Of a DNA stretch of 42,631 bases, positions 1 to 42,631 are shown in pieces. Positions within the stretch are counted from its first letter, which is position 1. The number at the start of each line of letters is the position of its first letter. Below the pieces are notes generated by a model. The model searched no databases and was not told the origin of the DNA. It saw nothing but the letters and a program-made list of their open reading frames with translations. This DNA is from Oscillospiraceae bacterium (GTDB lineage Bacteria; Bacillota; Clostridia; Oscillospirales; Oscillospiraceae). The translations under genes were made by a program, and so were the position numbers. The stretch is from assembly GCA_017440925.1 (NCBI GenBank), contig JAFSAP010000014.1, positions 1 through 42,631 on the forward strand, in the 5' to 3' direction.

Positions 1-62
1 ACAGTATGCGACCCCTGATTGAAAAGGACATGGAAGAAACTGAAAGATTACTAACTGAGTAA
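1..62 (+). CDS. 3' end of an unidentified gene (partial)
   Basis: An open frame from the window edge (codons in phase with position 3) ends at a TAA at 60-62. About 19 residues are visible, charged and probably helical, ending ETERLLTE. This is too short to assign a family. The repeat cluster and terminator that follow fit a gene end, and the setting (repeats, decayed sequence) would suit a mobile-element gene, but that is a guess. Confidence 0.4.
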   Translation, partial: SMRPLIEKDMEETERLLTE

Positions 63-90
63 ATTCCAATTTGACAAACTGATTAGCATA

Positions 91-170
91 GTTTCAGTCC
101 TAAAAGAGAGTTTCACTTCCCGCTTAATAGTTTCATTTTTTGAGTGAAACCAAATGAAACCTTTTGAAAC
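91..170. repeat. Opposed GTTTCA / TGAAAC hexamer cluster
   Basis: GTTTCA occurs at 91, 110 and 130, and its reverse complement TGAAAC at 145, 155 and 165 (each followed by C). The first three are spaced 19-20 bp and the last three exactly 10 bp, so all lie on about the same face of the helix. This geometry suits a DNA-binding protein such as a recombinase, replication initiator or repressor. No protein can be named from the sequence. Confidence 0.6.
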
Positions 171-196
171 CGTATCATTATTATCAAACTAATTCA

Positions 197-231
197 AAAA
201 AGAAGAACAGCTTCTTGCTGTTCTTCTTTTT
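197..231. terminator. Bidirectional intrinsic terminator
   Basis: A perfect 15-bp inverted repeat (197-211 with 217-231) encloses a 5-nt loop TTCTT. The outer arms are A-run and T-run, so it can stop transcription on either strand. On the plus strand it would end the partial gene at the window edge. Confidence 0.8.
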
Positions 232-239
232 GATTGAAA

Positions 240-330
240 GGGAGATTCGAACAATTCAATACAAGGCTCCAGTGGAGCCTTGTTTGCCGCCAGCTCGATG
301 GCGGCAACTCCACATTATAACGAATCTCCC
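240..330. other. Structured element: long outer stem enclosing two hairpins
   Basis: The outer arms GGGAGATTCG (240-249) and CGAATCTCCC (321-330) are perfectly complementary. Between them lie two perfect 9-bp hairpins: one with arms CAAGGCTCC/GGAGCCTTG and a 3-nt loop, and one with arms TTGCCGCCA/TGGCGGCAA and a 6-nt loop. Together they can fold into a three-way junction. It is not a tRNA, since no anticodon arm or proper T arm can be drawn. It may be a small RNA or a mobile-element end. Confidence 0.5.
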
Positions 331-511
331 CACTCTGGCCATGTTTGCGCAACAGTTTTGATGCAAAATTATCCTGTTTTTATATTCAAAAAGCCTTATC
401 ACATAAGGTTTTGTATTTTTGTACGATAGGTCAGATTTATTGTGATTGGATAGCAGCTTTTGACCGTCAAAATCCCACTCCCAAACTGCCGGATATGTTT
501 GAATGAATTTC
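331..511. other. AT-rich intergenic stretch, no gene seen
   Basis: There is no convincing reading frame with a ribosome site on either strand, and no further strong hairpin. It lies between the structured element and the promoter of the acetyltransferase gene. Confidence 0.5.
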
Positions 512-540
512 TTGCATTTTTCTGGACACCGTGCTATACT
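512..540 (+). promoter_or_regulatory. Sigma-A-type promoter for the GNAT gene
   Basis: TTGCAT (512-517), a 17-bp spacer and TATACT (535-540). It leaves a leader of about 110 nt before the ATG at 656, in which no riboswitch was recognised. Confidence 0.6.
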
Positions 541-655
541 GACGATACAGGCGCTGCCTGAATTCAATTAACTGGAGAATGCTGTTTGAAAAACAACACC
601 TTGGAGATTGTGGCTGTTCTTTTCTAATACTATTATATAGAAAGGAACTTCAACA

Positions 656-1282
656 ATGAACACCCCAAAAATCACCATCCGCAACGAGATCCCCAGCGAC
701 TACTCCACAGTAGAAAATCTGGTGCGGGAAAGCTTCTGGAATGTCTACCGCCCCGGTTGTCTGGAGCATTTTGTCCTGCACACTTTGCGGGATGATCCCG
801 CCTTTGTGCCGGAACTGTCCTTTGTTATGGAAGCAGATGGCCAGATCATCGGTCAGAATTGTTTTGTCCGTGCTTTTATTTCCGCCGATGACGGCAGGCA
901 GATCCCCATTATGACCATGGGCCCCATCTGTATCGCAAACGGTCTGAAACGGAAGGGATACGGAAAAAAGCTTCTGGACTACTCTCTGGAAAAAGCGAAA
1001 GCCTTGGGCTGTGGTGCCCTCTTCTTTGAGGGAAATATTGCCTTTTACGGAAAAAGCGGCTTTGTCTATGCATCCGAAAAGGGCATTCGCTATCACGGCC
1101 TGCCGGAGGATGCCGATGCTTCTTTCTTCCTCTGCAAAGAGCTGATCCCCGGCTATCTGGATAGTATCACTGGCGAGTATACCACCCCTCAGGGCTATTA
1201 TGTTGATGAGGCTGCCGTTGAGGAATTTGACCAGACCTTCCCACCCAGGCAAAAGCAAAAACTTCCCGGACAACTTTTCTAA
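656..1282 (+). CDS. GNAT family N-acetyltransferase
   Basis: A 208-residue protein with the GNAT fold. It should transfer an acetyl group from acetyl-CoA to an amine on an unknown small molecule or peptide in the cytoplasm. The acetyl-CoA pyrophosphate-binding loop is seen as RKGYGKKLL near residues 100-108, followed by the typical ALGC...LFFEGN strand and YGKSGF near the end of the domain. The ATG at 656 has AAAGGA nine bases upstream and its own promoter at 512-540. The gene stands alone: a strong hairpin follows at once and the next gene converges on it. Substrate specificity cannot be read from sequence. The family call is firm. Confidence 0.85.
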   Translation: MNTPKITIRNEIPSDYSTVENLVRESFWNVYRPGCLEHFVLHTLRDDPAFVPELSFVMEADGQIIGQNCFVRAFISADDGRQIPIMTMGPICIANGLKRKGYGKKLLDYSLEKAKALGCGALFFEGNIAFYGKSGFVYASEKGIRYHGLPEDADASFFLCKELIPGYLDSITGEYTTPQGYYVDEAAVEEFDQTFPPRQKQKLPGQLF

Positions 1283-1289
1283 ACGCACA

Positions 1290-1317
1290 AAAGCCCCAGG
1301 CTGCGGCCTGGGGCTTT
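1290..1317. terminator. Terminator between convergent genes
   Basis: A 12-bp perfect GC-rich stem (1290-1301 with 1306-1317) with a TGCG loop and A/T flanks. It sits between the GNAT gene and the convergent minus-strand gene ending at 1323, so it probably serves both. Confidence 0.85.
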
Positions 1318-1322
1318 CTTCT

Positions 1323-1757
1323 TTACAGAAACTGACGGATATCCACTGTCAGCTGTTCCTCCAGATGGCTCAGTTTTTTGGCAATATCCTTGGACTGCTC
1401 GTCCGCTGCCTTGTACTGGTTCATATACCGGTTCAGTGATTTGACGCCCATGTTGCAGCCATCAGTCATCAGATCCGCAATGGTGCCATCCGTTGCCTCC
1501 ATGCCCAGCTTCATGTTGGTTTTCATCCAGGACATTCCCTTGGCAATCGGATTGGGATCCTTGCCCGTATCCTTATACTTTCCCAAAAGCTGCTGGATCC
1601 TGCACTGCAGCTGTTCATGTTCCGCTTTGCAATCTGCCAGTTTTTGATAAAGCTTTTTATCTTCCACATGATCCAGCACATCGTCAATAGAGGCGATGCC
1701 CATTTTTGCGCCGGCATCACACTCCCGCAGCAGCTTGATCGTATCCTGTTCCACCAT
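1323..1757 (-). CDS. Small helical protein of unknown function
   Basis: A 144-residue soluble protein, predicted almost wholly alpha-helical with heptad-like charged stretches. There is no signal peptide and no membrane segment. The pattern (long amphipathic helices, a central GMSWMKTNMKLGM segment, a final HLEEQL helix) recalls four-helix-bundle, ferritin-like or DUF2383-like proteins, but I see no clear pair of ExxH metal-binding motifs, so the family is not assigned. The ATG at 1757 has AAGGAG seven to eight bases upstream. It is transcribed alone on the minus strand, converging on the GNAT gene. Confidence 0.7.
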   Translation of the reverse strand: MVEQDTIKLLRECDAGAKMGIASIDDVLDHVEDKKLYQKLADCKAEHEQLQCRIQQLLGKYKDTGKDPNPIAKGMSWMKTNMKLGMEATDGTIADLMTDGCNMGVKSLNRYMNQYKAADEQSKDIAKKLSHLEEQLTVDIRQFL

Positions 1758-1835
1758 TATAATTCGCTCCTTTTTGAAGATGGTATTAGGATACCCCGAT
1801 CTGCACGGAATATGAAAACCGAAATCCCATGATAT

Positions 1836-3077
1836 TTATCCGTTCAGTGCGACGTGCAGCTTCCGGTAAAACAATTCCTCCAGTTCTGGCACTGCCCCGA
1901 ACCGGGTGATACAAATATTGGTCACATCCCCGCAGGAGATAACACTGCAGTTATATGGCGACTTACTGCGGGGTGTCAGCAGAACTTCAATGTTCTGAAT
2001 ATGGGATTTCAATTCCTCAGACAGTACCACAGGCCCCAGATTGGTCAGTGTGATGCTGGAATTGCTCTCCCCAAAGAAACGGTAGGCAAGGCGCATGGTT
2101 GCCAGCTTGAGGCAAAGTGGAATGATCCGGAACAGCAGCAGCCGCTGGGGGATTACATTGGCCGATATCTGCTGACCCAGCACTTTTTTCGTTGCCTGTT
2201 GCTGCAGCTGGCTGTGGAAACACTTCATCCGGATCTCCCGGGAATGAGATGCCTCAGAGCATTCCATGGTGGGCAGCGCATAAAGAATAAAATTGCGCAG
2301 GGTCCTGCTGGGAAATAGCCGCCGCAGGTCAATGGGCACCATGATCCGCACAGGCTGTTTTTTCCCGGTTTTCGCATGATTATTCTGAATTTCCATAATC
2401 GATTCCGCCATAATGCAGGAAAGGAAAGCAGTCATCGACACACCATAGCGCCGGGCTGCCTGCAGCAGCTTCTGGGTTGCAAACTGCCGGATGGAATCCT
2501 TTGCTTTCCAGTTCCGGTCTTCTCCCGGAAGCTGATACGCATAGCGGCCCGGCATGCGGGCGGATTTTTCTCCAGAATAATCCAGATAGGCATCCTGCAG
2601 TTCTGCTTCCCAGTCCGGTTCCTGCTCCAGCATTTCCCGCCGTTCTCCGGAATCTACACCGTAGCGCAGGAACAGGTATTCCGCCACCAGTGTCCGCAGG
2701 GATGCCACTGCCCCATAGCCATCTGTCAGCGCATGAAACGCCTCAATGATGATCTTGTTTTCAGAATAATAGACCCGGTAGGCACAGCTTCGTATTTCCG
2801 CCGCCGGCATGGTGTTCAGAACACCGGGATCTTCCGCAATACAGGGGGCCTTTTCACTTGGCACCACGCAGTAGGAGAAAAAACCGGGCTGAAATCCGGC
2901 AAAAATGGTAGGAAACCGGGTATAGATCCGGTTAACTGCCGTCTGCAGCAGTTCCGGACAGACAGCTTCCTTCATGGTAACCACAAACCGGTAGACATTG
3001 GTATGGTTCCGCCGCATCTGAGCCAGATACAAAATGGCGGAATAATCAATGGGATATTGTTTTTTTGTCTGCTTCAT
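1836..3077 (-). CDS. Condensation-fold acyltransferase (alcohol acetyltransferase-like)
   Basis: A 413-residue protein resembling the condensation/alcohol O-acetyltransferase group of CoA-dependent acyltransferases. The hallmark HxxxDG motif is seen as HALTDG at residues 115-120; the usual first His of HHxxxDG is Phe here, while the catalytic second His is kept. A two-lobed arrangement fits the length. The start at 3077 is chosen over the longer frame because GGAGG lies seven bases before it; the extra upstream residues have no ribosome site. It would transfer an acyl group to an alcohol or amine. There is no adjacent NRPS, PKS or carrier protein, so the substrate is unknown. It is monocistronic as far as visible, divergent from metF. 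Confidence 0.7.
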   Translation of the reverse strand: MKQTKKQYPIDYSAILYLAQMRRNHTNVYRFVVTMKEAVCPELLQTAVNRIYTRFPTIFAGFQPGFFSYCVVPSEKAPCIAEDPGVLNTMPAAEIRSCAYRVYYSENKIIIEAFHALTDGYGAVASLRTLVAEYLFLRYGVDSGERREMLEQEPDWEAELQDAYLDYSGEKSARMPGRYAYQLPGEDRNWKAKDSIRQFATQKLLQAARRYGVSMTAFLSCIMAESIMEIQNNHAKTGKKQPVRIMVPIDLRRLFPSRTLRNFILYALPTMECSEASHSREIRMKCFHSQLQQQATKKVLGQQISANVIPQRLLLFRIIPLCLKLATMRLAYRFFGESNSSITLTNLGPVVLSEELKSHIQNIEVLLTPRSKSPYNCSVISCGDVTNICITRFGAVPELEELFYRKLHVALNG

Positions 3078-3343
3078 GGTTCTGCCTCCATCATATTCTA
3101 TTTGCGCCGGACAGGCAGGTATATAGGACAGCCCTAGCAAGGCCCACAGGTTTTGATGCAGCAGGCCGCCTCTTTGTCAGCAGATCGCAAATTATCTTCA
3201 TATTATTTCTCCTCAAAATCAGTCACAGGTATTGTACGATATCTTTCCCCGGCCTGCAACATCAATTTTACTATTTCTTTGCCGGAAATAAAGGAAAAAC
3301 CTGTATACTATATTCGAATTATGGAATATTCACTCCAAAATTG
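3078..3343. other. Divergent intergenic region
   Basis: This lies between the minus-strand acyltransferase start and the metF promoter. I looked for a SAM (S-box) or cobalamin riboswitch before metF and found neither. No reading frame with a ribosome site is present. Confidence 0.5.
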
Positions 3344-3372
3344 TTTACAATTACAGGAAGCTGTGGTATATT
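3344..3372 (+). promoter_or_regulatory. Promoter of the metF-metH operon
   Basis: TTTACA (3344-3349), a 17-bp spacer and TATATT (3367-3372). The transcript would start only about 25 nt before the metF ATG, leaving no room for a leader riboswitch. Confidence 0.6.
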
Positions 3373-3402
3373 TACAGGTAAACATTGCCCAGGAGGGTCT
3401 TC

Positions 3403-4281
3403 ATGAAACTGACAGAACATTTTGAAAAACAGCACCTCTCCCTTTCCTTCGAGGTGTTTCCTCCCAAGACCAGTTCCACATTCGAGTCGGTGAAGCATGC
3501 CACGGAAGCCATGGCACTGCTGCATCCCGCCTTTATGAGCGTTACATACGGTGCCGGCGGCGGTACCAGCCAGTATACCCTGGAAATTGCCAAACATATC
3601 CAGGAACAATACGGTGTGCCTACACTGGCCCACCTGACCTGTGTTTCCTCCACCCGGGAAACGGTCCGTGCCCGGATCCAGGAGCTGAAAGAATCCGGAA
3701 TTGAAAATGTTATGGCCCTTCGGGGTGATCTGCCCGCAGAAATGGTAGGGCAGGACCGCAGTCACTGGGATTACCGCCATGCTGTGGATCTGATCCGAGA
3801 GCTGAAGGAAAGCGGTGCCGATTTCTGCATCGGCGGTGCCTGCTATCCTGAAATCCATCCGGAAAGCATCAACCAGGCAGAGGATATCTATTATCTGAAG
3901 GAAAAGGTGGATGCCGGTCTTTCCTTCCTCACCACCCAGATGTTCTTCGACAACAACCTGCTCTACAACTTCCTCTATAAGATCCGGGAAGCCGGAATCT
4001 CTGTTCCCGTGGTGGCTGGCATTATGCCCATCACCAATGCCAACCAGGTGGACCGGGCCATAAAGCTCTCCGGCTCCTTTATGCCCCAGCGTTTTAAAAC
4101 CCTGGTGGACAAATTCGGCTCCGATCCCTTTGCCATGAAGCAGGCCGGCATCGCCTATGCCACTGACCAGATCATTGACCTGTATGCCAATGGCATCACC
4201 AATGTTCACGTATACTCCATGAATAAACCGGAAGTTGCCGCCAAGATTCAGAGCAACATCTCTGATATTCTGAAAACATGA
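3403..4281 (+). CDS. metF: Methylenetetrahydrofolate reductase
   Basis: A 292-residue TIM-barrel flavoprotein that reduces 5,10-methylene-THF to 5-methyl-THF, the methyl donor for the MetH encoded two genes downstream. Family signatures are SFEVFPPK near residue 17, the SVTYGAGG loop near residue 46, LTCVSST, MALRGD (near residue 107) and an FFTTQMFFDN-like LTTQMFFDNN segment. Length matches bacterial MetF. The ATG at 3403 is chosen over an upstream in-frame start because AGGAGGG lies five bases before it. The stop overlaps the next start (ATGA at 4278-4281), so translation is probably coupled. In Clostridia the electron donor may be NADH or ferredoxin via partner proteins; none is encoded beside it here. 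Confidence 0.95.
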   Translation: MKLTEHFEKQHLSLSFEVFPPKTSSTFESVKHATEAMALLHPAFMSVTYGAGGGTSQYTLEIAKHIQEQYGVPTLAHLTCVSSTRETVRARIQELKESGIENVMALRGDLPAEMVGQDRSHWDYRHAVDLIRELKESGADFCIGGACYPEIHPESINQAEDIYYLKEKVDAGLSFLTTQMFFDNNLLYNFLYKIREAGISVPVVAGIMPITNANQVDRAIKLSGSFMPQRFKTLVDKFGSDPFAMKQAGIAYATDQIIDLYANGITNVHVYSMNKPEVAAKIQSNISDILKT

Positions 4282-4949
4282 TGCACACTATTTATACCGG
4301 GACATTCTCCGTGCCGCCTGTTCAGAAAGCTGAGATCCTTCGGTATGCAGGTGCCCGGGAAGCAACACCGGAACTATCTGCACTGCTGGAGGAGGCACTG
4401 GCCGAGGCAGCACCCTGCCTGACCTACCGGGTTTGTTGGCAAAAGCTGCCCATCATCCAGAACGGCACCGGGCTGGATCTGACCTTTGCCCGGACACAGT
4501 CCGAAGCACTGCGCCGCCATTTGCAGGGCTGCAGCCATATAATTCTGTTCGGGGCCACCGTTGGCATCGGTCTGGACCGGCTCATTGCCCGGTACGGAAA
4601 AACGGCTCCTGCAAAAGCTCTGCTGCTGCAGGCCATCGGCGCAGAACGGATCGAAGCCCTGTGCAATGCTTTTTCCAAAAAAATCAAACAGGATGCAGCT
4701 CCCGAGGGACTTTGCACAACATCCCGCTTCAGTCCCGGCTACGGAGATCTTCCGCTGGAACTGCAGCGGGATATTTTCCGCAGTCTGAACTGTTCCGGCA
4801 AGATCGGACTAACGCTGAATGAAAGCCTTATGATGTCCCCTTCCAAATCCGTTACCGCCATCATCGGCATCGGAAGCTGCTGCCAGGATACCGCCGCAGG
4901 ATGCAGCGGCTGTGCCAAATCAGACTGCATCCACAGGAGAAGCCTATGA
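4278..4949 (+). CDS. Stand-alone methionine synthase reactivation protein
   Basis: A 223-residue homologue of the C-terminal S-adenosylmethionine-binding activation domain of MetH. It should reductively remethylate cob(II)alamin when MetH is accidentally oxidised. The SAM-binding signature appears as SRFSPGYGDLPLELQ around residues 150-165, matching the R-x-x-PGY motif of E. coli MetH. The C-terminus is Cys-rich (CCQ...CSGCAKSDC), as is common in these clostridial stand-alone forms. It overlaps metF by ATGA and metH by ATGA, so the three are co-translated. Its presence explains why the adjacent MetH is short. It starts at 4278 (Met-Met; the second Met is equally possible). Confidence 0.88.
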   Translation: MMHTIYTGTFSVPPVQKAEILRYAGAREATPELSALLEEALAEAAPCLTYRVCWQKLPIIQNGTGLDLTFARTQSEALRRHLQGCSHIILFGATVGIGLDRLIARYGKTAPAKALLLQAIGAERIEALCNAFSKKIKQDAAPEGLCTTSRFSPGYGDLPLELQRDIFRSLNCSGKIGLTLNESLMMSPSKSVTAIIGIGSCCQDTAAGCSGCAKSDCIHRRSL

Positions 4950-7330
4950 ATATACTGGAATACGCAAAAGACCATATCCTTTATTTGGACGGTGGTATGG
5001 GAACCCTGCTCCAGGCCCGGGGCCTGCAGCCCGGGGAACTTCCGGAGTACTGGAACCTTTCCCATCCGGAACAAATCATTCAGATCCACCGGGCCTATTA
5101 CGACACCGGAAGCCATGTGGTGAATACCAACACCTTCGGTGCCAACCGGCTGAAATTCTCCGGAGAGGAACTGGAACAGATCGTAAAAGCCGCCATTTCC
5201 AACGCCCGAACCGCCGCTGCAGAAAGTACCGGGACCCAGGAAAAATGGGTGGCACTGGACATCGGCCCCACCGGACGGATGCTGAAGCCCTATGGCGATC
5301 TGGACTTTGAAGATGCAGTGGCTGTTTTTGCAGAAATTGTCCGGCTGGGTGTCAAATACGGTGCAGATCTTATCTTCATCGAGACTATGAACGACAGCTA
5401 TGAGACCAAGGCCGCCCTGTTGGCTGCCAAGGAAAACAGCAGCCTGCCGGTTTTTGTTTCCAATGCCTATGGTGAGGACGGCAAGCTGATGACCGGAGCC
5501 ACCCCTGCTGCTATGGTGGCTATGCTGGAGGGGATGGGAGCCGACGCCATCGGCGTCAACTGTTCCCTGGGGCCCAAGGCGCTGGCCGGTGTGGTAGCGG
5601 AATATTTGAAATATGCCTCTGTCCCAGTCCTGATGAAGCCCAATGCCGGACTGCCAAAAGCCGTGAACGGCAAAACCATTTATGACGTTTCCCCTGCCGA
5701 ATTTGCAGCAGATTTGGCAGAACTGATCCAAAAAGGCGTCCGCATTGCCGGCGGCTGCTGCGGTACTACCCCGGACTATCTTTCCGCGCTGGTGTCTGTA
5801 TCCGCACAGCTGACACCTGTTCCTGTCGTTCCCAAGAATTTTACCTGTGTTTCTTCCTATTCCCACAGTGTTTTCTTTGGAGAGAAGCCTGTTCTCATCG
5901 GTGAACGGATCAACCCCACCGGCAAGAAGCGTTTCAAGGAAGCACTGAAAAACGGCGATATGGATTACCTTTTATCTGAAGGTATCCGCCAGGAGGAAGC
6001 TGGTGCCCATATTCTGGATGTGAATGTAGGTCTGCCGGAAATTGATGAAAAGCAAATGCTGTGCAGCGCTGTCTGTGAGCTGCAGGCTGTTTCAAACCTG
6101 CCTTTGCAGATCGATACCACAGACCCTGCCGCCATGGAAGCAGCCCTGCGCCGCTATAACGGCAAAGCTATGGTCAACTCTGTCAGCGGCAAGCAGGAAA
6201 CCATGAATACCGTATTTCCCCTGGTAAAAAAATACGGTGGTCTTGTGGTGGCACTGACCCTGGACGAAAGCGGCATTCCTGCCACGGCCCAGGGACGGCT
6301 GGAAATCGCCCGGCGTATTCTCCAGGAGGCCGAACGCTGGGGCATCCAGAAAAAAGATATTATTTTTGATTCTCTGGCGCTAACTGTCAGCGCTGACAGC
6401 CGGGCTGCTGTGGAAACCCTGGAAGCCGTCCGGCTGATCCGGACAGAATTAGGCTGCCACACCATTCTGGGTGTATCCAATATCTCCTTCGGGCTTCCCC
6501 AGCGGGATATCCTCAATGGCAGCTTCTTCTCCCTGGCACTGGCCAAGGGGCTATCTGCCGCCATCTTAAATCCCCACTCCACAGAAATGCAGAAGGCCTA
6601 CCACAGCTACTGCGCACTGATGGGGCTGGACGAAAGCTGTGCGGCATACATCACATTCACCCAAAGTACCGCAGCCGCCCCTGCTGCCGCAACTGAGGTC
6701 AGTGGCTCTGCCCTACACCATGCCATTGTAAAGGGACTGAAAGATCAGGCCGCTTCCATAACCCGGCAGATGCTTTCGGCCCGGGAACCTCTGCACATTG
6801 TTCAGGAGGAAATCATTCCGGCACTAAACACTGTAGGAACCGGATTTGAAAACAAGACTGTGTTTCTTCCCCAGCTGCTGATGAGTGCTGAGGCAGCCAA
6901 GGCCGCCTTCGAAAGCATCAAGGCTGCCATGCCCAGCGAAAAAGCCGCTGACAAATGCAGCTTTGTTCTGGCAACTGTCAAAGGAGATATCCACGATATC
7001 GGCAAGAACATTGTAAAGCTGCTGCTGGAGAACTATGGTTTTGCTGTCTTTGACCTGGGACGGGATGTGGCACCGGAGGCCATTGCCGAAAAGGTCATTG
7101 CCCTCCATGCGCCCATTGCAGGTCTCAGCGCACTGATGACCACCACTGTCCCTGCTATGGAACAGACCATCCGTCTGCTCCGGGAAAAGGCTCCCTGGTG
7201 CCGTATCGTGGTAGGCGGCGCTGTTCTGACCCAGGAATACGCCGATGCCATCGGTGCGGATAAGTACGCAAAGGATGCTATGGAAACCGTCCGCTATGCA
7301 GAAGCCATTCAAAACAGCCTGAACCAATGA
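4946..7330 (+). CDS. metH: Cobalamin-dependent methionine synthase, lacking reactivation domain
   Basis: A 794-residue enzyme that moves the methyl group from 5-methyl-THF to homocysteine through B12. Domains in order: homocysteine-binding barrel (about 1-290) with LDGGMGT near the start and the zinc ligands in GGCCGTTP; pterin-binding barrel (about 310-570) with GERINPTGKKRFKEAL; helical cap (about 600-680); and B12-binding Rossmann domain (about 685-794) with the lower-ligand motif DIHDIGKNIV. The fourth SAM-binding domain is absent and is supplied by the preceding gene. The ATG at 4946 follows AGGAGA and overlaps the upstream stop; a longer in-frame start at 4901 lies inside the upstream gene and has no comparable site. 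A hairpin closes the operon. Confidence 0.95.
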   Translation: MNILEYAKDHILYLDGGMGTLLQARGLQPGELPEYWNLSHPEQIIQIHRAYYDTGSHVVNTNTFGANRLKFSGEELEQIVKAAISNARTAAAESTGTQEKWVALDIGPTGRMLKPYGDLDFEDAVAVFAEIVRLGVKYGADLIFIETMNDSYETKAALLAAKENSSLPVFVSNAYGEDGKLMTGATPAAMVAMLEGMGADAIGVNCSLGPKALAGVVAEYLKYASVPVLMKPNAGLPKAVNGKTIYDVSPAEFAADLAELIQKGVRIAGGCCGTTPDYLSALVSVSAQLTPVPVVPKNFTCVSSYSHSVFFGEKPVLIGERINPTGKKRFKEALKNGDMDYLLSEGIRQEEAGAHILDVNVGLPEIDEKQMLCSAVCELQAVSNLPLQIDTTDPAAMEAALRRYNGKAMVNSVSGKQETMNTVFPLVKKYGGLVVALTLDESGIPATAQGRLEIARRILQEAERWGIQKKDIIFDSLALTVSADSRAAVETLEAVRLIRTELGCHTILGVSNISFGLPQRDILNGSFFSLALAKGLSAAILNPHSTEMQKAYHSYCALMGLDESCAAYITFTQSTAAAPAAATEVSGSALHHAIVKGLKDQAASITRQMLSAREPLHIVQEEIIPALNTVGTGFENKTVFLPQLLMSAEAAKAAFESIKAAMPSEKAADKCSFVLATVKGDIHDIGKNIVKLLLENYGFAVFDLGRDVAPEAIAEKVIALHAPIAGLSALMTTTVPAMEQTIRLLREKAPWCRIVVGGAVLTQEYADAIGADKYAKDAMETVRYAEAIQNSLNQ

Positions 7331-7337
7331 TACAAAA

Positions 7338-7361
7338 AGTGGCGTGCAAATGCACGCCACT
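7338..7361 (+). terminator. Terminator of the met operon
   Basis: An 11-bp inverted repeat AGTGGCGTGCA/TGCACGCCACT followed by GCTTTTATTTT, eight bases after the metH stop. Confidence 0.8.
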
Positions 7362-7436
7362 GCTTTTATTTTCTCTCTACTGCCGGTAGAATTGTGCCAG
7401 AAAGTAACGCAATCGTTCCTTTTTGCCTCTCTAAAC

Positions 7437-7464
7437 TTTACAATTCCATAATTTGAATTATAAT
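7437..7464 (+). promoter_or_regulatory. Promoter of the degV-like gene
   Basis: TTTACA (7437-7442), a 16-bp spacer and TATAAT (7459-7464), 32 bases before the ATG at 7496. Confidence 0.55.
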
Positions 7465-7495
7465 AATGCTATACATCCATATTGGAGGTTTGATT

Positions 7496-8365
7496 ATGGC
7501 TTTTACTGTTTTTACGGACGGCTGCTCCAATCTGCCGGGCCGCATTCTTTCTGAACTGGATATCCGTGTGCTGCCCTGCAGCTATGTGCTGGACGGCGTT
7601 CCCGGTACTTACGAAGGCGATATTGATGCCTTTGACACCCACACCTACTACGAAAAGCTGCGCAGCGGTTCTGAGATGAAAACCAGCCTACTGAACACCC
7701 ACTTATTTCTGACCCACTTCCGTCCGGAACTGGAGCAGGGTAACGATGTGATCTACATTGGAATGTCCTCCGGCATCAGCGGCACCATCCAGGCTGCCCG
7801 GATCGCCGCAGATGAGCTGATGGAAGAATTTCCTGGCCGCATCGTCCGGGTGATAGATTCTCTGGGTGCCGGATTCGGCCCCGGATTGCTTTCCTGCCGG
7901 GCTGCTGACCTGCGCACCGAGGACAAGACCACTGCGGAAGCGGCAGATATACTGGATGCCGAAGTGCCCCACCTGCTGCAGTACTTCACTGTGGATGACC
8001 TGAACTTTTTGAAAAGAACCGGCCGTGTCAGCGGCGCCACCGCCGCCATCGGCACTGTGCTGAATATCAAGCCGCTTCTCTGGGGTGATCCCACCGGTCA
8101 TATCGTTGCCCTGCAGAAATGCCGGGGCCGGAAGAAGGCCATGGATGCCATTGTGGAGCTGTACCGCACCCGGGCCATCCACCCGGAAAAACAGCGCATC
8201 GCCATTTCCCACGGCGACTGTCTGGAAGAAGCGGAACTTCTGGCAAAACGGATCTGCGAGATCTGTCAGCCGAAAGAACTGATCCTCTGTGCCCACGAGC
8301 CCTTCACTGGTGCCCATGTGGGCCCTGGCATGCTGGCACTGTTCTTCTTCGGAGAAACCAGATAG
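7496..8365 (+). CDS. DegV family fatty-acid-binding protein
   Basis: A 289-residue two-domain DegV protein. The family (FakB in staphylococci) binds a fatty acid and presents it to the FakA kinase for phosphorylation into acyl-phosphate. Seen here: the N-terminal TDGCSNLPG strand-loop (residues 7-15), GMSSGISGT and VIDSLGAG in the middle, NFLKRTGRVSG, and the C-terminal HVGPGMLALFF. The ATG at 7496 has TTGGAGG seven bases upstream and is preferred over an in-frame ATG at 7466. It is monocistronic, with its own promoter and hairpin. No FakA kinase gene is in the window. A second DegV gene occurs at 36556-37407. Confidence 0.9.
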   Translation: MAFTVFTDGCSNLPGRILSELDIRVLPCSYVLDGVPGTYEGDIDAFDTHTYYEKLRSGSEMKTSLLNTHLFLTHFRPELEQGNDVIYIGMSSGISGTIQAARIAADELMEEFPGRIVRVIDSLGAGFGPGLLSCRAADLRTEDKTTAEAADILDAEVPHLLQYFTVDDLNFLKRTGRVSGATAAIGTVLNIKPLLWGDPTGHIVALQKCRGRKKAMDAIVELYRTRAIHPEKQRIAISHGDCLEEAELLAKRICEICQPKELILCAHEPFTGAHVGPGMLALFFFGETR

Positions 8366-8377
8366 AAAGATCAAAAA

Positions 8378-8399
8378 CGGCGGGCCGAAAGGCCCGCCG
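8378..8399. terminator. Hairpin after degV
   Basis: A 9-bp GC stem CGGCGGGCC/GGCCCGCCG with a GAAA tetraloop, 12 bases after the stop. There is no good T-run downstream, so it may act as a weak terminator or a 3'-end stabiliser. Confidence 0.6.
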
Positions 8400-8565
8400 A
8401 ACAAATTCAGTATAGCAGATAATGGCCCCCAAAGTCAAGAAGCAAATCGTCAGAATCACTATTTTCTGCATCTTGCACCAGTTCTTTTCCGTCATTTTGT
8501 CCAGTTTTCCATATTGCATTTTTCCACCCCTTGTGTTACAGTATAGTCAAGAAAGGGTGATACCA

Positions 8566-8776
8566 ATGTACAAGGTAAACTCCCTCAAACCAGAATAAAC
8601 TGGGCAATGACGATGTTTTCCAGATAAAATACTCCGACACGAAAGAGCTGCCCGCTGAAGGGTAATGTGACAAAAGAATTGTGGATGCGGAATGGATTTA
8701 GAACGAAAACAAAGTCAAATCTGCAGAAAGAGAGGTTAACCAACAGATGTTAGATATCAAGAATGAACAGAAATGA
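8566..8776 (+). pseudogene. Decayed ORF remnant
   Basis: An ATG at 8566 (preceded by AAGGGTGAT) opens nine codons reading MYKVNSLKP. After a one-base frame change near 8593 the reading continues as NKLGNDDVFQIKYSDTKE and further, broken by TAA and TAG and ending at TGA 8774-8776. The composition between stops (charged, protein-like) looks like a small gene that has decayed by frameshift and nonsense changes. The family is not recognised; accessory genes of integrative elements are one possible source. The terminators just downstream fit a former gene end. Confidence 0.4.
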
Positions 8777-8821
8777 CCCTTGATTGAAGATTTTGAAAGA
8801 AACTTCAGTCAAGGGTCATTT
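8771..8821. terminator. Long inverted repeat
   Basis: The arms AAATGACCCTTGA (8771-8783) and TCAAGGGTCATTT (8809-8821) are perfectly complementary over 13 bp, with an inner TTGAAG/CTTCAG-like extension. It overlaps the end of the decayed ORF and probably was its terminator. Confidence 0.65.
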
Positions 8822-8837
8822 CTATTTGTTCCTGAAG

Positions 8838-8861
8838 AGCGCCCTTTGGGGTGCTTTTTTC
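8838..8861 (+). terminator. Intrinsic terminator
   Basis: A 7-bp stem AGCGCCC/GGGTGCT (one G-U pair) with a short loop, followed directly by six T. It insulates the following promoter at 8862. Confidence 0.6.
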
Positions 8862-8890
8862 TTGATTATGGAAAGCCGTAAGGGTATAAT
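8862..8890 (+). promoter_or_regulatory. Promoter of the NagZ-like gene
   Basis: TTGATT (8862-8867), a 17-bp spacer and consensus TATAAT (8885-8890). The GAGGTGA ribosome site follows at once, giving a very short leader before the ATG at 8908. Confidence 0.75.
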
Positions 8891-8907
8891 ACGGATGAGG
8901 TGACACC

Positions 8908-10050
8908 ATGCGACAGTTTATTCCCTTTCTGATCCTTTCCCTGCTGCTTTCCGGCTGTGCCCCATCCCACCCGGAACCTGCTGAGCAGGTTTCCACAACA
9001 GCCACAGAAGAGACCACAATTCCGACGACCATTCCCACAGAGCCTGTAGATCCCATGCAGATGCTGCTGGATTCCATGACCGTGGAAGAAAAGGTGGGAC
9101 AGCTGTTCCTGGCCCGGTGCCCCGGGGAAACTGCCGCCTCGGATCTGCTGACATACCATCTTGGTGGCTACATCCTGTTCGGTCAGGATTTTGCAGGTGA
9201 AACACCGGATTCTTTGGTCGAAAAGCTGCAAAACTGGCAGTATTCTGCCCCGATCCCCCTTCTGATCGCTGTAGACGAAGAAGGCGGCACAGTATGCCGG
9301 GTCAGCAGCCATTCTGCTTTCCGTGCCTCCCGGTTTCCTTCCCCCAGGCAGGCTTTTGCCGATGGCAGTATGGAACAGGTTCTCTCTGTGGAGACTGAAA
9401 AGGCGCGGCTTCTCAGCAGTCTTGGCATCAATGTAAATATGGGGCCGGTCTGTGATATCACCACAGAACCCGGCGCCTTTCTGTTCGAGCGTTCTCTGGG
9501 ACAAAGCCCGGAGGATATCAGCCGTTTTGCCGTCTCCACCGTCAATATCATGAAAAACTACCATCTGGGCAGTGTGCTGAAGCATTTCCCCGGCTATGGC
9601 AACAATACCGATACCCACACCGGCATGGCCAGGGATGACCGCACACTGGAAGAACTGGAAAACAGCGACCTTATCCCTTTTGCTGCCGGCATGGAAGCCG
9701 GCTGCGGCGCTGTACTGGTCAGTCATACCATTGTTGCCGCTTTTGATGAAACCATGCCTGCATCCCTCTCCCCCGCCGTCCACGATTACATCCGGAAGCA
9801 GATGGACTATGATGGTGTGCTGCTTACGGATGATCTGGTGATGCAGGCCATTACCGATACCTTTGGTGCAGAAGAAGCTGCGGTCCTGGCCGTTCTGGCA
9901 GGCAATGACCTGCTGTGCAGCACGGAATATGCTGTGCAGTATGGGGCCGTTCTGAAGGCTGTCCAGGCCGGACGGATCACCATGGAACAGCTGGATACTT
10001 CTGTCATGCGGGTGCTGCAGTGGAAAAAGGATCTGGGACTGATTTTCTGA
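8908..10050 (+). CDS. GH3 beta-N-acetylglucosaminidase lipoprotein (NagZ-like)
   Basis: A 380-residue family-3 glycosidase anchored outside the membrane. The signal peptide ends in the lipobox LLSGC with lipidated Cys17, followed by a Thr/Pro/Glu-rich linker to about residue 48. The catalytic barrel (about 50-375) carries FERSLG, the NagZ signature KHFPGYG...DTHTG near residue 225 (its His is the family's unusual acid/base) and LTDDLVM near residue 307 containing the nucleophile Asp. It probably trims GlcNAc from muropeptides during wall turnover. Single-domain length is typical of Firmicutes/NagZ forms without the C-terminal lobe. It has its own promoter and a shared terminator with the convergent transporter gene. 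Confidence 0.9.
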   Translation: MRQFIPFLILSLLLSGCAPSHPEPAEQVSTTATEETTIPTTIPTEPVDPMQMLLDSMTVEEKVGQLFLARCPGETAASDLLTYHLGGYILFGQDFAGETPDSLVEKLQNWQYSAPIPLLIAVDEEGGTVCRVSSHSAFRASRFPSPRQAFADGSMEQVLSVETEKARLLSSLGINVNMGPVCDITTEPGAFLFERSLGQSPEDISRFAVSTVNIMKNYHLGSVLKHFPGYGNNTDTHTGMARDDRTLEELENSDLIPFAAGMEAGCGAVLVSHTIVAAFDETMPASLSPAVHDYIRKQMDYDGVLLTDDLVMQAITDTFGAEEAAVLAVLAGNDLLCSTEYAVQYGAVLKAVQAGRITMEQLDTSVMRVLQWKKDLGLIF

Positions 10051-10053
10051 TAG

Positions 10054-10081
10054 AAAAACCGGCGGAAAACCGCCGGTTTTT
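10054..10081. terminator. Bidirectional terminator
   Basis: A 12-bp perfect stem AAAAACCGGCGG/CCGCCGGTTTTT with a 4-A loop between two convergent genes. Confidence 0.9.
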
Positions 10082-10082
10082 C

Positions 10083-10961
10083 TTATTTGTCTTCCAGCCG
10101 GGCATAGTAAAATACACTGCCCAAAATCAGTACACCGCCTGCAAGCTGCAATGCGCCGGGAATTTCACCAAAGAGAAATGCCGCCAGAGTGGCAGATACC
10201 ACAGGTTCACAAAGCTTGGAGGCAGATACAAAGGACGGAGAAAAATATTTGAGGCACCAGGAGAAAATGCTGTGGCCCAGAATGGTAGAAAACAGGGCCA
10301 GCAGCAGGCCAATGATCACTGCATTGAAGCCATAAGCCACCAGGCTTTGGCCCTGCACCAGGCACATCAGCAGCAAAACAGCAGCACAGGCGCTATACAC
10401 CATGTAAGTATACACCGTAGTGGATACGCCTGCCCGGACGACCCGGCCGATCAGCATATACACTGCCACGGTAACGGCCGCCAGCAGGGACAGAAAATCG
10501 CCATACAGGTGACTGCCACCCATACCGGAATCTGCCAGGGCAATGAGCACACTGCCGCCAAAAGCCACCGCAATGGCCGCCACAGCTTTGACCGACAGCT
10601 TTCCTTTCAGAAACAGGCAGAAACCCAGGGATACCCAGATCACTTCCGTGCAGACGATGATGGTGGAACTGGCAACGGTGGTATGCTGCAAAGACTCAAA
10701 CCAGAAGAAAAAGTGGAGTGCCAGGAACATACCGCTGACGGCACTGAGCAGAGCGGTCTTTTTGTCCACGCTTTTCAGTTCCCGGCGAAAGACCGCGCTT
10801 CCGAAGACCACCGGGGTCTGCAGCAGCACCGTCCAGCTTAAGCGCCAGGCAGCGGTCACAGCCGATGGCGCAGAAGAATACCGCACCAGAATGGCAGACA
10901 TGGAGATGCCCATAATACCAATGACGATCATGATCATGGGATGTTTTTCTATATATTTCAT
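10083..10961 (-). CDS. DMT/EamA family membrane transporter
   Basis: A 292-residue integral membrane protein with ten predicted hydrophobic segments arranged as two EamA repeats (about 8-140 and 150-285), as in drug/metabolite exporters of the RhaT/YdcZ group. The first segment starts at MIMIVIGIMG, and the second repeat contains TILGHSIFSWCLKYFSPSFVS, typical of EamA proteins. It probably exports a small metabolite; the substrate is unknown. AAGGAAG lies before the ATG at 10961. It follows the aldo/keto reductase by 17 bp on the same strand, so the two form an operon. Confidence 0.85.
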   Translation of the reverse strand: MKYIEKHPMIMIVIGIMGISMSAILVRYSSAPSAVTAAWRLSWTVLLQTPVVFGSAVFRRELKSVDKKTALLSAVSGMFLALHFFFWFESLQHTTVASSTIIVCTEVIWVSLGFCLFLKGKLSVKAVAAIAVAFGGSVLIALADSGMGGSHLYGDFLSLLAAVTVAVYMLIGRVVRAGVSTTVYTYMVYSACAAVLLLMCLVQGQSLVAYGFNAVIIGLLLALFSTILGHSIFSWCLKYFSPSFVSASKLCEPVVSATLAAFLFGEIPGALQLAGGVLILGSVFYYARLEDK

Positions 10962-10978
10962 GTTTTTCTTCCTTACTC

Positions 10979-12157
10979 TTAGAAATGGACAAACCAGGGT
11001 GCCGCCTTTTTCACCACTTTATAAGCAGGGTTTTCCAGGCATTTTTCTGCCTGCTTCAGCATATCCCGGATCTGGATTCCCTGGGGACAGTGCTTCTCGC
11101 ACTTGCCGCAGCCGATACACTGGGAAGCAGAGGCAGTATTTTTCCGCAGAGCAGTACACATGAGGTATTCCCGGAAACCGCTGAATTTGCCCTCGGCATA
11201 GTACCTGTTCCAGGCAGCAAAAGTGCCGGGGATATCCACCCCTCTGGGGCAGGGCATACAGTAGCCACAGCCGGTACAGCCAACCTTCATTTTGGACTGG
11301 ATCGCCGCCACGACCTGAGAAAGCATATGCTGATCACCTTCTGTTAAAGATCCGGCTTCCGTTTCAGAGGCGGTTCTGATATTGTCCAGCACCATTTCCT
11401 CTGTATTCATACCGGACAGCACCACCGTCACTTCCTTCTGATCCCATAGCCAGCGGAAGGCCCACTGGGCAGGCGTATACCGGGGTTCGTGCGCCCGGAA
11501 CACGGCTTCTGCTTCCTCCGGCAGATGGTTCACCAGCTTGCCGCCCCGGAGCGGCTCCATGATAATGACAGGAATGCCTTTGGCATAAGCATAGTGCAGT
11601 CCCCGGCGGCCTGCCTGGGAATGCTCATCCAGGTAATTATACTGGATCTGGCAGAAATCCCAGTCCCAGGCATCGATGATTTTGCAGAAGGTATCCGAAT
11701 TGCCATGGTAGGAAAAACCGATTTGCCGGATGGCGCCGCTCTTCTTCTTTTCTGCGATCCACTGGCCAATGCCCATATCCAGCAGCCGCTGCCAGGTATC
11801 TGCATCGTTCAGCATGTGCATCAGATAATAGTCCACATAGTCGGTACGAAGCCGTCTCAGTTCCTCCTGGAACAGTTTTTCGATACCCTCAACACTTTTG
11901 ATCAGATAGTGGGGCAGCTTGGTGGCAATGTGAATATCCTTACGGATGCCGTTGCGCGCAAAGATCTCACCGATGGCAGCTTCACTGCCGTTGTAGATAT
12001 AGGCTGTATCATAGTAGTTCACACCATTGCGGTAGGCCAGCATGATCTCCCGCTCCGCCTCAGCCATATCGATGCTGCCTGCCTTGCGCTGAAAGCGCAT
12101 GCAGCCAAAGCCCAGAACAGACAGTTTGTTTCCATATTTGTCGGTACGATATTGCAT
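10979..12157 (-). CDS. Aldo/keto reductase with C-terminal 4Fe-4S domain
   Basis: A 392-residue protein. An NAD(P)H-dependent aldo/keto reductase barrel (about 1-275) shows YYDTAYIYNGSE with the catalytic Asp and Tyr, IATKLP with the Lys, and YYLMHML with the His. A ferredoxin-like tail carries CTGCGYCMPCPRGVDIP and CIGCGKCEKHCPQGI, two clusters. This architecture is widespread in anaerobes ('predicted oxidoreductase of the aldo/keto reductase family') and its physiological substrate is unknown. GAGGTG precedes the ATG at 12157. It is the first gene of a two-gene minus-strand operon with the DMT transporter. Confidence 0.9.
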   Translation of the reverse strand: MQYRTDKYGNKLSVLGFGCMRFQRKAGSIDMAEAEREIMLAYRNGVNYYDTAYIYNGSEAAIGEIFARNGIRKDIHIATKLPHYLIKSVEGIEKLFQEELRRLRTDYVDYYLMHMLNDADTWQRLLDMGIGQWIAEKKKSGAIRQIGFSYHGNSDTFCKIIDAWDWDFCQIQYNYLDEHSQAGRRGLHYAYAKGIPVIIMEPLRGGKLVNHLPEEAEAVFRAHEPRYTPAQWAFRWLWDQKEVTVVLSGMNTEEMVLDNIRTASETEAGSLTEGDQHMLSQVVAAIQSKMKVGCTGCGYCMPCPRGVDIPGTFAAWNRYYAEGKFSGFREYLMCTALRKNTASASQCIGCGKCEKHCPQGIQIRDMLKQAEKCLENPAYKVVKKAAPWFVHF

Positions 12158-12219
12158 AACAGCACCTCATTTCTTATTTGCCCGTATGATATCACAGATT
12201 ACCCCTGAACGCAACGCAA

Positions 12220-12252
12220 AAAGGAAGCCGGACAATGCATCCGGCTTCCTTT
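12220..12252 (-). terminator. Terminator of the Leu T-box operon
   Basis: A 13-bp perfect stem (12220-12232 with 12240-12252), 7-nt loop, followed on the minus strand by a T-run. It lies 21 bases after the stop of the fusion gene. Confidence 0.85.
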
Positions 12253-12273
12253 CTTTTGTCATATTTTTGTCTT

Positions 12274-14784
12274 TTATTTTCCTGGGCCTGCGGTGTCTGC
12301 GCCGTCACCGGTAAGTCCCAGCTCCCGGGCTGCATCCTGCCGCATTTTGTATTTAAGGATCTTGCCGGCTGCATTCATGGGGAAACTGTCCACAAAGGAA
12401 ATATACCGGGGCACCTTGTGCCGGGCCATGCTGGCCTTGATATAATTGGTCATTTCCTCCACAGTTACAGAACCAGGTTCTTTCAGAATGATACAGGCCA
12501 TGATCTCTTCGCCATACCGCTTGTCCGGCACACCGATGACCTGTACATCCCGTACCTTGGGATGGGTGTAGATAAATTCCTCAATCTCCTTGGGGTAGAT
12601 GTTTTCGCCGCCCCGGATAATCATATCCTTCAGACGGCCTGTGATCCGGTAGGTACCGTCTGCATCCCGGCAGGCCAGGTCACCGGAATGGAGCCAGCCT
12701 TCCGCATCCACGGTGGCCCGGGTGGCCTCCGGCATCTTATAGTAACCCTTCATGGTGTTGTAACCACGGGAACAGAATTCTCCATTGGTACCATTGGGCA
12801 CTTCCTCGCCGGTTTCCGGATCTATGATCTTGCATTCCACGTGAGGGAAATCATAGCCCACGGTATTGGTACGCAGATCCAGCGGATCCGTCCAGGCAGA
12901 CATGGTGCTGCCGGGGGAGGATTCCGTCTGGCCGTAAACGCTGACGATGCCCCGCATATTCATTTCGTCGGGCTGGGCGGCCCGGCGCATCAGTTCCGGA
13001 GGGCAGCCTGCACCGGCCATGATACCGGTACGCATATGGGAAAAATCGGTCTTCCGGTAATCCGGATGGTTGAACATGGCAATGAACATGGTGGGAACAC
13101 CATTCATGGCGGTGATCCGCTCCTGGTTGATGCAGGCCAGACTGGACTTGGCAGAGAAGTAAGGCAGGGGGCACAGGGTAGCGCCATGGGTCATGGAGGA
13201 TGTCATGGTCAGCACCATGCCGAAGCAGTGGAACATAGGCACCTGAACCAGGAAACGGTCGGCTGTGGACAATCCCAGCCGGTCACCGATACACTTGCCG
13301 TTGTTGACAACGTTATAGTGCGTTAACATAACACCCTTCGGGAATCCGGTGGTACCGGAGGTGTACTGCATGTTGCACACATCATCCGGCTGGACATTGG
13401 CAGCATACCGGTAAACCTCCTCCACGGGAACCATATCCGCCCGGGCCATAGCCTCATCAAAGGTCAGGCTGCCAGGCTGCTTAAAGTCCACAGTGATGAC
13501 ATTGCGCAGAAACGGCAGGCGCTTGCAATGCAAGGGGGAACCTGCTTTGGTCTTTGCAATCTCAGGACATATCTCATTGATGATCTTCCGGTAATTGGAA
13601 TCCAGGGCGGATTCGATCATCACCAGGGTATGGGTATCGGACTGCCGCAGCAGATATTCCGCCTCGTGAATTTTGTAGGCAGTGTTGACAGTGACCAGAA
13701 CTGCACCGATCTTGGTGGTGGCCCAGAAGGTGATATACCAGGCGGGAACGTTGGTGGCCCAGATGGCAACCTTCATACCGGGACGGACACCCATGGAGAT
13801 CAGTGCCCGGGCAAAGTTATCCACATCTTCCCGGAATTCCTCATAGGTGCGGGTATAATCCAGGGTGGTGTACTTAAAGGCATACTGGTCGGGGAATTCC
13901 TCGACCATCCGGTCCAATACCTGGGGGAACGTCAGGTCAATAAGGTCATCCTTTTTCCACACGTACTGGCCTGTACCGTCATGGTTGTAGTACAGCGACT
14001 TCTTCCGGGTGCGGGGGGAATTGAACCGGCTCATGTAGTTGACAAAATGGGGGAAGATGATCTCCCGGTCCTGCAGATCTTCCATCCATTCGGGTTTCCA
14101 CTCCAGAGAGATAAAGCCGTCATAGTTGATGGAGCTTAAGGCCCGGATCATATCCGCCACAGGCATGTTGCCTTCGCCAATAAGGTTGTATGTATTCTTG
14201 TCATCAGAGTCTCTTAAATGGACGTGTTTGACGTAGGTACCTAAGTTTTTGATGGTGGTATCAGCACTTTCGTCAAAGTCCCGGTAAGGATGGTGCATAT
14301 CCCATAGGGCACCGGTATAATCGCTGGCATAGCTTTCCAGCAGGGCACGGAGCTTTGCGGTGTCGGCGTAGATGCCGCTGGTTTTGATCAGAATGCAGAC
14401 ACCCAGTTCTTCTGCCAGAGGCAGCAGCCGCTCCAGATTGCTGTGGATCATCTCCTCATTGGGTTTTGATGCCCAGGCAACCACATAAGGCACTTTCAGA
14501 TCATGGGCAGCACGCATCATGTCTGCCAGGACATCCGCATTGGCTGTATTTTCCGACAGATCCAGGGAGGTGTCCAGGCAGGGAATGGTCAGCTTCAGAT
14601 CCCGCAGCTGCCGGATGGTGGCTGCAATGGCATGCTTATGGAAAGGACCGCCCCGGTCTGTCATTTCCGGGAATTTGAACAGGTTATAGACTTCGATGCC
14701 GGTGAACTTCATGTCCAGAGCGGCGTGTATCATTTCATCCCAGGACAGGTCGCCCCAGCCACGGGTGGAAAAGGAGAGATTCAT
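12274..14784 (-). CDS. TIM-barrel isomerase/epimerase-like domain fused to acyl-CoA synthetase
   Basis: An 836-residue two-enzyme fusion. Residues 1 to about 265 form a xylose isomerase-like (AP endonuclease 2 superfamily) barrel with likely metal ligands preserved: GIEVYN, LWDMHHPY, KHVHLRD and FISLEWKPEW. Residues about 270-836 are an AMP-forming acyl-CoA synthetase with YTSGTTGFPKG (near 473), YGQTESSPG, the GWLHSGDLA hinge region, DMIIRGGENIYPKEIEE and the C-terminal catalytic Lys in AAGKILK. It overlaps the LeuA-like gene by ATGA and has GAGGAGG upstream, and both lie under a leucine T-box. I infer that the ligase activates a leucine-related acid such as isovalerate; the role of the barrel is unknown. 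Both halves look complete. Confidence 0.88.
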   Translation of the reverse strand: MNLSFSTRGWGDLSWDEMIHAALDMKFTGIEVYNLFKFPEMTDRGGPFHKHAIAATIRQLRDLKLTIPCLDTSLDLSENTANADVLADMMRAAHDLKVPYVVAWASKPNEEMIHSNLERLLPLAEELGVCILIKTSGIYADTAKLRALLESYASDYTGALWDMHHPYRDFDESADTTIKNLGTYVKHVHLRDSDDKNTYNLIGEGNMPVADMIRALSSINYDGFISLEWKPEWMEDLQDREIIFPHFVNYMSRFNSPRTRKKSLYYNHDGTGQYVWKKDDLIDLTFPQVLDRMVEEFPDQYAFKYTTLDYTRTYEEFREDVDNFARALISMGVRPGMKVAIWATNVPAWYITFWATTKIGAVLVTVNTAYKIHEAEYLLRQSDTHTLVMIESALDSNYRKIINEICPEIAKTKAGSPLHCKRLPFLRNVITVDFKQPGSLTFDEAMARADMVPVEEVYRYAANVQPDDVCNMQYTSGTTGFPKGVMLTHYNVVNNGKCIGDRLGLSTADRFLVQVPMFHCFGMVLTMTSSMTHGATLCPLPYFSAKSSLACINQERITAMNGVPTMFIAMFNHPDYRKTDFSHMRTGIMAGAGCPPELMRRAAQPDEMNMRGIVSVYGQTESSPGSTMSAWTDPLDLRTNTVGYDFPHVECKIIDPETGEEVPNGTNGEFCSRGYNTMKGYYKMPEATRATVDAEGWLHSGDLACRDADGTYRITGRLKDMIIRGGENIYPKEIEEFIYTHPKVRDVQVIGVPDKRYGEEIMACIILKEPGSVTVEEMTNYIKASMARHKVPRYISFVDSFPMNAAGKILKYKMRQDAARELGLTGDGADTAGPGK

Positions 14785-16193
14785 ACAGTTTCCTCCTCAT
14801 ATACGATTTTGTTGAGGGCATTGATATAGGCCCGGATACTGGCACCTACAATATCAGTGGAAATACCCCTGCCGGAGTAGACCTTGCCGCCGCTGCGCAG
14901 TTTGACAACGGTCTGACCCATGGCCTCCCGGCCTTCCGTAACGGCCTGGATCTGGAAATCATCCAGTTCGTAATGCTGTCCGGTAATCTGTTCCACAGCC
15001 AAAAAAGCTGCATCGATGGGGCCATCGCCAATGCTGACACCCTCCATCACCTTCTCATGCTTATGAAGTTTCAGATGGGCAGTGGCGGAAATGGTATTGC
15101 CGGAGGTGACCACATAGCTGTCCAGCACATAAGTGGGGGGAACCTGCATGGCAGCGGACGCTACAATGGCATCCAGTTCCTTGCTGCCCACTTTTTCCTT
15201 TTTATCTGCAATGACCCGGAAAGCCTCATAGACCTTGGCGCCATCCTCTTCACTCAAGTCATATCCCAGGCGGGAAGCCATCTTCATCACGGCGCTGACA
15301 TCATCATGGGCAGTCAGATACATGCTGCCGTCATCCTCCTGGACACCGTGGTCAAAGGGAGAATTTTTGCTTCTTCCGGTCTGGCACATCCAGGCAATCT
15401 GGCCTGTGATCCGCTTGAGGACCGTGGTATGAACCCGGCAGGCAACGCCGTAAACATCTCCCTTGGCAGACAGGGCCCGTGCCACGTTGGGAAGGGAAAC
15501 CACATTTAAGCGGTAGGAAGCCGCCTTGATCTCCCGGGCGCCGTAACGGACAGCAGCAATAGCGCAGGCATCTGCCATAGACAGGCTGTCAGAACAGGAA
15601 ATGCCCAGGCAGACATCTTTCAGCATAGGGATATTGGCATAAAGCTCACGGATAAAGGCAGTGAATTCATTGGGCAGCATGGCTCCGGCGGTGTCGCAGA
15701 CAGTCACAGTCCCGGCACCGGCCTCAATGGCAGCAGAAATCACTTCATACAAAAAACCAGGATCACTTCTGGTGGCATCATCCGCCACAAATTCCACATC
15801 TGCGCAGACCTTGCAGCAGGCGGCAACGGTTTCCTTGACTGCAGCAAGCATAGCATCCGGCTTTTTATGGAACAGATACTCCATCTGCACCGGGCTGACG
15901 GGAGCACAAACCTGAAGTCTGGCCTTTTTGGCTTCCTTCAGCGCATTCCAGGTCTGCTGGACACTTTCTGCATTCAGTGCCACAGGAACGGCAACAATGC
16001 TGTTCTTCACCGCAGCTGCCGCAGACTTGACCCGCAGGGCATCGATCTTGGCGCTGACAATCGGCTCCAGTTCGATCACAGAAACCCCCAGCTTGTCCAG
16101 CAGCTTGCACAGCTCGATCTTCTCCTTAAAAGACAGGGAAATATCACCGCCTGTCTGCTTCATGGTCACATCGCTGATTCGGATCTCATTCAT
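14781..16193 (-). CDS. LeuA (2-isopropylmalate synthase) homologue with lost metal site
   Basis: A 470-residue protein that aligns along its length with LeuA: barrel about 1-270, linker, and a LeuA dimer/allosteric domain about 345-465 (YVVTSGNTISATAHLKL, GDGPIDAAFLAVEQITG, ISTDIVGASIRAYINALN). The catalytic signatures are gone. DTTLRDGEQ is DVTMKQTGG, and the metal-binding HxH of SVHTHDD is GISCSDS; the GIGERAGN loop is also changed. It is therefore unlikely to be a classical Mg/Mn-dependent synthase. It may be a leucine-sensing scaffold or a new enzyme. It has AAGGAG eight bases before the ATG and is led by a T-box with a CUG (Leu) specifier. The C-terminal domain in true LeuA binds leucine. 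Confidence 0.8.
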   Translation of the reverse strand: MNEIRISDVTMKQTGGDISLSFKEKIELCKLLDKLGVSVIELEPIVSAKIDALRVKSAAAAVKNSIVAVPVALNAESVQQTWNALKEAKKARLQVCAPVSPVQMEYLFHKKPDAMLAAVKETVAACCKVCADVEFVADDATRSDPGFLYEVISAAIEAGAGTVTVCDTAGAMLPNEFTAFIRELYANIPMLKDVCLGISCSDSLSMADACAIAAVRYGAREIKAASYRLNVVSLPNVARALSAKGDVYGVACRVHTTVLKRITGQIAWMCQTGRSKNSPFDHGVQEDDGSMYLTAHDDVSAVMKMASRLGYDLSEEDGAKVYEAFRVIADKKEKVGSKELDAIVASAAMQVPPTYVLDSYVVTSGNTISATAHLKLHKHEKVMEGVSIGDGPIDAAFLAVEQITGQHYELDDFQIQAVTEGREAMGQTVVKLRSGGKVYSGRGISTDIVGASIRAYINALNKIVYEEETV

Positions 16194-16223
16194 ATTGGTT
16201 TCTCCTTTTCCATAACTTGGGAT

Positions 16224-16500
16224 AAAAAAAGTCCCCGAGGCATCGTTGCCTCAGGGACGAATCTGTGATTCGCGGTACCACCCTGGTTATTTCCCCAAAG
16301 GGGAAATCCCTTCAGACTCCAACAAGTCCTATCCCTGTAACGGGGGCAGCCGGGTTCCATTACTGAAAGCTTGCGCTTGTTCACAGAACCAACTCAGGAA
16401 GCAGATCACCCAGTTCTTCCGCACCGGCTCGCACCATCCGCCGGCTCTCTGGAACATCCAAAAAGGGTAAGATTTCCGTCATTGTCTTTCACATATATAC
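16224..16500 (-). promoter_or_regulatory. T-box leader, Leu (CUG) specifier
   Basis: Read on the minus strand: AGAGAGCCGG at the start of the apical Stem I region, GGTGCGAGCC, then specifier CTG at 16404-16402, six bases before GAG (16395-16393). The T-box core GGTGGTACCGCG is at about 16282-16271, and a terminator stem at 16258-16231 (arms GTCCCTGAGGCA/TGCCTCGGGGAC) is followed by seven T. The UGGU bulge fits a tRNA with discriminator A, as in tRNA-Leu. Uncharged tRNA-Leu should stabilise the antiterminator and switch on the LeuA-like/fusion operon. The specifier is assigned by the common spacing to GAG in all four leaders here. Confidence 0.9.
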
Positions 16501-16507
16501 GAATGTC

Positions 16508-16536
16508 ATTAAATCACAAACTCAGGCATTTGTCAA
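16508..16536 (-). promoter_or_regulatory. Promoter of the Leu T-box operon
   Basis: On the minus strand, TTGACA (16536-16531), a 17-bp spacer and TTTAAT (16513-16508). It is back to back with the Ile T-box promoter at 16620. Confidence 0.75.
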
Positions 16537-16619
16537 CAGGCAGTTTCTCCAGTTTTTTGACATCTGCGGAATTGAAAATTGTACCGAAAAGAAATTTTTA
16601 TTCTTTCAGTTAAAAACAT

Positions 16620-16648
16620 TTGACTTTTGGCCGCGGACATGATAGAGT
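16620..16648 (+). promoter_or_regulatory. Promoter of the Ile T-box unit
   Basis: TTGACT (16620-16625), a 17-bp spacer and TAGAGT (16643-16648). The leader begins about seven bases later. Confidence 0.65.
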
Positions 16649-16654
16649 ATCGGC

Positions 16655-16913
16655 AATACGAAAAAGGCTGTGACGAAGACGGTCTGGGCCAGTACCCTTT
16701 CAGAGAGCTGCCGGCAGGTGAAAGGCAGCAGGATGCACCCATAAGACCCATCACTTCCGAGCCGGGATGCCGAGTGTACCGCACCAGGTTTCCACGTCTG
16801 CCCGCGTTAAGGGATAGCGCTTGTTGGAGCGTGAAGTGGCGGCTCAGGCCGCAATTTGAGTGGTACCGCGGGTAATCTATACTCGTCTCAAGATTCTTCT
16901 TGAGACGATTTTT
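16655..16913 (+). promoter_or_regulatory. T-box leader, Ile (AUC) specifier
   Basis: AGAGAGCTGCC begins the apical Stem I region near 16702, with GGTGAAAGGCAGC after it. The specifier ATC is at 16750-16752, six bases before GAG (16759-16761). The T-box core GAGTGGTACCGCGGG begins near 16858. The terminator has arms CGTCTCAAGA (16884-16893) and TCTTGAGACG (16898-16907), then a T-run. UGGU pairs with an A-discriminator tRNA, as tRNA-Ile. It controls the first XRE-cupin-ligase gene. The terminator arms are almost identical to those of the Val leader downstream. Confidence 0.9.
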
Positions 16914-16939
16914 TATTTTTCTGAAAGGAAGCAAAGACT

Positions 16940-19207
16940 ATGACCAATCAGAACCCTGCCTCCCAGCTGATGGATATCGCAATGCGTATCCGGGATATGC
17001 GTGAAATCCTGGGCTACAGCATGCAGAAGATGGCCGAACTGACGGAAGTATCTGAAGAAATGTACCGCCAGTATGAAACCGGCACCGTCGATCTCCCCTT
17101 TACTTTTATCCATAAGTGCGCCAATGTGTTCGGCGTGGAAATCACCGTTCTGCTGGAAGGCCACTCCGCCCGTCTGTCCGGTTATACCGTTACCCGGAAA
17201 GGAAAGGGCTTGGTCACTGCCAGCGAGGACGGTATCACCATCCAGGACATGGCCCCCATGTTCCGCAAAAAGCTGGCTACCCCTTACTGGGTCACCTATG
17301 AATATGACGAAAAGCTGCAGAACCAGCCCATTCACACCACCACCCACGCCGGTCAGGAATTTGACCTGGTGCTTAAGGGTGCCATGCGTGTCAAGGTGGG
17401 CGACCGCGAGGAGATCCTCCGGGAAGGTGACAGCATCTTCTATAAATCCTCCACCCCCCACGGCATGATCGCCATTGACGGTCAGGACTGTGTGTTCCTA
17501 GCCATGATCATGGTATCCGATACCACCGACCAGCGGCTTTACATCGGCCAGAAGCGGGAAAACAATCCGGACGAGACGCTGCTGTGCCAGAAGTTCATCC
17601 GCACCCAGGAAGACGAACGGGGCGCTCTGCTGGGCACCACCTTCGACGGTGCCGAAGAGTATAACTTCGCCTTTGATACGGTGGATGCCATTGCCCGCCG
17701 CAGCCCCGACAAGTTGGCCATGATCCACATCGCCAACGATATGACGGAGCGCCGCTTTACCTTTAAGGATATTAAGGACGCTTCCTCCCAGGCAGCAAAT
17801 TACTTCATGTCCCTGGGTATCCACCGGGGCGACCGGGTCATGCTGGTGCTCAAGCGCCACTACCAGTTCTGGTTCGCCATCCTGGGCCTGCACAAGCTGG
17901 GTGCCATTGCCATCCCCGCCACCAACCAGCTGGTGGAGAAGGACTTTGTTTACCGGTTCAATGCCGCCGGTGTCAGTGCTGTGGTCTGTACAGCTGACGG
18001 CGATACCGCCCATCAGATCGAACTGGCTCAGCAGCAGACCGGAACCGAGATCACCAGGATCCGGGTGGGCGGCACCCGGGAAGGCTGGCACGACTTCGAT
18101 AAGGAGTACTGCCTCTTCAGCCGCCGTTATGTCCGCATGAACGATGCCCCCTGCGGCTCCGACCCCATGCTGATGCTCTTCACCTCCGGCACCACCGGCT
18201 ATCCCAAGATGGCCATGCACAGCTACAAGTATGCCCTGGGCCACTATGTCACCGCCAAATACTGGCACCTGTGCGAACGGGACGGCCTCCACTTTACCAT
18301 TTCCGAAACCGGCTGGGGCAAAGCCCTCTGGGGCAAACTCTACGGCCAGTGGCTCTGCGAGGGAGCTGTCTTTACCTATGACTTCGACCGTTTCGATGCA
18401 GAGAAGATCCTGCCCATGTTCAAAAAGTACAACATCACCACCTTCTGCGCACCACCCACCATGTACCGGATGCTCATCAAGCAGGATCTGAGCAAATACG
18501 ACCTTTCCTCCATCCACCACGCCACCACTGCCGGCGAGGCACTGAATCCCGAGGTCTTCTACAAATTCGAGCAAGCCACCGGTCTGCGGATCGCAGAGGG
18601 CTTCGGCCAGACAGAAATGACCCTGGGCATCGCCAACCTGGTGGGCACCGAGCTGAAGCCCGGCGCCATGGGCAAGCCGGTTCCCGGCTACGGCATCGAC
18701 CTGGTGGACAGCGACGGCAATCCTGTAGCCGACGGTGTCAACGGCGAGATCGTCATCCGCACCGATCCCAAGCCCACCTGCGGTGTATTCCTGGGCTATT
18801 ACCGGAACAAGGATGCCACCAATGCTGTTTGGCACGATGGTATGTACCACACCGGCGACCTGGCCTGGCGGGATGAGGATGGCTACTACTGGTATGTGGG
18901 CCGTGCCGACGATGTCATCAAGTCCTCCGGCTACCGCATCGGACCCTTCGAGATCGAATCCACCATCATGGAACTGCCTTACGTTCTGGAATGTGGTGTC
19001 TGCGCCGCACCCGATGAGGTTCGTGGTCAGGTGGTCAAGGCCTGCATCGTGCTGGTAAAGGGCACCGAGGGCACTGAGGAACTGAAAAAAGAGATCCAGA
19101 ACTACGTCAAACACCGCACTGCTCCCTACAAGTATCCCAGAATCGTGGAATTCCGGGAAGAGCTGCCCAAGACCATCAGCGGAAAGATCATCCGCAACAA
19201 GCTTTAA
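16940..19207 (+). CDS. XRE-HTH / cupin / acyl-CoA synthetase fusion (Ile unit)
   Basis: A 755-residue three-part protein. Residues about 12-75 are an XRE-type helix-turn-helix (RIRDMREILGYSMQKMAELTEVSEEMYRQYETG), about 120-192 a cupin barrel (GQEFDLVLKG, EGDSIFYKSSTPHGM), and about 225-755 an AMP-forming acyl-CoA synthetase of the acetyl/medium-chain type. The ligase shows LFTSGTTGYPK near 415, EGFGQTE, YHTGDLA, GRADDVIKSSGYRIGPFEIES and catalytic Lys749 in ISGKIIRNKL. HTH-cupin proteins are usually small-molecule-responsive repressors; here one is joined to the enzyme. AAAGGAAG precedes the ATG. Under an isoleucine T-box, the likely substrate is 2-methylbutyrate (inference). It is paralogous to the next gene along its full length. 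Confidence 0.92.
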   Translation: MTNQNPASQLMDIAMRIRDMREILGYSMQKMAELTEVSEEMYRQYETGTVDLPFTFIHKCANVFGVEITVLLEGHSARLSGYTVTRKGKGLVTASEDGITIQDMAPMFRKKLATPYWVTYEYDEKLQNQPIHTTTHAGQEFDLVLKGAMRVKVGDREEILREGDSIFYKSSTPHGMIAIDGQDCVFLAMIMVSDTTDQRLYIGQKRENNPDETLLCQKFIRTQEDERGALLGTTFDGAEEYNFAFDTVDAIARRSPDKLAMIHIANDMTERRFTFKDIKDASSQAANYFMSLGIHRGDRVMLVLKRHYQFWFAILGLHKLGAIAIPATNQLVEKDFVYRFNAAGVSAVVCTADGDTAHQIELAQQQTGTEITRIRVGGTREGWHDFDKEYCLFSRRYVRMNDAPCGSDPMLMLFTSGTTGYPKMAMHSYKYALGHYVTAKYWHLCERDGLHFTISETGWGKALWGKLYGQWLCEGAVFTYDFDRFDAEKILPMFKKYNITTFCAPPTMYRMLIKQDLSKYDLSSIHHATTAGEALNPEVFYKFEQATGLRIAEGFGQTEMTLGIANLVGTELKPGAMGKPVPGYGIDLVDSDGNPVADGVNGEIVIRTDPKPTCGVFLGYYRNKDATNAVWHDGMYHTGDLAWRDEDGYYWYVGRADDVIKSSGYRIGPFEIESTIMELPYVLECGVCAAPDEVRGQVVKACIVLVKGTEGTEELKKEIQNYVKHRTAPYKYPRIVEFREELPKTISGKIIRNKL

Positions 19208-19211
19208 TATA

Positions 19212-19240
19212 TTGACATTTTTCAACAGAAATGGTATGAT
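19212..19240 (+). promoter_or_regulatory. Promoter of the Val T-box operon
   Basis: Consensus TTGACA (19212-19217), a 17-bp spacer and TATGAT (19235-19240). It begins four bases after the upstream stop. There is no terminator between, so transcripts from the Ile promoter also run into the Val leader. Confidence 0.8.
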
Positions 19241-19246
19241 TCCCTA

Positions 19247-19524
19247 TAATAAAAGGCTGTGATGGAGAAAAGCCTCTGCAAAGCCTGTCTCAGAGAATTG
19301 GCGGTCGGTGCGAGCCATGACAGAAGCAGACGGTTTGTCCCTCCGGAGCCGGGAGGAAGAAAATTTCGGTGAGTAGAACCTCCACGCGTCAGCTGCGTCA
19401 GTGCTTAGGGTGTGTTGGCACCCGATGAGTGGTATCTGCTGTGAGGCAGATGCAATTTGAGTGGTACCGCGGGTATGCTGTATGCAGCTCGTCTCAAGGA
19501 ATCTATCTTGAGACGAGCTTTTTG
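19247..19524 (+). promoter_or_regulatory. T-box leader, Val (GUC) specifier
   Basis: AGAGAATTGGC (Stem I apical region, near 19291) and GGTCGGTGCGAGCC are followed by specifier GTC at 19337-19339, six bases before GAG (19346-19348). The T-box core GAGTGGTACCGCGGG begins near 19459. The terminator arms AGCTCGTCTCAAG (19486-19498) and CTTGAGACGAGCT (19507-19519) precede TTTTTG. It should induce the downstream ligase-Vor-aminotransferase operon when tRNA-Val is uncharged. Confidence 0.9.
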
Positions 19525-19544
19525 CATTTTGAGAGGTGCTTATT

Positions 19545-21833
19545 ATGGAACAAACCATGACTGGAATGGACTTTAAAATACGGGAAGTGGCAGCGCGTGT
19601 CCGGGAGCTGAGAGAAATCTCCGGCTTTACCGTGGAGGAAATGGCTGCCCGCACCGGACTGACCACCGAAGAATACATACAGTGTGAGGCAGGCAGCCGC
19701 AATCTGAGCATCGCTTTCCTGTACCGCTGTACCCTTAGCTTTGGCGTTGACATGGGCGACCTGCTGGAAGGCCGCAGCCCCAAGCTGCGCCACTATGACC
19801 TGACCCGCCGGGGTGAAGGCCAGCGCATTGAGGAAGCACACCACATGGTGGGCTGGAACCTGGCAGCAGACTTCCGTAACCGTATCGCCCTGCCCCTCTT
19901 CATGGAGATGAAGTACCGGGAGGGTGCCGAGTATGAAGATATCGAGCTTGTCACCCATGAAGGACAGGAATGTGATATCGTCATCAAGGGCCACATGAAA
20001 ATCCAGATCGGCAGCCATACCGAGATCCTCCATGCTGGCGACACCATTTATTACGATTCCTCCGTTCCCCACGGCATGATTGCCGTAAACGGCGAAGATT
20101 GCGAATTCTATGCCTTCGTGCTGAGCAACTCCGCCGCCCGTGAGGGCGAGCAGGCCGCTGTTCTGGCAACCCCCGACACCAAAACAAAACAGCGGGACAA
20201 GACCCCCCGTATTTACCGCAAGTTTATTGACCGCACCGTGGAAGATGGCTGCCTCACTGCCATCAGCTTCAAGGATCCCGAGAAGTTCAACTTCGCCTTT
20301 GACGTTGTGGACGAACTGGGCAAAACCAAGCCGGAAAAGCTGGCTATGCTCCACCTTTCCGAGGATGGCACCGAACGTCGGTTTACCTTCCAGGATCTTT
20401 CCAAGCAGTCCAGCCGGGCCGCCAACTACTTCAAATCCTTAGGCATTCAGCGTGGCGACCGGGTCATGCTGGTGCTGAAGCGCCACTACCAGTTCTGGAT
20501 CGCCATTCTGGGCCTGCACAAGCTGGGTGCTGTGGCAATCCCCGCCACCAACCAGCTTCTGGAAAAGGACTTTACCTACCGTTTTGCTGCCGGAAATGTC
20601 AAGGCGGTCCTCTGCACCGCCGACGGCGATGTAGCCGACGCGGTGGACGCTGCTGCCCTCAAGAGCCCCAGCCTGGAATACAGGATCCTGGTGGGCGGCA
20701 AGCGGAAAGGCTGGCATGATTTCGATGAAGAATGCGCCATGTTCCGCAGCCAGTATGCCCGCACGGAGGATGCTCCCTGCGGCTCAGATCCCATGCTGAT
20801 GTTCTTCACCTCCGGCACTTCCGGCTATCCCAAGCTGGCTGCCCATAACTACAAGTACCCCCTGGGTCACTTCATCACTGCAAAATACTGGCACCGGGTC
20901 AATCCCGAGGGCCTGCATCTGACCATTTCCGATACCGGCTGGGCAAAGGCCCTGTGGGGCAAGCTCTACGGCCAGTGGCTCTGCGAAGCTGCCACCTTTG
21001 TCTATGACTTTGACCGGTTCGATGCGGAAAAGATCCTGCCTCTGTTTGCCAAGTACCATATCACCACCTTCTGCGCACCGCCCACCATGTACCGGATGCT
21101 GGCAAAACAGGATCTCAGCCACTTTGATCTGAGCAGCATCGAACATGCTTCCACAGCCGGAGAAGCGCTGAACCCTGAGGTTTACCGCCAGTTCCAGAAG
21201 GCCACCGGCCTTCCCATTATGGAAGGCTTCGGCCAGTCTGAATCCACGCTGATCATCGGCAACCTGAACGGCAGCAGCCACAAGCTGGGTTCCATGGGCA
21301 AGCCCGTTCCCCTGTACGATGTGCATCTGCTGGATCCCGAAGGCAAGGAAGTGGACACCGGTGAGACTGGTGAGATCTGCATCAACATCTCCAAGGGTCT
21401 GCCCTGCGGCCTTGCTTATTGCTATGAAGGCAACGAAGAAGTCACCGCTGAGACATGGCGGGATGGCTACTACCACACCGGCGATCTTGCCTGGCAGGAT
21501 GAAGAAGGCTTCTTCTGGTATGTTGGCCGGGCTGATGATGTCATCAAGTCCTCCGGCTATCGCATCGGACCCTTTGAAATTGAATCCACCATCATGGAAC
21601 TGCCCTATGTTCTGGAGTGCGGCGTTTCTGCTGCTCCCGATGAAGTCCGCGGCCAGGTGGTCAAGGCCAGCGTCGTGCTGGTGAAGGGCACTGAGGGCAC
21701 CGACGAACTGAAAAAGGAGATCCAGAACTACGTCAAGCGCCGTACCGCTCCCTACAAGTATCCCAGAATTGTGGAATTTAAGGAGAGCCTGCCCAAGACC
21801 ACCAGCGGCAAGATCATCAGAAAGAAACTATAA
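19545..21833 (+). CDS. XRE-HTH / cupin / acyl-CoA synthetase fusion (Val unit)
   Basis: A 762-residue paralogue of the preceding gene with the same order: XRE-HTH (about 14-75, RVRELREISGFTVEEMAARTGL), cupin (about 125-195, GDTIYYDSSVPHGM) and acyl-CoA synthetase (about 235-762, FFTSGTSGYPK, EGFGQSE, YHTGDLA, DDVIKSSGYRIGPFEIES, catalytic Lys756). The two ligase domains are nearly identical over long stretches, while the HTH and the linker after the cupin differ more. The ATG at 19545 is chosen because GAGAGG lies eight bases upstream, whereas an in-frame GTG at 19536 overlaps that site. Under a valine T-box, the likely substrate is isobutyrate (inference). It is the first gene of the operon running to ilvE. 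Confidence 0.92.
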   Translation: MEQTMTGMDFKIREVAARVRELREISGFTVEEMAARTGLTTEEYIQCEAGSRNLSIAFLYRCTLSFGVDMGDLLEGRSPKLRHYDLTRRGEGQRIEEAHHMVGWNLAADFRNRIALPLFMEMKYREGAEYEDIELVTHEGQECDIVIKGHMKIQIGSHTEILHAGDTIYYDSSVPHGMIAVNGEDCEFYAFVLSNSAAREGEQAAVLATPDTKTKQRDKTPRIYRKFIDRTVEDGCLTAISFKDPEKFNFAFDVVDELGKTKPEKLAMLHLSEDGTERRFTFQDLSKQSSRAANYFKSLGIQRGDRVMLVLKRHYQFWIAILGLHKLGAVAIPATNQLLEKDFTYRFAAGNVKAVLCTADGDVADAVDAAALKSPSLEYRILVGGKRKGWHDFDEECAMFRSQYARTEDAPCGSDPMLMFFTSGTSGYPKLAAHNYKYPLGHFITAKYWHRVNPEGLHLTISDTGWAKALWGKLYGQWLCEAATFVYDFDRFDAEKILPLFAKYHITTFCAPPTMYRMLAKQDLSHFDLSSIEHASTAGEALNPEVYRQFQKATGLPIMEGFGQSESTLIIGNLNGSSHKLGSMGKPVPLYDVHLLDPEGKEVDTGETGEICINISKGLPCGLAYCYEGNEEVTAETWRDGYYHTGDLAWQDEEGFFWYVGRADDVIKSSGYRIGPFEIESTIMELPYVLECGVSAAPDEVRGQVVKASVVLVKGTEGTDELKKEIQNYVKRRTAPYKYPRIVEFKESLPKTTSGKIIRKKL

Positions 21834-21928
21834 TAAGCCTCCCTTTACATAGGCGAGGTTCCCCGCAGGGGCGGAGGGGTAGACAATCCCCCACCGCTTC
21901 GCGCCAGCCCTTTACACAGAAGGGCTTA
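21834..21928. repeat. MITE-like imperfect palindromic repeat
   Basis: It is bounded by TAAGCC (21834) and GGCTTA (ending 21928), with CCTCCCTTTACA-like ends, an internal GC-rich palindrome around CCCCGCAGGGG, and a right-end hairpin AGCCCTT/AAGGGCT. The layout recalls dispersed palindromic repeats common in gut Oscillospiraceae genomes. It sits in the untranslated gap inside the Val operon and lacks a T-run, so it is not an obvious terminator. Confidence 0.5.
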
Positions 21929-21940
21929 CGAGGTGAATCT

Positions 21941-22645
21941 ATGAATCACAAACGCTTAACTTTATTCGCAGGCCATTATGGCAGCGGCAAGACCAATATC
22001 GCTGTCAACTATGCCCTGCACCTGGCAGGAGAAGGGAAACCGGTGGTCATCGCCGACCTGGACATCGTCAACCCCTATTTCCGCACCAAGGATTCTGCCG
22101 CGGTGCTGGAGAAGGCCGGTGTGGCCCTCATCTCTCCCCAGTACGCCAACTCCAATGTTGACCTGCCTGCCCTGCCGGCGGAAAGCTACCGGCTGGTTCA
22201 GGACAAGTCCATTTACGGCATTATGGATATCGGCGGTGACGACCGGGGCGCTTACGCTCTGGGCCGCTACGTTCCTGCCATCAAAGAAGAAAATAACTAC
22301 CGAATGGTGTTCGTTGCCAACGCCAGCCGTCCCCTCACCCGAACACCGGAGGAGGCACTGGAAGTCATGCGGGAAATCGAAGCCGCCTGCGGCCTGCGGT
22401 TTACCGACATCATCAACAATACCAATCTTGCAAGCGAAACCACTGCGCAAACGGTTCTGGATTCTCTTCCCTATATAGAGGAATTGAGCCGGTTGAGCGG
22501 ACTTCCCATCTTTGCCACCACTGCCGTTACTGCCGTAGCGGAAATGCTGGAAGGAAAGATCCCGGAGGTTCTTCCCCTGCAGTTGCAGGAAAAATACTTT
22601 GATCTACCATCCCAGAAGCCGATGTCACGGCCTCTGTGGGGTTAA
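21941..22645 (+). CDS. P-loop ATPase (MinD/ParA-like) of the vor operon
   Basis: A 234-residue SIMIBI-class nucleotide-binding protein. The Walker A motif is GHYGSGKT at residues 11-18, DLDIVNPYFRT is a switch region near 40-50, and MDIGGDDRG is a Walker-B-like region near residue 95. There is no membrane segment and no Cys-pair iron-sulfur motif, unlike NBP35/Mrp proteins. GAGGTGA precedes the ATG. It is 12 bases before the ferredoxin gene and in the same operon as the VorB-type oxidoreductase. I infer an accessory role such as assembly or activation of the enzyme complex. Its precise function is unknown. Confidence 0.8.
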   Translation: MNHKRLTLFAGHYGSGKTNIAVNYALHLAGEGKPVVIADLDIVNPYFRTKDSAAVLEKAGVALISPQYANSNVDLPALPAESYRLVQDKSIYGIMDIGGDDRGAYALGRYVPAIKEENNYRMVFVANASRPLTRTPEEALEVMREIEAACGLRFTDIINNTNLASETTAQTVLDSLPYIEELSRLSGLPIFATTAVTAVAEMLEGKIPEVLPLQLQEKYFDLPSQKPMSRPLWG

Positions 22646-22657
22646 GGAGGAAATACT

Positions 22658-22864
22658 ATGGCAAAAGTCACATTCAACACCGACCTGTGCAAAGGCTGCG
22701 GCCTGTGTGTCAATGCCTGCCCCAAGGGCATCCTGGCCATTGATGCCGAGCAGATCAACAAAAAAGGCTATTCCCCTGCTGTGATGAAAGACCAGGACAA
22801 GTGCATCGGCTGCGCTTTCTGCGCCACCATGTGCCCGGACTGCATCATCACCGTAGAGAAGTAA
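22658..22864 (+). CDS. 2[4Fe-4S] ferredoxin subunit of 2-oxoacid oxidoreductase
   Basis: A 68-residue ferredoxin with two full cluster motifs, CKGCGLCVNACPKG and CIGCAFCATMCPDC. Its position directly before the alpha, beta and gamma subunit genes identifies it as the delta (electron-transfer) subunit of the complex, equivalent to VorD/KorD. AAGGAGG lies before the ATG at 22658. It passes electrons between the thiamine/iron-sulfur core and free ferredoxin; in the reductive direction it would deliver electrons for carboxylation. Confidence 0.93.
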   Translation: MAKVTFNTDLCKGCGLCVNACPKGILAIDAEQINKKGYSPAVMKDQDKCIGCAFCATMCPDCIITVEK

Positions 22865-22876
22865 GGAGGTAAATTT

Positions 22877-23935
22877 ATGGCTCAGCGTGTACTTATGAAG
22901 GGCAACGAAGCCATTGCGGAAGCCGCCATCCGGGCAGGCTGCCGTCACTACTTCGGCTATCCCATCACTCCCCAGACAGAAATCGCTGCCTACATGGCTA
23001 AGAAGATGCCCAAGATCGGTGGTGTCTTCCTGCAGGCAGAGAGCGAGATCGCTTCCATCAATATGGTTTACGGCGCAGCAGCCACCGGCTGCCGGGTCAT
23101 GACCTCCTCCTCCAGCCCCGGAATCAGCCTGAAATCCGAGGGTCTGAGCTACATTGCCGGTTCCGACATTCCCGCTCTGGTGGTCAATGTCCAGCGCGGT
23201 GGCCCCGGTCTCGGCGGCATCCAGCCCTCCCAGTCTGACTATTTCCAGGCCACCAAGGGCGGTGGTCACGGCGACTACCGGATGATCGTTCTGGCCCCCG
23301 CTTCCGTTCAGGAAATGGCAAGCCTCACCATCAAGGGTTTCAACCTGGCTGATAAATACCTGATGACCTCCATGATCCTGGCAGACGGTACCATCGGTCA
23401 GATGATGGAACCCATCTCCTTCGAAGAAGCTGAAGTGGAAACCTATGAAAAGCCCTGGGCCCTCACCGGCACTGAGGGCAAGCGGAAGCACAACATCGTC
23501 AACTCCCTGTATCTGCAGCCCGACGCTCTGGAAAAGAAGAATTTCGAGCGCTATGAGCGGTACAAGATCGTGGAAGAAAACGAGCCCATGTGGGAAGAGT
23601 ACATGATGGAGGATGCAGAAATCTGTGTCGTAGCCTTCGGCATTGCCTCCCGTGTTGCCAAGAATGCGGTGGTTGCTGCAAGAAACGAAGGCATCAAGGT
23701 GGGCCTTATCCGCCCCATTACCCTGTGGCCCTTCCCCAAGAAGGCCCTCCGCGCCGCTGCTGACAAGTGCAAGAGCTTTATTTCCGTGGAACTGAGCATG
23801 GGTCAGATGATCGAGGACATTCAGCTGGCTACCGAATGCCTCCGGCCTGTTACCCTGTGCAACCGGGCAGGCGGCATGATCCCCAGCCCCGACCAGGTTC
23901 TGGAATCCATCCGCAAGGCCCAGAAAGGAGAATAA
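22877..23935 (+). CDS. vorB: 2-oxoacid:ferredoxin oxidoreductase alpha subunit (VorB type)
   Basis: A 352-residue pyrimidine/transketolase-core subunit of the 2-oxoacid:ferredoxin oxidoreductase family. It begins with the characteristic LMKGNEAIAEAAIRAGCRHYFGYPITPQTE, which matches the start of clostridial 3-methyl-2-oxobutanoate oxidoreductase VorB proteins. QAESEIASINMVYGAA, SSSPGISLKSEG and RGGPGLGGIQPSQSDY are further signatures. With the beta, gamma and delta subunits it interconverts branched 2-oxoacids plus CoA and acyl-CoA plus CO2. AAGGAGG precedes the ATG, 12 bases after the ferredoxin gene. The substrate (branched-chain rather than 2-oxoglutarate) is inferred from the Val/Ile T-boxes and ilvE. 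Confidence 0.9.
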   Translation: MAQRVLMKGNEAIAEAAIRAGCRHYFGYPITPQTEIAAYMAKKMPKIGGVFLQAESEIASINMVYGAAATGCRVMTSSSSPGISLKSEGLSYIAGSDIPALVVNVQRGGPGLGGIQPSQSDYFQATKGGGHGDYRMIVLAPASVQEMASLTIKGFNLADKYLMTSMILADGTIGQMMEPISFEEAEVETYEKPWALTGTEGKRKHNIVNSLYLQPDALEKKNFERYERYKIVEENEPMWEEYMMEDAEICVVAFGIASRVAKNAVVAARNEGIKVGLIRPITLWPFPKKALRAAADKCKSFISVELSMGQMIEDIQLATECLRPVTLCNRAGGMIPSPDQVLESIRKAQKGE

Positions 23936-23938
23936 GTT

Positions 23939-24697
23939 ATGGCAATCGTATTTGAAAAACCCAAGGCATTGACCGATGCCGTTCTCCACTACTGCCCTGG
24001 CTGCCCCCACGGCATCATCCACCGGCTGGTTGCCGAAGCCATTGACGAACTGGGCATTGAAGGTCAGACCATCGGTGTTGCCCCTGTTGGCTGCGCCGTT
24101 ATGGCCTACGACTACTTCGCCTGTGATATGATCGAGGCTGCCCACGGCCGTGCACCCGCTGTTGCCACCGGCATCAAGCGCTGCCGTCCTGACAACATTG
24201 TTTTCACCTATCAGGGTGACGGCGACCTGGCTTCCATCGGCATGGCCGAAACTGTCCACGCCGCTGCCAGAAATGAAAACATCACCATCATCTTCGTCAA
24301 CAATGCCATCTACGGTATGACCGGCGGCCAGATGGCTCCCACTTCCCTGCCCGGCCAGGTAACCCAGACCTCCCCCTACGGCCGTGATGTGAACCACTGC
24401 GGCTGGCCCATCCGGGTATCTGAGATGCTGGCAACACTGGAAGGCCCTGAGTACATTGCCCGTGTGGCTGTGAACAACGTCAAGAACGTCAAGCAGGCCA
24501 AGAAGGCCATCAAGAAAGCCTTTGAAAACCAGATCCAGGGCAAGGGCTTCTCCCTGGTGGAAGTTGTTTCCGCCTGTCCCACCAACTGGGGCATGACCCC
24601 CCAGAAGGCACTGGAATGGGTAGAAAGCGATATGCTTCCCTACTATCCCATCGGTGTTTACAAGGACAGAACCGCTGCAAAGGAGGCTGCAAAGTAA
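23939..24697 (+). CDS. 2-oxoacid:ferredoxin oxidoreductase beta subunit
   Basis: A 252-residue thiamine-diphosphate-binding subunit. It has [12 protein letters not shown] near residue 19, GDGDLASIG in the Mg-ThDP motif with [16 protein letters not shown] about 30 residues on, and a C-terminal segment rich in Lys and Ala. The short form without its own ferredoxin domain matches KorB/VorA-type beta subunits, the ferredoxin being a separate gene. It begins three bases after the alpha subunit stop and shares one base (TAATG) with the gamma gene, indicating tight translational coupling. Confidence 0.92.
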
Positions 24698-25230
24698 TGA
24701 AAACCACTCAGATTCTGTTTGCAGGTTTCGGCGGTCAGGGCGTTCTGTTCGCCGGTAAATTCCTGGCCTACAAGGGCCTGGTGCAGGACAAGCAGGTTTC
24801 CTGGCTGCCCTCCTACGGCCCCGAAATGCGTGGCGGTACCGCCAACTGCTCTGTTATCCTCTCCGACACGCCCGTCGGCTCTCCCATCATCACCACACCT
24901 GATGTGCTGGTTGCCATGAACCTGCCCAGTCTTCAGAAATTTGTCAATGACGTGGTTCCCGGCGGCATCATCATTCTCGATTCCACCCTCATCAGCGCAA
25001 AGGTGGAGCGTGACGATGTGAAGGTATTCTACGTTCCCGCCACCCAGATGGCAAAAGACGCAGGTTATCCCACGCTGGCCAACATGATCCTCACCGGCAA
25101 GGTTCTGAAGGAATCCGGTGCCGCCGCCTGGGAAGGCAACCGGGAAACCCTGGAAGCCTTTATCCCTGCCAAGAAAGCAAACCTTATCGATGTCAACTGC
25201 CAGGCCCTCCAGTCCGGCTACGATTTCTAA
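24697..25230 (+). CDS. 2-oxoacid:ferredoxin oxidoreductase gamma subunit
   Basis: A 177-residue gamma subunit (KorC/VorC type) with the N-terminal Rossmann-like FAGFGGQGVLFAGKFLA, SWLPSYGPEMRGGTANC in the middle and a final LIDVNCQALQSGYDF. The start at 24697 is used because AGGAGG lies ten bases upstream and the family begins just before the GGQG loop; a longer frame from 24616 lies in the beta gene. It completes the four-subunit enzyme. IlvE follows after 19 bases. Confidence 0.92.
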   Translation: MKTTQILFAGFGGQGVLFAGKFLAYKGLVQDKQVSWLPSYGPEMRGGTANCSVILSDTPVGSPIITTPDVLVAMNLPSLQKFVNDVVPGGIIILDSTLISAKVERDDVKVFYVPATQMAKDAGYPTLANMILTGKVLKESGAAAWEGNRETLEAFIPAKKANLIDVNCQALQSGYDF

Positions 25231-25249
25231 CGGAAAGGAAGCAACCACC

Positions 25250-26323
25250 ATGCTGGATATTAAGATTCAGAGAACCGAAACGCCTAAGGCAAAGCCCGCT
25301 CCCGGTCAGAAGCTGGGCTTCGGCAAGATCTTTACTGACCACATGTTTGTTATGAACTACACCGAGGGCAAGGGCTGGCACGATCCCCGCATCGAGCCTT
25401 TCCACAACATCTCCCTGTCCCCTGCCGCCATGGTCTACCACTATGGCCAGGAGATGTTTGAGGGTCTGAAAGCCTACAAGGGCCCCGACGGAAATGTTTA
25501 CCTGTTCCGCCCTGACATGAACGCCAAGCGCACCAACAGCACCAACGACCGTCTGGTGATCCCTCAGCTTCCCGTGGAGGATTTTGTCCAGGCTGTCAGC
25601 GCAGTGGTTGATGTTGACCGGGACTGGATCCCCAGTGATCCCGGCACCTCCCTGTATATTCGACCCTTTATCATCGCCACCGATGAATTCCTGGGTGTCG
25701 CCCCCTCCAAGACCTACCTGTTCATGGTCATTCTATCCCCCAGCGGCGCTTACTACGAAAGCGGTTTGGCACCTGTGGGCATCTGGATTGAGGACGAGTA
25801 CGTCCGGGCTGTCCGGGGCGGTATCGGCTTTGCCAAGACCGGCGGCAACTACGCCGCTTCCCTCATCGCCCAGCAGAAGGCCCATGACGCTGGCTATTCC
25901 CAGGTTCTGTGGCTGGATGGCGTAGAGCGCAAGTACATTGAAGAAGTTGGCGCCATGAACATCTTCTTCAAGATCGCCGGTAAGGTGGTCACTCCCAGCC
26001 TCAACGGTTCCATTCTGCCTGGCATTACCCGTAACTCCACCATCCAGCTGTGCAAGGACTGGGGCTACGAGGTGGAAGAGCGGAAGATCTCCGCGGAAGA
26101 GCTGCTGGAAGCCCAGAAAAACGGCACCCTGGAAGAGTGCTTCGGCACCGGCACCGCTGCTGTCATCTCTCCCGTGGGCAAACTGCGCTACCAGGATGAT
26201 GTAATGACCATCAACGGCGGCAACATCGGCCCTCTGAGCCAGAAGCTGTATGACACCATCACCGGTATCCAGACAGGCATCCTGCCCGACGAAAAGGGCT
26301 GGAGAGTCAAGGTCGGCGGCTAA
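25250..26323 (+). CDS. ilvE: Branched-chain amino acid aminotransferase
   Basis: A 357-residue fold-type IV PLP enzyme that exchanges an amino group between glutamate and the 2-oxoacids of Val, Ile and Leu. Signatures are MFEGLKAYKGPDG, the catalytic Lys in VERKYIEEVGAMNIFF, GSILPGITRNS and FGTGTAAVISPVG. Length is as in large BCAT2-type enzymes. The ATG at 25250 follows AAAGGAAG; longer in-frame starts lie in the gamma subunit gene. It is the last gene of the Val T-box operon, providing the final step from 2-oxoacid to amino acid, and a strong terminator follows. Confidence 0.95.
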   Translation: MLDIKIQRTETPKAKPAPGQKLGFGKIFTDHMFVMNYTEGKGWHDPRIEPFHNISLSPAAMVYHYGQEMFEGLKAYKGPDGNVYLFRPDMNAKRTNSTNDRLVIPQLPVEDFVQAVSAVVDVDRDWIPSDPGTSLYIRPFIIATDEFLGVAPSKTYLFMVILSPSGAYYESGLAPVGIWIEDEYVRAVRGGIGFAKTGGNYAASLIAQQKAHDAGYSQVLWLDGVERKYIEEVGAMNIFFKIAGKVVTPSLNGSILPGITRNSTIQLCKDWGYEVEERKISAEELLEAQKNGTLEECFGTGTAAVISPVGKLRYQDDVMTINGGNIGPLSQKLYDTITGIQTGILPDEKGWRVKVGG

Positions 26324-26332
26324 AACTGCATC

Positions 26333-26364
26333 AAAAAAGAGCCATCTGATGATGGCTCTTTTTT
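26333..26364. terminator. Terminator of the Val operon
   Basis: A 14-bp perfect stem with A6 and T6 arms (26333-26346 with 26351-26364) and a TGAT loop. The convergent minus-strand gene ends inside its right arm, so it can serve both. Confidence 0.9.
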
Positions 26365-27148
26365 ACAGCTTCAGTATCCGCTCTGCCGTCTTATGGGCAA
26401 TCTGTTCCTTCTGCTCTGAAGTCAGATCCAGCGCCAGGAATCGCTGCACTTCCTCCACCGGATCCCACAAGGGATAATCCGAACCAAAAGCCAGCCGCTC
26501 CGCGCCATAGAGATTCACGTAGCGCTCTGTCTCTCTTGGCCCCAGGAAAATGGAAGCACTGGAAAGGTCCATGACGCAGTTGGTGTCTTTCAGAATCTCA
26601 CAGGCGGTTTCATACATGCTGTAGCCGCCGAGATGGGCGCCGATGGTCTCCAGTTTGGGAAACAGCTGCAGAATATGCCGCAGCCGGGTGGGATGGGAGA
26701 AATCATACCGAGGGTCTCCCATATGGAAAATCACCGGCAGTTTTCCCTGAATGGATTCATACATGGGAAAAAGCCTGGGATCATCAATGTCAAACTGCTG
26801 GAAATCCGGATGGATTTTGATGCCCTTCAGTCCCATCTCCTGGATCCGGGCCACCTCATCCGCAAGATCTGCCATAGCCGCATGAACAGTGCCGAAGCCC
26901 ACAAAATTCGGGTTATCCTGCACTTCCTGATGGATAAAATTGTTGATGGACTGGACGTGGCTTGCCTTATTCGCCACCGGAAGCACTACGCACCGGCTGA
27001 TGCCGGCCTGCTGCATGCGCAGGTTCAGCATGGCCGTGGTACCGTCCATTCTCCGTCCGTCCAGATGGTAAAAGTCCCGGATGCTGTTCACTGCGGCATC
27101 TGCAATTTTCACAGGATATATATGGGTATGAATATCAATGATCTGCAT
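26363..27148 (-). CDS. Amidohydrolase-2 family metal-dependent hydrolase (second of pair)
   Basis: A 261-residue TIM-barrel protein of the amidohydrolase-2 (ACMSD-related) family. The metal-binding HxH is IDIHTHIYP at residues 4-12; GLKGIKIHPDFQ, PVIFHMGDP, TIGAHLGGY and AFGSDYPLWDP carry the remaining His and Asp ligands. Members are hydrolases or non-oxidative decarboxylases. The substrate is not evident. It follows its paralogue by 29 bases on the minus strand, with GTGAGG before the ATG at 27148. The stop lies in the terminator shared with ilvE. Confidence 0.88.
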   Translation of the reverse strand: MQIIDIHTHIYPVKIADAAVNSIRDFYHLDGRRMDGTTAMLNLRMQQAGISRCVVLPVANKASHVQSINNFIHQEVQDNPNFVGFGTVHAAMADLADEVARIQEMGLKGIKIHPDFQQFDIDDPRLFPMYESIQGKLPVIFHMGDPRYDFSHPTRLRHILQLFPKLETIGAHLGGYSMYETACEILKDTNCVMDLSSASIFLGPRETERYVNLYGAERLAFGSDYPLWDPVEEVQRFLALDLTSEQKEQIAHKTAERILKL

Positions 27149-27177
27149 GGGATCGCCTCACGATCTTTGTATCTTTT

Positions 27178-27969
27178 TTACAGGGAAAGCAAATTCTGTG
27201 CGTTTCGGAAACAAATTTTTTCCCGGTCACTGCCGCCGATGTCCAGGGATTCCAAAAATTTCAGTTCCCAGGCAGGCCGGTGCCAGGGCATGTCCGAAGC
27301 AAACAGCAGCCTGTCCGGCGTATGGGTGTCCACGATCCTCTGGGCTATGGGTTTCGGCATCGCGCCGTAGCCATAGGAAATATCCATCCAGATATCCAGT
27401 CCGCATAGTTTCTGCAGGACTTCCTCACCACAGCCCATGCCGCCCCAGTGAGCCGCTACAACGGGGGTATCCAGCCACCGCAGCGCACCCAGCAAATGAT
27501 CCGGCATGCCATGATACGGCGGCGGGAAGCCGTAATCCATACCGGCATGAAACAGTGTGATGAATCCCAGTGCAGAGATTTTTTTATAAATAGGCTTCAT
27601 TTTTTCCGCATCGGCGTAAAATCCCTGGTACTCCGGATGGAGCTTGATGCCCTGAATGCCTGCCTGCTTCAGATGTTCCAGCATTTCCAAAGCATCTGGC
27701 GCATCCGGATGCACCGAGCCAAAGGCAACCACAGCCGGATCCCGGTTCATCTCTATGGCAAACTGATTCACATTGGCCTGCTGCTTTGGATTGGTCGCAA
27801 TGCTGTGCACCACAGAAATATCCACACCGTCTTTTTTCATCTCTTCTTTCAGCGAGGCCAGGGTTCCGTCTGTCTGGGGAACAACGCCGCCTACCTCATA
27901 GGACAGCTTCCCAACGGCCCGGGCCGCAATTTTTACCGGAAAAGCATGGGTGTGAAAATCGATCAGCAT
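27178..27969 (-). CDS. Amidohydrolase-2 family metal-dependent hydrolase (first of pair)
   Basis: A 263-residue paralogue of the adjacent gene with IDFHTHAFP (HxH) at the N-terminus, GIKLHPEYQGF, ITLFHAGMD, VVAAHWGGMG and LFASDMPWHRP. All expected metal ligands are kept. The ATG at 27969 has AAGGAG nine bases upstream; a TTG nine bases earlier abuts that site and is rejected. It heads a two-gene operon that lies, opposite in direction, between the Val and Phe T-box operons. No T-box or other leader was seen before it. Function unknown. Confidence 0.88.
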   Translation of the reverse strand: MLIDFHTHAFPVKIAARAVGKLSYEVGGVVPQTDGTLASLKEEMKKDGVDISVVHSIATNPKQQANVNQFAIEMNRDPAVVAFGSVHPDAPDALEMLEHLKQAGIQGIKLHPEYQGFYADAEKMKPIYKKISALGFITLFHAGMDYGFPPPYHGMPDHLLGALRWLDTPVVAAHWGGMGCGEEVLQKLCGLDIWMDISYGYGAMPKPIAQRIVDTHTPDRLLFASDMPWHRPAWELKFLESLDIGGSDREKICFRNAQNLLSL

Positions 27970-28235
27970 TGGCTTCAACTCCTTACTGTCTGCATTATAG
28001 CACGCCTTAAAAATATTTCAAGTTTCCCCCGGCTTTGCAGACGGCTTTCCTGGAAAGACAGCTGTGGCAGAATCGACAAAAATATGAAAGCCGCAGCCCT
28101 TTTTCCATAGACATTGGTTCTAAATTTTTTGAACATTTTTCCACGCAAGGAAAATATTTGTCTTTCTTCCATGGACTTTTCCTGTTTTTTGTCATCAAAA
28201 TTTGTCAAAAGAAAGAAATTGTTTATATATTTCTA
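27970..28235. other. Intergenic region before the Phe promoter
   Basis: AT-rich sequence between the divergent amidohydrolase pair and the Phe T-box promoter. Short open frames exist on both strands but none has a persuasive ribosome site or protein-like composition. I see no clear structured RNA. Confidence 0.4.
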
Positions 28236-28264
28236 TTGACTAAATACCCTGTCAGTGTTAAACT
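28236..28264 (+). promoter_or_regulatory. Promoter of the Phe T-box operon
   Basis: TTGACT (28236-28241), a 17-bp spacer and TAAACT (28259-28264). Confidence 0.75.
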
Positions 28265-28270
28265 ATGTAG

Positions 28271-28545
28271 CAACCGATACAGTCAACACGATGATGAAAA
28301 CCAGTACATATCCGCATGTTTTTCCAGAGAGCTGCCGGCCGGTGCAAGGCAGTAAAAACCGGGATATGGAATTCCTTTCGGAGTGGCTTTGCTGAAGATG
28401 ATCTTTCGGTAGGCGAAGACGGGTAGGGCCCGATACAGCCTGCGGATCTGCTAGGATCCCATGAGGCCCCTTTGGGGGCAAACTGAGGTGGTACCACAGG
28501 AATTTCTTGTCCTCTGCTTGGATGGCAGAGGCTTTTTCTTTTCCC
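28271..28545 (+). promoter_or_regulatory. T-box leader, Phe (UUC) specifier
   Basis: AGAGAGCTGCCGG starts the apical Stem I region at 28326, with CCGGTGCAAGGCAG after it. The specifier TTC is at 28372-28374, six bases before GAG (28381-28383), the spacing seen in the other three leaders. A shift of one base would read AUU (Ile), but that breaks the common spacing. The T-box core is GAGGTGGTACCACAGG (28485-28500), a slight variant. The terminator stem CCTCTGC/GCAGAGG (28511-28531) is followed by a T-run. The gene content downstream (Ior, PaaK) supports phenylalanine. Confidence 0.87.
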
Positions 28546-28574
28546 CGCAACAATAAAAATGATGGAGAAAATAC

Positions 28575-30212
28575 ATGATTATCACGGATTTTTTGGAAAG
28601 AAACGCACGGCTTTACGGTCAGGAAACGGCACTGGTGGAGATCAATCCTTCCGAAAAGAGAGATAAAGCCGTTACCTGGTGGGACTTCAACCTGATCGAA
28701 AGTGCCGGACAGGATGCCCCCTACCGCCGGGAAATGAGCTGGAAGGATTTTGACCGCCGGGCCAACCGGTTCGCCAACCTACTGCTCAGCCGCGGTCTGA
28801 AAAAGGGAACCAAAGTAGCTGTGCTGCTGATGAACTGTCTGGAATGGCTTCCGATCTATTTCGGTATTCTGAAAGCCGGCTGCATTGCTGTCCCCATGAA
28901 TTTCCGCTACGCCAGCGATGAGATCCAGTATTGTCTGGACCTGGCCGATGTGGATGTGCTGGTATTCGGCCCGGAATTTGTCAGCCGTATGGATGCCATC
29001 TGTGAAGACATCCCAAAGGTGAAGATGCTCTTCTACGTGGGAAATGACGGCCCTGCCTATACCGAGGACTGTATGAAGCTCATGGGCTTCTGCTCCTCCA
29101 GCGCTCCTCCCATTGCTTTGACCGAGGAAGACGATGCCGCCATCTATTTCTCCTCCGGCACCACCGGCTTCCCCAAGGCCATTCTGCACAACCATCTTTC
29201 CCTGGTGCATTCCTGTCTGACGGAACAGAACCACCACTCCCAGACCCGGGAAGATGTGTTCCTGTGCATTCCTCCCCTGTACCACACCGGCGCAAAGATG
29301 CACTGGTTTGGCTCCCTGCTTTCCGGCTCCAAGGCCGTTCTGCTGCGGGGTGTCAAGCCGGAGTGGATCCTCCGGGCAGTCACCGAAGAACGGTGTACCA
29401 TCGTCTGGCTGCTGGTGCCCTGGGCCCAGGATCTGCTGGATGCCATCGACGACGGACGGGTTGATCTGAGCAAGTTCCGTTTGGATCAGTGGCGACTGAT
29501 GCATGTGGGTGCCCAGCCTGTTCCTCCCAGTCTGATCCGCCGCTGGATGAAGGTGTTTCCCCACCACGCTTATGACACCAACTACGGCCTGTCCGAATCC
29601 ATCGGCCCCGGCTGTGTCCATTTGGGTGTGGAAAATGTTCACAAGGTAGGCGCCATTGGCAAGCCTGGCTTTGGCTGGCAGACCCGGATCGTGGATGAAC
29701 AGGGCAAGAATGTTGTCCCCGGTGATGTCGGCGAGCTGATCGTCAAAGGCAACGGCGTAATGACCTGCTACTATAAAAACCCCGAAGCCACCGCAGAAGT
29801 TCTGAAGGACGGCTGGCTCTTCACCGGCGATATGGCCCGGGAAGATGAGGAAGGCTTCATCTATCTGGTGGACCGGAAGAAGGATGTCGTTATTTCCGGC
29901 GGTGAAAATATCTATCCTGTCCAGATCGAGGACTTCCTGCGCAGTTTCAGTAAGATCAAGGATGTGGCTGTGATCGGTCTTCCGGACAGCCGCCTGGGTG
30001 AGATCACTGCAGCCATCATTGAAATCAAGGATGGCGAAACCTGCACCGAAGATGAGATCAACACCTTCTGCCTGGCACTGCCCCGGTATAAGCGTCCCAG
30101 GAAGATTTTCTTCGACAAGGTTCCCCGGAATCCCACCGGAAAAATTGAAAAGCCTGTTCTGCGGGAGAAGTACTGCCAGGGCCGCCTGGTGGAAGTGCAG
30201 ATCACCGGCTAA
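28575..30212 (+). CDS. AMP-forming acyl/aryl-CoA ligase of the Phe operon
   Basis: A 545-residue class I adenylate-forming enzyme. It has YFSSGTTGFPKAI near residue 195, YGLSESIGPG, GWLFTGDMA near residue 415, DRKKDVVISGGENIYPVQIED and the C-terminal Lys in NPTGKIEK. It resembles FadD/4-coumarate-CoA-ligase-like enzymes rather than PaaK. It begins about 30 bases after the T-box terminator and has GGAG upstream. As first gene under a phenylalanine T-box it probably activates an aryl acid such as phenylacetate, or a related acid such as 4-hydroxyphenylacetate or indoleacetate. Exact substrate is inference. Confidence 0.88.
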   Translation: MIITDFLERNARLYGQETALVEINPSEKRDKAVTWWDFNLIESAGQDAPYRREMSWKDFDRRANRFANLLLSRGLKKGTKVAVLLMNCLEWLPIYFGILKAGCIAVPMNFRYASDEIQYCLDLADVDVLVFGPEFVSRMDAICEDIPKVKMLFYVGNDGPAYTEDCMKLMGFCSSSAPPIALTEEDDAAIYFSSGTTGFPKAILHNHLSLVHSCLTEQNHHSQTREDVFLCIPPLYHTGAKMHWFGSLLSGSKAVLLRGVKPEWILRAVTEERCTIVWLLVPWAQDLLDAIDDGRVDLSKFRLDQWRLMHVGAQPVPPSLIRRWMKVFPHHAYDTNYGLSESIGPGCVHLGVENVHKVGAIGKPGFGWQTRIVDEQGKNVVPGDVGELIVKGNGVMTCYYKNPEATAEVLKDGWLFTGDMAREDEEGFIYLVDRKKDVVISGGENIYPVQIEDFLRSFSKIKDVAVIGLPDSRLGEITAAIIEIKDGETCTEDEINTFCLALPRYKRPRKIFFDKVPRNPTGKIEKPVLREKYCQGRLVEVQITG

Positions 30213-30229
30213 GACAAGGAGGCTACCCT

Positions 30230-31960
30230 ATGAAACAACTGATGCTGGGCAATGAAGCCGTTGCCCGTGGATTATACGAAGCCGGATGCATGTTCGTATC
30301 CAGCTACCCCGGCACTCCCAGTACGGAGATCACCGAAGCTGTGGCAAAGTACCCGGAGGTTTACGCAGAATGGGCACCCAATGAAAAGGTGGCCATGGAG
30401 GCCGCCTTCGGTGCCTCCCTGGCTGGCCGCCGCTCCTTCTGCGCCATGAAGCACGTAGGTCTGAATGTGGCTGCCGATCCCCTGTTCACCATTTCCTATA
30501 CCGGTGTCAATGCCGGTATGGTCATCGGTGTGGCAGATGATGCCGGTATGCACTCTTCCCAGAATGAGCAGGATTCCCGGCATTACGCCCGGTCCTCCAA
30601 GATTCCCATGCTGGAGCCTTCAGATTCCGCCGAAGCACTGGAATACGCCAAACTGGCCTACGAGCTGTCTGAGCAGTTTGATACCCCTGTCCTGCTGAAA
30701 ATGTGTACCAGAGTATCCCACTCCCAGAGCCTTGTGGAGTTGGGTGACCGTACTGAAAAACTGAAAGAATATGTGCGGGATGTCCCCAAATATGTCATGA
30801 TGCCAGGTTTTGCCAAGAAGCGGCATCCCGTGGTGGAAGCCAGAACCGCTGCACTGACAGAATATGCCGAGACCGCCCCCATCAACCGGCTGGAGCCAGG
30901 CCGCAGCAACAAGTACGGTTTCATCACCGATTCCACCTGCTATCAGTATGTCAAGGAGATCTGCGGTGACGAATATCCTGTTCTGAAGCTGGGCATGGTA
31001 TGGCCCATGCCGGAAAAGAAGATCCAGGACTTTGCCGCCTCCGTGGAAAAACTGTTTGTGGTGGAAGAGCTGGACGGCTTTATCGAAGCCCATGTCAAGT
31101 TCATGAGCATCCCCTGCTCCGGCAAGGATACCTTCCCCCTCATTGATGAACTGAGCCAGAACAAGATCGCAGAGGCACTGCATGTTCCCTTTGAACAGGG
31201 CATCCGGCTGGAGGAGACCATTCCGCCCCGGCCCCCTGTCATGTGCGCAGGCTGCCCCCACCGGGGTCTGTTCTATACACTGAAAAAGAACAAACTGACA
31301 GTTCTGGGCGACATCGGCTGCTATACGCTGGGTGCCGCCGCTCCCCTGGCCGCTGTGGACAGCGTCATCTGCATGGGTGCTTCCGTTTCCGGCATCCATG
31401 GCTTCTCCAAATCTCAGAACGGCGCCATGGACAACCGCACCGTTGCCGTCATCGGCGACTCCACTTTCATGCACTCCGGCATTACCGGCCTGGTGAACAT
31501 TGCTTACAACGAATCCAATGCCACCGTCATCATCGTGGACAATTCCATCACCGGTATGACCGGCCATCAGCAGAACCCCACCACCGGCTTCAATCTGAAG
31601 GGAGATCCCTGTGCCAAGATTGATCTGGAGACCCTTTGCCGGGCTGTTGGCATCAAACGTGTGCGGGTCATCGATCCCTATGACCTGAAGCAGTGTGATG
31701 AAGTCATCAAGGAAGAGCTTTCCGCCAATGAGCCCTCTGTTATCATCTCCCGCCGTCCCTGTGCCCTGCTGAAATACGTCAAGCACAAGGCTCCCCTGCA
31801 GGTGGACACCGACAAGTGCGTGAGCTGCAAGGCCTGCATGAAAATCGGCTGCCCCGCCATCAGCATTGCAGACGGCAAGGCGAAAATCGATGCGACCCAG
31901 TGTGTGGGCTGCGGTGTCTGCCAGCAGCTGTGCAAATTCGGCGCACTGAAGGAGGACTAA
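30230..31960 (+). CDS. iorA: Indolepyruvate:ferredoxin oxidoreductase alpha subunit
   Basis: A 576-residue fused alpha/beta-type subunit of aryl-2-oxoacid:ferredoxin oxidoreductase. The N-terminal part (about 1-190) has LGNEAVARGLYEAG and SYPGTPSTEI. The thiamine-binding part (about 340-530) has CAGCPHRG, GDIGCYTLG, a GDSTFMHSG Mg-ThDP motif and NSITGMTGHQ. The C-terminal ferredoxin domain has CVSCKACMKIGCPAI and CVGCGVCQQLCKFG. With IorB it interconverts arylpyruvates (indolepyruvate, phenylpyruvate) plus CoA and arylacetyl-CoA plus CO2. AAGGAGG precedes the ATG. T-box control for Phe suggests it runs reductively here, making phenylpyruvate. Confidence 0.95.
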   Translation: MKQLMLGNEAVARGLYEAGCMFVSSYPGTPSTEITEAVAKYPEVYAEWAPNEKVAMEAAFGASLAGRRSFCAMKHVGLNVAADPLFTISYTGVNAGMVIGVADDAGMHSSQNEQDSRHYARSSKIPMLEPSDSAEALEYAKLAYELSEQFDTPVLLKMCTRVSHSQSLVELGDRTEKLKEYVRDVPKYVMMPGFAKKRHPVVEARTAALTEYAETAPINRLEPGRSNKYGFITDSTCYQYVKEICGDEYPVLKLGMVWPMPEKKIQDFAASVEKLFVVEELDGFIEAHVKFMSIPCSGKDTFPLIDELSQNKIAEALHVPFEQGIRLEETIPPRPPVMCAGCPHRGLFYTLKKNKLTVLGDIGCYTLGAAAPLAAVDSVICMGASVSGIHGFSKSQNGAMDNRTVAVIGDSTFMHSGITGLVNIAYNESNATVIIVDNSITGMTGHQQNPTTGFNLKGDPCAKIDLETLCRAVGIKRVRVIDPYDLKQCDEVIKEELSANEPSVIISRRPCALLKYVKHKAPLQVDTDKCVSCKACMKIGCPAISIADGKAKIDATQCVGCGVCQQLCKFGALKED

Positions 31961-31962
31961 GG

Positions 31963-32535
31963 ATGAAAACCAAGAACATTATGATCGTCGGTGTCGGCGG
32001 ACAGGGAAGTCTTTTGGCCTCCAAGCTTCTGGGCCGGTTGTTCCTGACCCGGGGCTACGATATCAAAGTCTCCGAAGTTCATGGTATGAGCCAGCGGGGC
32101 GGCAGCGTTGTCACCTTTGTCCGCTTCGGAAGTAAGGTCTACTCTCCCATCATTGATAAGGGCGAAGCCGATTACATCGTATCCTTTGAACTGCTGGAAG
32201 CTGCCCGCTGGACAGAATATCTGAAGCCCGGCGGAAAGATCATCGTCAATACCCAGCAAATCAATCCCATGCCTGTGGTCATTGGTACTGCCGAATATCC
32301 CGAAGATCTGGTAGCCAAAATGGAAGCTGCCGGACTGGCAGTGGATGCTTTTGATGCACTGACCCTGGCAGAGCAGGCAGGCTCTGCCAAAGCTGTCAAT
32401 ATTGTCCTCATGGGCCACCTGTCCCGGAACTTCGACTTTACAGAAGAAGAGTGGCTGGACGCCATTGCTCAGAGCGTTCCTCCCAAATTCCTGGAACTGA
32501 ACAAAACTGCATTCCTGCTGGGCAGAAACGCCTAA
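31963..32535 (+). CDS. iorB: Indolepyruvate:ferredoxin oxidoreductase beta subunit
   Basis: A 190-residue IorB subunit, homologous to the gamma subunits of other 2-oxoacid oxidoreductases: IMIVGVGGQGSLLASKLLG at the start, EVHGMSQRGGSVVTFVRFG in the middle. The ATG at 31963 is two bases after the iorA stop with AAGGAGG upstream inside iorA; a much longer in-frame start lies within iorA and is rejected. It is needed for the IorAB heterodimer. Confidence 0.95.
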   Translation: MKTKNIMIVGVGGQGSLLASKLLGRLFLTRGYDIKVSEVHGMSQRGGSVVTFVRFGSKVYSPIIDKGEADYIVSFELLEAARWTEYLKPGGKIIVNTQQINPMPVVIGTAEYPEDLVAKMEAAGLAVDAFDALTLAEQAGSAKAVNIVLMGHLSRNFDFTEEEWLDAIAQSVPPKFLELNKTAFLLGRNA

Positions 32536-32562
32536 GCCGGAAAAATAAGGAGAGAGTCAACC

Positions 32563-33861
32563 ATGGCAAACTATTATCAGCCGGAAATCGAAACCATGCC
32601 CTATGACCAGCTGCGTCAGCTGCAGAATGAGCGTCTGGTAAAGCAGGTCAGACACGTATGGGATAATGTGCCCTACTACCGCAAGAAGATGGAAGAAAAG
32701 GGTCTAACACCCGAGGATATTCAGAGTGTGGATGACCTGCACAAGCTGCCTTTTCTGACCAAGGCAGACCTGCGGGATGCCTATCCCTATGGCCTTATGG
32801 GTAAGCCCAAGTCGGAATGTGTCCGGATCCACTCTACCTCCGGTACCACCGGCAAGCGTGTAATGGCCTTCTATACCCAGCACGATATCGACCTGTGGGA
32901 GGACTGCTGCGCCCGTGCCATCGTGGCTGCCGGCGGTACCAAGGAAGACGTGCTCCATGTGTCCTATGGTTACGGTCTGTTTACCGGCGGTATGGGTCTG
33001 CACGGCGGCGGCCATAAGGTGGGTTGCCTGACCCTGCCTATGTCCTCCGGCAATACCGACCGGCAGCTGCAGTTCATGGAAGATTTGGGCTCCACCATCC
33101 TGTGCTGCACGCCCTCCTATGCCGCTTACCTGGCAGAATCCATTCATGAGCGGGGCTTGCAGGATAAGATCCATCTGAAGGCCGGCATCTTTGGTGCGGA
33201 AGCCTGGAGCGAGGACATGCGCCGGGATATCGAAAACAAGCTGGGTATCAAAGCCTATGACATTTTCGGCCTGACTGAACTCTCCGGCCCCGGTGTTTCC
33301 TTTGAATGCGAAGAACAGACCGGCATGCACATTAACGAAGACCACTTCATTGCCGAGATCATCGATCCCGATACCGGAGAAGTTCTGCCGGAGGGCACCA
33401 AGGGTGAGCTGGTATTTACTTCTCTGACCAAGGAAGCCTTCCCCCTGCTGCGCTACCGCACCCGGGATATCTGTGTGCTGAGCCGCAAAAAGTGCTCCTG
33501 CGGCAGAACATTTGTGAAAATGGCCAAGCCCATGGGCAGAAGCGATGATATGCTGATCATCCGCGGTGTCAACGTGTTCCCCTCCCAGATCGAGACCGTT
33601 CTGATGCAGCAGGGCTATGCCGCCAACTATCAGATCATCGTAGACCGTGTCAACAACTCCGACACCTTCGAGGTCATGGTGGAAATGACCCCCGATATGT
33701 TCTCCGACTCCCTGGCCAAGGTCGCCAGGGCAGAAAAGGAACTGGTGGGTGCACTGAAGTCCATGCTGGGCATCGCCGCCAAGGTGAAGCTGGTAGCTCC
33801 CAAGTCCATCACCCGCAGCGAAGGCAAGGCTGTCCGTGTCATTGACAAGCGCAAGATCTAA
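32563..33861 (+). CDS. paaK: Phenylacetate-CoA ligase
   Basis: A 432-residue PaaK family ligase that makes phenylacetyl-CoA (or another arylacetyl-CoA) from the acid, CoA and ATP. It begins with the family's LQNERLVKQVRHVWDNVPYYRKKM and carries the P-loop HSTSGTTGKR near residue 90, GYGLFTGGMGLHGG, FGLTELSGPG, YRTRDIC and GRSDDMLIIRGVNVFPSQIE. AAGGAG lies before the ATG at 32563. Coupled with IorAB it provides the arylacetyl-CoA substrate or product. It is the second ligase in this operon, suggesting two acids or division of labour with the gene at 28575. Confidence 0.95.
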   Translation: MANYYQPEIETMPYDQLRQLQNERLVKQVRHVWDNVPYYRKKMEEKGLTPEDIQSVDDLHKLPFLTKADLRDAYPYGLMGKPKSECVRIHSTSGTTGKRVMAFYTQHDIDLWEDCCARAIVAAGGTKEDVLHVSYGYGLFTGGMGLHGGGHKVGCLTLPMSSGNTDRQLQFMEDLGSTILCCTPSYAAYLAESIHERGLQDKIHLKAGIFGAEAWSEDMRRDIENKLGIKAYDIFGLTELSGPGVSFECEEQTGMHINEDHFIAEIIDPDTGEVLPEGTKGELVFTSLTKEAFPLLRYRTRDICVLSRKKCSCGRTFVKMAKPMGRSDDMLIIRGVNVFPSQIETVLMQQGYAANYQIIVDRVNNSDTFEVMVEMTPDMFSDSLAKVARAEKELVGALKSMLGIAAKVKLVAPKSITRSEGKAVRVIDKRKI

Positions 33862-33873
33862 GGAGGTAAGGCT

Positions 33874-34305
33874 ATGAACATTTATCAGATTTCTGTATTC
33901 CTGGAAAATAAGGCCGGTAAGCTGGCAGAAGTCACCAAGCTGCTGGCTGACAGCAATGTGGATATCCGCGCCATCTCCATTGCGGAAACTGCCGAATATG
34001 GTCTGGCCCGTCTGATCGTGGACGATGCACCCAAAGCCAGTTCCATTCTGCTGCAGCACGGCGACATGATCTCCATGACCCCGGTCTGGGCAGTGGAAGT
34101 GCCTGACCGTCCCGGCGGACTGTATGAACTGCTGACCGCCCTGGCAGAAGCCCATGTCAATGTGGAATACATGTACTCCCTGTTTACCCATCGGGAAGGC
34201 TGCGCTTACATGGTCATGCGGATTGCTGATGAGCCCAAGTTCCTCAGCACCCTGGGTGACCGCGGTATCAAGCTCATGACCATGGAAGAACTGGGACTGA
34301 AATAA
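33874..34305 (+). CDS. Tandem ACT-domain protein
   Basis: A 143-residue protein made of two ACT domains (about 3-68 and 72-140): YQISVFLENKAGKLAEVTKLL and VEVPDRPGGLYELLTALAEA are the two ligand-binding strand-turn-helix starts. ACT domains bind amino acids and regulate enzymes. The gene begins 12 bases after paaK with AAGGAGG and is the last of the Phe T-box operon. ACT proteins are often found beside paaK/ior genes. I infer a phenylalanine or aromatic acid sensor acting on the ligase or oxidoreductase. No enzyme domain is present. Confidence 0.88.
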   Translation: MNIYQISVFLENKAGKLAEVTKLLADSNVDIRAISIAETAEYGLARLIVDDAPKASSILLQHGDMISMTPVWAVEVPDRPGGLYELLTALAEAHVNVEYMYSLFTHREGCAYMVMRIADEPKFLSTLGDRGIKLMTMEELGLK

Positions 34306-34312
34306 CAAAACA

Positions 34313-34350
34313 GCCTGCTGCAAAGATCCCTTTGCAGCAGGCTTGCTTTT
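34313..34350 (+). terminator. Terminator of the Phe operon
   Basis: A 12-bp stem GCCTGCTGCAAA/TTTGCAGCAGGC with a 6-nt loop, followed by TTGCTTTT. Confidence 0.85.
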
Positions 34351-34392
34351 CTATGTGGATTCACGCTGAAAGCGTTTCCTCAGGCAACCGTA

Positions 34393-35082
34393 TTACAGAT
34401 AACGCTTTGGTTCCTGCCAAGGTTCTTCTTCCTCCGGCTGATACCGGGGCTGCTCCGGAACCGGCGGCTGCTTTCTGGGAGGCATGCCGTCATCCCGGTT
34501 CCGGTTGAAGAACAGGAAGAAGGGCTCCGTCACACGGAAGAAAATACTCAGTACCAGAAACAGCACATTGTTGGAAGGATCCATGGAGGTGTAAACATCG
34601 TACATAGCCATGTAGTACAGCACCACAGCAGCAATTCCCACACCGATCAACGGCAGAACCAGTCCGCAAATGACCATAGCCGGACCCAATACCGTATGCA
34701 TGATGGCATCTTCCGACACGCCGTAGGCTGCGGTACGGAACAGCTCCACACACATAGAAACGGCAACTACAGCCACCGCAATGCTGATCAGTACCGTAAT
34801 GCTATTGAGGATCAAAAGGATCTTCCGTTTGGACTTGATCTGTCCTTTCACCACGTAGCGGTACTGGTCAGAAAGACTGCCCAGGATCCACACATTCAGC
34901 ACCGGAACCCAGCTGAGCCAGGCTTTCCGGATGCCACGGCGTTTGGCAACAGTGTATAGTGCAAGTGCCGACAGCACATAGGTGGCAATGCCAAACAGGC
35001 AGGATGGGATACCGGATGTTACGATTCCCATGACCGCAAATGCCAATTCCTCCATCCAGATGGGATCAGAATATATATTCAT
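34393..35082 (-). CDS. Hypothetical polytopic membrane protein
   Basis: A 229-residue protein with about five hydrophobic segments (around 10-30, 35-50, 88-112, 125-155 and 170-190) and a hydrophilic Pro/Glu-rich tail (RKQPPVPEQPRYQPEEEEP). The segment WLSWVPVLNVWILG following the second helix resembles small DUF5684-like clostridial membrane proteins, but this is a weak likeness. AAAGGAGAG precedes the ATG at 35082. It is transcribed on the minus strand downstream of the CofE-like gene but separated by a terminator. Function unknown. Confidence 0.75.
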   Translation of the reverse strand: MNIYSDPIWMEELAFAVMGIVTSGIPSCLFGIATYVLSALALYTVAKRRGIRKAWLSWVPVLNVWILGSLSDQYRYVVKGQIKSKRKILLILNSITVLISIAVAVVAVSMCVELFRTAAYGVSEDAIMHTVLGPAMVICGLVLPLIGVGIAAVVLYYMAMYDVYTSMDPSNNVLFLVLSIFFRVTEPFFLFFNRNRDDGMPPRKQPPVPEQPRYQPEEEEPWQEPKRYL

Positions 35083-35129
35083 TGTATCTCTCCTTTATGT
35101 GTACAGTTGCCGGACCATCCGGCTGAAAA

Positions 35130-35158
35130 GAAGGCGGCGTGGTATCCACGCCGCCTTC
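35130..35158 (-). terminator. Terminator of the CofE-like gene
   Basis: A 13-bp perfect stem GAAGGCGGCGTGG/CCACGCCGCCTTC with a 3-nt loop and a T-rich tail on the minus strand, eleven bases after the stop. Confidence 0.85.
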
Positions 35159-35169
35159 TACCATTTCCA

Positions 35170-36357
35170 TTAGTTGGTGTAGTTATCGAAATAACCCTGG
35201 ATGTGGATGATGGGAGTACCCTTGTCACCGGAGCCGGAGGTCAGATCGCACAGGGAGCCGATCAAATCGGTCAGGCGGCGGGGAGTCGTTCCCTGGGAAG
35301 CCATGGAGCCAGCCAGATCGCCCTTGGCACGGATGGCACTTTCAATGGCGGCCTTCAGTGCATCGCCGGACAGGTTTGCAAAATCATTGTCAGCCAGGTA
35401 CTTCAGCTTCAGCTCATTGGGGGTGCCCTCCAGGCCGGAAGTATAGGCGGGGGAAACCACGGGGTCAGCCAGTTCCCAGATCTTACCCACAGGATCCTTG
35501 AATGCACCGTCGCCGTAGACCATAACTTCCACCAGCTTGCCGGTCTTTTCCAGGAACTTGTTCTGGATTTCCTTTACCAGTTCCATGCACTCTCTGGGGA
35601 ACAGCTTGACCATACCCTCAGTAGACTTGTTGGAACCCAGCAGACCGTACTTTTCGTTGCAGCCGCTGCCGTTTACAGGAGCAGTCAGAATATCGTCCAG
35701 ACCGCAGACCCGCTCTGCACCGGCACCCCACAGCAGACGCTTGGAGCGTGCACGGGTGTGGATATCACAGGTCAGAACATTCTTGGTATAGTCCAGGATC
35801 ACTCTGGGATCATTGGCGAAGATCACTTCCACCTCGGCACCCTCTTCCCGAACCAGGTCGGAGTAATACTGCACATAGTCCACCAGGGTGAAAGGATGCA
35901 GGTTCTCACCGAACAGGGCACGGTAGCGCTCCAGAGTCAGAACATCGGAGTAGGGATTGACCTTGGCTTCATCCAGCTTGTCCAGAGAAACCAGCTCATT
36001 GCCCACCTCATCGGAAGGATAGCTCAGCATCAGAATCACCTTCTTGCAGCCACGGGCAATACCCCGCAGGCAAATGGCAAAACGGTTACGGGACAGGATG
36101 GGGAAAATGACACCCACAGTCTCGCCGCCAAGCTTGGCGCGGACATCGGTGGCAATGGCATCCACGGAAGCATAGTTGCCCTGGGCACGAGCCACAATAG
36201 ACTCGGTCAGTGCTACAACGTCACGGTTGCGGATCTCATAGCCTTCGCTCTCAGCGGCTTCCAGAACGCTGGTTACAGCGATCTGCGCCAGATCGTCACC
36301 CTCACGGATGATGGGGCAGCGAATGCCACGGGAAATAGTTCCGACTTTTCTTTCCAT
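35170..36357 (-). CDS. CofE-like protein (coenzyme F420-0:L-glutamate ligase domain)
   Basis: A 395-residue protein with the CofE-type fold. True CofE adds glutamates to coenzyme F420-0 using GTP. Visible features are an N-terminal PIIREGDDLAQIAV, VVALTESIVARAQGNY, GVIFPILSRNRFAICLRGIA, a central DILTAPVNGSGCNEKYGLLGSNKS segment and VMVYGDGAFKDPVGKIWELADPVVSPAY. It is longer than archaeal CofE (about 250 residues). No other F420 gene is near, and gut Clostridia are not generally known to make F420, so the substrate is probably different. GAGGTAA precedes the ATG at 36357. It is monocistronic with its own promoter and terminator. Confidence 0.8.
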   Translation of the reverse strand: MERKVGTISRGIRCPIIREGDDLAQIAVTSVLEAAESEGYEIRNRDVVALTESIVARAQGNYASVDAIATDVRAKLGGETVGVIFPILSRNRFAICLRGIARGCKKVILMLSYPSDEVGNELVSLDKLDEAKVNPYSDVLTLERYRALFGENLHPFTLVDYVQYYSDLVREEGAEVEVIFANDPRVILDYTKNVLTCDIHTRARSKRLLWGAGAERVCGLDDILTAPVNGSGCNEKYGLLGSNKSTEGMVKLFPRECMELVKEIQNKFLEKTGKLVEVMVYGDGAFKDPVGKIWELADPVVSPAYTSGLEGTPNELKLKYLADNDFANLSGDALKAAIESAIRAKGDLAGSMASQGTTPRRLTDLIGSLCDLTSGSGDKGTPIIHIQGYFDNYTN

Positions 36358-36424
36358 ATAGTTACCTCATTTCCCCGGCCGGGGCAGATCCCTGGTCGGA
36401 TTGAATCAACAATTTGACACAATA

Positions 36425-36453
36425 GTTATACCGCAATTTATTTCGTTTTTCAA
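36425..36453 (-). promoter_or_regulatory. Promoter of the CofE-like gene
   Basis: On the minus strand, TTGAAA (36453-36448), a 17-bp spacer and TATAAC (36430-36425). Confidence 0.7.
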
Positions 36454-36555
36454 TCTTTTTTTTGTGAATTTATCATGACGAAAAAGAATTGTTATATTTC
36501 ACAAATCCACCCAGCAGCAACACTTGCCCATATGTCGCAATACATAATGCGCATT

Positions 36556-37407
36556 CTAATCTGTATCTTCCGCAAAAAAGGCCACTGCCACCGCGCCGGG
36601 GCCTGCGTGAGTTCCCACAACACTGCCCACCACTGCATAAGGAAGTTCCTCCAAATGTCCCTCCCAAAGTGCAGCACTGTCCTGAATGTACTTTTTCAGC
36701 AGTGCATCGGAAAGGCCTGTATAGCCCAGCAGCACCGGTTTCCGGAAGTCTACGCCCCCTGCCTTTTGGATCTCCTGCACCAGCAGGTTGTTTGCCTGGC
36801 GGGAACCCCGGGCTTTTCCCAGTATCCGGATTTCACCATTTTCAATGCACAAAACCGGCTTGATGTTCAGCAGCCCGCCTGCCAGAGCCACAGCAGAGGA
36901 GATCCGGCCACCCTTTTTCAGATATTCCAGGGTATCCAGCATCGCCAACAGCCGTATCTTTTCCCGCTTCTGCATCAGCTTCCAGGCAATGGTCTCGGCA
37001 TCCAGTCCGGCATCCACCAGTCCCAGGGCATATTCTGTAAGAATAGCGCTGCCCAGAGCTATGCTCTGGCTATCCACCACATGCACCCTGCCGGAAAATT
37101 CTGCCGCCGCAATGACTGCACTCTGGTAGGTACCGGACAGGCGGGAAGAACAAGTGATGCAGACCACGTCAAAGCCTGCCTCCACCGCTTCGGCAAACGC
37201 CTCTTCAAAAACAAATGGCGTTGCCTGGCTGGTGCTGGGCAGCACATCGCTTTCAACCAGTTTCTCATAGAAGGTATGGCTGTCGATGGTGATGCCGTCA
37301 ACAAATTCCGCTTCTCCAAAATGAATGGTCAGCGGAACCACTCTGACCCGGCTGCGCACCTGAGGCGTCACATCCGCAGTGGAATCCACAATGATCTTTA
37401 CAGACAT
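36556..37407 (-). CDS. DegV family fatty-acid-binding protein
   Basis: A 283-residue DegV/FakB-type protein: KIIVDSTADVTPQV at the N-terminus, PSTSQATPFVFEEAF, CITCSSRLSGTYQSA, VVDSQSIALG, LEYLKKGGRIS and the C-terminal GTHAGPGAVAVAFF. It is closer to the classical DegV consensus than the copy at 7496. It should bind a fatty acid for the FakA pathway. AAGGAG lies upstream of the ATG at 37407. It starts four bases after the MarR gene, so the two are one operon and the regulator probably controls it. Confidence 0.92.
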   Translation of the reverse strand: MSVKIIVDSTADVTPQVRSRVRVVPLTIHFGEAEFVDGITIDSHTFYEKLVESDVLPSTSQATPFVFEEAFAEAVEAGFDVVCITCSSRLSGTYQSAVIAAAEFSGRVHVVDSQSIALGSAILTEYALGLVDAGLDAETIAWKLMQKREKIRLLAMLDTLEYLKKGGRISSAVALAGGLLNIKPVLCIENGEIRILGKARGSRQANNLLVQEIQKAGGVDFRKPVLLGYTGLSDALLKKYIQDSAALWEGHLEELPYAVVGSVVGTHAGPGAVAVAFFAEDTD

Positions 37408-37411
37408 AGTT

Positions 37412-37870
37412 TTACTCCTTTTCTCTCAATCCATCCTTACAGATGGTATGCAGATTTCCGGCAATTTTTGCCAGCACATCATAAAATACTTCCCGCTGTG
37501 CATCTGTCAGTCCGGCCCCTGCCTGGGCGACTGCCAGTTCTGCCCGGTCGCAGACCGCTCTGGCTGCTGCACATCCCGCTTCCGTCAGACGAAGTATGGC
37601 CCGGTAGCGAACACCATTGCGCTGCTCCACTGTCAGAAGTCCGGCCTGTTCCAATTCTGACACCGTGCGGGAGACAGCGGCTTTGTCCTTATCACAGATC
37701 TCACATAACCGAACGCTGGTAAGGCCGTCGGGATACCGGGACATGGCCAGCAGACACTGGGCATGGGGACCTTTCAGACCGTACTTTGCCATCTCCACCC
37801 GTTCGATCCTCTGTACATCGTGGTACATGGAGGCAATGGCCCCGGAAAAAATTTCATATCGGCTGATCAA
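37412..37870 (-). CDS. MarR family transcriptional regulator
   Basis: A 152-residue winged-helix MarR protein. The recognition helix region is LTSVRLCEICDKDKAAVSRTVSELEQAGLL (about 51-80), followed by the wing NGVRYRAILRLTEAG. It probably starts at the TTG at 37870, since AGGAAG lies six bases upstream and the family's N-terminal helix would be lost with the next internal Met. Two inverted repeats with arms ATGTTGA/TCAACAT lie in its promoter region, so autoregulation is likely. As the partner is a fatty-acid-binding protein, the ligand may be an acyl compound (inference; compare FabT-type MarR regulators). Confidence 0.88.
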   Translation of the reverse strand: MISRYEIFSGAIASMYHDVQRIERVEMAKYGLKGPHAQCLLAMSRYPDGLTSVRLCEICDKDKAAVSRTVSELEQAGLLTVEQRNGVRYRAILRLTEAGCAAARAVCDRAELAVAQAGAGLTDAQREVFYDVLAKIAGNLHTICKDGLREKE

Positions 37871-37887
37871 TACAATCTTCCTTTCTC

Positions 37888-37942
37888 ATGTTGAGATATC
37901 AACTTCTCACACCCTACCATATAGATGTTGATATGTCAACAT
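37888..37942 (-). promoter_or_regulatory. Promoter and twin operators of the MarR-DegV operon
   Basis: On the minus strand, TTGACA (37939-37934), a 17-bp spacer and TAGGGT (37916-37911). A perfect inverted repeat, arms ATGTTGA/TCAACAT with a 4-bp spacer (37925-37942), covers the -35 box. A second copy with one mismatch (37888-37905) lies just downstream of the start point. This is the arrangement expected of an autorepressing MarR protein. Confidence 0.75.
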
Positions 37943-38002
37943 TCTTGATTTTGTCAACAAGTGTACAGATTGCGTTTTGTTTCTTCCTTTGCCATATGCT
38001 GG

Positions 38003-38031
38003 TTGTTTTTTTTGACAATGGATGCTATAAT
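38003..38031 (+). promoter_or_regulatory. Promoter of trkA-trkH
   Basis: TTGTTT (38003-38008), a 17-bp spacer and consensus TATAAT (38026-38031). Confidence 0.6.
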
Positions 38032-38077
38032 ACAAGTTAATGTACGAAACTGGAATTATCCAATCCGGGAGGTTACT

Positions 38078-39439
38078 ATGAATATTATCATTGCAGGTGA
38101 TGGTAAGGTCGGTTCCATGCTGACCCGCCAGCTCTCCACCGAGGGACACAACATCACCGTTATCGATTCCAATGCAAAGGTTCTGGAAGCAACCATAGAA
38201 CGTTATGATGTGATCGCAGTTCATGGAAACTGCGCATCCATGGACGTGCTGATGCAGGCAGGTGTAAAAGATGCTGATCTGCTGATCGCCGCCACCAGCG
38301 AGGACGAGGTGAATCTGTTGTGCTGCACCACCGCCCACGCACTGAATCCCAAGCTGCACACCATCGGACGGATCCGGAATCCCGAATACACAGAGCAGAT
38401 CTACCGCATGCGCAATGTTTTCGGTTTGTCCATGGTCATCAATCCGGAAAACCAGACTGCCACTGAAATCGACCGGCTTCTGAAATACCCCGGCTTCCTG
38501 CGCAGAGACACCTTTGCCAAGGGCCGGACGGAGATCGTGGAGCTGAGAGTCAGCAGCGGCAGCAAATTGTGCAATGTCCGCCTGATGGATCTGCGCAATA
38601 TCGTCCGCTGCCAGGTGCTGGTCTGCGCTGTTCTGCGGGACGGCAACGCCATCGCTCCCAAGGGCGATTTCGTTCTCCGGGAGGGTGACCGGGTATTCTT
38701 CACCGCTTTGTCCCAGAATCTGACCACCTTGCTGAAAAATCTGGATATTCTGACCCGCCGGGTACGGAATGTCACCATCTGTGGCGGCGGACGGATCAGC
38801 TATTACCTGGCCAGCCGGCTGAAGCGCTCCGGTATCTCTTCCCGGATCATTGAGCGGGACTACGAGCGCTGCCAGGAGCTGTGCGAACTTCTGCCGGATG
38901 CCGAGATCATCCACGGCGATATTACTGACCAGGATCTGCTGGAAAGTGAAGGTATGTCAATGAGTGATGCCCTTGTGACGCTGACCGGCATAGATGAAAT
39001 GAATATGATCGTTTCCCTGTATGCCGCTTCCCAGGGTGTTCCCCAGGTCATTACCAAGCTGAGCCACACCAGCAATCTGAATCTGATCGACAATCTCTCC
39101 CTGGGCAGTGTGGTCTGCCCCCGCGACCTGGTTTGTAACAACATCGTCCGTTATGTCCGCGCCATGGAAAATCAGACCGGCGCTGCCATTTCCGTCCATA
39201 CCATTGCCGATGGTCAGGTGGAAGCACTGGAATTTTTGGTGGACGAGCACACCCGCAACTGCGGCAAATCCCTAAAGGAGATCAAGCTGAAGCCCAACAT
39301 CCTGCTGGTCAGCATCTCCCATGGTGCCACCACCGAGATCCCCAACGGCGATTCCGTATTTCAGAAGGGCGATACCGTAGTTGTTGTCGACACCAACAGC
39401 AAGGAAATCATTCGTCAGCTGAATGACATTTTCGCATAA
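38078..39439 (+). CDS. trkA: Trk potassium uptake regulatory protein TrkA
   Basis: A 453-residue cytoplasmic gating protein with two RCK units. The first Rossmann domain (about 1-120) begins MNIIIAGDGKVGSML with a good NAD-binding glycine motif; a TrkA_C domain follows (about 140-222). The second Rossmann domain (about 230-345) begins VTICGGGRISYYLA, with a weaker glycine motif, then a second TrkA_C to the end. It binds NADH/ATP and gates the TrkH channel. The ATG at 38078 is chosen for the GGGAGG five bases upstream; longer in-frame starts lack one. It is followed by trkH after 12 bases. Confidence 0.95.
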   Translation: MNIIIAGDGKVGSMLTRQLSTEGHNITVIDSNAKVLEATIERYDVIAVHGNCASMDVLMQAGVKDADLLIAATSEDEVNLLCCTTAHALNPKLHTIGRIRNPEYTEQIYRMRNVFGLSMVINPENQTATEIDRLLKYPGFLRRDTFAKGRTEIVELRVSSGSKLCNVRLMDLRNIVRCQVLVCAVLRDGNAIAPKGDFVLREGDRVFFTALSQNLTTLLKNLDILTRRVRNVTICGGGRISYYLASRLKRSGISSRIIERDYERCQELCELLPDAEIIHGDITDQDLLESEGMSMSDALVTLTGIDEMNMIVSLYAASQGVPQVITKLSHTSNLNLIDNLSLGSVVCPRDLVCNNIVRYVRAMENQTGAAISVHTIADGQVEALEFLVDEHTRNCGKSLKEIKLKPNILLVSISHGATTEIPNGDSVFQKGDTVVVVDTNSKEIIRQLNDIFA

Positions 39440-39451
39440 GGAGGCATCCTT

Positions 39452-40900
39452 ATGAATTTTAAAATGATGGGGCGTTTTATCGCCCAAATCCTGTCCATTG
39501 AAGGTTTCTTCATGATCCCGGCACTTTGCATCAGCCTGTACTGCGGCGATTCCATGGCTGTAAAGGGTTTTCTTTGGACAATCCTGCTGATCATCGGCTG
39601 CGTATTCCTGCTGATGATGATCTGCCGTGGCGCTCCCAGTGCCTTTTATGCCAAGGAGGGCCTGGTCTGTGTCGGTGCCAGCTGGATTGTTCTGAGCGCC
39701 ATAGGCTGTCTTCCCTTCTGGATTTCCCGGGAAATCCCCAGTTATGTGGATGCTTTCTTTGAGATCGTATCCGGTTTTACCACCACAGGTGCCTCCATTG
39801 TTCCCGCTGTAGAAGATTTGAGCAAGGGCATCCTCTACTGGCGAAGCTTCAGCCACTGGCTGGGCGGTATGGGCGTTCTGGTTTTCCTGCTGGCCTTTAC
39901 CGGCGGCAAGGGACAGGGCTTTACCATGCATCTGCTCCGGGCAGAAAGCCCCGGCCCCTCCGTGGGCAAGCTGGTACCCAAAATGCGTACCACTGCTGCC
40001 ATCCTCTACGTTATTTATATCGTCATCACCCTCCTGAACATCGTGTTTCTGCTTCTGGGTGGTATGACTCTGTTTGAGGCTGTCTGCCACGCTTTCGGTA
40101 CTGCTGGTACCGGTGGTTTTGGTGTGAAGAATGACTCTCTGGCCAGTTACAGTCCCTATCTCCAGAATGTAACCACCGTGTTCATGATTCTCTTTGGTGT
40201 CAACTTCAGCTGCTATTATCTGCTGCTGATTAAGGAATGGAAGAGTGTTTTCAAGGACGAAGAAGTACGGCTGTATTTTGGCATTATTCTGGCCAGCATT
40301 GCGTTGATCGCCTGGAATACCCGGGATCTGTACGGTTCTCTGGAAGAAACCATCCGCCACACCGCTTTCCAGGTAGGTTCCATCATCACCACCACTGGCT
40401 ATGCCACTGTGGATTTTGACCTGTGGCCCAGCTTTTCCAAGACCATTCTGCTGTGTCTGATGGTGGTGGGTGCCTGTGCAGGCTCCACCGGTGGTGGCCT
40501 GAAAGTAGCAAGACTGCTTCTGCTGCTGAAGGGTGTCCGCCGCAATATCCGCCGGATGCTGAACCCCCGCCGGATGGAAGTTGTCCGCAACAACGGCAGC
40601 GTGGTCAGCGAAACGGTTCTTGACAATACCAACGCCTACCTGTCCGCCTATGTGGTCATCATTTTCCTGGTATTTCTGGTGATCTCCCTGGACGGTTTCT
40701 CTGTGGCTACCAATTTCTCCGCTGTTCTGTGTACTTTCAACAACATCGGCCCCGGACTGGAAGCCGTGGGCCCCACCTGCAACTTTGCTGCTTTCAGCGA
40801 CTTGAGCAAACTGGTCCTCTGCTGGGCCATGCTGGCAGGCCGTCTGGAGATCTTCCCCATGCTGGTTCTGTTCTCCCGGAATACCTGGCGTAACCGTTAA
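39452..40900 (+). CDS. trkH: Trk potassium uptake channel TrkH
   Basis: A 482-residue integral membrane protein that conducts K+ inward. Four repeated membrane-pore-membrane units are seen through their filter segments: SGFTTTGAS near residue 108, FGTAGTGGFG near 217, SIITTTGYAT near 313 and TFNNIGPG near 430. The motif MVVGACAGSTGGGLKV is typical of the family. AAGGAGG precedes the ATG. Together with TrkA it forms a complete K+ uptake system; a strong terminator follows. Confidence 0.95.
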   Translation: MNFKMMGRFIAQILSIEGFFMIPALCISLYCGDSMAVKGFLWTILLIIGCVFLLMMICRGAPSAFYAKEGLVCVGASWIVLSAIGCLPFWISREIPSYVDAFFEIVSGFTTTGASIVPAVEDLSKGILYWRSFSHWLGGMGVLVFLLAFTGGKGQGFTMHLLRAESPGPSVGKLVPKMRTTAAILYVIYIVITLLNIVFLLLGGMTLFEAVCHAFGTAGTGGFGVKNDSLASYSPYLQNVTTVFMILFGVNFSCYYLLLIKEWKSVFKDEEVRLYFGIILASIALIAWNTRDLYGSLEETIRHTAFQVGSIITTTGYATVDFDLWPSFSKTILLCLMVVGACAGSTGGGLKVARLLLLLKGVRRNIRRMLNPRRMEVVRNNGSVVSETVLDNTNAYLSAYVVIIFLVFLVISLDGFSVATNFSAVLCTFNNIGPGLEAVGPTCNFAAFSDLSKLVLCWAMLAGRLEIFPMLVLFSRNTWRNR

Positions 40901-40909
40901 TCTTTCTTC

Positions 40910-40942
40910 TGCGCGCATCCACCCGGATGCGCGCATTTTTTC
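40910..40942 (+). terminator. Terminator of trkAH
   Basis: An 11-bp perfect stem TGCGCGCATCC/GGATGCGCGCA with an ACCC loop and a long T-rich tail. Confidence 0.9.
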
Positions 40943-40953
40943 TTTTTTTCATA

Positions 40954-40983
40954 TTGACAAATTTCCCTGTACCATGGTATAAT
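40954..40983 (+). promoter_or_regulatory. Promoter of the pyrC-carB operon
   Basis: Both consensus boxes: TTGACA (40954-40959), an 18-bp spacer and TATAAT (40978-40983). Confidence 0.85.
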
Positions 40984-40989
40984 CTCAAA

Positions 40990-41081
40990 GATAAATGCGG
41001 CGAGTTCCGTGCATCGGATCGGTAAGACCGGATGACTTATATTTCTATCGTCTTGCCGCGCAAACGGCAGGGCATTTTTTT
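40990..41081 (+). promoter_or_regulatory. Possible attenuator in the pyr leader
   Basis: The leader before pyrC holds a small hairpin CTTGCCG/CGGCAGG (41052-41071) followed after three bases by seven T (41075-41081). It sits upstream of the ribosome site, as in transcription attenuation of pyrimidine operons. A clear PyrR binding loop was not seen, so the mechanism is uncertain. Confidence 0.4.
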
Positions 41082-41100
41082 AGGCAGAAAGGAGACCGTT

Positions 41101-42318
41101 ATGACTAAGGAAATCAAAGCAAAGGTTATTTCCGCTTCTCTGGGCGATGCTTTTTCCGACGCTGTTCGTGCCTCTGTTACCTCCCCCGAACTTTCTATTT
41201 TCAACGATTCCAGATACGCAATTTTTCCCGGCTTTTGTGATGTGCATGTGCATTTCAGAGAGCCGGGTTTTTCATACAAGGAAACCATGGAATCCGGAAG
41301 CCGCGCTTCCGCCCGGGGTGGCTATACAGCAGTCTGCACCATGCCCAACTTAAAACCTGTTCCTGACTGCGCAGAGCATCTGCAGCAGCAGCTGGACATC
41401 ATCGAAAACAGCGCCTGCATCCATGTATATCCCTACGGTTCCATCACCGTTGAGGAAAAGGGAGAAGTTCTTGCTGACCTGGAAGCCATGGCACCCAATG
41501 CCATCGGTTTTTCCGATGACGGTCGGGGCGTCCAGAGTGATGCAATGATGAAGGAAGCCATGCTTCGGGCAAAGGCTCTGGGCAAGATGATCGTTGCCCA
41601 CTGCGAGGTCAATGACCTGCTGCGGGGCGGTTATATTCACGACGGCGAATATGCCGCTGCCCATGGCCACCGGGGCATCTGCAGTGAGAGCGAATGGGGA
41701 CAGATTGCGCGAGACCTGGAGCTCATCCGGGAAACAGGCTGCGCCTACCATGTCTGCCATATTTCCACCAAGGAAAGCGTGGATCTGATCCGCAAAGCAA
41801 AGGCGGAAGGTCTGGATGTGACCTGTGAAACCGGGCCACACTATCTGGTAATGGATGACAGCGATCTGCAGGAAGAGGGACGGTTCAAGATGAATCCCCC
41901 GCTCCGTGATAAATCTGACCGGGAAGCCCTGGTTCAGGGTATTCTGGACGGCACCATCGACATGATCGCCACCGACCATGCCCCCCATTCTGCTGAGGAA
42001 AAATCCCGAGGACTGGAAAAGAGCGCTTTCGGCGTAGTCGGCATTGAAACCGCCTTCCCCATTCTCTATACCTATCTGGTAAAGCCCGGAATCTTAAGCA
42101 TGGAGCGTCTGATGGATCTGCTGGTTGTGAATCCCAGAAAACGCTTTGGCATCGCCTTAGGTTGCGACTACTCCATCTGGGATCTGAATGCGGAGTACAC
42201 CATTGACCCTGCGGACTTCCTGTCCATGGGCAAGGCAAGCCCCTTCACCGGCTGGACCGTAAACGGCAAGTGCCTCGCCACCGTCTGTGACGGCAAAATC
42301 GTATACAATTCACTTTAA
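41101..42318 (+). CDS. pyrC: Dihydroorotase
   Basis: A 405-residue zinc amidohydrolase (class I) that closes carbamoyl-aspartate to dihydroorotate, the third step of pyrimidine synthesis. The metal motif is GFCDVHVHFREPGFSYKE near residue 42; IVAHCEV, HVCHIST and IATDHAPHSAEEK give the remaining His and Asp ligands. Size is slightly below the B. subtilis enzyme. The ATG at 41101 has AAAGGAG six bases upstream; an in-frame ATG at 41032 lies within the possible attenuator and is rejected. carB follows 25 bases later. Confidence 0.95.
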   Translation: MTKEIKAKVISASLGDAFSDAVRASVTSPELSIFNDSRYAIFPGFCDVHVHFREPGFSYKETMESGSRASARGGYTAVCTMPNLKPVPDCAEHLQQQLDIIENSACIHVYPYGSITVEEKGEVLADLEAMAPNAIGFSDDGRGVQSDAMMKEAMLRAKALGKMIVAHCEVNDLLRGGYIHDGEYAAAHGHRGICSESEWGQIARDLELIRETGCAYHVCHISTKESVDLIRKAKAEGLDVTCETGPHYLVMDDSDLQEEGRFKMNPPLRDKSDREALVQGILDGTIDMIATDHAPHSAEEKSRGLEKSAFGVVGIETAFPILYTYLVKPGILSMERLMDLLVVNPRKRFGIALGCDYSIWDLNAEYTIDPADFLSMGKASPFTGWTVNGKCLATVCDGKIVYNSL

Positions 42319-42343
42319 GATATAAGCAGGAGGAAACGACACA

Positions 42344-42631
42344 ATGGCTAAAAGAACAGATATCAAGAAAATTCTGATCATTGGTTCCGGCCCCATCGTC
42401 ATCGGCCAGGCTGCCGAATTTGACTACGCCGGCACCCAGGCCTGCCTGGCTCTGAAGGAAGAGGGCTATGAGGTCGTTCTGTGCAACTCCAATCCCGCCA
42501 CCATCATGACCGACACCATTATCGCCGACAAGGTCTACATGTAGCCCCTGACCCTGGAATATGTGGCAAAGATCATCCGCTATGAGCGTCCTGATGCCAT
42601 CATCCCCGGCATCGGCGGCCAGACCGGCCTG
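42344..42631 (+). pseudogene. carB: Carbamoyl-phosphate synthase large subunit, 5' part, with in-frame TAG
   Basis: It starts [22 protein letters not shown] with AGGAGGAAA before the ATG, and continues through [10 protein letters not shown], all hallmarks of CarB. At codon 67 (42542-42544) a TAG replaces the Glu codon expected in the conserved Y-I/M-E-P segment; the frame then goes on correctly (PLTLEYVAKIIRYERPDAI, IPGIGGQTGL) to the window edge. A single G-to-T change explains it. Either the gene is broken in this strain or the base is a sequencing/assembly error. TAG is used as a normal stop by other genes here (both degV genes), arguing against recoding. No carA lies upstream. Confidence 0.75.

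Follow-up and report, generated by a model that had tools for sequence, protein, structure and literature searches.

The region described here most probably holds a T-box regulon with which an Oscillospiraceae bacterium would make leucine, isoleucine, valine and part of its phenylalanine or tyrosine from exogenous acids, a reading to which we assign a probability of about 80%. It covers positions 12274..34305 of the window, by which we mean the whole stretch of DNA analysed (42,631 nt of Oscillospiraceae bacterium, GCA_017440925.1, contig JAFSAP010000014.1, positions 1 to 42,631 forward; completeness of the genome 67.9%). The leaders, their specifiers, the gene families, the loss of motifs and the match between specifier and gene are features of the sequence itself, and the path from acid to amino acid is supported by comparison of related genomes. 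An earlier sequence-only reading, which had proposed a dedicated amino-acid-specific system, was partly confirmed in its observations, and its main proposal is backed by the specifier-ligase match, a tree of ligase labels, the loss of ilvC and LeuC and the acyl-pocket residues shared with PDB 3etc.

In the proposed mechanism, shortage of an amino acid would leave its tRNA uncharged, and this tRNA would stabilise the antiterminator of the matching leader so that the respective unit is transcribed. The ligase of the unit would convert the acid (isovalerate, 2-methylbutyrate, isobutyrate or phenylacetate) to its acyl-CoA, from which Vor, or Ior in the case of aryl acids, would form the 2-oxo acid with reduced ferredoxin and CO2. 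Transamination by IlvE would be the shared last step. In many such genomes the route would stand in for both the acetohydroxyacid pathway (ilvC/ilvD) and the isopropylmalate pathway (leuC), and a LeuA-like protein would probably report the leucine level to its partner TIM-ligase.

T-box leaders match the ligases that they precede

T-boxes form a family of leaders that turn genes on when the cognate amino acid is lacking. Four of them with the specifiers CUG, AUC, GUC and UUC had been claimed for this region, and the Rfam covariance model RF00230 finds them all:

16250..16491, minus strand: Leu T-box leader, heading the Leu unit; 115.4 bits; specifier CUG at 16404-16402
within 16222-16264, minus strand: terminator of the Leu leader, hairpin with U run
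16661..16893, plus strand: Ile T-box leader; 99.3 bits; specifier AUC at 16750-16752
19250..19499, plus strand: Val T-box leader; 83.9 bits, E 3.9e-17; specifier GUC at 19337-19339
28282..28517, plus strand: Phe T-box leader; 125 bits; specifier UUC at 28372-28374

The Leu, Ile and Phe leaders exceed the gathering score of 93 bits, and the Val leader stays below it. We take the latter as a T-box because of its E-value, core, specifier and synteny; in two relatives (L017 and L018) the leaders of Val-type fusions score 97.2 and 94.7 bits. In the Rfam alignment all four specifiers fall in the specifier column, and each leader contains the core GUGGUACC as well as a terminator whose hairpin (-13.5 to -24.1 kcal/mol) carries a U run. 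As a control, the same column gave the expected codon in five of the six further T-boxes in this genome, namely AUG for a metN-like gene, AUG for metG, ACC for thrS, AUC for ileS and GCC for alaS, the genes being named by reading their translations; the specifier of the sixth (L004) was ambiguous.

Related loci were the best 80 of at least 584 confirmed relatives, picked by similarity to the Val ligase. These loci share ancestry, therefore their counts are not independent. A ruminant, deer or horse host is named in the records of 41 of the 80. Scanning them for T-boxes before ligase genes showed that the specifier matches the ligase type, as the sequence-only reading would have it. Within this best 80 of at least 584, AUC was found in 46/46 leaders of Ile-type ligases, GUN in 68/68 leaders of Val-type ligases and CUN in 23 of 24 leaders of LeuA-like genes, the remaining one being unreadable. 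Moreover, the specifiers drift synonymously, both for Val (GTA 56, GTC 11, GTG 1) and for Leu (CTC 17, CTG 6).

Candidate ligases of the isoleucine and valine units

The Ile and Val leaders are followed by two fusions of a regulator-like part with a ligase:

16940..19207, plus strand: Ile-type protein, XRE-HTH, cupin and MbcS/Macs-like acyl-CoA ligase (Pfam HTH_3, Cupin_2, AMP-binding)
19536..21833, plus strand: Val-type protein, HTH, cupin and acyl-CoA ligase (Pfam; likely start ATG at 19545)

In both proteins the HTH and the cupin lie at the N-terminus. The Val-type ligase is a paralogue of the Ile-type ligase, and its HTH scores slightly below the Pfam cut-off (HTH_19, 28.7 against 30.2 bits). 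We propose the Ile-type fusion as a candidate 2-methylbutyrate ligase and the Val-type fusion as a candidate isobutyrate ligase. For both, the nearest solved structure is PDB 3etc (E 8.6e-186 for the Ile-type and 2.8e-182 for the Val-type). This entry itself carries only the label AMP-binding protein; we take it to be Macs of Methanosarcina acetivorans, which reportedly prefers 2-methylbutyrate. The six residues of its presumed acyl pocket do not vary among the Val-type (81/81) or the Ile-type ligases (51/51). Ligase domain and pocket residues are thus common to Macs and the Ile/Val ligases, whereas the solved chain of 580 residues is too short for the XRE-cupin half. In a tree of the ligase domain (n=129) the Ile/Val label switches four times, compared with at least 32 times in 200 shuffles. 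The earlier idea of one ligase unit per amino acid agrees with the specifier tracking the ligase, but does not extend to every gene, since no T-box was found upstream of 10 of 77 Val-type genes. Seven of these 10 start at most 96 nt downstream of an Ile-type gene.

The best NCBIfam match of both ligases is MbcS, which we assume to provide methyl-branched acyl-CoA; with 430.4 and 428.4 bits against the MbcS cut-off of 850 (NF047394) they are related non-members. The match would suit ligases that supply branched-chain acyl-CoA to lipid synthesis, with the link to amino acids being secondary. However, the leaders are specific for amino acids, and Vor and IlvE are encoded in the same operon. A lipid function hence appears highly improbable.

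A leucine unit with a probable LeuA pseudoenzyme

The Leu unit is encoded on the opposite strand:

14781..16193, minus strand: LeuA-like pseudoenzyme, HMGL-like barrel and LeuA_dimer (Pfam HMGL-like, LeuA_dimer)
12274..14784, minus strand: TIM barrel (AP_endonuc_2) and AMP-forming acyl-CoA ligase (Pfam)

It had been stated that each T-box heads a ligase gene; this has to be corrected for Leu, where the LeuA-like gene comes first and the TIM-ligase second. The two genes were directly adjacent in this order in 26/26 cases with room in the locus. The TIM-ligase fusion is proposed as a candidate isovalerate ligase; the metal-site residues of its TIM barrel, at the positions where we placed them, are kept only in part.

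With 277.2 bits the LeuA-like protein falls well short of the LeuA cut-off (TIGR00973, 598.7), and it carries the allosteric LeuA_dimer domain (PF08502, E 9.5e-32, residues 336-463). Loss of the active site was judged by alignment to solved IPMS and to true LeuAs of relatives. The catalytic and metal motifs RDGxQ and HxH[ND]D are kept in 0/30 LeuA-like proteins (a set of 31 minus the partial L142), and RDGxQ and HxHND are also missing in 11/11 from whole genomes, the window being part of both sets. They are present in 8/8 LeuA-family proteins of relatives, these being the loci among L150-L167 and L172 (n=19) in which an ORF could be matched to the protein of the window. None of the four metal ligands is kept in 25/30 and one in 5/30 LeuA-like proteins. 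In at least 29/30 the GxGERAGN loop has lost its GERA stretch by deletion. Mean pairwise identity is 42.4% in the HMGL part versus 65.4% in LeuA_dimer, the inverse of true LeuAs (n=5; 58.3% versus 45.7%). The protein therefore has the fold family, the LeuA_dimer domain and the Leu T-box in common with 2-isopropylmalate synthase, but differs from it by the missing catalytic and metal motifs and the inverted conservation.

As the catalytic motifs are lost and the leucine-regulatory domain is strongly conserved, we infer that the LeuA-like protein has most likely given up its synthase function and is probably a leucine sensor. An enzyme with new chemistry and no sensor function seems unlikely to us: the barrel is under constraint at 42% identity, with E105, Y106 and D139 invariant and R142 nearly so, yet both motifs are missing throughout the set of 30, at most one metal ligand persists, the GERA stretch is gone, and the regulatory domain is the better conserved half. 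Leucine synthesis by this gene in the usual way was also considered and rejected in view of the lost motifs and the missing LeuC.

The aryl unit

The Phe leader is followed by five genes, which make up the Phe operon:

28575..30212, plus strand: AMP-forming aryl/acyl-CoA ligase (PRK06187-like, below cut-off; Pfam AMP-binding)
30230..31960, plus strand: IorA, indolepyruvate/aryl-pyruvate ferredoxin oxidoreductase alpha (TIGR03336, 704.8 against a cut-off of 650.9, passed)
31963..32535, plus strand: IorB (NF005325, 271.2 against 230, passed; searched as ORF 31816-32535)
32563..33861, plus strand: PaaK-like phenylacetate-CoA ligase (TIGR02155, 512.2 against 646.3, not passed)
33874..34305, plus strand: ACT-domain pair protein (PF19571 and PF01842)

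A T-box was present in 10 of 14 aryl ligase loci, the window included, with the specifier UUC (Phe) in seven and UAC (Tyr) in three. The ACT-domain pair protein is a possible aromatic amino acid sensor. Besides, a sodium/solute symporter lies within the aryl unit of 6/7 relatives read and is missing from that of the window. Prephenate dehydratase is kept in 33/40 genomes; therefore, phenylalanine is probably supplemented by the route and not made solely in this way.

Oxidoreductases and aminotransferase

Behind the Val-type fusion, the operon continues with the following genes:

21941..22645, plus strand: ParA/MinD-like ATPase (weak CbiA match under the cut-off; adjoins Vor in related loci)
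22658..22864, plus strand: ferredoxin with two 4Fe-4S motifs, Vor delta (Pfam Fer4)
22877..23935, plus strand: Vor alpha, VorB family (NF005507, 549.3 bits against a cut-off of 399, passed)
23939..24697, plus strand: Vor beta (TIGR02177, E 9.4e-37, below cut-off)
24697..25230, plus strand: Vor gamma (NF006323 and TIGR02175, both below cut-off; searched as ORF 24616-25230)
25250..26323, plus strand: IlvE branched-chain aminotransferase (NF009897, 495.6 against 307, passed; ORF 25118-26323)

Vor beta, Vor gamma and the ligases were assigned from weaker NCBIfam matches together with Pfam domains. The two ferredoxin-dependent oxidoreductases claimed earlier were recovered, as the VorB alpha subunit and IorAB score over their NCBIfam cut-offs. 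IlvE, placed by the same reading in both the Val and the Phe operon, belongs to the former only. VorA lies at most 6 kb from the Val fusion in 39/54 loci, the remaining 15/54 having no Vor nearby, and IlvE does so in 33/54.

The substrates of the route and the reductive direction of Vor are inferred. Vor also runs oxidatively in amino acid fermenters, and families of the Vor/Ior type are often annotated accordingly. The operons might thus degrade amino acids oxidatively in a Stickland or Ehrlich type of metabolism, with Vor and Ior yielding acyl-CoA and the acids being released; PMC13290082 reports oxidative use by gut acetogens. Nevertheless, we regard degradation as very unlikely, as it is at odds with T-boxes that turn genes on at lack of the amino acid, with the absence of ilvC, ilvD and LeuC from most fusion genomes and with the symporter that relatives carry in their aryl units. 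AMP-forming ligases, moreover, favour activation of the acid.

Loss of the usual branched-chain pathway

The synthesis of branched-chain amino acids from acids was further examined in whole genomes. The fusion set comprised 47 genomes, among the matches listed, with a fusion match near full length, without internal stop and with at least 54% identity; G148 was included despite a cut at residue 637. Genomes whose fusion match has stop codons (e.g. G025 and G038) were placed among 99 others, and these stop codons probably reflect a separate regulator gene adjoining the ligase. At order level ilvC was found in 9/47 fusion genomes, among the matches listed, compared with 67/99 others; within the genus the contrast was not significant (0/7 versus 6/17, p = 0.13, with phylogeny ignored in all p-values). 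In the 14 genomes with an unbroken fusion (relatives and the window's own genome), ilvD exceeded the cut-off once (G037) and matched below it in G022. G037 combines the fusion with both ilvC and ilvD, and G027 with a true LeuA over cut-off. LeuC was used as marker of the leucine pathway in place of LeuB. It scored over cut-off in 0/14 fusion genomes versus 8/8 ilvC-bearing controls; the LeuC model is narrow, and only 1/14 named control genomes passed it. The LeuB cut-offs are strict and were missed also by 5/14 control genomes. A LeuB relative of about 260 bits occurs in three fusion genomes, and ORFs of about 370-415 aa that match LeuB weakly were taken for isocitrate dehydrogenases.

The missing ilvC and LeuC fit a synthesis from branched acids. 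As ilvC is kept in 9/47 fusion genomes, the route does not replace the usual pathway in every case. In some relatives neither ilvC nor the fusion was found, and these may be auxotrophs. Both observations leave some room for a mere supplement, in which cells normally import amino acids or peptides and turn to acids once these are exhausted. We consider this doubtful, yet clearly less so than degradation or lipid supply; it is compatible with synthesis from exogenous acids and differs in the flux carried by the route. On a wider generalisation our judgement is evenly balanced: gut Clostridia of one lineage, many of which come from herbivores, may have exchanged de novo branched-chain amino acid synthesis for the carboxylation of acids from fermentation, with amino-acid-specific T-boxes and with sensors fused to or paired with each ligase (dead LeuA for Leu, XRE-cupin for Ile and Val, ACT for the aromatic unit).

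Relation to known systems and implications

Carboxylation of acids in the rumen is reportedly known from labelling and nutrition. As cited in PMC7356843, Allison, Robinson and others described in the 1960s-70s that rumen anaerobes carboxylate isovalerate, 2-methylbutyrate, isobutyrate and phenylacetate. The acids, the amino acids, the overall chemistry and the type of habitat are all shared with the system in the window, which adds candidate dedicated genes, tRNA-specific control and the loss of the usual pathway. In Methanococcus aryl acids are incorporated via Ior. That route likewise uses IorAB and an aryl-CoA ligase to supply aromatic amino acids, whereas the window has a Phe/Tyr T-box, an extra ligase and an ACT protein, joined by the symporter in 6/7 relatives. 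With the T-box regulons of biosynthesis and transport covered in PMC2494555 and PMC3766115, the leader family and the cognate specifiers are shared. Neither paper mentions CoA ligase, acyl-CoA, ferredoxin or oxidoreductase in its main text. Open-access titles and abstracts, among the matches listed, contained nothing on T-box control of an acid-carboxylation route or on an inactive LeuA.

Rumen bacteria were recognised as users of branched acids as early as the 1960s, and candidate genes for this ability are now on hand. The acid expected for each ligase can be read from its leader, and many carriers lack the usual pathway. Furthermore, the T-box lets enzymes usually filed under degradation be reassigned to synthesis. 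The LeuA-like protein, if it is a sensor, would have changed from a biosynthetic enzyme into a regulator. Genomes would also predict cross-feeding on branched and aryl acids as well as the effect of such feed supplements.

Results

In the window, the leaders head the following units.

12274-16491, minus strand: Leu leader, LeuA-like protein, then a TIM barrel-acyl-CoA ligase fusion (TIM-ligase)
16661-19207, plus strand: Ile leader, XRE-cupin-ligase fusion
19250-26323, plus strand: Val leader, second fusion of the XRE-cupin-ligase type, ParA-like ATPase, ferredoxin, Vor alpha, beta and gamma, IlvE
28282-34305, plus strand: Phe leader, ligase, IorA, IorB, PaaK-like protein, ACT protein

The Rfam T-box model placed CUG, AUC, GUC and UUC in the specifier column. 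The sequence-only reading had described four T-boxes with these specifiers; three leaders scored above the gathering score, and the Val leader fell below it (83.9 bits, E 3.9e-17). That reading had also put IlvE in the Phe operon, which does not contain it. All four leaders carry GUGGUACC, and each is followed by a terminator hairpin with a U run. In the same column, five of six other T-boxes of the own genome showed the codon expected from the downstream genes (Met twice, Thr, Ile, Ala), which we named by reading their translations; this supports the specifier reading of the window leaders. The sixth (L004:735-994, C31) is ambiguous, as the model column gives UCA and one base over gives UUC. 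It precedes a TrpX-like ABC substrate-binding protein, named from its translation, which is perhaps a Phe-responsive transporter. Besides, the ParA/MinD-like ATPase (21941-22645) adjoins Vor in relatives too, and the Val and Phe operons are separated by two amidohydrolase (PF04909) genes, 26363-27148 and 27178-27978 (-), the first of which has relatives in a number of related loci.

A profile built from 15 fused ligases gave at least 584 confirmed loci, of which we analyzed the best 80. Nearly all of these are metagenome-assembled genomes of Oscillospiraceae or other Clostridia, and in 41 of the 80 the title gives a ruminant, deer or horse as the host. We trained a covariance model for stem I of T-boxes on 19 leaders, the window's own among them; it detected 139 stems in these 80 loci. 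The stem read ATC before 46/46 Ile-type fusions, GTN before 68/68 Val-type fusions and CTN before 23/24 LeuA-like genes, the remaining one (L138) being unreadable. That the Val and Leu leaders use several synonymous codons argues for selection of the amino acid specified rather than of the codon letters. When 129 ligase domains are placed on a tree, the Ile/Val label changes 4 times versus at least 32 times in 200 shuffles; since the loci share ancestry and were collected by sequence similarity, the specifier and tree counts are not independent trials. The proposal of one unit per amino acid does not hold strictly, as no T-box of their own was detected before 10/77 Val-type fusions; 7 of these 10 begin at most 96 nt after an Ile-type gene. 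An Ile-type gene lies directly upstream in 46/65 cases, and VorA and IlvE lie within 6 kb in 39/54 and 33/54 loci, respectively. A second Val (GTC) stem at L103:6509-6609 (-) has no window homologue downstream.

The best solved relative of both the Ile and Val ligases is 3etc, which we take to be Macs of Methanosarcina acetivorans, presumably preferring 2-methylbutyrate. At the positions assumed to form its pocket (W237, W254, K256, W259, C298, G351), placed with an offset of 23 by matching this residue pattern to the 3etc chain, the residues are invariant in 81/81 Val-type and 51/51 Ile-type ligases.

The LeuA-like protein combines an HMGL-like barrel with a LeuA_dimer domain and scored far under the LeuA cut-offs. 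Both RDGxQ and HxH[ND]D are absent from all 30 proteins of the set, which includes the window protein and from which the fragment L142 was dropped, as well as from 11 whole-genome LeuA-like proteins (window included); they are kept in 8/8 LeuA-family proteins that we read in relatives. At the positions we take to be the four metal ligands of IPMS, 25/30 proteins keep none and 5/30 keep one, and at least 29/30 carry a deletion of GERA within the GxGERAGN loop. Conservation is inverted: the barrels share a mean pairwise identity of 42.4% and the LeuA_dimer domains one of 65.4%, whereas five true LeuAs show 58.3% and 45.7%. TIM-ligase partners the LeuA-like gene in 26/26 cases with room in the locus. 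Together with the Leu T-box, this constant partner and the inverted conservation suggest a putative leucine sensor.

Among 146 genomes of the order with at least 90% completeness (own genome excluded), ilvC occurred in 9/47 with an unbroken fused ligase versus 67/99 without (Fisher p 4.5e-8, kinship ignored). Within the genus, the contrast was not significant (0/7 with the fusion versus 6/17, p = 0.13). In 14 genomes with an unbroken fusion, own genome included, IlvD exceeded the cut-off once (G037) and LeuC in 0/14, versus 8/8 ilvC-bearing controls; at most weaker LeuC matches were found in 10/14, in ORFs of at least 640 aa, the length of aconitases. Taken with the ilvC counts in the order, this fits replacement of the usual pathway in many genomes with the fusion. 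True LeuA exceeded its cut-off in one fusion genome (G027) and also in G038. Long fused-ligase matches containing one or more stop codons were seen in G025, G038, G045 and other whole-genome relatives. These are probably an XRE-cupin regulator and a ligase encoded as separate neighbouring genes, an arrangement that is likely the forerunner of the fusion. Of these genomes, G025 has ilvD, and G038 has neither ilvD nor LeuC above cut-off.

The Phe ligase was found in 14 loci (window included), 10 of them with a T-box (7 UUC, 3 UAC). The Tyr (UAC) T-boxes, one base from the Phe codon UUC, stand on the aryl ligase units of L186, L188 and L189. In 6/7 relatives read, ligase and IorA are separated by a sodium/solute symporter, a possible aryl acid importer; two of these matched the family (L194:2144-3706, L196:3665-5230), and those in L195, L198, L199 and L200 are their homologues. 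It was not found in the aryl unit of the window; in L197, as in the window, the ligase adjoins IorA. L196 has a Tyr leader before the ligase and symporter and another leader, which we read as UUC, before IorAB. Prephenate dehydratase is present in 33/40 genomes, and therefore the aromatic unit probably plays a supplementary part.

Discussion

The route from acids to amino acids is established for the rumen, as cited in PMC7356843. A term search of the main texts of two T-box surveys (PMC2494555, PMC3766115) found no mention of the acyl-CoA ligase and oxidoreductase genes of this route. Therefore, we claim its T-box-controlled version as a new form, rather than as a proven first report. Given the leaders and gene families observed, shortage of one amino acid would open the leader of its own unit, and ligase, Vor or Ior (ferredoxin-dependent 2-oxoacid oxidoreductases), and IlvE would convert the acid to the amino acid, with direction, substrates and sensing as we infer them here.
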